Position numbers and translations under genes: made by a program
The notes under the pieces: generated by a model
Told to the model about the DNA's origin: nothing
Database searches by the model: none
What the model saw: the letters and a program-made list of their open reading frames with translations, nothing else
Part shown: in pieces, positions 1 through 64,000 of the stretch
How the letters are laid out: every line of letters starts with the position of its first letter
How positions within the stretch are numbered: position 1 is the first letter of the stretch
Assembly: GCA_964036665.1 (NCBI GenBank)
Contig: OZ038531.1
Span: 12,834,168 to 12,898,167, forward strand
Direction: 5' to 3'
Length of the DNA stretch: 64,000 nucleotides
Source: Gordius sp. MW1
Taxonomy: Eukaryota > Nematomorpha > Gordioida > Gordea > Gordiidae

Positions 1-2454
1 GCATTATGTCCTGTTAGAATCCCGATAAGAATTTTTGCAGGGCGGAAGTTTTAGATTGCGAAAAATTAAAATTTAAGTGTTGCGTTTAGATTGTTTCAAT
101 ATCGCTTTTAAGCGTGTCTCCAGTTTTTGTGAAACAAGCTCATGCGATCGTGATTTAAAGTTAAAAATTTCTGATGACTGATCAAAAATTTTTTTTTTCG
201 GAATTCACCTCTGATATCGAAAACTTTCATGAGGGGTTTATGGTTGAACAAAAAAATTGAAACTTTTGAGGTCGAAAAAAATATTTTTTTTCATATTCAT
301 TCAAAAGGGGGCTGAAAAAATCTTTGAAAGTTAGTAAATATTCTTAGCATTATGTCCTTGTTACAATCTCGATAAAGAATTTTTGCACGGGTGAAGTTTT
401 AGATTGAGAGAAATTAAAATTTACGTGTTGCGTTTAGATTGTTTCAATATCGCTTTTTAAGCGTGTATCCAGTTTTTGTGAAACAAGCTCTATGCAATAG
501 TGATTTAAAGTTAAAAATTTCTGATGACTGATCAAAAAATTTTTTTTTTCGGAATTCACCTCTGATATCGAAAACTTTCATGAGGGGTTTATGGTTGAAC
601 AAAAAAATTGAAAAAATTTTGAGGTCGAAAAAAATATTTTTTTTCATATTCATTCAAAAGGGGGCTGAAAATTTTTTTGAAAGTTAGTAAATATTCTTAG
701 CATTATGTCCTTGTTAGAATCTCGATAAGAATTTTTCCACGGGGGGGAAGTTTTAGTTTGCGAGAAATTAAAATTTAAGTGTTGCGTTTAGATTGTTTCA
801 ATATCGCTCTTTAAGCGTCTCTCCAGTTTTAGTGAAACAAGCTCATGCGATAGTGATTTAAAGTTAAAAATTTTTGATGACTGATCAAAAATTTTTTTTT
901 CGAAATTCACCTCTGATATCGAAAACTTTCATGAGGGGTTTATGGTTGAACAAAAAAATTGAAAAAATTTTGAGGTCGAAAAAAATATTTTTTTTCATAT
1001 TCATTCAAAAGGGGGCTGAAAAAATCTATGAAAGTTAGTAAATATTCTTAGCATTATGTCCTTGTTAGAATCTCGATAAAGAATTTTTGCACGGGTGAAG
1101 TTTTAGATTGAGAGAAATTAAAATTTATGTGTTGCTTTTAGATTGTTTCAATATCGCTTTTTAAGCGTGTCTCCAGTTTTGTGAAACAAGCTCATGCGAT
1201 CGTGATTTAAAGTTAAAAATTTCTGATGACTGATCAAAAAAAATTTTTTTTTCGGAATTCACCTCTGATATCGAAAACTTTCATGAGGGGTTTATGGTTG
1301 AACAAAATAAAGGAAAAAATTTTGAGGTCGAAAAAAATATTTTTTTTCATATTCATTCAAAAGGGGGCTGAAAAAATCTTTGAAAGTTAGTAAATATTCT
1401 TAGCATTATGTCCTTGCTAAGAATCTCGATAAAGAATTTTTGCACGGGTGAAGTTTTAAATTGAGAGAAATTAAAATTTACGTGTTGTCGTTTAGATTGT
1501 TTCAATATCGCTTTTTAAGCGTGTATCTAGTTTTTGTGAAACAAGCTCCATGCGATCGTGATTTAAAGTTAATAATTTTTGATGAATGATCAAAAAAATT
1601 TTTTTTTTCGGAATTCACCTCTGATATCGAAAACTTTCATGAGGGGTTTATGGTTGAACAAAAAAATTGAAAAAATTTTGAGGTCGAAAAAAATATTTTT
1701 TTTCATATTCATTCAAAAGGGGGCTGAAAAAATCTTTGAAAGTTAGTAAATATTCTTAACATTATGTCCTGTTAGAATCCCGATAAGAATTTTTCCACGG
1801 GGGGGAAGTTTTAGATTGCTAGAAATTAAAATTTAAGTGTTGCGTTTAGATTGTTTCAATATCGCTTTTTAAGCGTGTCTCCAGTTTTTGAGAAACAAGC
1901 TCATGCGATAGTGATTTAAAGTTAAAAATTTCTGATGACTGACCAAAAAAAAAAAATTTCGGAATTCACCTCTGATATCGAAAACTTTCATGAGGGGTTT
2001 ATGGTTGAACAAAAAAATTGAAAAAATTTTGAGGTCGAAAAAAATTTTTTTTTTCATATTCATTCAAAAGGGGGCTGAAAAAATCTTTGAAAGTTAGTAA
2101 ATATTCTTAGCATTATGTCCTTGTTAGAATCTCGATAAGAATTTTTGCAGGGGGGAAGTTTTAGATTGCGAAAAATTAAAATTTAAGTGTTGCGTTTAGA
2201 TTGTTTCTCGCTTTTTAAGCGTGTATCCAGTTTTTGTGAAACAAGCTCTATGCGATCGTGATTTAAAGTTAATAATTTTTGATGACTAATCAAAATTTTT
2301 TTTTCGAAATTCACCTCTGATATCGCAAACTGTCATGAGGGGTTTATGGTTGAACAAAAAAATTGAAAAAATTTTGAGGTCGAAAAAAATATTTTTTTTC
2401 ATATTCATTCAAAAGGGGGCTGAAAAAATCTTTGAAAGTTAGTAAATATTCTTA

Positions 2455-2805
2455 ACATTATGTCCTGTTAGAATCCCGATAAGAATTTTTCCACGGGGGG
2501 GAAGTTTTAGATTGCTAGAAATTAAAATTTATGTGTTGCGTTTAGATTGTTTCAATATCGCTTCTTAAGCGTGTCTCCAGTTTTGTGAAACAAGCTCATG
2601 CGATCGTGATTTAAAGTTAAAAATTTCTGATGACTGATCAAAAAAAATTTTTTTTCCGGAATTCACCTCTGATATCGAAAACTTTCATGAGGGGTTATGG
2701 TTGAACAAAAAAATTGAAAAAATTTTGAGGTCGAAAAAAATATTTTTTTTCATATTCATTCAAAAGGGGGCTGAAAAAATCTTTGAAAGTTAGTAAATAT
2801 TCTTA
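2455..2805 (+). repeat. Hybrid monomer F/H
   Basis: It starts as F (TAACATTATG, CCACGGGGGGGAAG, ATTGCTAGAAATT) and continues as H (TTTATGTG, CGCTTCTTAAGCG, TTTTCCGGAATTC). The switch lies in roughly the first 80-120 bp. It also has a private GAGGGGTTATGG, one T short in the conserved core. Confidence 0.85.
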
Positions 2806-3155
2806 GCATTATGTCCTTGTTAGAATCTCGATAAGAATTTTTGCAGGGGGGAAGTTTTAGATTGCGAAAAATAAAAATTTGAGTGTTGCGTTTAGATTGT
2901 TTCAATATCGCTTTTAAGCGTGTCTCCAGTTTTTGTGAAACAAGCTCATGCGATCGTGATTTAAAGTTAAAAATTTCTGATGACTGATCAAAAAATTTTT
3001 TTTTTCGGAATTCACCTCTGATATCGAAAACTTTCATGAGGGGTTTATGGTTGAACAAAAAAATTGAAAAAATTTTGAGGTCGAAAAAAATATTTTTTTT
3101 CATATTCATTCAAAAGGGGGCTGAAAAAATCTTTGAAAGTTAGTAAATATTCTTA
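2806..3155 (+). repeat. Hybrid monomer G/A
   Basis: It starts as G (CTTGTTAGAATCTC, GCAGGGGGGAAG) and continues as A (CGCTTTTAAGCG, CTCATGCGATCG). It has private changes AAAAATAAAAATTTGAGTG. Confidence 0.82.
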
Positions 3156-5609
3156 GCATTATGTCCTTGTTAGAATCTCGATAAAGAATTTTTGCACGGG
3201 TGAAGTTTTAGATTGAGAGAAATTAAAATTTACGTGTGGTCGTTTAGATTGTTTCAATATCGCTTTTTAAGCGTGTATCCAGTTTTTGTGAAACAAGCTC
3301 CATGCGATCGTGATTTAAAGTTAATAATTTTTGATGAATGATCAAAAAAAATTTTTTTTTCGGAATTCACCTCTGATATCGAAAACTTTCATGAGGGGTT
3401 TATGGTTGAACAAAAAAATTGAAAAATATTGAGGTCGAAAAAAATATTTTTTTTCATATTCATTCAAAAGGGGGCTGAAAAAATCTTTGAAAGTTAGTAA
3501 ATATTCTTAGCATTATGTCCTTGTTAGAATCTCGATAAAGAATTTTTGCACGGGTGAAGTTTTAGATTGAGAGAAATTAAAATTTATGTGTTGCGTTTGG
3601 ATTGTTTCAATATCGCTTCTTAAGCGTGTCTCCAGTTTTGTGAAACAAGCTCATGCGATCGTGATTTAAAGTTAAAAATTTCTGATGACTGATCAAAAAA
3701 ATTTTTTTTCCGGAATTCACCTCTGATATCGAAAACTTTCATGAGGGGTTTATGGTTGAACAAAAAAATTGAAAAATATTGAGGTCGAAAAAAATATTTT
3801 TTTTCATATTCTTTTGAAAGGGGGCTGAAAAAATCTTTGAAAGTTAGTAAATATTCTTAGCATTATGTCCTTGTTAGAGTCTCGATAAGAATTTTTGCAC
3901 GGGTGAAGTTTTAGACTGAGAGAAATTAAAATTTAAGTGTTTCGTTTAGATTGTTTCAATATCGCTTTTTAAGCGTGTATCCAGTTTTTGTGAAACAAGC
4001 TCATGCGATAGTGATTTAAAGTTAAAAATTTTTGATGACTGATCAAAAAATTTTTTTTTTTCGCAATTCACCTCTGATATCGAAAACTTTCATGAGGGGT
4101 TTATGGTTGAACAAAAAAATTGAAAAAATTTTGAGGTCGAAAAAAATATTTTTTTTCATATTCATTCAAAGGGGCTGAAAAAATCTTTGAAAGTTAGTAA
4201 ATATTCTAGGCATTATGTCCTTGTTAGAATCTCGATAAGAATTTTTGCACGGGTGAAGTTTTAGACTGAGAGAAATTAAAATTTAATTGTTTCGTTTAGA
4301 TTGTTTCAATATCGCTTTTTAAGCGTGTATCCAGTTTTTGTGAAACAAGCTCATGCGATAGTGATTTAAAGTTAAAAATTTTTGATGACTGATCAAAAAA
4401 ATTTTTTTTTTCGGAATTCACCTCTGATATCGAAAACTTTCATGAGGGGTTTATGGTTGAACAAAAAAATTGAAAAAATTTTGAGGTCGAAAAAAATATT
4501 TTTTTTCATATTCATTCGGGGGCTGAAAAAATCTTTGAAAGTTAGTAAATATTCTTAGCATTATGTCCTTGTTAGAATCTCGATAAAGAATTTTTGCACG
4601 GGTGAAGTTTTAGATTGAGAGAAATTAAAATTTATGTGTTGCGTTTAGATTGTTTCAATATCGCTTCTTAAGCGTGTCTCCAGTTTTGTGAAACAAGCTC
4701 ATGCGATCGTGATTTAAAGTTAAAAATTTCTGATGACTGATCAAAAAAATTTTTTTTTCCGGAATTCACCTCTGATATCGAAAACTTTCATGAGGGGTTT
4801 ATGGTTGAACAAAAAAATTGAAAAAATTTTGAGGTCAAAAAAAATATTTTTTTTTCATATTCATTCAAAAGGGGGCTGAAAAAATCTTTGAAAGTTAGTA
4901 AATATTCTTAGCATTATGTCCTGTTAGAATCCCGATAAGAATTTTTGCGGGGCGGAAGTTTTAGATTGCGAAAAATTAAAATTTAAGTGTTGCGTTTAGA
5001 TTGTTTCAATATCGCTTTTAAGCGTGTCTCCAGTTTTTGTGAAACAAGCTCATGCGATCGTGATTTAAAGTTAAAAATTTCTGATGACTGATCAAAAATT
5101 TTTTTTTTCGGAATTCACCTCTGATATCGAAAACTTTCATGAGGGGTTTATGGTTGAACAAAAAAATTGAAACTTTTGAGGTCGAAAAAAATATTTTTTT
5201 TCATATTCATTCAAAAGGGGGCTGAAAAAATCTTAGAAAGTTAGTAAATATTCTTAGCATTATGTCCTTGTTACAATCTCGATAAAGAATTTTTGCACGG
5301 GTGAAGTTTTAGATTGAGAGAAATTAAAATTTACGTGTTGCGTTTAGATTGTTTCAATATCGCTTTTTAAGCGTGTATCCAGTTTTTGTGAAACAAGCTC
5401 TATGCAATAGTGATTTAAAGTTAAAAATTTCTGATGACTGATCAAAAAATTTTTTTTTTCGGAATTCACCTCTGATATCGAAAACTTTCATGAGGGGTTT
5501 ATGGTTGAACAAAAAAATTGAAAAAATTTTGAGGTCGAAAAAAATATTTTTTTTCATATTCATTCAAAAGGGGGCTGAAAATTTTTTTGAAAGTTAGTAA
5601 ATATTCTTA

Positions 5610-5959
5610 GCATTATGTCCTTGTTAGAATCTCGATAAGAATTTTTCCACGGGGGGGAAGTTTTAGTTTGCGAGAAATTAAAATTTAAGTGTTGCGTTTA
5701 GATTGTTTCAATATCGCTCTTTAAGCGTCTCTCCAGTTTTAGTGAAACAAGCTCATGCGATAGTGATTTAAAGTTAAAAATTTTTGATGACTGATCAAAA
5801 ATTTTTTTTTCGAAATTCACCTCTGATATCGAAAACTTTCATGAGGGGTTTATGGTTGAACAAAAAAATTGAAAAAATTTTGAGGTCGAAAAAAATTTTT
5901 TTTTCATATTCATTCAAAAGGGGGCTGAAAAAATCTTTGAAAGTTAGTAAATATTCTTA
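5610..5959 (+). repeat. Hybrid monomer C/F (3' switch)
   Basis: The 5' three-quarters are C (AGTTTGCGAG, CGCTCTTTAAGCG, CGAAATTCACC). The 3' A/T junction lacks the TA and reads A7T9, as in F. The next monomer is G, the normal successor of F, so this is probably the junction of a C-to-F deletion. Confidence 0.75.
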
Positions 5960-7004
5960 GCATTATGTCCTTGTTAGAATCTCGATAAGAATTTTTGCAG
6001 GGGGGAAGTTTTAGATTGCGAAAAATTAAAATTTAAGTGTTGCGTTTAGATTGTTTCTCGCTTTTTAAGCGTGTATCCAGTTTTTGTGAAACAAGCTCTA
6101 TGCGGTCGTGATTTAAAGTTAATAATTTTTGATGACTAATCAAAATTTTTTTTTCGAAATTCACCTCTGATATCGCAAACTGTCATGAGGGGTTTATGGT
6201 TGAACAAAAAAATTGAAAAAATTTTGAGGTCGAAAAAAATATTTTTTTTCATATTCATTCAAAAGGGGGCTGAAAAAATCTTTGAAAGTTAGTAAATATT
6301 CTTAACATTATGTCCTGTTAGAATCCCGATAAGAATTTTTCCACGGGGGGGAAGTTTTAGATTGCTAGAAATTAAAATTTAAGTGTTGCGTTTAGATTGT
6401 TTCAATATCGCTTTTTAAGCGTGTCTCCAGTTTTTGAGAAACAAGCTCATGCGATAGTGATTTAAAGTTAAAAATTTCTGATGACTGACCAAAAAAAAAA
6501 AATTTCGGAATTCACCTCTGATATCGAAAACTTTCATGAGGGGTTTATGGTTGAACAAAAAAATTGAAAAAATTTTGAGGTCAAAAAAAATATTTTTTTT
6601 TCATATTCATTCAAAAGGGGGCTGAAAAAATCTTTGAAAGTTAGTAAATATTCTTAGCATTATGTCCTGTTAGAATCCCGATAAGAATTTTTGCAGGGCG
6701 GAAGTTTTAGATTGCGAAAAATTAAAATTTAAGTGTTGCGTTTAGATTGTTTCAATATCGCTTTTAAGCGTGTCTCCAGTTTTTGTGAAACAAGCTGATG
6801 CGATCGTGATTTAAAGTTAAAAATTTCTGATGACTGATCAAAAATTTTTTTTTTCGGAATTCACCTCTGATATCGAAAACTTTCATGAGGGGTTTATGGT
6901 TGAACAAAAAAATTGAAAAAATTTTGAGGTCGAAAAAAATATTTTTTTTCATATTCATTCAAAAGGGGGCTGAAAAAATCTTTGAAAGTTAGTAAATATT
7001 CTTA

Positions 7005-7357
7005 GCATTATGTCCTTGTTACAATCTCGATAAAGAATTTTTGCACGGGTGAAGTTTTAGATTGAGAGAAATTAAAATTTACTTGTTGCGTTTAGATTGT
7101 TTCAATATCGCTTCTTAAGCGTGTCTCCAGTTTTGTGAAACAAGCTCATGCGATCGTGATTTAAAGTTAAAAATTTCTGATGACTGATCAAAAAATTTTT
7201 TTTTTCCGGAATTCACCTCTGATATCCAAAACTTTCATGAGGGGTTTATGGTTGAACAAAAAAATTGAAAAAATTTTGAGGTCAAAAAAAATATTTTTTT
7301 TTCATATTCATTCAAAAGGGGGCTGAAAAAATCTTTGAAAGTTAGTAAATATTCTTA
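7005..7357 (+). repeat. Hybrid monomer B/H
   Basis: It begins as B (TTACAATCTCGATAAAG) and ends as H (CGCTTCTTAAGCG, TTTTCCGGAATTC, GAGGTCAAAAAAAAT). The private markers TTTACTTGTTG and GATATCCAAAAC are shared with the copy at 10515. A third B/H hybrid at 18930 lacks them. Confidence 0.87.
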
Positions 7358-9116
7358 GCATTATGTCCTGTTAGAATCCCGATAAGAATTTTTGCAGGGC
7401 GGAAGTTTTAGATTGCGAAAAATTAAAATTTAAGTGTTGCGTTTAGATTGTTTCAATATCGCTTTTAAGCGTGTCTCCAGTTTTTGTGAAACAAGCTCAT
7501 GCGATCGTGATTTAAAGTTAAAAATTTCTGATGACTGATCAAAAATTTTTTTTTTCGGAATTCACCTCTGATATCGAAAACTTTCATGAGGGGTTTATGG
7601 TTGAACAAAAAAATTGAAAAAATTTTGAGGTCGAAAAAAATATTTTTTTTCATATTCATTCAAAAGGGGGCTGAAAAAATCTTTGAAAGTTAGTAAATAT
7701 TCTTAGCATTATGTCCTTGTTACAATCTCGATAAAGAATTTTTGCACGGGTGAAGTTTTAGATTGAGAGAAATTAAAATTTACGTGTTGCGTTTAGATTG
7801 TTTCAATATCGCTTTTTAAGCGTGTATCCAGTTTTTGTGAAACAAGCTCTATGCAATAGTGATTTAAAGTTAAAAATTTCTGATGACTGATCAAAAAATT
7901 TTTTTTTTCGGAATTCACCTCTGATATCGAAAACTTTCATGAGGGGTTTATGGTTGAACAAAAAAATTGAAAAAATTTTGAGGTCGAAAAAAATATTTTT
8001 TTTCATATTCATTCAAAAGGGGGCTGAAAATTTTTTTGAAAGTTAGTAAATATTCTTAGCATTATGTCCTTGTTAGAATCTCGATAAGAATTTTTCCACG
8101 GGGGGGAAGTTTTAGTTTGCGAGAAATTAAAATTTAAGTGTTGCGTTTAGATTGTTTCAATATCGCTCTTTAAGCGTCTCTCCAGTTTTAGTGAAACAAG
8201 CTCATGCGATAGTGATTTAAAGTTAAAAATTTTTGATGACTGATCAAAAATTTTTTTTTCGAAATTCACCTCTGATATCGAAAACTTTCATGAGGGGTTT
8301 ATGGTTGAACAAAAAAATTGAAAAAATTTTGAGGTCGAAAAAAATATTTTTTTCATATTCATTCAAAAGGGGGCTGAAAAAATCTTTGAAAGTTAGTAAA
8401 TATTCTTAGCATTATGTCCTTGTTAGAATCTCGATAAAGAATTTTTGCACGGGTGAAGTTTTAGATTGAGAGAAATTAAAATTTATGTGTTGCGTTTAGA
8501 TTGTCTCAATATCGCTTTTTAAGCGTGTCTCCAGTTTTGTGAAACAAGCTCATGCGATCGTGATTTAAAGTTAAAAATTTCTGATGACTGATCAAAAAAA
8601 TTTTTTTTTTCGGAATTCACCTCTGATATCGAAAACTTTCATGAGGGGTTTATGGTTGAACAAAATAAAGGAAAAAATTTTGAGGTCGAAAAAAATATTT
8701 TTTTTCATATTCATTCAAAAGGGGGCTGAAAAAATCTTTGAAAGTTAGTAAATATTCTTAGCATTATGTCCTTGCTAAGAATCTCGATAAAGAATTTTTG
8801 CACGGGTGAAGTTTTAAATTGAGAGAAATTAAAATTTACGTGTTGTCGTTTAGATTGTTTCAATATCGCTTTTTAAGCGTGTATCCAGTTTTTGTGAAAC
8901 AAGCTCCATGCGATCGTGATTTAAAGTTAATAATTTTTGATGAATGATCAAAAAAATTTTTTTTTTCGGAATTCACCTCTGATATCGAAAACTTTCATGA
9001 GGGGTTTATGGTTGAACAAAAAAATTGAAAAAATTTTGAGGTCGAAAAAAATATTTTTTTTCATATTCATTCAAAAGGGGGCTGAAAAAATCTTTGAAAG
9101 TTAGTAAATATTCTTA

Positions 9117-9469
9117 ACATTATGTCCTGTTAGAATCCCGATAAGAATTTTTCCACGGGGGGGAAGTTTTAGATTGCTAGAAATTAAAATTTAAGTGTTG
9201 CGTTTAGATTGTTTCAATATCGCTTTTTAAGCGTGTCTCCAGTTTTTGAGAAACAAGCTCATGCGATCGTGATTTAAAGTTAAAAATTTCTGATGACTGA
9301 TCAAAAAAAATTTTTTTTTCGGAATTCACCTCTGATATCGAAAACTTTCATGAGGGGTTTATGGTTGAACAAAATAAAGGAAAAAATTTTGAGGTCGAAA
9401 AAAATATTTTTTTTCATATTCATTCAAAAGGGGGCTGAAAAAATCTTTGAAAGTTAGTAAATATTCTTA
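9117..9469 (+). repeat. Hybrid monomer F/D
   Basis: F markers run through TTTTTGAGAAAC. Then CATGCGATCGTG, GACTGATC and AACAAAATAAAGG of class D follow, so the switch is near the middle of the unit. The same hybrid recurs at 12626, where it is followed by an additional D instead of G. Confidence 0.87.
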
Positions 9470-10514
9470 GCATTATGTCCTTGTTAGAATCTCGATAAGA
9501 ATTTTTGCAGGGGGGAAGTTTTAGATTGCGAAAAATTAAAATTTAAGTGTTGCGTTTAGATTGTTTCTCGCTTTTTAAGCGTGTATCCAGTTTTTGTGAA
9601 ACAAGCTCTATGCGGTCGTGATTTAAAGTTAATAATTTTTGATGACTAATCAAAATTTTTTTTTCGAAATTCACCTCTGATATCGCAAACTGTCATGAGG
9701 GGTTTATGGTTGAACAAAAAAATTGAAAAAATTTTGAGGTCGAAAAAAATATTTTTTTTCATATTCATTCAAAAGGGGGCTGAAAAAATCTTTGAAAGTT
9801 AGTAAATATTCTTAACATTATGTCCTGTTAGAATCCCGATAAGAATTTTTCCACGGGGGGGAAGTTTTAGATTGCTAGAAATTAAAATTTAAGTGTTGCG
9901 TTTAGATTGTTTCAATATCGCTTTTTAAGCGTGTCTCCAGTTTTTGAGAAACAAGCTCATGCGATAGTGATTTAAAGTTAAAAATTTCTGATGACTGACC
10001 AAAAAAAAAAAATTTCGGAATTCACCTCTGATATCGAAAACTTTCATGAGGGGTTTATGGTTGAACAAAAAAATTGAAAAAATTTTGAGGTCAAAAAAAA
10101 TATTTTTTTTTCATATTCATTCAAAAGGGGGCTGAAAAAATCTTTGAAAGTTAGTAAATATTCTTAGCATTATGTCCTGTTAGAATCCCGATAAGAATTT
10201 TTGCAGGGCGGAAGTTTTAGATTGCGAAAAATTAAAATTTAAGTGTTGCGTTTAGATTGTTTCAATATCGCTTTTAAGCGTGTCTCCAGTTTTTGTGAAA
10301 CAAGCTGATGCGATCGTGATTTAAAGTTAAAAATTTCTGATGACTGATCAAAAATTTTTTTTTTCGGAATTCACCTCTGATATCGAAAACTTTCATGAGG
10401 GGTTTATGGTTGAACAAAAAAATTGAAAAAATTTTGAGGTCGAAAAAAATATTTTTTTTCATATTCATTCAAAAGGGGGCTGAAAAAATCTTTGAAAGTT
10501 AGTAAATATTCTTA

Positions 10515-10867
10515 GCATTATGTCCTTGTTACAATCTCGATAAAGAATTTTTGCACGGGTGAAGTTTTAGATTGAGAGAAATTAAAATTTACTTGTTGCG
10601 TTTAGATTGTTTCAATATCGCTTCTTAAGCGTGTCTCCAGTTTTGTGAAACAAGCTCATGCGATCGTGATTTAAAGTTAAAAATTTCTGATGACTGATCA
10701 AAAAATTTTTTTTTTCCGGAATTCACCTCTGATATCCAAAACTTTCATGAGGGGTTTATGGTTGAACAAAAAAATTGAAAAAATTTTGAGGTCAAAAAAA
10801 ATATTTTTTTTTCATATTCATTCAAAAGGGGGCTGAAAAAATCTTTGAAAGTTAGTAAATATTCTTA
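10515..10867 (+). repeat. Hybrid monomer B/H, duplicate
   Basis: Same junction and same private changes (TTTACTTGTTG, GATATCCAAAAC) as the hybrid at 7005, 3510 bp downstream of it. Confidence 0.87.
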
Positions 10868-13800
10868 GCATTATGTCCTGTTAGAATCCCGATAAGAATT
10901 TTTGCAGGGCGGAAGTTTTAGATTGCGAAAAATTAAAATTTAAGTGTTGCGTTTAGATTGTTTCAATATCGCTTTTAAGCGTGTCTCCAGTTTTTGTGAA
11001 ACAAGCTCATGCGATCGTGATTTAAAGTTAAAAATTTCTGATGACTGATCAAAAATTTTTTTTTTCGGAATTCACCTCTGATATCGAAAACTTTCATGAG
11101 GGGTTTATGGTTGAACAAAAAAATTGAAAAAATTTTGAGGTCGAAAAAAATATTTTTTTCATATTCATTCAAAAGGGGGCTGAAAAAATCTTTGAAAGTT
11201 AGTAAATATTCTTAGCATTATGTCCTTGTTACAATCTCGATAAAGAATTTTTGCACGGGTGAAGTTTTAGATTGAGAGAAATTAAAATTTACGTGTTGCG
11301 TTTAGATTGTTTCAATATCGCTTTTTAAGCGTGTATCCAGTTTTTGTGAAACAAGCTCTATGCAATAGTGATTTAAAGTTAAAAATTTCTGATGACTGAT
11401 CAAAAAATTTTTTTTTTCGGAATTCACCTCTGATATCGAAAACTTTCATGAGGGGTTTATGGTTGAACAAAAAAATTGAAAAAATTTTGAGGTCGAAAAA
11501 AATATTTTTTTTCATATTCATTCAAAAGGGGGCTGAAAATTTTTTTGAAAGTTAGTAAATATTCTTAGCATTATGTCCTTGTTAGAATCTCGATAAGAAT
11601 TTTTCCACGGGGGGGAAGTTTTAGTTTGCGAGAAATTAAAATTTAAGTGTTGCGTTTAGATTGTTTCAATATCGCTCTTTAAGCGTCTCTCCAGTTTTAG
11701 TGAAACAAGCTCATGCGATAGTGATTTAAAGTTAAAAATTTTTGATGACTGATCAAAAATTTTTTTTTCGAAATTCACCTCTGATATCGAAAACTTTCAT
11801 GAGGGGTTTATGGTTGAACAAAAAAATTGAAAAAATTTTGAGGTCGAAAAAAATATTTTTTTCATATTCATTCAAAAGGGGGCTGAAAAAATCTTTGAAA
11901 GTTAGTAAATATTCTTAGCATTATGTCCTTGTTAGAATCTCGATAAAGAATTTTTGCACGGGTGAAGTTTTAGATTGAGAGAAATTAAAATTTATGTGTT
12001 GCGTTTAGATTGTCTCAATATCGCTTTTTAAGCGTGTCTCCAGTTTTGTGAAACAAGCTCATGCGATCGTGATTTAAAGTTAAAAATTTCTGATGACTGA
12101 TCAAAAAAATTTTTTTTTTCGGAATTCACCTCTGATATCGAAAACTTTCATGAGGGGTTTATGGTTGAACAAAATAAAGGAAAAAATTTTGAGGTCGAAA
12201 AAAATATTTTTTTTCATATTCATTCAAAAGGGGGCTGAAAAAATCTTTGAAAGTTAGTAAATATTCTTAGCATTATGTCCTTGCTAAGAATCTCGATAAA
12301 GAATTTTTGCACGGGTGAAGTTTTAAATTGAGAGAAATTAAAATTTACGTGTTGTCGTTTAGATTGTTTCAATATCGCTTTTTAAGCGTGTATCCAGTTT
12401 TTGTGAAACAAGCTCCATGCGATCGTGATTTAAAGTTAATAATTTTTGATGAATGATCAAAAAAATTTTTTTTTTCGGAATTCACCTCTGATATCGAAAA
12501 CTTTCATGAGGGGTTTATGGTTGAACAAAAAAATTGAAAAAATTTTGAGGTCGAAAAAAATATTTTTTTTCATATTCATTCAAAAGGGGGCTGAAAAAAT
12601 CTTTGAAAGTTAGTAAATATTCTTAACATTATGTCCTGTTAGAATCCCGATAAGAATTTTTCCACGGGGGGGAAGTTTTAGATTGCTAGAAATTAAAATT
12701 TAAGTGTTGCGTTTAGATTGTTTCAATATCGCTTTTTAAGCGTGTCTCCAGTTTTTGAGAAACAAGCTCATGCGATCGTGATTTAAAGTTAAAAATTTCT
12801 GATGACTGATCAAAAAAAATTTTTTTTTCGGAATTCACCTCTGATATCGAAAACTTTCATGAGGGGTTTATGGTTGAACAAAATAAAGGAAAAAATTTTG
12901 AGGTCGAAAAAAATATTTTTTTTCATATTCATTCAAAAGGGGGCTGAAAAAATCTTTGAAAGTTAGTAAATATTCTTAGCATTATGTCCTTGTTAGAATC
13001 TCGATAAAGAATTTTTGCACGGGTGAAGTTTTAGATTGAGAGAAATTAAAATTTATGTGTTGCGTTTAGATTGTTTCAATATCGCTTTTTAAGCGTGTCT
13101 CCAGTTTTGTGAAACAAGCTCATGCGATCGTGATTTAAAGTTAAAAATTTCTGATGACTGATCAAAAAAAAATTTTTTTTCGGAATTCACCTCTGATATC
13201 GAAAACTTTCATGAGGGGTTTATGGTTGAACAAAATAAAGGAAAAAATTTTGAGGTCGAAAAAAATATTTTTTTTCATATTCATTCAAAAGGGGGCTGAA
13301 AATTTTTTTGAAAGTTAGTAAATATTCTTAGCATTATGTCCTTGTTAGAATCTCGATAAGAATTTTTGCAGGGGGGAAGTTTTAGATTGCGAAAAATTAA
13401 AATTTAAGTGTTGCGTTTAGATTGTTTCTCGCTTTTTAAGCGTGTATCCAGTTTTTGTGAAACAAGCTCTATGCGATCGTGATTTAAAGTTAATAATTTT
13501 TGATGACTAATCAAAATTTTTTTTTCGAAATTCACCTCTGATATCGCAAACTGTCATGAGGGGTTTATGGTTGAACAAAAAAATTGAAAAAATTTTGAGG
13601 TCGAAAAAAATATTTTTTTTCATATTCATTCAAAAGGGGGCTGAAAAAATCTTTGAAAGTTAGTAAATATTCTTAACATTATGTCCTGTTAGAATCCCGA
13701 TAAGAATTTTTCCACGGGGGGGAAGTTTTAGATTGCTAGAAATTAAAATTTAAGTGTTGCGTTTAGATTGTTTCAATATCGCTTTTTAAGCGTGTCTCCA

Positions 13801-15780
13801 GTTTTTGAGAAACAAGCTCATGCGATAGTGATTTAAAGTTAAAAATTTCTGATGACTGACCAAAAAAAAAAAATTTCGGAATTCACCTCTGATATCGAAA
13901 ACTTTCATGAGGGGTTTATGGTTGAACAAAAAAATTGAAAAAATTTTGAGGTCGAAAAAATTTTTTTTTTTCATATTCATTCAAAAGGGGGCTGAAAAAA
14001 TCTTTGAAAGTTAGTAAATATTCTTAGCATTATGTCCTTGCTAAGAATCTCGATAAAGAATTTTTGCACGGGTGAAGTTTTAAATTGAGAGAAATTAAAA
14101 TTTACGTGTTGTCGTTTAGATTGTTTCAATATCGCTTTTTAAGCGTGTATCCAGTTTTTGTGAAACAAGCTCCATGCGATCGTGATTTAAAGTTAATAAT
14201 TTTTGATGAATGATCAAAAAAATTTTTTTTTTCGGAATTCACCTCTGATATCGAAAACTTTCATGAGGGGTTTATGGTTGAACAAAAAAATTGAAAAAAT
14301 TTTGAGGTCGAAAAAAATATTTTTTTTCATATTCATTCAAAAGGGGGCTGAAAAAATCTTTGAAAGTTAGTAAATATTCTTAACATTATGTCCTGTTAGA
14401 ATCCCGATAAGAATTTTTCCACGGGGGGGAAGTTTTAGATTGCTAGAAATTAAAATTTAAGTGTTGCGTTTAGATTGTTTCAATATCGCTTTTTAAGCGT
14501 GTCTCCAGTTTTTGAGAAACAAGCTCATGCGATAGTGATTTAAAGTTAAAAATTTCTGATGACTGACCAAAAAAAAAAAATTTCGGAATTCACCTCTGAT
14601 ATCGAAAACTTTCATGAGGGGTTTATGGTTGAACAAAAAAATTGAAAAAATTTTGAGGTCGAAAAAAATTTTTTTTTTCATATTCATTCAAAAGGGGGCT
14701 GAAAAAATCTTTGAAAGTTAGTAAATATTCTTAGCATTATGTCCTTGTTACAATCTCGATAAAGAATTTTTGCACGGGTGAAGTTTTAGATTGAGAGAAA
14801 TTAAAATTTACGTGTTGCGTTTAGATTGTTTCAATATCGCTTTTTAAGCGTGTATTTGTGAAACAAGCTCTATGCAATAGTGATTTAAAGTTAAAAATTT
14901 CTGATGACTGATCAAAAAATTTTTTTTTTCGGAATTCACCTCTGATATCGAAAACTTTCATGAGGGGTTTATGGTTGAACAAAAAAATTGAAAAAATTTT
15001 GAGGTCGAAAAAAATATTTTTTTTCATATTCATTCAAAAGGGGGCTGAAAATTTTTTTGAAAGTTAGTAAATATTCTTAGCATTATGTCCTTGTTAGAAT
15101 CTCGATAAGAATTTTTGCACGGGTGAAGTTTTAGACTGAGAGAAATTAAAATTTAAGTGTTTCGTTTAGATTGTTTCAATATCGCTTTTTAAGCGTGTAT
15201 CCAGTTTTTGTGAAACAAGCTCATGCGATAGTGATTTAAAGTTAAAAATTTTTGATGACTGATCAAAAAAATTTTTTTTTTCGGAATTCACCTCTGATAT
15301 CGAAAACTTTCATGAGGGGTTTATGGTTGAACAAAAAAATTGAAAAAATTTTGAGGTCGAAAAAAATATTTTTTTTCATATTCATTCGGGGGCTGAAAAA
15401 ATCTTTGAAAGTTAGTAAATATTCTTAGCATTATGTCCTTGTTAGAATCTCGATAAAGAATTTTTGCACGGGTGAAGTTTTAGATTGAGAGAAATTAAAA
15501 TTTATGTGTTGCGTTTAGATTGTTTCAATATCGCTTCTTAAGCGTGTCTCCAGTTTTGTGAAACAAGCTCATGCGATCGTGATTTAAAGTTAAAAATTTC
15601 TGATGACTGATCAAAAAAATTTTTTTTTCCGGAATTCACCTCTGATATCGAAAACTTTCATGAGGGGTTTATGGTTGAACAAAAAAATTGAAAAAATTTT
15701 GAGGTCAAAAAAAATATTTTTTTTTCATATTCATTCAAAAGGGGGCTGAAAAAATCTTTGAAAGTTAGTAAATATTCTTA
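10868..15780 (+). repeat. HOR block 4, 14-mer
   Basis: Order: A 10868, B 11215, C 11568, D 11918, E 12270, F/D hybrid 12626, D 12979, G 13331, F 13676, E 14027, F 14383, Bd 14734, I 15080, H 15428. It equals the 13-mer plus one extra D, which has an atypical B-like tail (GAAAATTTTTTTGAAAG) before G. It contains the first Bd-I-H ending in the window. Confidence 0.9.
12626..12978 (+). repeat. Hybrid monomer F/D, duplicate
   Basis: Same junction as 9117. It closes the second copy of the 3.51-kb tandem duplication and is followed by a full D at 12979. Confidence 0.87.
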
Positions 15781-18700
15781 GCATTATGTCCTGTTAGAAT
15801 CCCGATAAGAATTTTTGCAGGGCGGAAGTTTTAGATTGCGAAAAATTAAAATTTAAGTGTTGCGTTTAGATTGTTTCAATATCGCTTTTAAGCGTGTCTC
15901 CAGTTTTTGTGAAACAAGCTCATGCGATCGTGATTTAAAGTTAAAAATTTCTGATGACTGATCAAAAATTTTTTTTTTCGGAATTCACCTCTGATATCGA
16001 AAACTTTCATGAGGGGTTTATGGTTGAACAAAAAAATTGAAACTTTTGAGGTCGAAAAAAATATTTTTTTTCATATTCATTCAAAAGGGGGCTGAAAAAA
16101 TCTTTGAAAGTTAGTAAATATTCTTAGCATTATGTCCTTGTTACAATCTCGATAAAGAATTTTTGCACGGGTGAAGTTTTAGATTGAGAGAAATTAAAAT
16201 TTACGTGTTGCGTTTAGATTGTTTCAATATCGCTTTTTAAGCGTGTATCCAGTTTTTGTGAAACAAGTTCTATGCAATAGTGATTTAAAGTTAAAAATTT
16301 CTGATGACTGATCAAAAAAATTTTTTTTTCGGAATTCACCTCTGATATCGAAAACTTTCATGAGGGGTTTATGGTTGAACAAAAAAATTGAAAAAATTTT
16401 GAGGTCGAAAAAAATATTTTTTTTCATATTCATTCAAAAGGGGGCTGAAATTTTTTTTGAAAGTTAGTAAATATTCTTAGCATTATGTCCTTGTTAGAAT
16501 CTCGATAAGAATTTTTCCACGGGGGGGAAGTTTTAGTTTGCGAGAAATTAAAATTTAAGTGTTGCGTTTAGATTGTTTCAATATCGCTCTTTAAGCGTCT
16601 CTCCAGTTTTAGTGAAACAAGCTCATGCGATAGTGATTTAAAGTTAAAAATTTTTGATGACTGATCAAAAATTTTTTTTTCGAAATTCACCTCTGATATC
16701 GAAAACTTTCATGAGGGGTTTATGGTTGAACAAAAAAATTGAAAAAATTTTGAGGTCGAAAAAAATATTTTTTTTCATATTCATTCAAAAGGGGGCTGAA
16801 AAAATCTTTGAAAGTTAGTAAATATTCTTAGCATTATGTCCTTGTTAGAATCTCGATAAAGAATTTTTGCACGGGTGAAGTTTTAGATTGAGAGAAATTA
16901 AAATTTATGTGTTGCGTTTAGATTGTTTCAATATCGCTTTTTAAGCGTGTCTCCAGTTTTGTGAAACAAGCTCATGCGATCGTGATTTAAAGTTAAAAAT
17001 TTCTGATGACTGATCAAAAAAAATTTTTTTTTCGGAATTCACCTCTGATATCGAAAACTTTCATGAGGGGTTTATGGTTGAACAAAATAAAGGAAAAAAT
17101 TTTGAGGTCGAAAAAAATATTTTTTTTCATATTCATTCAAAAGGGGGCTGAAAAAATCTTTGAAAGTTAGTAAATATTCTTAGCATTATGTCCTTGCTAA
17201 GAATCTCGATAAAGAATTTTTGCACGGGTGAAGTTTTAAATTGAGAGAAATTAAAATTTACGTGTTGTCGTTTAGATTGTTTCAATATCGCTTTTTAAGC
17301 GTGTATCCAGTTTTTGTGAAACAAGCTCCATGCGATCGTGATTTAAAGTTAATAATTTTTGATGAATGATCAAAAAAAATTTTTTTTTCGGAATTCACCT
17401 CTGATATCGAAAACTTTCATGAGTGGTTTATGGTTGAACAAAAAAATTGAAAAAATTTTGAGGTCGAAAAAAATATTTTTTTTCATATTCATTCAAAAGG
17501 GGGCTGAAAAAATCTTTGAAAGTTAGTAAATATTCTTAACATTATGTCCTGTTAGAATCCCGATAAGAATTTTTCCACGGGGGGGAAGTTTTAGATTGCT
17601 AGAAATTAAAATTTAAGTGTTGCGTTTAGATTGTTTCAATATCGCTTTTTAAGCGTGTCTCCAGTTTTTGAGAAACAAGCTCATGCGATAGTGATTTAAA
17701 GTTAAAAATTTCTGATGACTGACCAAAAAAAAAAAATTTCGGAATTCACCTCTGATATCGAAAACTTTCATGAGGGGTTTATGGTTGAACAAAAAAATTG
17801 AAAAAATTTTGAGGTAAAATTTTTTTTTTCATATTCATTCAAAAGGGGGCTGAAAAAATCTTTGAAAGTTAGTAAATATTCTTAGCATTATGTCCTTGTT
17901 AGAATCTCGATAAGAATTTTTGCAGGGGGGAAGTTTTAGATTGCGAAAAATTAAAATTTAAGTGTTGCGTTTAGATTGTTTCTCGCTTTTTAAGCGTGTA
18001 TCCAGTTTTTGTGAAACAAGCTCTATGCGATCGTGATTTAAAGTTAATAATTTTTGATGACTAATCAAAATTTTTTTTTCGAAATTCACCTCTGATATCG
18101 CAAACTGTCATGAGGGGTTTATGGTTGAACAAAAAAATTGAAAAAATTTTGAGGTCGAAAAAAATATTTTTTTTCATATTCATTCAAAAGGGGGCTGAAA
18201 AAATCTTTGAAAGTTAGTAAATATTCTTAACATTATGTCCTGTTAGAATCCCGATAAGAATTTTTCCACGGGGGGGAAGTTTTAGATTGCTAGAAATTAA
18301 AATTTAAGTGTTGCGTTTAGATTGTTTCAATATCGCTTTTTAAGCGTGTCTCCAGTTTTTGAGAAACAAGCTCATGCGATAGTGATTTAAAGTTAAAAAT
18401 TTCTGATGACTGACCAAAAAAAAATAAATTTCGGAATTCACCTCTGATATCGAAAACTTTCATGAGGGGTTTATGGTTGAACAAAAAAATTGAAAAAATT
18501 TTGAGGTCAAAAAAATATTTTTTTTTCATATTCATTCAAAAGGGGGCTGAAAAAATCTTTGAAAGTTAGTAAATATTCTTAGCATTATGTCCTGTTAGAA
18601 TCCCGATAAGAATTTTTGCAGGGCGGAAGTTTTAGATTGCGAAAAATTAAAATTTAAGTGTTGCGTTTAGATTGTTTCAATATCGCTTTTAAGCGTGTCT

Positions 18701-19282
18701 CCAGTTTTTGTGAAACAAGCTCATGCGATCGTGATTTAAAGTTAAAAATTTCTGATGACTGATCAAAAATTTTTTTTTTCGGAATTCACCTCTGATATCG
18801 AAAACTTTCATGAGGGGTTTATGGTTGAACAAAAAAATTGAAAAAATTTTGAGGTCGAAAAAAATATTTTTTTTCATATTCATTCAAAAGGGGGCTGAAA
18901 AAATCTTTGAAAGTTAGTAAATATTCTTAGCATTATGTCCTTGTTACAATCTCGATAAAGAATTTTTGCACGGGTGAAGTTTTAGATTGAGAGAAATTAA
19001 AATTTACGTGTTGCGTTTAGATTGTTTCAATATCGCTTCTTAAGCGTGTCTCCAGTTTTGTGAAACAAGCTCATGCGATCGTGATTTAAAGTTAAAAATT
19101 TCTGATGACTGATCAAAAAAATTTTTTTTTCCGGAATTCACCTCTGATATCGAAAACTTTCATGAGGGGTTTATGGTTGAACAAAAAAATTGAAAAAATT
19201 TTGAGGTCAAAAAAAATATTTTTTTTTCATATTCATTCAAAAGGGGGCTGAAAAAATCTTTGAAAGTTAGTAAATATTCTTA
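15781..19282 (+). repeat. HOR block 5, 10-mer
   Basis: Order: A 15781, B 16127, C 16480, D 16831, E 17183, F 17539, G 17885, F with H-type tail 18230, A 18582, B/H hybrid 18930. The F at 17539 has a private loss at GAGGTAAAATTT. The F at 18230 has a T inside its A run (AAAATAAATTTCGG). The opening A carries the sublineage change also seen at 1 and 4911. Confidence 0.9.
18930..19282 (+). repeat. Hybrid monomer B/H, third copy
   Basis: B 5' end (TTACAATC, TTTACGTGTTGCG) and H 3' end (CGCTTCTTAAGCG, TTTTCCGGAATTC). It lacks the private changes of the copies at 7005 and 10515, so it is either the older form or a separate event. Confidence 0.85.
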
Positions 19283-19630
19283 GCATTATGTCCTGTTAGA
19301 ATCCCGATAAGAATTTTTGCAGGGCGGAAGTTTTAGATTGCGAAAAATTAAAATTTAAGTGTTGCGTTTAGATTGTTTCAATATCGCTTTTAAGCGTGTC
19401 TCCAGTTTTTGTGAAACAAGCTCATGCGATCGTGATTTAAAGTTAAAAATTTCTGATGACTGATCAAAAATTTTTTTTTTCGGAATTCACCTCTGATATC
19501 GAAAACTTTCATGAGGGGTTTATGGTTGAACAAAAAAATTGAAAAAATTTTGAGGTCGAAAAAAATATTTTTTTTCATATTCATTCAAAAGGGGGCTGAA
19601 AAAATCTTTGAAAGTTAGTAAATATTCTTA
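19283..19630 (+). repeat. Reference class A monomer (348 bp)
   Basis: Class A is recognised by TGTTAGAATCCCGATAAG, GCAGGGCGGAAG, the shortened hairpin CGCTTTTAAGCG (2-base loop) and CTCATGCGATCG. In most of the window it follows a monomer with an H-type 3' end, so it is a convenient start of the higher-order unit. The copies at 1, 4911 and 15781 share a private change (TTGAAACTTTTGAGG in place of TTGAAAAAATTTTGAGG), marking a sublineage. Confidence 0.93.
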
Positions 19631-19734
19631 GCATTATGTCCTTGTTACAATCTCGATAAAGAATTTTTGCACGGGTGAAGTTTTAGATTGAGAGAAATTA
19701 AAATTTACGTGTTGCGTTTAGATTGTTTCAATAT

Positions 19735-19747
19735 CGCTTTTTAAGCG
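19735..19747. other. Short hairpin CGCTT-TTT-AAGCG (exemplar in class B)
   Basis: Five-base perfect arms with a 3-base loop, present near base 105 of the monomer in B, D, E, F, G and I. A has a 2-base loop, H has CTT in the loop, and C has one arm changed (CGCTC). It is one of the few GC-containing blocks of the variable half. Confidence 0.7.
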
Positions 19748-19838
19748 TGTATCCAGTTTTTGTGAAACAAGCTCTATGCAATAGTGATTTAAAGTTAAAA
19801 ATTTCTGATGACTGATCAAAAAATTTTTTTTTTCGGAA

Positions 19839-19884
19839 TTCACCTCTGATATCGAAAACTTTCATGAGGGGTTTATGGTTGAAC
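19839..19884 (+). other. Conserved core of the monomer (exemplar in class B)
   Basis: This 46-bp stretch runs from TTCACCTCTGATATCG through TTTCATGAGGGG to GGTTGAAC. It is the same in nearly all 183 monomers. Exceptions seen: class G has two substitutions (GCAAACTGTC), hybrids 7005 and 10515 have GATATCCAAAAC, 40672 and 53647 have TATAGTTG, 17183 has GAGTGGTT, and 2455 lacks one T. Its uniformity contrasts with the class-specific first half of the monomer. A protein-binding role is possible but not shown. Confidence 0.75.
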
Positions 19885-19910
19885 AAAAAAATTGAAAAAA
19901 TTTTGAGGTC

Positions 19911-19929
19911 GAAAAAAATATTTTTTTTC
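19911..19929. other. A-tract/T-tract near-palindrome (exemplar in class B)
   Basis: GAAAAAAATATTTTTTTTC is almost self-complementary. The central TA is absent in F (A6T11 or A7T10), and H extends the A run by losing a G. A second A/T junction lies about 90 bp upstream, just before CGGAATTC. Run lengths vary by 1-2 bases between copies, as expected from slippage. Such tracts are known to stiffen or bend DNA and to attract AT-hook or minor-groove proteins. Confidence 0.75.
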
Positions 19930-19983
19930 ATATTCATTCAAAAGGGGGCTGAAAATTTTTTTGAAAGTTAGTAAATATTCTTA

Positions 19984-20334
19984 GCATTATGTCCTTGTTA
20001 GAATCTCGATAAGAATTTTTCCACGGGGGGGAAGTTTTAGTTTGCGAGAAATTAAAATTTAAGTGTTGCGTTTAGATTGTTTCAATATCGCTCTTTAAGC
20101 GTCTCTCCAGTTTTAGTGAAACAAGCTCATGCGATAGTGATTTAAAGTTAAAAATTTTTGATGACTGATCAAAAATTTTTTTTTCGAAATTCACCTCTGA
20201 TATCGAAAACTTTCATGAGGGGTTTATGGTTGAACAAAAAAATTGAAAAAATTTTGAGGTCGAAAAAAATATTTTTTTTCATATTCATTCAAAAGGGGGC
20301 TGAAAAAATCTTTGAAAGTTAGTAAATATTCTTA
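19984..20334 (+). repeat. Reference class C monomer (351 bp)
   Basis: Class C is marked by CCACGGGGGGGAAG (a run of seven G), AGTTTGCGAG, the altered hairpin CGCTCTTTAAGCG, CGTCTCTCCAG, AGTTTTAGTGAAAC and CGAAATTCACC, which destroys the EcoRI-like GAATTC found in most classes. It carries the longest perfect dyad in the array (20150-20180). It follows a B- or Bd-type tail in nearly every occurrence. Confidence 0.93.
20150..20180. other. Perfect dyad symmetry, 13-bp arms (exemplar in class C)
   Basis: AAAAATTTTTGAT, a 5-base GACTG spacer, then ATCAAAAATTTTT: the arms are exact reverse complements. The same dyad occurs in the regular class C monomers. Most other classes keep only a shorter core (GAT/ATC with T/A flanks), because TTTCTGAT replaces TTTTTGAT or the A run is longer. 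F destroys one arm with GACTGACC. It could extrude as a cruciform or bind a dimeric protein (inference). Confidence 0.8.
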
Positions 20335-20686
20335 GCATTATGTCCTTGTTAGAATCTCGATAAAGAATTTTTGCACGGGTGAAGTTTTAGATTGAGAGAA
20401 ATTAAAATTTATGTGTTGCGTTTAGATTGTTTCAATATCGCTTTTTAAGCGTGTCTCCAGTTTTGTGAAACAAGCTCATGCGATCGTGATTTAAAGTTAA
20501 AAATTTCTGATGACTGATCAAAAAAAATTTTTTTTTCGGAATTCACCTCTGATATCGAAAACTTTCATGAGGGGTTTATGGTTGAACAAAATAAAGGAAA
20601 AAATTTTGAGGTCGAAAAAAATATTTTTTTTCATATTCATTCAAAAGGGGGCTGAAAAAATCTTTGAAAGTTAGTAAATATTCTTA
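20335..20686 (+). repeat. Reference class D monomer (352 bp)
   Basis: Class D is marked by TTTATGTGTTGCG, CAGTTTTGTGAAAC (one T fewer than usual), CTCATGCGATCG and AACAAAATAAAGG in place of AACAAAAAAATTG. The last change falls inside the otherwise very uniform 3' half, so it is a strong class marker. D normally sits between C and E. Confidence 0.93.
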
Positions 20687-21042
20687 GCATTATGTCCTTG
20701 CTAAGAATCTCGATAAAGAATTTTTGCACGGGTGAAGTTTTAAATTGAGAGAAATTAAAATTTACGTGTTGTCGTTTAGATTGTTTCAATATCGCTTTTT
20801 AAGCGTGTATCCAGTTTTTGTGAAACAAGCTCCATGCGATCGTGATTTAAAGTTAATAATTTTTGATGAATGATCAAAAAAATTTTTTTTTTCGGAATTC
20901 ACCTCTGATATCGAAAACTTTCATGAGGGGTTTATGGTTGAACAAAAAAATTGAAAAAATTTTGAGGTCGAAAAAAATATTTTTTTTCATATTCATTCAA
21001 AAGGGGGCTGAAAAAATCTTTGAAAGTTAGTAAATATTCTTA
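20687..21042 (+). repeat. Reference class E monomer (356 bp)
   Basis: Class E, the longest class, is marked by CCTTGCTAAGAATC, TTTTAAATTGAG, GTTGTCGTTTAG, CTCCATGCGATCG and GATGAATGATC. It occurs twice per 13-mer, after D and again after the second F. Copies at 37161, 40316, 51179 and 53291 share AAGCTTCATG in place of AAGCTCCATG. Confidence 0.93.
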
Positions 21043-21393
21043 ACATTATGTCCTGTTAGAATCCCGATAAGAATTTTTCCACGGGGGGGAAGTTTTAGAT
21101 TGCTAGAAATTAAAATTTAAGTGTTGCGTTTAGATTGTTTCAATATCGCTTTTTAAGCGTGTCTCCAGTTTTTGAGAAACAAGCTCATGCGATAGTGATT
21201 TAAAGTTAAAAATTTCTGATGACTGACCAAAAAAAAAAAATTTCGGAATTCACCTCTGATATCGAAAACTTTCATGAGGGGTTTATGGTTGAACAAAAAA
21301 ATTGAAAAAATTTTGAGGTCGAAAAAATTTTTTTTTTTCATATTCATTCAAAAGGGGGCTGAAAAAATCTTTGAAAGTTAGTAAATATTCTTA
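21043..21393 (+). repeat. Reference class F monomer (351 bp)
   Basis: Class F begins with A rather than G (TAACATTATG) and is marked by CCTGTTAGAATCCC, CCACGGGGGGGAAG, ATTGCTAGAAATT, TTTTTGAGAAAC and GACTGACC, which removes one arm of the dyad seen in other classes, followed by a pure A run. Its 3' A/T junction lacks the central TA (A6T11 here, A7T10 in the copy before Bd), giving sub-types by HOR position. F occurs three times per 13-mer. Confidence 0.93.
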
Positions 21394-21738
21394 GCATTAT
21401 GTCCTTGTTAGAATCTCGATAAGAATTTTTGCAGGGGGGAAGTTTTAGATTGCGAAAAATTAAAATTTAAGTGTTGCGTTTAGATTGTTTCTCGCTTTTT
21501 AAGCGTGTATCCAGTTTTTGTGAAACAAGCTCTATGCGATCGTGATTTAAAGTTAATAATTTTTGATGACTAATCAAAATTTTTTTTTCGAAATTCACCT
21601 CTGATATCGCAAACTGTCATGAGGGGTTTATGGTTGAACAAAAAAATTGAAAAAATTTTGAGGTCGAAAAAAATATTTTTTTTCATATTCATTCAAAAGG
21701 GGGCTGAAAAAATCTTTGAAAGTTAGTAAATATTCTTA
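21394..21738 (+). repeat. Reference class G monomer (345 bp)
   Basis: Class G is marked by GCAGGGGGGAAG, a 4-bp deletion giving TTTCTCGC instead of TTTCAATATCGC, GACTAATC, CGAAATTCACC and GATATCGCAAACTGTCATG. The last motif contains two substitutions inside the conserved core, so G is the class with the most divergent core. G is almost always followed by F. Confidence 0.93.
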
Positions 21739-22796
21739 ACATTATGTCCTGTTAGAATCCCGATAAGAATTTTTCCACGGGGGGGAAGTTTTAGATTGCT
21801 AGAAATTAAAATTTAAGTGTTGCGTTTAGATTGTTTCAATATCGCTTTTTAAGCGTGTCTCCAGTTTTTGAGAAAGAAGCTCATGCGATAGTGATTTAAA
21901 GTTAAAAATTTCTGATGACTGACCAAAAAAAAAAAATTTCGGAATTCACCTCTGATATCGAAAACTTTCATGAGGGGTTTATGGTTGAACAAAAAAATTG
22001 AAAAAATTTTGAGGTCGAAAAAATTTTTTTTTTTCATATTCATTCAAAAGGGGGCTGAAAAAATCTTTGAAAGTTAGTAAATATTCTTAGCATTATGTCC
22101 TTGCTAAGAATCTCGATAAAGAATTTTTGCACGGGTGAAGTTTTAAATTGAGAGAAATTAAAATTTACGTGTTGTCGTTTAGATTGTTTCAATATCGCTT
22201 TTTAAGCGTGTATCCAATTTTTGTGAAACAAGCTCCATGCGATCGTGATTTAAAGTTAATAATTTTTGATGAATGATCAAAAAAATTTTTTTTTTCGGAA
22301 TTCACCTCTGATATCGAAAACTTTCATGAGGGGTTTATGGTTGAACAAAAAAATTGAAAAAATTTTGAGGTCGAAAAAAATATTTTTTTTCATATTCATT
22401 CAAAAGGGGGCTGAAAAAATCTTTGAAAGTTAGTAAATATTCTTAACATTATGTCCTGTTAGAATCCCGATAAGAATTTTTCCACGGGGGGGAAGTTTTA
22501 TATTGCTAGAAATTAAAATTTAAGTGTTGCGTTTAGATTGTTTCAATATCGCTTTTTAAGCGTGTCTCCAGTTTTTGAGAAACAAGCTCATGCGATAGTG
22601 ATTTAAAGTTAAAAATTTCTGATGACTGACCAAAAAAAAAAAATTTCGGAATTCACCTCTGATATCGAAAACTTTCATGAGGGGTTTATGGTTGAACAAA
22701 AAAATTGAAAAAATTTTGAGGTCGAAAAAAATTTTTTTTTTCATATTCATTCAAAAGGGGGCTGAAAAAATCTTTGAAAGTTAGTAAATATTCTTA

Positions 22797-23141
22797 GCAT
22801 TATGTCCTTGTTACAATCTCGATAAAGAATTTTTGCACGGGTGAAGTTTTAGATTGAGAGAAATTAAAATTTACGTGTTGCGTTTAGATTGTTTCAATAT
22901 CGCTTTTTAAGCGTGTATTTGTGAAACAAGCTCTATGCAATAGTGATTTAAAGTTAAAAATTTCTGATGACTGATCAAAAAATTTTTTTTTTCGGAATTC
23001 ACCTCTGATATCGAAAACTTTCATGAGGGGTTTATGGTTGAACAAAAAAATTGAAAAAATTTTGAGGTCGAAAAAAATATTTTTTTCATATTCATTCAAA
23101 AGGGGGCTGAAAATTTTTTTGAAAGTTAGTAAATATTCTTA
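22797..23141 (+). repeat. Reference class Bd monomer (345 bp, B with 7-bp deletion)
   Basis: Bd is class B with GTGTATCCAGTTTTTGTG shortened to GTGTATTTGTG, a 7-bp loss between short T-rich repeats. The rest, including TTACAATC, CTCTATGCAATAG and the B-type tail, matches B. In the regular order it lies between the third F and I. The copies at 22797, 27349 and the hybrid at 41368 also have a 7-T rather than 8-T run before CATATTC. Confidence 0.93.
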
Positions 23142-23489
23142 GCATTATGTCCTTGTTAGAATCTCGATAAGAATTTTTGCACGGGTGAAGTTTTAGACTG
23201 AGAGAAATTAAAATTTAAGTGTTTCGTTTAGATTGTTTCAATATCGCTTTTTAAGCGTGTATCCAGTTTTTGTGAAACAAGCTCATGCGATAGTGATTTA
23301 AAGTTAAAAATTTTTGATGACTGATCAAAAAAATTTTTTTTTTCGGAATTCACCTCTGATATCGAAAACTTTCATGAGGGGTTTATGGTTGAACAAAAAA
23401 ATTGAAAAAATTTTGAGGTCGAAAAAAATATTTTTTTTCATATTCATTCGGGGGCTGAAAAAATCTTTGAAAGTTAGTAAATATTCTTA
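23142..23489 (+). repeat. Reference class I monomer (348 bp)
   Basis: Class I is marked by TTTTAGACTGAG, GTGTTTCGTTTAG, CTCATGCGATAG, TTTTTGATGACTGATC and a 4-bp loss giving CATTCGGGGGCTG instead of CATTCAAAAGGGGGCTG. It always precedes H in regular units. The copy at 3860 has CATTCAAAGGGGCTG, an intermediate form. Copies at 35056 and 38211 have AGAGTGAG. Confidence 0.93.
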
Positions 23490-23842
23490 GCATTATGTCC
23501 TTGTTAGAATCTCGATAAAGAATTTTTGCACGGGTGAAGTTTTAGATTGAGAGAAATTAAAATTTATGTGTTGCGTTTAGATTGTTTCAATATCGCTTCT
23601 TAAGCGTGTCTCCAGTTTTGTGAAACAAGCTCATGCGATCGTGATTTAAAGTTAAAAATTTCTGATGACTGATCAAAAAAATTTTTTTTTCCGGAATTCA
23701 CCTCTGATATCGAAAACTTTCATGAGGGGTTTATGGTTGAACAAAAAAATTGAAAAAATTTTGAGGTCAAAAAAAATATTTTTTTTTCATATTCAATCAA
23801 AAGGGGGCTGAAAAAATCTTTGAAAGTTAGTAAATATTCTTA
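23490..23842 (+). repeat. Reference class H monomer (353 bp)
   Basis: Class H resembles D at its 5' end but has the hairpin CGCTTCTTAAGCG, TTTTCCGGAATTC and GAGGTCAAAAAAAAT, where the usual CG after GAGGT has lost its G. This tail is found on almost every monomer that precedes A, including F-derived and B-derived hybrids. Copies at 33305, 35404, 38559, 47323 and 49422 share TTATGTTCTTG. Confidence 0.93.
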
Positions 23843-26800
23843 GCATTATGTCCTGTTAGAATCCCGATAAGAATTTTTGCAGGGCGGAAGTTTTAGATTG
23901 CGAAAAATTAAAATTTAAGTGTTGCGTTTAGATTGTTTCAATATCGCTTTTAAGCGTGTCTCCAGTTTTTGTGAAACAAGCTCATGCGATCGTGATTTAA
24001 AGTTAAAAATTTCTGATGACTGATCAAAAATTTTTTTTTTCGGAATTCACCTCTGATATCGAAAACTTTCATGAGGGGTTTATGGTTGAACAAAAAAATT
24101 GAAAAAATTTTGAGGTCGAAAAAAATATTTTTTTTCATATTCATTCAAAAGGGGGCTGAAAAAATCTTTGAAAGTTAGTAAATATTCTTAGCATTATGTC
24201 CTTGTTACAATCTCGATAAAGAATTTTTGCACGGGTGAAGTTTTAGATTGAGAGAAATTAAAATTTACGTGTTGCGTTTAGATTGTTTCAATATCGCTTT
24301 TTAAGCGTGTATCCAGTTTTTGTGAAACAAGCTCTATGCAATAGTGATTTAAAGTTAAAAATTTCTGATGACTGATCAAAAAATTTTTTTTTTCGGAATT
24401 CACCTCTGATATCGAAAACTTTCATGAGGGGTTTATGGTTGAACAAAAAAATTGAAAAAATTTTGAGGTCGAAAAAAATATTTTTTTTCATATTCATTCA
24501 AAAGGGGGCTGAAAATTTTTTTGAAAGTTAGTAAATATTCTTAGCATTATGTCCTTGTTAGAATCTCGATAAGAATTTTTCCACGGGGGGGAAGTTTTAG
24601 TTTGCGAGAAATTAAAATTTAAGTGTTGCGTTTAGATTGTTTCAATATCGCTCTTTAAGCGTCTCTCCAGTTTTAGTGAAACAAGCTCATGCGATAGTGA
24701 TTTAAAGTTAAAAATTTTTGATGACTGATCAAAAAATTTTTTTTCGAAATTCACCTCTGATATCGAAAACTTTCATGAGGGGTTTATGGTTGAACAAAAA
24801 AATTGAAAAAATTTTGAGGTCGAAAAAAATATTTTTTTTCATATTCATTCAAAAGGGGGCTGAAAAAATCTTTGAAAGTTAGTAAATATTCTTAGCATTA
24901 TGTCCTTGTTAGAATCTCGATAAAGAATTTTTGCACGGGTGAAGTTTTAGATTGAGAGAAATTAAAATTTATGTGTTGCGTTTAGATTGTTTCAATATCG
25001 CTTTTTAAGCGTGTCTCCAGTTTTGTGAAACAAGCTCATGCGATCGTGATTTAAAGTTAAAAATTTCTGATGACTGATCAAAAAAAATTTTTTTTTCGGA
25101 ATTCACCTCTGATATCGAAAACTTTCATGAGGGGTTTATGGTTGAACAAAATAAAGGAAAAAATTTTGAGGTCGAAAAAAATATTTTTTTTCATATTCAT
25201 TCAAAAGGGGGCTGAAAAAATCTTTGAAAGTTAGTAAATATTCTTAGCATTATGTCCTTGCTAAGAATCTCGATAAAGAATTTTTGCACGGGTGAAGTTT
25301 TAAATTGAGAGAAATTAAAATTTACGTGTTGTCGTTTAGATTGTTTCAATATCGCTTTTTAAGCGTGTATCCAGTTTTTGTGAAACAAGCTCCATGCGAT
25401 CGTGATTTAAAGTTAATAATTTTTGATGAATGATCAAAAAAATTTTTTTTTTCGGAATTCACCTCTGATATCGAAAACTTTCATGAGGGGTTTATGGTTG
25501 AACAAAAAAATTGAAAAAATTTTGAGGTCGAAAAAAATATTTTTTTTCATATTCATTCAAAAGGGGGCTGAAAAAATCTTTGAAAGTTAGTAAATATTCT
25601 TAACATGTTAGAATCCCGATAAGAATTTTTCCACGGGGGGGAAGTTTTAGATTGCTAGAAATTAAAATTTAAGTGTTGCGTTTAGATTGTTTCAATATCG
25701 CTTTTTAAGCGTGTCTCCAGTTTTTGAGAAACAAGCTCATGCGATAGTGATTTAAAGTTAAAAATTTCTGATGACTGACCAAAAAAAAAAAATTTCGGAA
25801 TTCACCTCTGATATCGAAAACTTTCATGAGGGGTTTATGGTTGAACAAAAAAATTGAAAAAATTTTGAGGTCGAAAAAATTTTTTTTTTTCATATTCATT
25901 CAAAAGGGGGCTGAAAAAATCTTTGAAAGTTAGTAAATATTCTTAGCATTATGTCCTTGTTAGAATCTCGATAAGAATTTTTGCAGGGGGGAAGTTTTAG
26001 ATTGCGAAAAATTAAAATTTAAGTGTTGCGTTTAGATTGTTTCTCGCTTTTTAAGCGTGTATCCAGTTTTTGTGAAACAAGCTCTATGCGATCGTGATTT
26101 AAAGTTAATAATTTTTGATGACTAATCAAAATTTTTTTTTCGAAATTCACCTCTGATATCGCAAACTGTCATGAGGGGTTTATGGTTGAACAAAAAAATT
26201 GAAAAAATTTTGAGGTCGAAAAAAATATTTTTTTTCATATTCATTCAAAAGGGGGCTGAAAAAATCTTTGAAAGTTAGTAAATATTCTTAACATTATGTC
26301 CTGTTAGAATCCCGATAAGAATTTTTCCACGGGGGGGAAGTTTTAGATTGCTAGAAATTAAAATTTAAGTGTTGCGTTTAGATTGTTTCAATATCGCTTT
26401 TTAAGCGTGTCTCCAGTTTTTGAGAAACAAGCTCATGCGATAGTGATTTAAAGTTAAAAATTTCTGATGACTGACCAAAAAAAAAAAATTTCGGAATTCA
26501 CCTCTGATATCGAAAACTTTCATGAGGGGTTTATGGTTGAACAAAAAAATTGAAAAAATTTTGAGGTCGAAAAAATTTTTTTTTTTCATATTCATTCAAA
26601 AGGGGGCTGAAAAAATCTTTGAAAGTTAGTAAATATTCTTAGCATTATGTCCTTGCTAAGAATCTCGATAAAGAATTTTTGCACGGCTGAAGTTTTAAAT
26701 TGAGAGAAATTAAAATTTACGTGTTGTCGTTTAGATTGTTTCAATATCGCTTTTTAAGCGTGTATCCAATTTTTGTGAAACAAGCTCCATGCGATCGTGA

Positions 26801-28394
26801 TTTAAAGTTAATAATTTTTGATGAATGATCAAAAAATTTTTTTTTTTCGGAATTCACCTCTGATATCGAAAACTTTCATGAGGGGTTTATGGTTGAACAA
26901 AAAAATTGAAAAAATTTTGAGGTCGAAAAAAATATTTTTTTTCATATTCATTCAAAAGGGGGCTGAAAAAATCTTTGAAAGTTAGTAAATATTCTTAACA
27001 TTATGTCCTGTTAGAATCCCGATAAGAATTTTTCCACGGGGGGGAAGTTTTAGATTGCTAGAAATTAAAATTTAAGTGTTGCGTTTAGATTGTTTCAATA
27101 TCGCTTTTTAAGCGTGTCTCCAGTTTTTGAGAAACAAGCTCATGCGATAGTGATTTAAAGTTAAAAATTTCTGATGACTGACCAAAAAAAAAAAATTTCG
27201 GAATTCACCTCTGATATCGAAAACTTTCATGAGGGGTTTATGGTTGAACAAAAAAATTGAAAAAATTTTGAGGTCGAAAAAAATTTTTTTTTTCATATTC
27301 ATTCAAAAGGGGGCTGAAAAAATCTTTGAAAGTTAGTAAATATTCTTAGCATTATGTCCTTGTTACAATCTCGATAAAGAATTTTTGCACGGGTGAAGTT
27401 TTAGATTGAGAGAAATTAAATTTTACGTGTTGCGTTTAGATTGTTTCAATATCGCTTTTTAAGCGTGTATTTGTGAAACAAGCTCTATGCAATAGTGATT
27501 TAAAGTTAAAAATTTCTGATGACTGATCAAAAAATTTTTTTTTTCGGAATTCACCTCTGATATCGAAAACTTTCATGAGGGGTTTATGGTTGAACAAAAA
27601 AATTGAAAAAATTTTGAGGTCGAAAAAAATATTTTTTTCATATTCATTCAAAAGGGGGCTGAAAATTTTTTTGAAAGTTAGTAAATATTCTTAGCATTAT
27701 GTCCTTGTTAGAATCTCGATAAGAATTTTTGCACGGGTGAAGTTTTAGACTGAGAGAAATTAAAATTTAAGTGTTTCGTTTAGATTGTTTCAATATCGCT
27801 TTTTAAGCGTGTATCCAGTTTTTGTGAAACAAGCTCATGCGATAGTGATTTAAAGTTAAAAATTTTTGATGACTGATCAAAAAAATTTTTTTTTTCGGAA
27901 TTCACCTCTGATATCGAAAACTTTCATGAGGGGTTTATGGTTGAACAAAAAAATTGAAAAAATTTTGAGGTCGAAAAAAATATTTTTTTTCATATTCATT
28001 CGGGGGCTGAAAAAATCTTTGAAAGTTAGTAAATATTCTTAGCATTATGTCCTTGTTAGAATCTCGATAAAGAATTTTTGCACGGGTGAAGTTTTAGATT
28101 GAGAGAAATTAAAATTTATGTGTTGCGTTTAGATTGTTTCAATATCGCTTCTTAAGCGTGTCTCCAGTTTTGTGAAACAAGCTCATGCGATCGTGATTTA
28201 AAGTTAAAAATTTCTGATGACTGATCAAAAAAATTTTTTTTTCCGGAATTCACCTCTGATATCGAAAACTTTCATGAGGGGTTTATGGTTGAACAAAAAA
28301 ATTGAAAAAATTTTGAGGTCAAAAAAAATATTTTTTTTTCATATTCAATCAAAAGGGGGCTGAAAAAATCTTTGAAAGTTAGTAAATATTCTTA
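23843..28394 (+). repeat. HOR block 7, canonical 13-mer copy 2
   Basis: Order identical to block 6: A 23843, B 24191, C 24544, D 24895, E 25247, F 25603, G 25946, F 26291, E 26642, F 26998, Bd 27349, I 27694, H 28042. It is 4552 bp long. The 8-bp difference is a deletion in the F at 25603, which starts ACATGTTAG instead of ACATTATGTCCTGTTAG. Both copies share rare variants such as ATCCAATTTTTG in the E monomers (22215 and 26767). Confidence 0.93.
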
Positions 28395-31300
28395 GCATTA
28401 TGTCCTGTTAGAATCCCGATAAGAATTTTTGCAGGGCGGAAGTTTTAGATTGCGAAAAATTAAAATTTAAGTGTTGCGTTTAGATTGTTTCAATATCGCT
28501 TTTAAGCGTGTCTCCAGTTTTTGTGAAACAAGCTCATGCGATCGTGATTTAAAGTTAAAAATTTCTGATGACTGATCAAAAATTTTTTTTTTCGGAATTC
28601 ACCTCTGATATCGAAAACTTTCATGAGGGGTTTATGGTTGAACAAAAAAATTGAAAAAATTTTGAGGTCGAAAAAAATATTTTTTTTCATATTCATTCAA
28701 AAGGGGGCTGAAAAAATCTTTGAAAGTTAGTAAATATTCTTAGCATTATGTCCTTGTTACAATCTCGATAAAGAATTTTTGCACGGGTGAAGTTTTAGAT
28801 TGAGAGAAATTAAAATTTACGTGTTGCGTTTAGATTGTTTCAATATCGCTTTTTAAGCGTGTATCCAGTTTTTGTGAAACAAGCTCTATGCAATAGTGAT
28901 TTAAAGTTAAAAATTTCTGATGACTGATCAAAAAATTTTTTTTTTCGGAATTCACCTCTGATATCGAAAACTTTCATGAGGGGTTTATGGTTGAACAAAA
29001 AAATTGAAAAAATTTTGAGGTCGAAAAAAATATTTTTTTTCATATTCATTCAAAAGGGGGCTGAAAATTTTTTTGAAAGTTAGTAAATATTCTTAGCATT
29101 ATGTCCTTGTTAGAATCTCGATAAGAATTTTTCCACGGGGGGGAAGTTTTAGTTTGCGAGAAATTAAAATTTAAGTGTTGCGTTTAGATTGTTTCAATAT
29201 CGCTCTTTAAGCGTCTCTCCAGTTTTAGTGAAACAAGCTCATGCGATAGTGATTTAAAGTTAAAAATTTTTGATGACTGATCAAAAATTTTTTTTTCGAA
29301 ATTCACCTCTGATATCGAAAACTTTCATGAGGGGTTTATGGTTGAACAAAAAAATTGAAAAAATTTTGAGGTCGAAAAAAATATTTTTTTTCATATTCAT
29401 TCAAAAGGGGGCTGAAAAAATCTTTGAAAGTTAGTAAATATTCTTAGCATTATGTCCTTGTTAGAATCTCGATAAAGAATTTTTGCACGGGTGAAGTTTT
29501 AGATTGAGAGAAATTAAAATTTATGTGTTGCGTTTAGATTGTTTCAATATCGCTTTTTAAGCGTGTCTCCAGTTTTGTGAAACAAGCTCATGCGATCGTG
29601 ATTTAAAGTTAAAAATTTCTGATGACTGATCAAAAAAAATTTTTTTTTCGGAATTCACCTCTGATATCGAAAACTTTCATGAGGGGTTTATGGTTGAACA
29701 AAATAAAGGAAAAAATTTTGAGGTCGAAAAAAATATTTTTTTTCATATTCATTCAAAAGGGGGCTGAAAAAATCTTTGAAAGTTAGTAAATATTCTTAGC
29801 ATTATGTCCTTGCTAAGAATCTCGATAAAGAATTTTTGCACGGGTGAAGTTTTAAATTGAGAGAAATTAAAATTTACGTGTTGTCGTTTAGATTGTTTCA
29901 ATATCGCTTTTTAAGCGTGTATCCAGTTTTTGTGAAACAAGCTCCATGCGATCGTGATTTAAAGTTAATAATTTTTGATGAATGATCAAAAAAAATTTTT
30001 TTTTCGGAATTCACCTCTGATATCGAAAACTTTCATGAGGGGTTTATGGTTGAACAAAAAAATTGAAAAAATTTTGAGGTCGAAAAAAATATTTTTTTTC
30101 ATATTCATTCAAAAGGGGGCTGAAAAAATCTTTGAAAGTTAGTAAATATTCTTAGCATTATGTCCTTGTTAGAATCTCGATAAGAATTTTTGCAGGGGGG
30201 AAGTTTTAGATTGCGAAAAATTAAAATTTAAGTGTTGCGTTTAGATTGTTTCTCGCTTTTTAAGCGTGTATCCAGTTTTTGTGAAACAAGCTCTATGCGA
30301 TCGTGATTTAAAGTTAATAATTTTTGATGACTAATCAAAATTTTTTTTTCGAAATTCACCTCTGATATCGCAAACTGTCATGAGGGGTTTATGGTTGAAC
30401 AAAAAAATTGAAAAAATTTTGAGGTCGAAAAAAATATTTTTTTTCATATTCATTCAAAAGGGGGCTGAAAAAATCTTTGAAAGTTAGTAAATATTCTTAA
30501 CATTATGTCCTGTTAGAATCCCGATAAGAATTTTTCCACGGGGGGGAAGTTTTAGATTGCTAGAAATTAAAATTTAAGTGTTGCGTTTAGATTGTTTCAA
30601 TATCGCTTTTTAAGCGTGTCTCCAGTTTTTGAGAAACAAGCTCATGCGATAGTGATTTAAAGTTAAAAATTTCTGATGACTGACCAAAAAAAAAAAATTT
30701 CGGAATTCACCTCTGATATCGAAAACTTTCATGAGGGGTTTATGGTTGAACAAAAAAATTGAAAAAATTTTGAGGTCGAAAAAATTTTTTTTTTTCATAT
30801 TCATTCAAAAGGGGCCTGAAAAAATCTTTGAAAGTTAGTAAATATTCTTAGCATTATGTCCTTGCTAAGAATCTCGATAAAGAATTTTTGCACGGGTGAA
30901 GTTTTAAATTGAGAGAAATTAAAATTTACGTGTTGTCGTTTAGATTGTTTCAATATCGCTTTTTAAGCGTGTATCCAGTTTTTGTGAAACAAGCTCCATG
31001 CGATCGTGATTTAAAGTTAATAATTTTTGATGAATGATCAAAAAAATTATTTTTTTTCGGAATTCACCTCTGATATCGAAAACTTTCATGAGGGGTTTAT
31101 GGTTGAACAAAAAAATTGAAAAAATTTTGAGGTCGAAAAAAATATTTTTTTTCATATTCATTCAAAAGGGGGCTGAAAAAATCTTTGAAAGTTAGTAAAT
31201 ATTCTTAGCATTATGTCCTTGTTAGAATCTCGATAAGAATTTTTGCAGGGGGGAAGTTTTAGATTGCGAAAAATTAAAATTTAAGTGTTGCGTTTAGATT

Positions 31301-33657
31301 GTTTCTCGCTTTTTAAGCGTGTATCCAGTTTTTGTGAAACAAGCTCTATGCGATCGTGATTTAAAGTTAATAATTTTTGATGACTAATCAAAATTTTTTT
31401 TTCGAAATTCACCTCTGATATCGCAAACTGTCATGAGGGGTTTATGGTTGAACAAAAAAATTGAAAAAATTTTGAGGTCGAAAAAAATATTTTTTTTCAT
31501 ATTCATTCAAAAGGGGGCTGAAAAAATCTTTGAAAGTTAGTAAATATTCTTAACATTATGTCCTGTTAGAATCCCGATAAGAATTTTTCCACGGGGGGGA
31601 AGTTTTAGATTGCTAGAAATTAAAATTTAAGTGTTGCGTTTAGATTGTTTCAATATCGCTTTTTAAGCGTGTCTCCAGTTTTTGAGAAACAAGCTCATGC
31701 GATAGTGATTTAAAGTTAAAAATTTCTGATGACTGACCAAAAAAAAAAAATTTCGGAATTCACCTCTGATATCGAAAACTTTCATGAGGGGTTTATGGTT
31801 GAACAAAAAAATTGAAAAAATTTTGAGGTCGAAAAAATTTTTTTTTTTCATATTCATTCAAAAGGGGCCTGAAAAAATCTTTGAAAGTTAGTAAATATTC
31901 TTAGCATTATGTCCTTGCTAAGAATCTCGATAAAGAATTTTTGCACGGGTGAAGTTTTAAATTGAGAGAAATTAAAATTTACGTGTTGTCGTTTAGATTG
32001 TTTCAATATCGCTTTTTAAGCGTGTATCCAGTTTTTGTGAAACAAGCTCCATGCGATCGTGATTTAAAGTTAATAATTTTTGATGAATGATCAAAAAAAT
32101 TTTTTTTTTCGGAATTCACCTCTGATATCGAAAACTTTCATGAGGGGTTTATGGTTGAACAAAAAAATTGAAAAAATTTTGAGGTCGAAAAAAATATTTT
32201 TTTTCATATTCATTCAAAAGGGGGCTGAAAAAATCTTTGAAAGTTAGTAAATATTCTTAACATTATGTCCTGTTAGAATCCCGATAAGAATTTTTCCACG
32301 GGGGGGAAGTTTTAGATTGCTAGAAATTAAAATTTAAGTGTTGCGTTTAGATTGTTTCAATATCGCTTTTTAAGCGTGTCTCCAGTTTTTGAGAAACAAG
32401 CTCATGCGATAGTGATTTAAAGTTAAAAATTTCTGATGACTGACCAAAAAAAAAAAATTTCGGAATTCACCTCTGATATCGAAAACTTTCATGAGGGGTT
32501 TATGGTTGAACAAAAAAATTGAAAAAATTTTGAGGTCGAAAAAAATTTTTTTTTTCATATTCATTCAAAAGGGGGCTGAAAAAATCTTTGAAAGTTAGTA
32601 AATATTCTTAGCATTATGTCCTTGTTACAATCTCGATAAAGAATTTTTGCACGGGTGAAGTTTTAGATTGAGAGAAATTAAAATTTACGTGTTGCGTTTA
32701 GATTGTTTCAATATCGCTTTTTAAGCGTGTATTTGTGAAACAAGCTCTATGCAATAGTGATTTAAAGTTAAAAATTTCTGATGACTGATCAAAAAATTTT
32801 TTTTTTCGGAATTCACCTCTGATATCGAAAACTTTCATGAGGGGTTTATGGTTGAACAAAAAAATTGAAAAAATTTTGAGGTCGAAAAAAATATTTTTTT
32901 TCATATTCATTCAAAAGGGGGCTGAAAATTTTTTTGAAAGTTAGTAAATATTCTTAGCATTATGTCCTTGTTAGAATCTCGATAAGAATTTTTGCACGGG
33001 TGAAGTTTTAGACTGAGAGAAATTAAAATTTAAGTGTTTCGTTTAGATTGTTTCAATATCGCTTTTTAAGCGTGTATCCAGTTTTTGTGAAACAAGCTCA
33101 TGCGATAGTGATTTAAAGTTAAAAATTTTTGATGACTGATCAAAAAAATTTTTTTTTTCGGAATTCACCTCTGATATCGAAAACTTTCATGAGGGGTTTA
33201 TGGTTGAACAAAAAAATTGAAAAAATTTTGAGGTCGAAAAAAATATTTTTTTTCATATTCATTCGGGGGCTGAAAAAATCTTTGAAAGTTAGTAAATATT
33301 CTTAGCATTATGTTCTTGTTAGAATCTCGATAAAGAATTTTTGCACGGGTGAAGTTTTAGATTGAGAGAAATTAAAATTTATGTGTTGCGTTTAGATTGT
33401 TTCAATATCGCTTCTTAAGCGTGTCTCCAGTTTTGTGAAACAAGCTCATGCGATCGTGATTTAAAGTTAAAAATTTCTGATGACTGATCAAAAAAATTTT
33501 TTTTTCCGGAATTCACCTCTGATATCGAAAACTTTCATGAGGGGTTTATGGTTGAACAAAAAAATTGAAAAAATTTTGAGGTCAAAAAAAATATTTTTTT
33601 TTCATATTCAATCAAAAGGGGGCTGAAAAAATCTTTGAAAGTTAGTAAATATTCTTA
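28395..33657 (+). repeat. HOR block 8, 15-mer copy 1
   Basis: Order: A 28395, B 28743, C 29096, D 29447, E 29799, G 30155, F 30500, E 30851, G 31208, F 31553, E 31904, F 32260, Bd 32611, I 32957, H 33305. The first F is missing and G-F-E is doubled. Private markers are GGGGCCTG at the ends of the F monomers 30500 and 31553, and ATTATTTTTTTTC in the E at 30851. The same markers recur in block 12. Confidence 0.9.
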
Positions 33658-35756
33658 GCATTATGTCCTGTTAGAATCCCGATAAGAATTTTTGCAGGGC
33701 GGAAGTTTTAGATTGCGAAAAATTAAAATTTAAGTGTTGCGTTTAGATTGTTTCAATATCGCTTTTAAGCGTGTCTCCAGTTTTTGTGAAACAAGCTCAT
33801 GCGATCGTGATTTAAAGTTAAAAATTTCTGATGACTGATCAAAAATTTTTTTTTTCGGAATTCACCTCTGATATCGAAAACTTTCATGAGGGGTTTATGG
33901 TTGAACAAAAAAATTGAAAAAATTTTGAGGTCGAAAAAAATATTTTTTTTCATATTCATTCAAAAGGGGGCTGAAAAAATCTTTGAAAGTTAGTAAATAT
34001 TCTTAGCATTATGTCCTTGTTACAATCTCGATAAAGAATTTTTGCACGGGTGAAGTTTTAGATTGAGAGAAATTAAAATTTAGGTGTTGCGTTTAGATTG
34101 TTTCAATATCGCTTTTTAAGCGTGTATCCAGTTTTTGTGAAACAAGCTCTATGCAATAGTGATTTAAAGTTAAAAATTTCTGATGACTGATCAAAAAATT
34201 TTTTTTTTCGGAATTCACCTCTGATATCGAAAACTTTCATGAGGGGTTTATGGTTGAACAAAAAAATTGAAAAAATTTTGAGGTCGAAAAAAATATTTTT
34301 TTTCATATTCATTCAAAAGGGGGCTGAAAAAATCTTTGAAAGTTAGTAAATATTCTTAACATTATGTCCTGTTAGAATCCCGATAAGAATTTTTCCACGG
34401 GGGGGAAGTTTTAGATTGCTAGAAATTAAAATTTAAGTGTTGCGTTTAGATTGTTTCAATATCGCTTTTTAAGCGTGTCTCCAGTTTTTGAGAAACAAGC
34501 TCATGCGATAGTGATTTAAAGTTAAAAATTTCTGATGACTGACCAAAAAAAAAAAATTTCGGAATTCACCTCTGATATCGAAAACTTTCATGAGGGGTTT
34601 ATGGTTGAACAAAAAAATTGAAAAAATTTTGAGGTCGAAAAAAATTTTTTTTTTCATATTCATTCAAAAGGGGGCTGAAAAAATCTTTGAAAGTTAGTAA
34701 ATATTCTTAGCATTATGTCCTTGTTACAATCTCGATAAAGAATTTTTGCACGGGTGAAGTTTTAGATTGAGAGAAATTAAAATTTACGTGTTGCGTTTAG
34801 ATTGTTTCAATATCGCTTTTTAAGCGTGTATTTGTGAAACAAGCTCTATGCAATAGTGATTTAAAGTTAAAAATTTCTGATGACTGATCAAAAAATTTTT
34901 TTTTTCGGAATTCACCTCTGATATCGAAAACTTTCATGAGGGGTTTATGGTTGAACAAAAAAATTGAAAAAATTTTGAGGTCGAAAAAAATATTTTTTTT
35001 CATATTCATTCAAAAGGGGGCTGAAAATTTTTTTGAAAGTTAGTAAATATTCTTAGCATTATGTCCTTGTTAGAATCTCGATAAGAATTTTTGCACGGGT
35101 GAAGTTTTAGAGTGAGAGAAATTAAAATTTAAGTGTTTCGTTTAGATTGTTTCAATATCGCTTTTTAAGCGTGTATCCAGTTTTTGTGAAACAAGCTCAT
35201 GCGATAGTGATTTAAAGTTAAAAATTTTTGATGACTGATCAAAAAAATTTTTTTTTTCGGAATTCACCTCTGATATCGAAAACTTTCATGAGGGGTTTAT
35301 GGTTGAACAAAAAAATTGAAAAAATTTTGAGGTCGAAAAAAATATTTTTTTTCATATTCATTCGGGGGCTGAAAAAATCTTTGAAAGTTAGTAAATATTC
35401 TTAGCATTATGTTCTTGTTAGAATCTCGATAAAGAATTTTTGCACGGGTGAAGTTTTAGATTGAGAGAAATTAAAATTTATGTGTTGCGTTTAGATTGTT
35501 TCAATATCGCTTCTTAAGCGTGTCTCCAGTTTTGTGAAACAAGCTCATGCGATCGTGATTTAAAGTTAAAAATTTCTGATGACTGATCAAAAAAATTTTT
35601 TTTTCCGGAATTCACCTCTGATATCGAAAACTTTCATGAGGGGTTTATGGTTGAACAAAAAAATTGAAAAAATTTTGAGGTCAAAAAAAATATTTTTTTT
35701 TCATATTCAATCAAAAGGGGGCTGAAAAAATCTTTGAAAGTTAGTAAATATTCTTA
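33658..35756 (+). repeat. HOR block 9, short 6-mer copy 1
   Basis: Order: A 33658, B with E-like tail 34006, F 34359, Bd 34710, I 35056, H 35404. Seven monomers (C-D-E-F-G-F-E) are missing relative to the 13-mer. The B at 34006 lacks the B tail and ends GAAAAAATCTTTGAAAG, as E does before F, so the deletion junction appears to lie in its 3' half. Confidence 0.9.
34006..34358 (+). repeat. Class B monomer with E-like tail
   Basis: Its body is B (TTACAATC, TTTAGGTGTTGCG, CTCTATGCAATAG), but its tail is GAAAAAATCTTTGAAAG and it is followed by F, which otherwise follows E or G. This fits a deletion junction in the uniform 3' half. The duplicate is at 48024. Confidence 0.75.
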
Positions 35757-37516
35757 GCATTATGTCCTGTTAGAATCCCGATAAGAATTTTTGCAGGGCG
35801 GAAGTTTTAGATTGCGAAAAATTAAAATTTAAGTGTTGCGTTTAGATTGTTTCAATATCGCTTTTAAGCGTGTCTCCAGTTTTTGTGAAACAAGCTCATG
35901 CGATCGTGATTTAAAGTTAAAAATTTCTGATGACTGATCAAAAATTTTTTTTTTCGGAATTCACCTCTGATATCGAAAACTTTCATGAGGGGTTTATGGT
36001 TGAACAAAAAAATTGAAAAAATTTTGAGGTCGAAAAAAATATTTTTTTTCATATTCATTCAAAAGGGGGCTGAAAAAATCTTTGAAAGTTAGTAAATATT
36101 CTTAGCATTATGTCCTTGTTACAATCTCGATAAAGAATTTTTGCACGGGTGAAGTTTTAGATTGAGAGAAATTAAAATTTAGGTGTTGCGTTTAGATTGT
36201 TTCAATATCGCTTTTTAAGCGTGTATCCAGTTTTTGTGAAACAAGCTCTATGCAATAGTGATTTAAAGTTAAAAATTTCTGATGACTGATCAAAAAATTT
36301 TTTTTTTCGGAATTCACCTCTGATATCGAAAACTTTCATGAGGGGTTTATGGTTGAACAAAAAAATTGAAAAAATTTTGAGGTCGAAAAAAATATTTTTT
36401 TTCATATTCATTCAAAAGGGGGCTGAAAATTTTTTTGAAAGTTAGTAAATATTCTTAGCATTATGTCCTTGTTAGAATCTCGATAAGAATTTTTCCACGG
36501 GGGGGAAGTTTTAGTTTGCGAGAAATTAAAATTTAAGTGTTGCGTTTAGATTGTTTCAATATCGCTCTTTAAGCGTCTCTCCAGTTTTAGTGAAACAAGC
36601 TCATGCGATAGTGATTTAAAGTTAAAAATTTTTGATGACTGATCAAAAATTTTTTTTTCGAAATTCACCTCTGATATCGAAAACTTTCATGAGGGGTTTA
36701 TGGTTGAACAAAAAAATTGAAAAAATTTTGAGGTCGAAAAAAATATTTTTTTTCATATTCATTCAAAAGGGGGCTGAAAAAATCATTGAAAGTTAGTAAA
36801 TATTCTTACCATTATGTCCTTGTTAGAATCTCGATAAAGAATTTTTGCACGGGTGAAGTTTTAGATTGAGAGAAATTAAAATTTATGTGTTGCGTTTAGA
36901 TTGTTTCAATATCGCTTTTTAAGCGTGTCTCCAGTTTTGTGAAACAAGCTCATGCGATCGTGATTTAAAGTTAAAAATTTCTGATGACTGATCAAAAAAA
37001 ATTTTTTTTTCGGAATTCACCTCTGATATCGAAAACTTTCATGAGGGGTTTATGGTTGAACAAAATAAAGGAAAAAATTTTGAGGTCGAAAAAAATATTT
37101 TTTTTCATATTCATTCAAAAGGGGGCTGAAAAAATCTTTGAAAGTTAGTAAATATTCTTAGCATTATGTCCTTGCTAAGAATCTCGATAAAGAATTTTTG
37201 CACGGGTGAAGTTTTAAATTGAGAGAAATTAAAATTTACGTGTTGTCGTTTAGATTGTTTCAATATCGCTTTTTAAGCGTGTATCCAGTTTTTGTGAAAC
37301 AAGCTTCATGCGATCGTGATTTAAAGTTAATAATTTTTGATGAATGATCAAAAAAATTTTTTTTTTCGGAATTCACCTCTGATATCGAAAACTTTCATGA
37401 GGGGTTTATGGTTGAACAAAAAAATTGAAAAAATTTTGAGGTCGAAAAAAATATTTTTTTTCATATTCATTCAAAAGGGGGCTGAAAAAATCTTTGAAAG
37501 TTAGTAAATATTCTTA

Positions 37517-37864
37517 ACATTATGTCCTGTTAGAATCCCGATAAGAATTTTTGCAGGGCGGAAGTTTTAGATTGCGAAAAATTAAAATTTAAGTGTTGCG
37601 TTTAGATTGTTTCAATATCGCTTTTAAGCGTGTCTCCAGTTTTTGTGAAACAAGCTCATGCGATCGTGATTTAAAGTTAAAAATTTCTGATGACTGATCA
37701 AAAATTTTTTTTTTCGGAATTCACCTCTGATATCGAAAACTTTCATGAGGGGTTTATGGTTGAACAAAAAAATTGAAAAAATTTTGAGGTCGAAAAAAAT
37801 ATTTTTTTTCATATTCATTCAAAAGGGGGCTGAAAAAATCTTTGAAAGTTAGTAAATATTCTTA
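37517..37864 (+). repeat. Hybrid monomer F/A
   Basis: It begins with the A of F (TAACATTATG) and changes to A-class sequence by GCAGGGCGGAAG. F and A share TGTTAGAATCCCGATAAG, so the switch could be anywhere in the first ~36 bp. Confidence 0.8.
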
Positions 37865-38210
37865 GCATTATGTCCTTGTTACAATCTCGATAAAGAATTT
37901 TTGCACGGGTGAAGTTTTAGATTGAGAGAAATTAAAATTTAGGTGTTGCGTTTAGATTGTTTCAATATCGCTTTTTAAGCGTGTATTTGTGAAACAAGCT
38001 CTATGCAATAGTGATTTAAAGTTAAAAATTTCTGATGACTGATCAAAAAATTTTTTTTTTCGGAATTCACCTCTGATATCGAAAACTTTCATGAGGGGTT
38101 TATGGTTGAACAAAAAAATTGAAAAAATTTTGAGGTCGAAAAAAATATTTTTTTTCATATTCATTCAAAAGGGGGCTGAAAATTTTTTTGAAAGTTAGTA
38201 AATATTCTTA
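37865..38210 (+). repeat. Hybrid monomer B/Bd
   Basis: TTTAGGTGTTGCG is the sub-lineage marker of nearby B monomers, but the GTGTATTTGTG deletion identifies Bd, and I follows as after Bd. B and Bd differ mainly by this deletion, so conversion or crossover are both possible. Confidence 0.75.
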
Positions 38211-38939
38211 GCATTATGTCCTTGTTAGAATCTCGATAAGAATTTTTGCACGGGTGAAGTTTTAGAGTGAGAGAAATTAAAATTTAAGTGTTTCGTTTAG
38301 ATTGTTTCAATATCGCTTTTTAAGCGTGTATCCAGTTTTTGTGAAACAAGCTCATGCGATAGTGATTTAAAGTTAAAAATTTTTGATGACTGATCAAAAA
38401 AATTTTTTTTTTCGGAATTCACCTCTGATATCGAAAACTTTCATGAGGGGTTTATGGTTGAACAAAAAAATTGAAAAAATTTTGAGGTCGAAAAAAATAT
38501 TTTTTTTCATATTCATTCGGGGGCTGAAAAAATCTTTGAAAGTTAGTAAATATTCTTAGCATTATGTTCTTGTTAGAATCTCGATAAAGAATTTTTGCAC
38601 GGGTGAAGTTTTAGATTGAGAGAAATTAAAATTTATGTGTTGCGTTTAGATTGTTTCAATATCGCTTCTTAAGCGTGTCTCCAGTTTTGTGAAACAAGCT
38701 CATGCGATCGTGATTTAAAGTTAAAAATTTCTGATGACTGATCAAAAAAATTTTTTTTTCCGGAATTCACCTCTGATATCGAAAACTTTCATGAGGGGTT
38801 TATGGTTGAACAAAAAAATTGAAAAAATTTTGAGGTCAAAAAAAATATTTTTTTTTCATATTCAATCAAAAGGGGGCTGAAAAAATCTTTGAAAGTTAGT
38901 AAATATTCTTAGCATTATGTCCTGTTAGAATCCCGATAA

Positions 38940-41487
38940 GAATTTTTGCAGGGCGGAAGTTTTAGATTGCGAAAAATTAAAATTTAAGTGTTGCGTTTAG
39001 ATTGTTTCAATATCGCTTTTAAGCGTGTCTCCAGTTTTTGTGAAACAAGCTCATGCGATCGTGATTTAAAGTTAAAAATTTCTGATGACTGATCAAAAAT
39101 TTTTTTTTTCGGAATTCACCTCTGATATCGAAAACTTTCATGAGGGGTTTATGGTTGAACAAAAAAATTGAAAAAATTTTGAGGTCGAAAAAAATATTTT
39201 TTTTCATATTCATTCAAAAGGGGGCTGAAAAAATCTTTGAAAGTTAGTAAATATTCTTAGCATTATGTCCTTGTTACAATCTCGATAAAGAATTTTTGCA
39301 CGGGTGAAGTTTTAGATTGAGAGAAATTAAAATTTAGGTGTTGCGTTTAGATTGTTTCAATATCGCTTTTTAAGCGTGTATCCAGTTTTTGTGAAACAAG
39401 CTCTATGCAATAGTGATTTAAAGTTAAAAATTTCTGATGACTGATCAAAAAATTTTTTTTTTCGGAATTCACCTCTGATATCGAAAACTTTCATGAGGGG
39501 TTTATGGTTGAACAAAAAAATTGAAAAAATTTTGAGGTCGAAAAAAATATTTTTTTTCATATTCATTCAAAAGGGGGCTGAAAATTTTTTTGAAAGTTAG
39601 TAAATATTCTTAGCATTATGTCCTTGTTAGAATCTCGATAAGAATTTTTCCACGGGGGGGAAGTTTTAGTTTGCGAGAAATTAAAATTTAAGTGTTGCGT
39701 TTAGATTGTTTCAATATCGCTCTTTAAGCGTCTCTCCAGTTTTAGTGAAACAAGCTCATGCGATAGTGATTTAAAGTTAAAAATTTTTGATGACTGATCA
39801 AAAATTTTTTTTTCGAAATTCACCTCTGATATCGAAAACTTTCATGAGGGGTTTATGGTTGAACAAAAAAATTGAAAAAATTTTGAGGTCGAAAAAAATA
39901 TTTTTTTTCATATTCATTCAAAAGGGGGCTGAAAAAATCATTGAAAGTTAGTAAATATTCTTAGCATTATGTCCTTGTTAGAATCTCGATAAAGAATTTT
40001 TGCACGGGTGAAGTTTTAGATTGAGAGAAATTAAAATTTATGTGTTGCGTTTAGATTGTTTCAATATCGCTTTTTAAGCGTGTCTCCAGTTTTGTGAAAC
40101 AAGCTCATGCGATCGTGATTTAAAGTTAAAAATTTCTGATGACTGATCAAAAAAAATTTTTTTTTCGGAATTCACCTCTGATATCGAAAACTTTCATGAG
40201 GGGTTTATGGTTGAACAAAATAAAGGAAAAAATTTTGAGGTCGAAAAAAATATTTTTTTTCATATTCATTCAAAAGGGGGCTGAAAAAATCTTTGAAAGT
40301 TAGTAAATATTCTTAGCATTATGTCCTTGCTAAGAATCTCGATAAAGAATTTTTGCACGGGTGAAGTTTTAAATTGAGAGAAATTAAAATTTACGTGTTG
40401 TCGTTTAGATTGTTTCAATATCGCTTTTTAAGCGTGTATCCAGTTTTTGTGAAACAAGCTTCATGCGATCGTGATTTAAAGTTAATAATTTTTGATGAAT
40501 GATCAAAAAAATTTTTTTTTTCGGAATTCACCTCTGATATCGAAAACTTTCATGAGGGGTTTATGGTTGAACAAAAAAATTGAAAAAATTTTGAGGTCGA
40601 AAAAAATATTTTTTTTCATATTCATTCAAAAGGGGGCTGAAAAAATCTTTGAAAGTTAGTAAATATTCTTAACATTATGTCCTGTTAGAATCCCGATAAG
40701 AATTTTTCCACGGGGGGGAAGTTTTAGATTGCTAGAAATTAAAATTTAAGTGTTGCGTTTAGATTGTTTCAATATCGCTTTTTAAGCGTGTCTCCAGTTT
40801 TTGAGAAACAAGCTCATGCGATAGTGATTTAAAGTTAAAAATTTCTGATGACTGACCAAAAAAAAAAAATTTCGGAATTCACCTCTGATATCGAAAACTT
40901 TCATGAGGGGTTTATAGTTGAACAAAAAAATTGAAAAAATTTTGAGGTCGAAAAAATTTTTTTTTTTCATATTCATTCAAAAGGGGGCTGAAAAAATCTT
41001 TGAAAGTTAGTAAATATTCTTAGCATTATGTCCTTGTTAGAATCTCGATAAGAATTTTTGCAGGGGGGAAGTTTTAGATTGCGAAAAATTAAAATTTAAG
41101 TGTTGCGTTTAGATTGTTTCTCGCTTTTTAAGCGTGTATCCAGTTTTTGTGAAACAAGCTCTATGCGATCGTGATTTAAAGTTAATAATTTTTGATGACT
41201 AATCAAAATTTTTTTTTCGAAATTCACCTCTGATATCGCAAACTGTCATGAGGGGTTTATGGTTGAACAAAAAAATTGAAAAAATTTTGAGGTCGAAAAA
41301 AATATTTTTTTTCATATTCATTCAAAAGGGGGCTGAAAAAATCTTTGAAAGTTAGTAAATATTCTTAACATTATGTCCTGTTAGAATCCCGATAAGAATT
41401 TTTCCACGGGGGGGAAGTTTTAGATTGCTAGAAATTAAAATTTAAGTGTTGCGTTTAGATTGTTTCAATATCGCTTTTTAAGCGTGT
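38940..41487 (+). repeat. Second intra-array duplication, copy 1 (~2.5 kb)
   Basis: A-B-C-D-E-F-G-F here matches 51915-54462 at an offset of about 12975 bp. Shared rare markers are TTTATAGTTGAAC (40913 and 53888), ATCATTGAAAG and AAGCTTCATG. Confidence 0.82.
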
Positions 41488-41712
41488 ATTTGTGAAACAA
41501 GCTCTATGCAATAGTGATTTAAAGTTAAAAATTTCTGATGACTGATCAAAAAATTTTTTTTTTCGGAATTCACCTCTGATATCGAAAACTTTCATGAGGG
41601 GTTTATGGTTGAACAAAAAAATTGAAAAAATTTTGAGGTCGAAAAAAATATTTTTTTCATATTCATTCAAAAGGGGGCTGAAAATTTTTTTGAAAGTTAG
41701 TAAATATTCTTA
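41368..41712 (+). repeat. Hybrid monomer F/Bd
   Basis: F 5' part (TAACATTATG, CCACGGGGGGGAAG, ATTGCTAGAAATT) joined to Bd (GTGTATTTGTG, CTCTATGCAATAG, 7-T run). It removes exactly F-E-F of the 13-mer. The switch also marks the left edge of the 14.02-kb-offset duplication. Confidence 0.87.
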
Positions 41713-42413
41713 GCATTATGTCCTTGTTAGAATCTCGATAAGAATTTTTGCACGGGTGAAGTTTTAGACTGAGAGAAATTAAAATTTAAGTGTTTCGTTT
41801 AGATTGTTTCAATATCGCTTTTTAAGCGTGTATCCAGTTTTTGTGAAACAAGCTCATGCGATAGTGATTTAAAGTTAAAAATTTTTGATGACTGATCAAA
41901 AAAATTTTTTTTTTCGGAATTCACCTCTGATATCGAAAACTTTCATGAGGGGTTTATGGTTGAACAAAAAAATTGAAAAAATTTTGAGGTCGAAAAAAAT
42001 ATTTTTTTTCATATTCATTCGGGGGCTGAAAAAATCTTTGAAAGTTAGTAAATATTCTTAGCATTATGTCCTTGTTAGAATCTCGATAAAGAATTTTTGC
42101 ACGGGTGAAGTTTTAGATTGAGAGAAATTAAAATTTATGTGTTGCGTTTAGATTGTTTCAATATCGCTTCTTAAGCGTGTCTCCAGTTTTGTGAAACAAG
42201 CTCATGCGATCGTGATTTAAAGTTAAAAATTTCTGATGACTGATCAAAAAAATTTTTTTTTCCGGAATTCACCTCTGATATCGAAAACTTTCATGAGGGG
42301 TTTATGGTTGAACAAAAAAATTGAAAAAATTTTGAGGTCAAAAAAAATATTTTTTTTTCATATTCAATCAAAAGGGGGCTGAAAAAATCTTTGAAAGTTA
42401 GTAAATATTCTTA

Positions 42414-45400
42414 GCATTATGTCCTGTTAGAATCCCGATAAGAATTTTTGCAGGGCGGAAGTTTTAGATTGCGAAAAATTAAAATTTAAGTGTTGCGTTT
42501 AGATTGTTTCAATATCGCTTTTAAGCGTGTCTCCAGTTTTTGTGAAACAAGCTCATGCGATCGTGATTTAAAGTTAAAAATTTCTGATGACTGATCAAAA
42601 ATTTTTTTTTTCGGAATTCACCTCTGATATCGAAAACTTTCATGAGGGGTTTATGGTTGAACAAAAAAATTGAAAAAATTTTGAGGTCGAAAAAAATATT
42701 TTTTTTCATATTCATTCAAAAGGGGGCTGAAAAAATCTTTGAAAGTTAGTAAATATTCTTAGCATTATGTCCTTGTTACAATCTCGATAAAGAATTTTTG
42801 CACGGGTGAAGTTTTAGATTGAGAGAAATTAAAATTTACGTGTTGCGTTTAGATTGTTTCAATATCGCTTTTTAAGCGTGTATCCAGTTTTTGTGAAACA
42901 AGCTCTATGCAATAGTGATTTAAAGTTAAAAATTTCTGATGACTGATCAAAAAATTTTTTTTTTCGGAATTCACCTCTGATATCGAAAACTTTCATGAGG
43001 GGTTTATGGTTGAACAAAAAAATTGAAAAAATTTTGAGGTCGAAAAAAATATTTTTTTTCATATTCATTCAAAAGGGGGCTGAAAATTTTTTTGAAAGTT
43101 AGTAAATATTCTTAGCATTATGTCCTTGTTAGAATCTCGATAAGAATTTTTCCACGGGGGGGAAGTTTTAGTTTGCGAGAAATTAAAATTTAAGTGTTGC
43201 GTTTAGATTGTTTCAATATCGCTCTTTAAGCGTCTCTCCAGTTTTAGTGAAACAAGCTCATGCGATAGTGATTTAAAGTTAAAAATTTTTGATGACTGAT
43301 CAAAAATTTTTTTTTCGAAATTCACCTCTGATATCGAAAACTTTCATGAGGGGTTTATGGTTGAACAAAAAAATTGAAAAAATTTTGAGGTCGAAAAAAA
43401 TATTTTTTTTCATATTCATTCAAAAGGGGGCTGAAAAAATCTTTGAAAGTTAGTAAATATTCTTAGCATTATGTCCTTGTTAGAATCTCGATAAAGAATT
43501 TTTGCACGGGTGAAGTTTTAGATTGAGAGAAATTAAAATTTATGTGTTGCGTTTAGATTGTTTCAATATCGCTTTTTAAGCGTGTCTCCAGTTTTGTGAA
43601 ACAAGCTCATGCGATCGTGATTTAAAGTTAAAAATTTCTGATGACTGATCAAAAAAAATTTTTTTTTCGGAATTCACCTCTGATATCGAAAACTTTCATG
43701 AGGGGTTTATGGTTGAACAAAATAAAGGAAAAAATTTTGAGGTCGAAAAAAATATTTTTTTTCATATTCATTCAAAAGGGGGCTGAAAAAATCTTTGAAA
43801 GTTAGTAAATATTCTTAGCATTATGTCCTTGCTAAGAATCTCGATAAAGAATTTTTGCACGGGTGAAGTTTTAAATTGAGAGAAATTAAAATTTACGTGT
43901 TGTCGTTTAGATTGTTTCAATATCGCTTTTTAAGCGTGTATCCAGTTTTTGTGAAACAAGCTCCATGCGATCGTGATTTAAAGTTAATAATTTTTGATGA
44001 ATGATCAAAAAAAATTTTTTTTTCGGAATTCACCTCTGATATCGAAAACTTTCATGAGGGGTTTATGGTTGAACAAAAAAATTGAAAAAATTTTGAGGTC
44101 GAAAAAAATATTTTTTTTCATATTCATTCAAAAGGGGGCTGAAAAAATCTTTGAAAGTTAGTAAATATTCTTAGCATTATGTCCTTGTTAGAATCTCGAT
44201 AAGAATTTTTGCAGGGGGGAAGTTTTAGATTGCGAAAAATTAAAATTTAAGTGTTGCGTTTAGATTGTTTCTCGCTTTTTAAGCGTGTATCCAGTTTTTG
44301 TGAAACAAGCTCTATGCGATCGTGATTTAAAGTTAATAATTTTTGATGACTAATCAAAATTTTTTTTTCGAAATTCACCTCTGATATCGCAAACTGTCAT
44401 GAGGGGTTTATGGTTGAACAAAAAAATTGAAAAAATTTTGAGGTCGAAAAAAATATTTTTTTTCATATTCATTCAAAAGGGGGCTGAAAAAATCTTTGAA
44501 AGTTAGTAAATATTCTTAACATTATGTCCTGTTAGAATCCCGATAAGAATTTTTCCACGGGGGGGAAGTTTTAGATTGCTAGAAATTAAAATTTAAGTGT
44601 TGCGTTTAGATTGTTTCAATATCGCTTTTTAAGCGTGTCTCCAGTTTTTGAGAAACAAGCTCATGCGATAGTGATTTAAAGTTAAAAATTTCTGATGACT
44701 GACCAAAAAAAAAAAATTTCGGAATTCACCTCTGATATCGAAAACTTTCATGAGGGGTTTATGGTTGAACAAAAAAATTGAAAAAATTTTGAGGTCGAAA
44801 AAATTTTTTTTTTTCATATTCATTCAAAAGGGGCCTGAAAAAATCTTTGAAAGTTAGTAAATATTCTTAGCATTATGTCCTTGCTAAGAATCTCGATAAA
44901 GAATTTTTGCACGGGTGAAGTTTTAAATTGAGAGAAATTAAAATTTACGTGTTGTCGTTTAGATTGTTTCAATATCGCTTTTTAAGCGTGTATCCAGTTT
45001 TTGTGAAACAAGCTCCATGCGATCGTGATTTAAAGTTAATAATTTTTGATGAATGATCAAAAAAATTATTTTTTTTCGGAATTCACCTCTGATATCGAAA
45101 ACTTTCATGAGGGGTTTATGGTTGAACAAAAAAATTGAAAAAATTTTGAGGTCGAAAAAAATATTTTTTTTCATATTCATTCAAAAGGGGGCTGAAAAAA
45201 TCTTTGAAAGTTAGTAAATATTCTTAGCATTATGTCCTTGTTAGAATCTCGATAAGAATTTTTGCAGGGGGGAAGTTTTAGATTGCGAAAAATTAAAATT
45301 TAAGTGTTGCGTTTAGATTGTTTCTCGCTTTTTAAGCGTGTATCCAGTTTTTGTGAAACAAGCTCTATGCGATCGTGATTTAAAGTTAATAATTTTTGAT

Positions 45401-47675
45401 GACTAATCAAAATTTTTTTTTCGAAATTCACCTCTGATATCGCAAACTGTCATGAGGGGTTTATGGTTGAACAAAAAAATTGAAAAAATTTTGAGGTCGA
45501 AAAAAATATTTTTTTTCATATTCATTCAAAAGGGGGCTGAAAAAATCTTTGAAAGTTAGTAAATATTCTTAACATTATGTCCTGTTAGAATCCCGATAAG
45601 AATTTTTCCACGGGGGGGAAGTTTTAGATTGCTAGAAATTAAAATTTAAGTGTTGCGTTTACATTGTTTCAATATCGCTTTTTAAGCGTGTCTCCAGTTT
45701 TTGAGAAACAAGCTCATGCGATAGTGATTTAAAGTTAAAAATTTCTGATGACTGACCAAAAAAAAAAATTTCGGAATTCACCTCTGATATCGAAAACTTT
45801 CATGAGGGGTTTATGGTTGAACAAAAAAATTGAAAAAATTTTGAGGTCGAAAAAATTTTTTTTTTTCATATTCATTCAAAAGGGGCCTGAAAAAATCTTT
45901 GAAAGTTAGTAAATATTCTTAGCATTATGTCCTTGCTAAGAATCTCGATAAAGAATTTTTGCACGGGTGAAGTTTTAAATTGAGAGAAATTAAAATTTAC
46001 GTGTTGTCGTTTAGATTGTTTCAATATCGCTTTTTAAGCGTGTATCCAGTTTTTGTGAAACAAGCTCCATGCGATCGTGATTTAAAGTTAATAATTTTTG
46101 ATGAATGATCAAAAAAATTTTTTTTTTCGGAATTCACCTCTGATATCGAAAACTTTCATGAGGGGTTTATGGTTGAACAAAAAAATTGAAAAAATTTTGA
46201 GGTCGAAAAAAATATTTTTTTTCATATTCATTCAAAAGGGGGCTGAAAAAATCTTTGAAAGTTAGTAAATATTCTTAACATTATGTCCTGTTAGAATCCC
46301 GATAAGAATTTTTCCACGGGGGGGAAGTTTTAGATTGCTAGAAATTAAAATTTAAGTGTTGCGTTTAGATTGTTTCAATATCGCTTTTTAAGCGTGTCTC
46401 CAGTTTTTGAGAAACAAGCTCATGCGATAGTGATTTAAAGTTAAAAATTTCTGATGACTGACCAAAAAAAAAAAATTTCGGAATTCACCTCTGATATCGA
46501 AAACTTTCATGAGGGGTTTATGGTTGAACAAAAAAATTGAAAAAATTTTGAGGTCGAAAAAAATTTTTTTTTTCATATTCATTCAAAAGGGGGCTGAAAA
46601 AATCTTTGAAAGTTAGTAAATATTCTTAGCATTATGTCCTTGTTACAATCTCGATAAAGAATTTTTGCACGGGTGAAGTTTTAGATTGAGAGAAATTAAA
46701 ATTTACGTGTTGCGTTTAGATTGTTTCAATATCGCTTTTTAAGCGTGTATTTGTGAAACAAGCTCTATGCAATAGTGATTTAAAGTTAAAAATTTCTGAT
46801 GACTGATCAAAAAATTTTTTTTTTCGGAATTCACCTCTGATATCGAAAACTTTCATGAGGGGTTTATGGTTGAACAAAAAAATTGAAAAAATTTTGAGGT
46901 CGAAAAAAATATTTTTTTTCATATTCATTCAAAAGGGGGCTGAAAATTTTTTTGAAAGTTAGTAAATATTCTTAGCATTATGTCCTTGTTAGAATCTCGA
47001 TAAGAATTTTTGCACGGGTGAAGTTTTAGACTGAGAGAAATTAAAATTTAAGTGTTTCGTTTAGATTGTTTCAATATCGCTTTTTAAGCGTGTATCCAGT
47101 TTTTGTGAAACAAGCTCATGCGATAATGATTTAAAGTTAAAAATTTTTGATGACTGATCAAAAAATTTTTTTTTTTCGGAATTCACCTCTGATATCGAAA
47201 ACTTTCATGAGGGGTTTATGGTTGAACAAAAAAATTGAAAAAATTTTGAGGTCGAAAAAAATATTTTTTTTCATATTCATTCGGGGGCTGAAAAAATCTT
47301 TGAAAGTTAGTAAATATTCTTAGCATTATGTTCTTGTTAGAATCTCGATAAAGAATTTTTGCACGGGTGAAGTTTTAGATTGAGAGAAATTAAAATTTAT
47401 GTGTTGCGTTTAGATTGTTTCAATATCGCTTCTTAAGCGTGTCTCCAGTTTTGTGAAACAAGCTCATGCGATCGTGATTTAAAGTTAAAAATTTCTGATG
47501 ACTGATCAAAAAAATTTTTTTTTCCGGAATTCACCTCTGATATCGAAAACTTTCATGAGGGGTTTATGGTTGAACAAAAAAATTGAAAAAATTTTGAGGT
47601 CAAAAAAAATATTTTTTTTTCATATTCAATCAAAAGGGGGCTGAAAAAATCTTTGAAAGTTAGTAAATATTCTTA
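42414..47675 (+). repeat. HOR block 12, 15-mer copy 2
   Basis: Order identical to block 8: A 42414, B 42762, C 43115, D 43466, E 43818, G 44174, F 44519, E 44870, G 45227, F 45572, E 45922, F 46278, Bd 46629, I 46975, H 47323. It shares the GGGGCCTG and ATTATTTTTTTTC markers. Differences include TTTACATTG in the F at 45572 and GCGATAATG in the I at 46975. Confidence 0.9.
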
Positions 47676-49774
47676 GCATTATGTCCTGTTAGAATCCCGA
47701 TAAGAATTTTTGCAGGGCGGAAGTTTTAGATTGCGAAAAATTAAAATTTAAGTGTTGCGTTTAGATTGTTTCAATATCGCTTTTAAGCGTGTCTCCAGTT
47801 TTTGTGAAACAAGCTCATGCGATCGTGATTTAAAGTTAAAAATTTCTGATGACTGATCAAAAATTTTTTTTTTCGGAATTCACCTCTGATATCGAAAACT
47901 TTCATGAGGGGTTTATGGTTGAACAAAAAAATTGAAAAAATTTTGAGGTCGAAAAAAATATTTTTTTTCATATTCATTCAAAAGGGGGCTGAAAAAATCT
48001 TTGAAAGTTAGTAAATATTCTTAGCATTATGTCCTTGTTACAATCTCGATAAAGAATTTTTGCACGGGTGAAGTTTTAGATTGAGAGAAATTAAAATTTA
48101 GGTGTTGCGTTTAGATTGTTTCAATATCGCTTTTTAAGCGTGTATCCAGTTTTTGTGAAACAAGCTCTATGCAATAGTGATTTAAAGTTAAAAATTTCTG
48201 ATGACTGATCAAAAAATTTTTTTTTTCGGAATTCACCTCTGATATCGAAAACTTTCATGAGGGGTTTATGGTTGAACAAAAAAATTGAAAAAATTTTGAG
48301 GTCGAAAAAAATATTTTTTTTCATATTCATTCAAAAGGGGGCTGAAAAAATCTTTGAAAGTTAGTAAATATTCTTAACATTATGTCCTGTTAGAATCCCG
48401 ATAAGAATTTTTCCACGGGGGGGAAGTTTTAGATTGCTAGAAATTAAAATTTAAGTGTTGCGTTTAGATTGTTTCAATATCGCTTTTTAAGCGTGTCTCC
48501 AGTTTTTGAGAAACAAGCTCATGCGATAGTGATTTAAAGTTAAAAATTTCTGATGACTGACCAAAAAAAAAAAATTTCGGAATTCACCTCTGATATCGAA
48601 AACTTTCATGAGGGGTTTATGGTTGAACAAAAAAATTGAAAAAATTTTGAGGTCGAAAAAAATTTTTTTTTTCATATTCATTCAAAAGGGGGCTGAAAAA
48701 ATCTTTGAAAGTTAGTAAATATTCTTAGCATTATGTCCTTGTTACAATCTCGATAAAGAATTTTTGCACGGGTGAAGTTTTAGATTGAGAGAAATTAAAA
48801 TTTACGTGTTGCGTTTAGATTGTTTCAATATCGCTTTTTAAGCGTGTATTTGTGAAACAAGCTCTATGCAATAGTGATTTAAAGTTAAAAATTTCTGATG
48901 ACTGATCAAAAAATTTTTTTTTTCGGAATTCACCTCTGATATCGAAAACTTTCATGAGGGGTTTATGGTTGAACAAAAAAATTGAAAAAATTTTGAGGTC
49001 GAAAAAAATATTTTTTTTCATATTCATTCAAAAGGGGGCTGAAAATTTTTTTGAAAGTTAGTAAATATTCTTAGCATTATGTCCTTGTTAGAATCTCGAT
49101 AAGAATTTTTGCACGGGTGAAGTTTTAGACTGAGAGAAATTAAAATTTAAGTGTTTCGTTTAGATTGTTTCAATATCGCTTTTTAAGCGTGTATCCAGTT
49201 TTTGTGAAACAAGCTCATGCGATAGTGATTTAAAGTTAAAAATTTTTGATGACTGATCAAAAAAATTTTTTTTTTCGGAATTCACCTCTGATATCGAAAA
49301 CTTTCATGAGGGGTTTATGGTTGAACAAAAAAATTGAAAAAATTTTGAGGTCGAAAAAAATATTTTTTTTCATATTCATTCCGGGGCTGAAAAAATCTTT
49401 GAAAGTTAGTAAATATTCTTAGCATTATGTTCTTGTTAGAATCTCGATAAAGAATTTTTGCACGGGTGAAGTTTTAGATTGAGAGAAATTAAAATTTATG
49501 TGTTGCGTTTAGATTGTTTCAATATCGCTTCTTAAGCGTGTCTCCAGTTTTGTGAAACAAGCTCATGCGATCGTGATTTAAAGTTAAAAATTTCTGATGA
49601 CTGATCAAAAAAATTTTTTTTTCCGGAATTCACCTCTGATATCGAAAACTTTCATGAGGGGTTTATGGTTGAACAAAAAAATTGAAAAAATTTTGAGGTC
49701 AAAAAAAATATTTTTTTTTCATATTCAATCAAAAGGGGGCTGAAAAAATCTTTGAAAGTTAGTAAATATTCTTA
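47676..49774 (+). repeat. HOR block 13, short 6-mer copy 2
   Basis: Order identical to block 9: A 47676, B with E-like tail 48024, F 48377, Bd 48728, I 49074, H 49422. The I monomer ends CATTCCGGGGCTG here rather than CATTCGGGGGCTG. Confidence 0.9.
48024..48376 (+). repeat. Class B monomer with E-like tail, duplicate
   Basis: Same composition and neighbours as 34006, about 14.02 kb away, with F following at 48377. Confidence 0.75.
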
Positions 49775-51885
49775 GCATTATGTCCTGTTAGAATCCCGAT
49801 AAGAATTTTTGCAGGGCGGAAGTTTTAGATTGCGAAAAATTAAAATTTAAGTGTTGCGTTTAGATTGTTTCAATATCGCTTTTAAGCGTGTCTCCAGTTT
49901 TTGTGAAACAAGCTCATGCGATCGTGATTTAAAGTTAAAAATTTCTGATGACTGATCAAAAATTTTTTTTTTCGGAATTCACCTCTGATATCGAAAACTT
50001 TCATGAGGGGTTTATGGTTGAACAAAAAAATTGAAAAAATTTTGAGGTCGAAAAAAATATTTTTTTTCATATTCATTCAAAAGGGGGCTGAAAAAATCTT
50101 TGAAAGTTAGTAAATATTCTTAGCATTATGTCCTTGTTACAATCTCGATAAAGAATTTTTGCACGGGTGAAGTTTTAGATTGAGAGAAATTAAAATTTAG
50201 GTGTTGCGTTTAGATTGTTTCAATATCGCTTTTTAAGCGTGTATCCAGTTTTTGTGAAACAAGCTCTATGCAATAGTGATTTAAAGTTAAAAATTTCTGA
50301 TGACTGATCAAAAAATTTTTTTTTTCGGAATTCACCTCTGATATCGAAAACTTTCATGAGGGGTTTATGGTTGAACAAAAAAATTGAAAAAATTTTGAGG
50401 TCGAAAAAAATATTTTTTTTCATATTCATTCAAAAGGGGGCTGAAAATTTTTTTGAAAGTTAGTAAATATTCTTAGCATTATGTCCTTGTTAGAATCTCG
50501 ATAAGAATTTTTCCACGGGGGGGAAGTTTTAGTTTGCGAGAAATTAAAATTTAAGTGTTGCGTTTAGATTGTTTCAATATCGCTCTTTAAGCGTCTCTCC
50601 AGTTTTAGTGAAACAAGCTCATGCGATAGTGATTTAAAGTTAAAAATTTTTGATGACTGATCAAAAATTTTTTTTTCGAAATTCACCTCTGATATCGAAA
50701 ACTTTCATGAGGGGTTTATGGTTGAACAAAAAAATTGAAAAAATTTTGAGGTCGAAAAAAATATTTTTTTTCATATTCATTCAAAAGGGGGCTGAAAAAA
50801 TCATTGAAAGTTAGTAAATATTCTTAGCATTATGTCCTTGTTAGAATCTCGATAAAGAATTTTTGCACGGGTGAAGTTTTAGATTGAGAGAAATTAAAAT
50901 TTATATGTTGCGTTTAGATTGTTTCAATATCGCTTTTTAAGCGTGTCTCCAGTTTTGTGAAACAAGCTCATGCGATCGTGATTTAAAGTTAAAAATTTCT
51001 GATGACTGATCAAAAAAAATTTTTTTTTCGGAATTCACCTCTGATATCGAAAACTTTCATGAGGGGTTTATGGTTGAACAAAATAAAGGAAAAAATTTTG
51101 AGGTCGAAAAAAATATTTTTTTTCATATTCATTCAAAAGGGGGCTGAAAAAATCTTTGAAAGTTAGTAAATATTCTTAGCATTATGTCCTTGCTAAGAAT
51201 CTCGATAAAGAATTTTTGCACGGGTGAAGTTTTAAATTGAGAGAAATTAAAATTTACGTGTTGTCGTTTAGATTGTTTCAATATCGCTTTTTAAGCGTGT
51301 ATCCAGTTTTTGTGAAACAAGCTTCATGCGATCGTGATTTAAAGTTAATAATTTTTGATGAATGATCAAAAAAATTTTTTTTTTCGGAATTCACCTCTGA
51401 TATCGAAAACTTTCATGAGGGGTTTATGGTTGAACAAAAAAATTGAAAAAATTTTGAGGTCGAAAAAAATATTTTTTTTCATATTCATTCAAAAGGGGGC
51501 TGAAAAAATCTTTGAAAGTTAGTAAATATTCTTAACATTATGTCCTGTTAGAATCCCGATAAGAATTTTTCCACGGGGGGGAAGTTTTAGATTGCTAGAA
51601 ATTAAAATTTAAGTGTTGCGTTTAGATTGTTTCAATATCGCTTTTTAAGCGTGTCTCCAGTTTTTGAGAAACAAGCTCATGCGATAGTGATTTAAAGTTA
51701 AAAATTTCTGATGACTGACCAAAAAAAAAAAATTTCGGAATTCACCTCTGATATCGAAAACTTTCATGAGGGGTTTATGGTTGAACAAAAAAATTGAAAA
51801 AATTTTGAGGTCGAAAAAAATTTTTTTTTTCATATTCATTCAAAAGGGGGCTGAAAAAATCTTTGAAAGTTAGTAAATATTCTTA
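49775..51885 (+). repeat. HOR block 14, truncated A-F 6-mer
   Basis: Order: A 49775, B 50123, C 50476, D 50827, E 51179, F 51535, then directly to a G/A hybrid. It parallels the first five monomers of block 10 at an offset of about 14.02 kb, then diverges after the start of the F at 51535. D has a private TTTATATGTTG. Confidence 0.88.
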
Positions 51886-52234
51886 GCATTATGTCCTTGT
51901 TAGAATCTCGATAAGAATTTTTGCAGGGCGGAAGTTTTAGATTGCGAAAAATTAAAATTTAAGTGTTGCGTTTAGATTGTTTCAATATCGCTTTTAAGCG
52001 TGTCTCCAGTTTTTGTGAAACAAGCTCATGCGATCGTGATTTAAAGTTAAAAATTTCTGATGACTGATCAAAAATTTTTTTTTTCGGAATTCACCTCTGA
52101 TATCGAAAACTTTCATGAGGGGTTTATGGTTGAACAAAAAAATTGAAAAAATTTTGAGGTCGAAAAAAATATTTTTTTTCATATTCATTCAAAAGGGGGC
52201 TGAAAAAATCTTTGAAAGTTAGTAAATATTCTTA
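51886..52234 (+). repeat. Hybrid monomer G/A
   Basis: It starts CCTTGTTAGAATCTCGATAAG like G and becomes A at GCAGGGCGGAAG and CGCTTTTAAGCG. It lies after F, the normal predecessor of G, and before B, the normal successor of A. It is distinct from the G/A hybrid at 2806. Confidence 0.85.
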
Positions 52235-54462
52235 GCATTATGTCCTTGTTACAATCTCGATAAAGAATTTTTGCACGGGTGAAGTTTTAGATTGAGAGAA
52301 ATTAAAATTTAGGTGTTGCGTTTAGATTGTTTCAATATCGCTTTTTAAGCGTGTATCCAGTTTTTGTGAAACAAGCTCTATGCAATAGTGATTTAAAGTT
52401 AAAAATTTCTGATGACTGATCAAAAAATTTTTTTTTTCGGAATTCACCTCTGATATCGAAAACTTTCATGAGGGGTTTATGGTTGAACAAAAAAATTGAA
52501 AAAATTTTGAGGTCGAAAAAAATATTTTTTTTCATATTCATTCAAAAGGGGGCTGAAAATTTTTTTGAAAGTTAGTAAATATTCTTAGCATTATGTCCTT
52601 GTTAGAATCTCGATAAGAATTTTTCCACGGGGGGGAAGTTTTAGTTTGCGAGAAATTAAAATTTAAGTGTTGCGTTTAGATTGTTTCAATATCGCTCTTT
52701 AAGCGTCTCTCCAGTTTTAGTGAAACAAGCTCATGCGATAGTGATTTAAAGTTAAAAATTTTTGATGACTGATCAAAAATTTTTTTTTCGAAATTCACCT
52801 CTGATATCGAAAACTTTCATGAGGGGTTTATGGTTGAACAAAAAAATTGAAAAAATTTTGAGGTCGAAAAAAATATTTTTTTTCATATTCATTCAAAAGG
52901 GGGCTGAAAAAATCATTGAAAGTTAGTAAATATTCTTAGCATTATGTCCTTGTTAGAATCTCGATAAAGAATTTTTGCACGGGTGAAGTTTTAGATTGAG
53001 AGAAATTAAAATTTATGTGTTGCGTTTAGATTGTTTCAATATCGCTTTTTAAGCGTGTCTCCAGTTTTGTGAAACAAGCTCATGCGATCGTGATTTAAAG
53101 TTAAAAATTTCTGATGACTGATCAAAAAAAATTTTTTTTTCGGAATTCACCTCTGATATCGAAAACTTTCATGAGGGGTTTATGGTTGAACAAAATAAAG
53201 GAAAAAATTTTGAGGTCGAAAAAAATATTTTTTTTCATATTCATTCAAAAGGGGGCTGAAAAAATCTTTGAAAGTTAGTAAATATTCTTAGCATTATGTC
53301 CTTGCTAAGAATCTCGATAAAGAATTTTTGCACGGGTGAAGTTTTAAATTGAGAGAAATTAAAATTTACGTGTTGTCGTTTAGATTGTTTCAATATCGCT
53401 TTTTAAGCGTGTATCCAGTTTTTGTGAAACAAGCTTCATGCGATCGTGATTTAAAGTTAATAATTTTTGATGAATGATCAAAAAAATTTTTTTTTTCGGA
53501 ATTCACCTCTGATATCGAAAACTTTCATGAGGGGTTTATGGTTGAACAAAAAAATTGAAAAAATTTTGAGGTCGAAAAAAATATTTTTTTTCATATTCAT
53601 TCAAAAGGGGGCTGAAAAAATCTTTGAAAGTTAGTAAATATTCTTAACATTATGTCCTGTTAGAATCCCGATAAGAATTTTTCCACGGGGGGGAAGTTTT
53701 AGATTGCTAGAAATTAAAATTTAAGTGTTGCGTTTAGATTGTTTCAATATCGCTTTTTAAGCGTGTCTCCAGTTTTTGAGAAACAAGCTCATGCGATAGT
53801 GATTTAAAGTTAAAAATTTCTGATGACTGACCAAAAAAAAAAAATTTCGGAATTCACCTCTGATATCGAAAACTTTCATGAGGGGTTTATAGTTGAACAA
53901 AAAAATTGAAAAAATTTTGAGGTCGAAAAAATTTTTTTTTTTCATATTCATTCAAAAGGGGGCTGAAAAAATCTTTGAAAGTTAGTAAATATTCTTAGCA
54001 TTATGTCCTTGTTAGAATCTCGATAAGAATTTTTGCAGGGGGGAAGTTTTAGATTGCGAAAAATTAAAATTTAAGTGTTGCGTTTAGATTGTTTCTCGCT
54101 TTTTAAGCGTGTATCCAGTTTTTGTGAAACAAGCTCTATGCGATCGTGATTTAAAGTTAATAATTTTTGATGACTAATCAAAATTTTTTTTTCGAAATTC
54201 ACCTCTGATATCGCAAACTGTCATGAGGGGTTTATGGTTGAACAAAAAAATTGAAAAAATTTTGAGGTCGAAAAAAATATTTTTTTTCATATTCATTCAA
54301 AAGGGGGCTGAAAAAATCTTTGAAAGTTAGTAAATATTCTTAACATTATGTCCTGTTAGAATCCCGATAAGAATTTTTCCACGGGGGGGAAGTTTTAGAT
54401 TGCTAGAAATTAAAATTTAAGTGTTGCGTTTAGAATGTTTCAATATCGCTTTTTAAGCGTGT
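51915..54462 (+). repeat. Second intra-array duplication, copy 2 (~2.5 kb)
   Basis: Partner of 38940-41487. It lies directly after the end of the 14.02-kb-offset duplication, so the two together carry about 12.6 kb of material from the 27-41 kb region to the 41-54 kb region, minus the four monomers F/A, B/Bd, I and H. Confidence 0.82.
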
Positions 54463-55049
54463 CTCCAGTTTTTGAGAAACAAGCTCATGCGATAGTGATT
54501 TAAAGTTAAAAATTTCTGATGACTGACCAAAAAAAAAAAATTTCGGAATTCACCTCTGATATCGAAAACTTTCATGAGGGGTTTATGGTTGAACAAAAAA
54601 ATTGAAAAAATTTTGAGGTCGAAAAAAATTTTTTTTTTCATATTCATTCAAAAGGGGGCTGAAAAAATCTTTGAAAGTTAGTAAATATTCTTAGCATTAT
54701 GTCCTTGCTAAGAATCTCGATAAAGAATTTTTGCACGGGTGAAGTTTTAAATTGAGAGAAATTAAAATTTACGTGTTGTCGTTTAGATTGTTTCAATATC
54801 GCTTTTTAAGCGTGTATCCAGTTTTTGTGAAACAAGCTCCATGCGATCGTGATTTAAAGTTAATAATTTTTGATGAATGATCAAAAAAATTTTTTTTTTC
54901 GGAATTCACCTCTGATATCGAAAACTTTCATGAGGGGTTTATGGTTGAACAAAAAAATTGAAAAAATTTTGAGGTCGAAAAAAATATTTTTTTTCATATT
55001 CATTCAAAAGGGGGCTGAAAAAATCTTTGAAAGTTAGTAAATATTCTTA

Positions 55050-57160
55050 GCATTATGTCCTTGTTAGAATCTCGATAAAGAATTTTTGCACGGGTGAAGT
55101 TTTAGATTGAGAGAAATTAAAATTTATGTGTTGCGTTTAGATTGTTTCAATATCGCTTTTTAAGCGTGTCTCCAGTTTTGTGAAACAAGCTCATGCGATC
55201 GTGATTTAAAGTTAAAAATTTCTGATGACTGATCAAAAAAATTTTTTTTTTCGGAATTCACCTCTGATATCGAAAACTTTCATGAGGGGTTTATGGTTGA
55301 ACAAAATAAAGGAAAAAATTTTGAGGTCGAAAAAAATATTTTTTTTCATATTCATTCAAAAGGGGGCTGAAAAAATCTTTGAAAGTTAGTAAATATTCTT
55401 AGCATTATGTCCTTGCTAAGAATCTCGATAAAGAATTTTTGCACGGGTGAAGTTTTAAATTGAGAGAAATTAAAATTTACGTGTTGTCGTTTAGATTGTT
55501 TCAATATCGCTTTTTAAGCGTGTATCCAGTTTTTGTGAAACAAGCTCCATGCGATCGTGATTTAAAGTTAATAATTTTTGATGAATGATCAAAAAATTTT
55601 TTTTTTTCGGAATTCACCTCTGATATCGAAAACTTTCATGAGGGGTTTATGGTTGAACAAAAAAATTGAAAAAATTTTGAGGTCGAAAAAAATATTTTTT
55701 TTCATATTCATTCAAAAGGGGGCTGAAAAAATCTTTGAAAGTTAGTAAATATTCTTAACATTATGTCCTGTTAGAATCCCGATAAGAATTTTTCCACGGG
55801 GGGGAAGTTTTAGATTGCTAGAAATTAAAATTTAAGTGTTGCGTTTAGATTGTTTCAATATCGCTTTTTAAGCGTGTCTCCAGTTTTTGAGAAACAAGCT
55901 CATGCGATAGTGATTTAAAGTTAAAAATTTCTGATGACTGACCAAAAAAAAAAAATTTCGGAATTCACCTCTGATATCGAAAACTTTCATGAGGGGTTTA
56001 TGGTTGAACAAAAAAATTGAAAAAATTTTGAGGTCGAAAAAAATTTTTTTTTTCATATTCATTCAAAAGGGGGCTGAAAAAATCTTTGAAAGTTAGTAAA
56101 TATTCTTAGCATTATGTCCTTGTTAGAATCTCGATAAGAATTTTTGCAGGGGGGAAGTTTTAGATTGCGAAAAATTAAAATTTAAGTGTTGCGTTTAGAT
56201 TGTTTCAATATCGCTCTTTAAGCGTCTCTCCAGTTTTAGTGAAACAAGCTCATGCGATAGTGATTTAAAGTTAAAAATTTTTGATGACTGATCAAAAATT
56301 TTTTTTTCGAAATTCACCTCTGATATCGAAAACTTTCATGAGGGGTTTATGGTTGAACAAAAAAATTGAAAAAATTTTGAGGTCGAAAAAAATATTTTTT
56401 TTCATATTCATTCAAAAGGGGGCTGAAAATTTTTTTGAAAGTTAGTAAATATTCTTAGCATTATGTCCTTGTTAGAATCTCGATAAGAATTTTTCCACGG
56501 GGGGGAAGTTTTAGTTTGCGAGAAATTAAAATTTAAGTGTTGCGTTTAGATTGTTTCAATATCGCTCTTTAAGCGTCTCTCCAGTTTTAGTGAAACAAGC
56601 TCATGCGATAGTGATTTAAAGTTAAAAATTTTTGATGACTGATCAAAAATTTTTTTTTCGAAATTCACCTCTGATATCGAAAACTTTCATGAGGGGTTTA
56701 TGGTTGAACAAAAAAATTGAAAAAATTTTGAGGTCGAAAAAAATATTTTTTTTCATATTCATTCAAAAGGGGGCTGAAAAAATCTTTGAAAGTTAGTAAA
56801 TATTCTTAGCATTATGTCCTTGTTAGAATCTCGATAAAGAATTTTTGCACGGGTGAAGTTTTAGATTGAGAGAAATTAAAATTTATGTGTTGCGTTTAGA
56901 TTGTTTCAATATCGCTTTTTAAGCGTGTCTCCAGTTTTGTGAAACAAGCTCATGCGATCGTGATTTAAAGTTAAAAATTTCTGATGACTGATCAAAAAAA
57001 ATTTTTTTTTCGGAATTCACCTCTGATATCGAAAACTTTCATGAGGGGTTTATGGTTGAACAAAATAAAGGAAAAAATTTTGAGGTCGAAAAAAATATTT
57101 TTTTTCATATTCATTCAAAAGGGGGCTGAAAAAATCTTTGAAAGTTAGTAAATATTCTTA
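55050..57160 (+). repeat. Local 6-mer D-E-F-G/C-C-D, copy 1
   Basis: Order: D 55050, E 55402, F 55758, G/C hybrid 56109, C 56458, D 56809. The unit is 2111 bp and is repeated directly downstream at the same length. The hybrid carries the B-type tail GAAAATTTTTTTGAAAG before C. Confidence 0.9.
56109..56457 (+). repeat. Hybrid monomer G/C
   Basis: G 5' part (GCAGGGGGGAAG, ATTGCGAAAAATT) then C (CGCTCTTTAAGCG, AGTTTTAGTGAAAC, CGAAATTCACC), with a B-type tail. The G-specific TTTCTCGC deletion is absent, which puts the switch before about base 100 of the monomer. Confidence 0.87.
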
Positions 57161-59271
57161 GCATTATGTCCTTGTTAGAATCTCGATAAAGAATTTTTGC
57201 ACGGGTGAAGTTTTAGATTGAGAGAAATTAAAATTTATGTGTTGCGTTTAGATTGTTTCAATATCGCTTTTTAAGCGTGTCTCCAGTTTTGTGAAACAAG
57301 CTCATGCGATCGTGATTTAAAGTTAAAAATTTCTGATGACTGATCAAAAAAATTTTTTTTTTCGGAATTCACCTCTGATATCGAAAACTTTCATGAGGGG
57401 TTTATGGTTGAACAAAATAAAGGAAAAAATTTTGAGGTCGAAAAAAATATTTTTTTTCATATTCATTCAAAAGGGGGCTGAAAAAATCTTTGAAAGTTAG
57501 TAAATATTCTTAGCATTATGTCCTTGCTAAGAATCTCGATAAAGAATTTTTGCACGGGTGAAGTTTTAAATTGAGAGAAATTAAAATTTACGTGTTGTCG
57601 TTTAGATTGTTTCAATATCGCTTTTTAAGCGTGTATCCAGTTTTTGTGAAACAAGCTCCATGCGATCGTGATTTAAAGTTAATAATTTTTGATGAATGAT
57701 CAAAAAATTTTTTTTTTTCGGAATTCACCTCTGATATCGAAAACTTTCATGAGGGGTTTATGGTTGAACAAAAAAATTGAAAAAATTTTGAGGTCGAAAA
57801 AAATATTTTTTTTCATATTCATTCAAAAGGGGGCTGAAAAAATCTTTGAAAGTTAGTAAATATTCTTAACATTATGTCCTGTTAGAATCCCGATAAGAAT
57901 TTTTCCACGGGGGGGAAGTTTTAGATTGCTAGAAATTAAAATTTAAGTGTTGCGTTTAGATTGTTTCAATATCGCTTTTTAAGCGTGTCTCCAGTTTTTG
58001 AGAAACAAGCTCATGCGATAGTGATTTAAAGTTAAAAATTTCTGATGACTGACCAAAAAAAAAAAATTTCGGAATTCACCTCTGATATCGAAAACTTTCA
58101 TGAGGGGTTTATGGTTGAACAAAAAAATTGAAAAAATTTTGAGGTCGAAAAAAATTTTTTTTTTCATATTCATTCAAAAGGGGGCTGAAAAAATCTTTGA
58201 AAGTTAGTAAATATTCTTAGCATTATGTCCTTGTTAGAATCTCGATAAGAATTTTTGCAGGGGGGAAGTTTTAGATTGCGAAAAATTAAAATTTAAGTGT
58301 TGCGTTTAGATTGTTTCAATATCGCTCTTTAAGCGTCTCTCCAGTTTTAGTGAAACAAGCTCATGCGATAGTGATTTAAAGTTAAAAATTTTTGATGACT
58401 GATCAAAAATTTTTTTTTCGAAATTCACCTCTGATATCGAAAACTTTCATGAGGGGTTTATGGTTGAACAAAAAAATTGAAAAAATTTTGAGGTCGAAAA
58501 AAATATTTTTTTTCATATTCATTCAAAAGGGGGCTGAAAATTTTTTTGAAAGTTAGTAAATATTCTTAGCATTATGTCCTTGTTAGAATCTCGATAAGAA
58601 TTTTTCCACGGGGGGGAAGTTTTAGTTTGCGAGAAATTAAAATTTAAGTGTTGCGTTTAGATTGTTTCAATATCGCTCTTTAAGCGTCTCTCCAGTTTTA
58701 GTGAAACAAGCTCATGCGATAGTGATTTAAAGTTAAAAATTTTTGATGACTGATCAAAAATTTTTTTTTCGAAATTCACCTCTGATATCGAAAACTTTCA
58801 TGAGGGGTTTATGGTTGAACAAAAAAATTGAAAAAATTTTGAGGTCGAAAAAAATATTTTTTTTCATATTCATTCAAAAGGGGGCTGAAAAAATCTTTGA
58901 AAGTTAGTAAATATTCTTAGCATTATGTCCTTGTTAGAATCTCGATAAAGAATTTTTGCACGGGTGAAGTTTTAGATTGAGAGAAATTAAAATTTATGTG
59001 TTGCGTTTAGATTGTTTCAATATCGCTTTTTAAGCGTGTCTCCAGTTTTGTGAAACAAGCTCATGCGATCGTGATTTAAAGTTAAAAATTTCTGATGACT
59101 GATCAAAAAAAATTTTTTTTTCGGAATTCACCTCTGATATCGAAAACTTTCATGAGGGGTTTATGGTTGAACAAAATAAAGGAAAAAATTTTGAGGTCGA
59201 AAAAAATATTTTTTTTCATATTCATTCAAAAGGGGGCTGAAAAAATCTTTGAAAGTTAGTAAATATTCTTA
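57161..59271 (+). repeat. Local 6-mer D-E-F-G/C-C-D, copy 2
   Basis: Order: D 57161, E 57513, F 57869, G/C hybrid 58220, C 58569, D 58920. Each monomer start lies 2111 bp downstream of its counterpart, apart from an intervening 1-bp shift or none. The identical hybrid shows that this is a duplication and not an independent recombination. Confidence 0.9.
58220..58568 (+). repeat. Hybrid monomer G/C, duplicate
   Basis: Identical junction and tail to the hybrid at 56109, 2111 bp downstream. Confidence 0.87.
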
Positions 59272-59627
59272 GCATTATGTCCTTGCTAAGAATCTCGATA
59301 AAGAATTTTTGCACGGGTGAAGTTTTAAATTGAGAGAAATTAAAATTTACGTGTTGTCGTTTAGATTGTTTCAATATCGCTTTTTAAGCGTGTATCCAGT
59401 TTTTGTGAAACAAGCTCCATGCGATCGTGATTTAAAGTTAATAATTTTTGATGAATGATCAAAAAAATTTTTTTTTTCGGAATTCACCTCTGATATCGAA
59501 AACTTTCATGAGGGGTTTATGGTTGAACAAAAAAATTGAAAAAATTTTGAGGTCGAAAAAAATATTTTTTTTCATATTCATTCAAAAGGGGGCTGAAAAA
59601 ATCTTTGAAAGTTAGTAAATATTCTTA

Positions 59628-59975
59628 GCATTATGTCCTTGCTAAGAATCTCGATAAAGAATTTTTGCACGGGTGAAGTTTTAAATTGAGAGAAATTAAA
59701 ATTTACGTGTTGTCGTTTAGATTGTTTCAATATCGCTTTTTAAGCGTGTATTTGTGAAACAAGCTCTATGCAATAGTGATTTAAAGTTAAAAATTTCTGA
59801 TGACTGATCAAAAAATTTTTTTTTTCGGAATTCACCTCTGATATCGAAAACTTTCATGAGGGGTTTATGGTTGAACAAAAAAATTGAAAAAATTTTGAGG
59901 TCGAAAAAAATATTTTTTTTCATATTCATTCAAAAGGGGGCTGAAAATTTTTTTGAAAGTTAGTAAATATTCTTA
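59628..59975 (+). repeat. Hybrid monomer E/Bd
   Basis: E 5' part (CCTTGCTAAGAATC, TTTAAATTGAG, GTTGTCGTTTAG) joined to Bd (GTGTATTTGTG, CTCTATGCAATAG, B-type tail). C follows instead of the usual I, showing that the 3' tail is followed here as if it were B. Confidence 0.87.
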
Positions 59976-62900
59976 GCATTATGTCCTTGTTAGAATCTCG
60001 ATAAGAATTTTTCCACGGGGGGGAAGTTTTAGTTTGCGAGAAATTAAAATTTAAGTGTTGCGTTTAGATTGTTTCAATATCGCTCTTTAAGCGTCTCTCC
60101 AGTTTTAGTGAAACAAGCTCATGCGATAGTGATTTAAAGTTAAAAATTTTTGATGACTGATCAAAAATTTTTTTTTCGAAATTCACCTCTGATATCGAAA
60201 ACTTTCATGAGGGGTTTATGGTTGAACAAAAAAATTGAAAAAATTTTGAGGTCGAAAAAAATATTTTTTTTCATATTCATTCAAAAGGGGGCTGAAAAAA
60301 TCTTTGAAAGTTAGTAAATATTCTTAGCATTATGTCCTTGTTAGAATCTCGATAAAGAATTTTTGCACGGGTGAAGTTTTAGATTGAGAGAAATTAAAAT
60401 TTATGTGTTGCGTTTAGATTGTTTCAATATCGCTTTTTAAGCGTGTCTCCAGTTTTGTGAAACAAGCTCATGCGATCGTGATTTAAAGTTAAAAATTTCT
60501 GATGACTGATCAAAAAAAATTTTTTTTTCGGAATTCACCTCTGATATCGAAAACTTTCATGAGGGGTTTATGGTTGAACAAAATAAAGGAAAAAATTTTG
60601 AGGTCGAAAAAAATATTTTTTTTCATATTCATTCAAAAGGGGGCTGAAAAAATCTTTGAAAGTTAGTAAATATTCTTAGCATTATGTCCTTGCTAAGAAT
60701 CTCGATAAAGAATTTTTGCACGGGTGAAGTTTTAAATTGAGAGAAATTAAAATTTACGTGTTGTCGTTTAGATTGTTTCAATATCGCTTTTTAAGCGTGT
60801 ATCCAGTTTTTGTGAAACAAGCTCCATGCGATCGTGATTTAAAGTTAATAATTTTTGATGAATGATCAAAAAAATTTTTTTTTTCGGAATTCACCTCTGA
60901 TATCGAAAACTTTCATGAGGGGTTTATGGTTGAACAAAAAAATTGAAAAAATTTTGAGGTCGAAAAAAATATTTTTTTTCATATTCATTCAAAAGGGGGC
61001 TGAAAAAATCTTTGAAAGTTAGTAAATATTCTTAGCATTATGTCCTTGCTAAGAATCTCGATAAAGAATTTTTGCACGGGTGAAGTTTTAAATTGAGAGA
61101 AATTAAAATTTACGTGTTGTCGTTTAGATTGTTTCAATATCGCTTTTTAAGCGTGTATCCAGTTTTTGTGAAACAAGCTCCATGCGATCGTGATTTAAAG
61201 TTAATAATTTTTGATGAATGATCAAAAAAATTTTTTTTTTCGGAATTCACCTCTGATATCGAAAACTTTCATGAGGGGTTTATGGTTGAACAAAAAAATT
61301 GAAAAAATTTTGAGGTCGAAAAAAATATTTTTTTTCATATTCATTCAAAAGGGGGCTGAAAAAATCTTTGAAAGTTAGTAAATATTCTTAACATTATGTC
61401 CTGTTAGAATCCCGATAAGAATTTTTCCACGGGGGGGAAGTTTTAGATTGCTAGAAATTAAAATTTAAGTGTTGCGTTTAGATTGTTTCAATATCGCTTT
61501 TTAAGCGTGTCTCCAGTTTTTGAGAAACAAGCTCATGCGATAGTGATTTAAAGTTAAAAATTTCTGATGACTGACCAAAAAAAAAAAATTTCGGAATTCA
61601 CCTCTGATATCGAAAACTTTCATGAGGGGTTTATGGTTGAACAAAAAAATTGAAAAAATTTTGAGGTCGAAAAAAATTTTTTTTTTCATATTCATTCAAA
61701 AGGGGGCTGAAAAAATCTTTGAAAGTTAGTAAATATTCTTAGCATTATGTCCTTGTTACAATCTCGATAAAGAATTTTTGCACGGGTGAAGTTTTAGATT
61801 GAGAGAAATTAAAATTTACGTGTTGCGTTTAGATTGTTTCAATATCGCTTTTTAAGCGTGTATTTGTGAAACAAGCTCTATGCAATAGTGATTTAAAGTT
61901 AAAAATTTCTGATGACTGATCAAAAAATTTTTTTTTTCGGAATTCACCTCTGATATCGAAAACTTTCATGAGGGGTTTATGGTTGAACAAAAAAATTGAA
62001 AAAATTTTGAGGTCGAAAAAAATATTTTTTTTCATATTCATTCAAAAGGGGGCTGAAAATTTTTTTGAAAGTTAGTAAATATTCTTAGCATTATGTCCTT
62101 GTTAGAATCTCGATAAGAATTTTTCCACGGGGGGGAAGTTTTAGTTTGCGAGAAATTAAAATTTAAGTGTTGCGTTTAGATTGTTTCAATATCGCTCTTT
62201 AAGCGTCTCTCCAGTTTTAGTGAAACAAGCTCATGCGATAGTGATTTAAAGTTAAAAATTTTTGATGACTGATCAAAAATTTTTTTTTCGAAATTCACCT
62301 CTGATATCGAAAACTTTCATGAGGGGTTTATGGTTGAACAAAAAAATTGAAAAAATTTTGAGGTCGAAAAAAATATTTTTTTTCATATTCATTCAAAAGG
62401 GGGCTGAAAATTTTTTTGAAAGTTAGTAAATATTCTTAGCATTATGTCCTTGTTAGAATCTCGATAAGAATTTTTCCACGGGGGGGAAGTTTTAGTTTGC
62501 GAGAAATTAAAATTTAAGTGTTGCGTTTAGATTGTTTCAATATCGCTCTTTAAGCGTCTCTCCAGTTTTAGTGAAACAAGCTCATGCGATAGTGATTTAA
62601 AGTTAAAAATTTTTGATGACTGATCAAAAATTTTTTTTTCGAAATTCACCTCTGATATCGAAAACTTTCATGAGGGGTTTATGGTTGAACAAAAAAATTG
62701 AAAAAATTTTGAGGTCGAAAAAAATATTTTTTTTCATATTCATTCAAAAGGGGGCTGAAAAAATCTTTGAAAGTTAGTAAATATTCTTAGCATTATGTCC
62801 TTGTTAGAATCTCGATAAAGAATTTTTGCACGGGTGAAGTTTTAGATTGAGAGAAATTAAAATTTATGTGTTGCGTTTAGATTGTTTCAATATCGCTTTT

Positions 62901-63497
62901 TAAGCGTGTCTCCAGTTTTGTGAAACAAGCTCATGCGATCGTGATTTAAAGTTAAAAATTTCTGATGACTGATCAAAAAAAATTTTTTTTTCGGAATTCA
63001 CCTCTGATATCGAAAACTTTCATGAGGGGTTTATGGTTGAACAAAATAAAGGAAAAAATTTTGAGGTCGAAAAAAATATTTTTTTTCATATTCATTCAAA
63101 AGGGGGCTGAAAAAATCTTTGAAAGTTAGTAAATATTCTTAGCATTATGTCCTTGCTAAGAATCTCGATAAAGAATTTTTGCACGGGTGAAGTTTTAAAT
63201 TGAGAGAAATTAAAATTTACGTGTTGTCGTTTAGATTGTTTCAATATCGCTTTTTAAGCGTGTATCCAGTTTTTGTGAAACAAGCTCCATGCGATCGTGA
63301 TTTAAAGTTAATAATTTTTGATGAATGATCAAAAAAATTTTTTTTTTCGGAATTCACCTCTGATATCGAAAACTTTCATGAGGGGTTTATGGTTGAACAA
63401 AAAAATTGAAAAAATTTTGAGGTCGAAAAAAATATTTTTTTTCATATTCATTCAAAAGGGGGCTGAAAAAATCTTTGAAAGTTAGTAAATATTCTTA

Positions 63498-63845
63498 GCA
63501 TTATGTCCTTGCTAAGAATCTCGATAAAGAATTTTTGCACGGGTGAAGTTTTAAATTGAGAGAAATTAAAATTTACGTGTTGTCGTTTAGATTGTTTCAA
63601 TATCGCTTTTTAAGCGTGTATTTGTGAAACAAGCTCTATGCAATAGTGATTTAAAGTTAAAAATTTCTGATGACTGATCAAAAAATTTTTTTTTTCGGAA
63701 TTCACCTCTGATATCGAAAACTTTCATGAGGGGTTTATGGTTGAACAAAAAAATTGAAAAAATTTTGAGGTCGAAAAAAATATTTTTTTTCATATTCATT
63801 CAAAAGGGGGCTGAAAATTTTTTTGAAAGTTAGTAAATATTCTTA
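63498..63845 (+). repeat. Hybrid monomer E/Bd, duplicate
   Basis: Same junction as 59628, 3870 bp downstream, again followed by C. Confidence 0.87.
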
Positions 63846-64000
63846 GCATTATGTCCTTGTTAGAATCTCGATAAGAATTTTTCCACGGGGGGGAAGTTTT
63901 AGTTTGCGAGAAATTAAAATTTAAGTGTTGCGTTTAGATTGTTTCAATATCGCTCTTTAAGCGTCTCTCCAGTTTTAGTGAAACAAGCTCATGCGATAGT

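Follow-up and report, generated by a model that had tools for sequence, protein, structure and literature searches.

Higher-Order Arrays of a 351-bp Satellite, a Probable Centromere Repeat, on the Eight Large Chromosomes of Gordius sp. MW1

Introduction

The window analysed in this work, the whole 64,000-bp stretch C5:12834168-12898167 of the Gordius sp. MW1 genome (assembly GCA_964036665.1, contig OZ038531.1), is repetitive from end to end, which raises the question of how such an array is ordered and which part of the chromosome it represents. A first-pass annotation, made from the letters of the window, had read it as a higher-order repeat (HOR) satellite, possibly centromeric. Chromosome-specific HOR arrays accompanied by a related satellite on their flanks are known best from primates. 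In a small genome (212 Mb), such a set assembled on each of the eight large chromosomes would let the association of core position, HOR turnover and strand inversion be tested, and with a satellite that has no evident CENP-B box.

Results

Tandem Repeats Finder returned a single array at window positions 1-63997 with a period of 351 and 182.4 copies, in agreement with the head-to-tail satellite and the monomer of about 351 bp annotated at first pass. A monomer-profile scan placed 183 head-to-tail monomers of this satellite (type 1) over positions 1..64000, all 183 on the + strand as previously claimed. Since only 1-2 bp separate successive monomer matches, the window carries no insertion, foreign or otherwise. 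The first and last monomers are cut by the window ends; the 181 whole ones (331..63829, + strand), which were used for the class analysis, measure 343-357 bp (median 351). GC content is even throughout (0.288-0.300) and GC skew is positive along the entire window. The observed/expected CpG ratio of 1.37 indicates no depletion and therefore no sign of methylation-driven decay.

One open reading frame of at least 100 amino acids was found within the 64 kb and no Rfam match was obtained in window positions 1-8000, on which grounds coding or structured-RNA content was rejected. A phage origin was rejected on the lack of a match for 703 bases among phage records. An origin of the 351-bp monomer as a dimer was likewise rejected (half-versus-half score 23, shuffled 95% value 34), as was a strong dyad within the monomer, a stretch of 350 bases having given an unremarkable z of 0.09 when folded as DNA. 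The CENP-B box motif gave zero matches in the window when both strands were searched with at most one substitution.

With a cut-off of 4.5% distance, average-linkage clustering split the window monomers into nine clusters, and with one of 2% into 17. Among the latter, ten with 11-27 members each account for 172 of the 181 whole monomers, and the remaining seven have one or two members. Median identity was 0.997 within and 0.932 between classes, tandem monomers thus falling into discrete, diverged classes, and each of the ten main classes has 2-11 private columns. Clustering on substitutions only (20 clusters at 1.2%) agreed with this partition (adjusted Rand index 0.905). The discrete classes of the first-pass annotation therefore exist, but their number, given there as nine, varies with the cut-off.

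In eight of the ten main classes, 74% or more of the members are followed by one and the same class; for the remaining two the share is 54% and 30%. Only 62 distinct three-class words were counted among 179, compared with a mean of 166.2 and a minimum of 156 in 1000 shuffles. With letters assigned by class size, the usual run is A-J-I-H-D-F-E-C-B-(A)-G-A-B, of 12 or 13 monomers, within which classes A and B recur. That the window has a fixed HOR period was rejected, since the best lag reached a mean identity of 0.950 and none was dominant. The order is thus far from random, as had been claimed, but it is a nested mosaic of block duplications and not one long repeating programme.

The mosaic comprises 96 collinear duplicated runs of at least four monomers, covering 165 of the 181 whole monomers; 200 shuffles gave a mean of 0.97 such runs, the longest of 6. 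Adjacent monomers in the window are 0.928 identical, compared with 0.994-0.9997 for the 14 longest duplicated runs, whose offsets range from 3.5 to 34 kb, so that multi-monomer units repeat at higher identity than neighbouring monomers. A block of 28 monomers lies at 27678..37500 and again at 41697..51518 (both + strand; offset 14,019 bp, mean identity 0.9992). One of ten monomers (5944..9453) is directly adjoined by its copy (9454..12962) in a tandem duplication of 3,510 bp (+ strand, identity 0.9997). Another, of 12 monomers, occurs three times on the + strand, at 13315..17522, 21378..25586 and 25930..30138, with 0.9967-0.9983 identity among copies and the third copy 4,552 bp (13 monomers) from the second. 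The order on C5 grew through repeated multi-monomer block duplication, giving irregular nested HORs. Unequal exchange or break-induced replication at an active core would create such blocks.

A fused monomer with a 57-bp internal duplication was seen at three sites in the C5 array (positions 5212-5325 of locus L014, and near C5:12,684,264 and C5:12,707,753). It looks as if an out-of-register exchange had produced it and block amplification had then carried it along.

Around the window, the 254-kb stretch C5:12674168-12928167 gave 737 monomer matches, some of them partial, all 737 on the + strand and with a largest gap of at most 12 bp. The stretch contains no N, and sub-regions of the array each have their own class programme. 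The + array was seen from about 12,621,916 to 12,933,167, the part at 12.624-12.674 Mb being covered by pattern matches only, and turns to the - strand at about 12,621,916. The single orientation annotated at first pass accordingly holds for the window but not for the locus, where the strand flips about 212 kb to the left. Samples at 12.55, 12.50 and 12.45 Mb were type 1 on the - strand, and those at 12.40, 13.0, 13.1 and 13.2 Mb were a distant relative, type 2, each oriented as its side.

The genome assembly amounts to 211.8 Mb in 12 contigs, eight of 21-37 Mb (C1 to C8), three small and one mitochondrial (14.8 kb). Pattern searches and sampled loci, as opposed to a full scan, showed each of the eight large contigs to carry a type-1 cluster as its one main array, those of C1, C4 and C8 from pattern matches only. 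With limits that are sampled extents and not full borders, the clusters are located at 13.19-13.29 Mb on C1 (+ where seen; 4 matches), 10.06-10.69 Mb on C2 (- to + by matches), 14.30-14.50 Mb on C3 (+ wherever seen), 2.49-2.59 Mb on C4 (- where seen; 10 matches), 12.45-12.93 Mb on C5 (- to +), 14.68-15.09 Mb on C6 (- to +, elsewhere + to -), 9.90-10.12 Mb on C7 (- to +) and 14.0-14.35 Mb on C8 (+ to -; 5 matches). In three pattern searches with all matches listed, 3/4, 14/15 and 14/15 fell inside the clusters, and in another 91 of the 100 matches listed (of 116) did so. A 26-mer allowed up to three mismatches had 8,735 genomic matches (3,875 forward, 4,860 reverse), compared with 0 for the reversed control, which corresponds to about 3 Mb of type 1 if each monomer gives one match.

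Small type-1 pieces were also found beyond the clusters, at 11.23 Mb on C1, 12.63 and 22.81 Mb on C2, 9.49 and 12.60 Mb on C3, 14.28 Mb on C5, 12.82 Mb on C6 and 8.28 Mb on C7. That on C1 (C1:11230000-11234500) is short and diverged, with six matches at 1.4-3.0 kb into the locus. Beside it, at locus positions 2-655, lies a reverse-transcriptase-like stretch (PF00078, E 8.8e-6, 26 bits, below the curated cut-off of 29.6).

Satellites often arise from transposable elements, and the start of the isolated C1 piece about 0.7 kb after this sub-cut-off stretch would fit a satellite that is a tandemly amplified part of such an element, with no role in the centromere. The restriction of the clusters to one place per large contig, together with the single open reading frame and the lack of an Rfam match reported above, makes this explanation highly improbable.

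In the arrays of C2, C3, C5, C6 and C7, the nearest monomer was on the same chromosome for 117 of 122 monomers: 67/67 on C5, 19/19 on C3, 12/12 on C2, 13/14 on C7 and, the weakest, 6/10 on C6. The monomers sampled per locus are neighbours, and this score of chromosome-specific homogenisation is partly a measure of local likeness. Four isolated monomers (C1, C2, C3) were closest to arrays of other chromosomes. Type 1 is thus mostly homogenised within the chromosome in the five sampled arrays. The C3 array is a regular 4-mer HOR, with an identity of 0.993 at lag 4 versus 0.943-0.951 at lags 1-3 (16 monomers), so that one genome carries a regular (C3) and a highly irregular (C5) HOR of the same satellite family.

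The different HOR type of C3 also bears on whether the block order of C5 is an artefact of assembling a simpler tandem array. Blocks up to 0.9997 identical are hard for assemblers, but an artefact would have to be reconciled with the private columns of every main class, with the wide range of offsets among the 14 longest runs and with 254 kb free of N, and we regard it as very unlikely.

The type-1 core switches strand on C2, C5, C6, C7 and C8, as read in letters on C5, C6 and C7 and by matches on C2 and C8. The change is from - to + on C2, C5, C6 and C7; the opposite one, from + to -, was found on C8 and elsewhere within C6. That all chromosomes follow one strand-switch rule was rejected, given these reversed cases, the flanks of C1 and C2, which flip several times, and the C3 core, which is + only. 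The - to + switches lie within one monomer at about 12,621,916 on C5, 15,081,963 on C6 and 9,939,357 on C7. These three junctions fall at different monomer positions, with no conserved inversion-site sequence among them; the inverted subarrays themselves are as in the Tribolium-type macro-dyad satellite. At the C7 junction, 43 bases (positions 269-311 of locus L046) recur exactly in inverted orientation (341-383) across a 29-base loop; perfect mirror arms were not found at the C5 junction.

A 343-bp consensus of type 2 was derived from nine samples (15 monomers; C3, C5 and C7). Over its entire length, and with the alignment continued round the circle, it matched type 1 at 65% identity and a score of 368, the best of 50 shuffles being 58; the score against reverse-complemented type 1 was 87, above the shuffles and far under the direct value. 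In a FastTree tree with up to six monomers per group, read for its topology and not for support values, type 1 of all the sampled chromosomes separated from type 2. Samples of C5 and C7 showed type 2 to either side of type 1, as did 28-mer matches on C1 and C2, and on C3 it was found on one side; no flanks were seen for C4, C6 and C8. Flanks oriented as their own side were observed on C5 and C7 only. The 100 matches listed of 427 for the type-2 28-mer end within C2; they are spread over 11.24-14.59 Mb of C1 and 8.48-11.51 Mb of C2.

Between chromosomes, type 2 had a mean identity of 0.925 (63 pairs, C3/C5/C7) and type 1 pair means of 0.888-0.937. The interpretation of type 2 as simply decayed old type 1 was rejected, because between chromosomes type 2 is the more uniform, and the same values do not support a simple age layering of the human type with older layers outside. 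The left and right type-2 flanks were 0.979 alike on C7 (12 pairs) and 0.864 on C5 (10 pairs).

Telomeres of the (TTAGGG)n type were found at 6 of the 11 nuclear contig starts, which leaves the hint of an arthropod source in the first-pass annotation weak. By eye, the starts of C4 and C9 share one GTCCGTTGTCCG-type minisatellite in opposite orientations, and C9 (1.37 Mb) may therefore be part of a chromosome end, for example that of C4. On the mitochondrial contig, COI was identified by PF00115 with the invertebrate code and the tRNAs by ARAGORN, the other genes being named by eye. The order is cob-S2, then L1, V, nd1 and L2 on the minus strand, then cox1-cox2-K-D-atp6-cox3-G-nd3-A-N-S1-nd4L-nd4. 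Taken with the telomere repeat, it would tentatively fit an ecdysozoan outside the typical arthropods. Upstream of cox1, at about 2600-4070, nd1-like fragments on both strands and an 11-base repeat run (TTACCTTACTA) between inverted stem copies were seen by eye. Many nuclear COI copies were also detected (C8:2829490-2830827, C5:672658-673997, and on C1, C3 and C4). One is full length, with 408 bits versus 410 for the mitochondrial contig, and the C4 copies, on the + strand at 0.36-0.38 Mb and on the - strand at 1.46-1.49 Mb, have the appearance of a large inverted duplication.

Discussion

The clusters on all eight large contigs, the mostly chromosome-specific homogenisation in five arrays and the related satellite round the core wherever flanks were seen support the first-pass suggestion of an HOR satellite, possibly centromeric. 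Type 1 is probably the centromere repeat, as predicted from its sequence and distribution. We give a probability of roughly three in four to the reading of the window as part of the C5 centromere core, with type 1 as the core satellite on the eight large chromosomes and type 2 as the pericentromeric one. Type 1 would then be the core under active homogenisation and the epigenetically determined seat of CenH3 chromatin, and type 2 would form pericentromeric heterochromatin.

Alternatively, type 1 could be a satellite of pericentromeric or general heterochromatin, with the kinetochore elsewhere, on type 2 or on a non-satellite core. The listed type-2 matches on C1 and C2 do cover spans far wider than those of the type-1 matches observed there. 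Type 1, however, sits within type 2 on C1, C2, C5 and C7, and its arrays are to a large extent specific to the chromosome and recently duplicated, both of which are usual in centromere cores. This location of the kinetochore is clearly unlikely, and type 1 as the core satellite is the reading retained.

A further proposal concerns how that core is built. Two inverted HOR arms (about 40 kb to 590 kb as seen) would meet head-on at strand-switch axes, flanks would keep the orientation of their own side (C5, C7), and the axis would be both the site of repeat addition and the centre of CenH3, a macro-dyad unlike the one-directional arrays of primates. We put this forward tentatively and consider it rather unlikely.

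No 351-bp satellite of such a kind was found by a search of open-licence papers with words, not sequences. On these literature words, the best reading is that the satellite is undescribed. By analogy, it is best read as an HOR satellite that may have converged on the alpha-satellite pattern. In cascading alpha-satellite HORs, monomer types reportedly occur more than once per unit, a pattern also seen here in classes A and B; the C5 order is more irregular than in these, and no fixed unit was found.

Like primate alpha satellite, as described for human chromosome 8 (PMC8099727), type 1 forms HORs from discrete classes of monomers, is homogenised largely within chromosomes and has its HOR core bordered by a divergent relative. 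The similarity of the C7 type-2 flanks resembles the mirrored layers described there; the lower value for the C5 flanks does not. Type 1 differs from alpha satellite in its monomer of 351 bp, not 171 bp, which has no half-repeat, in the lack of a CENP-B box in the window even when one substitution is allowed, in the strand switches within the core, and in its flanks, type 2 being a homogenised sister family and not decayed monomers.

In Tribolium madens (PMC13081366), the related satellites TmSat1 and TmSat2 share a progenitor and make up (peri)centromeric regions of megabase size, and their arrays change strand to give macro-dyad arrangements. Two related satellites and strand-switching arrays are likewise found here. 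TmSat1 and TmSat2 are finely intermingled, whereas types 1 and 2 look zoned into core and flank in our samples; the arms are longer here, up to about 590 kb by matches on C2; and, unlike in the Tribolium type, no conserved inversion site was evident among the three junctions, which differ in monomer position.

In Timema douglasi (PMC11691646), CenH3-bound tandem repeats occupy the autosomal centromeres and are specific to chromosomes or groups of them, some with HORs. Gordius sp. MW1 is similarly an invertebrate with largely chromosome-specific tandem repeats and HORs, here at candidate centromeres proposed from sequence. Several repeat families split the autosomes of T. douglasi, whereas in Gordius sp. 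MW1 one family is present on all eight large contigs.
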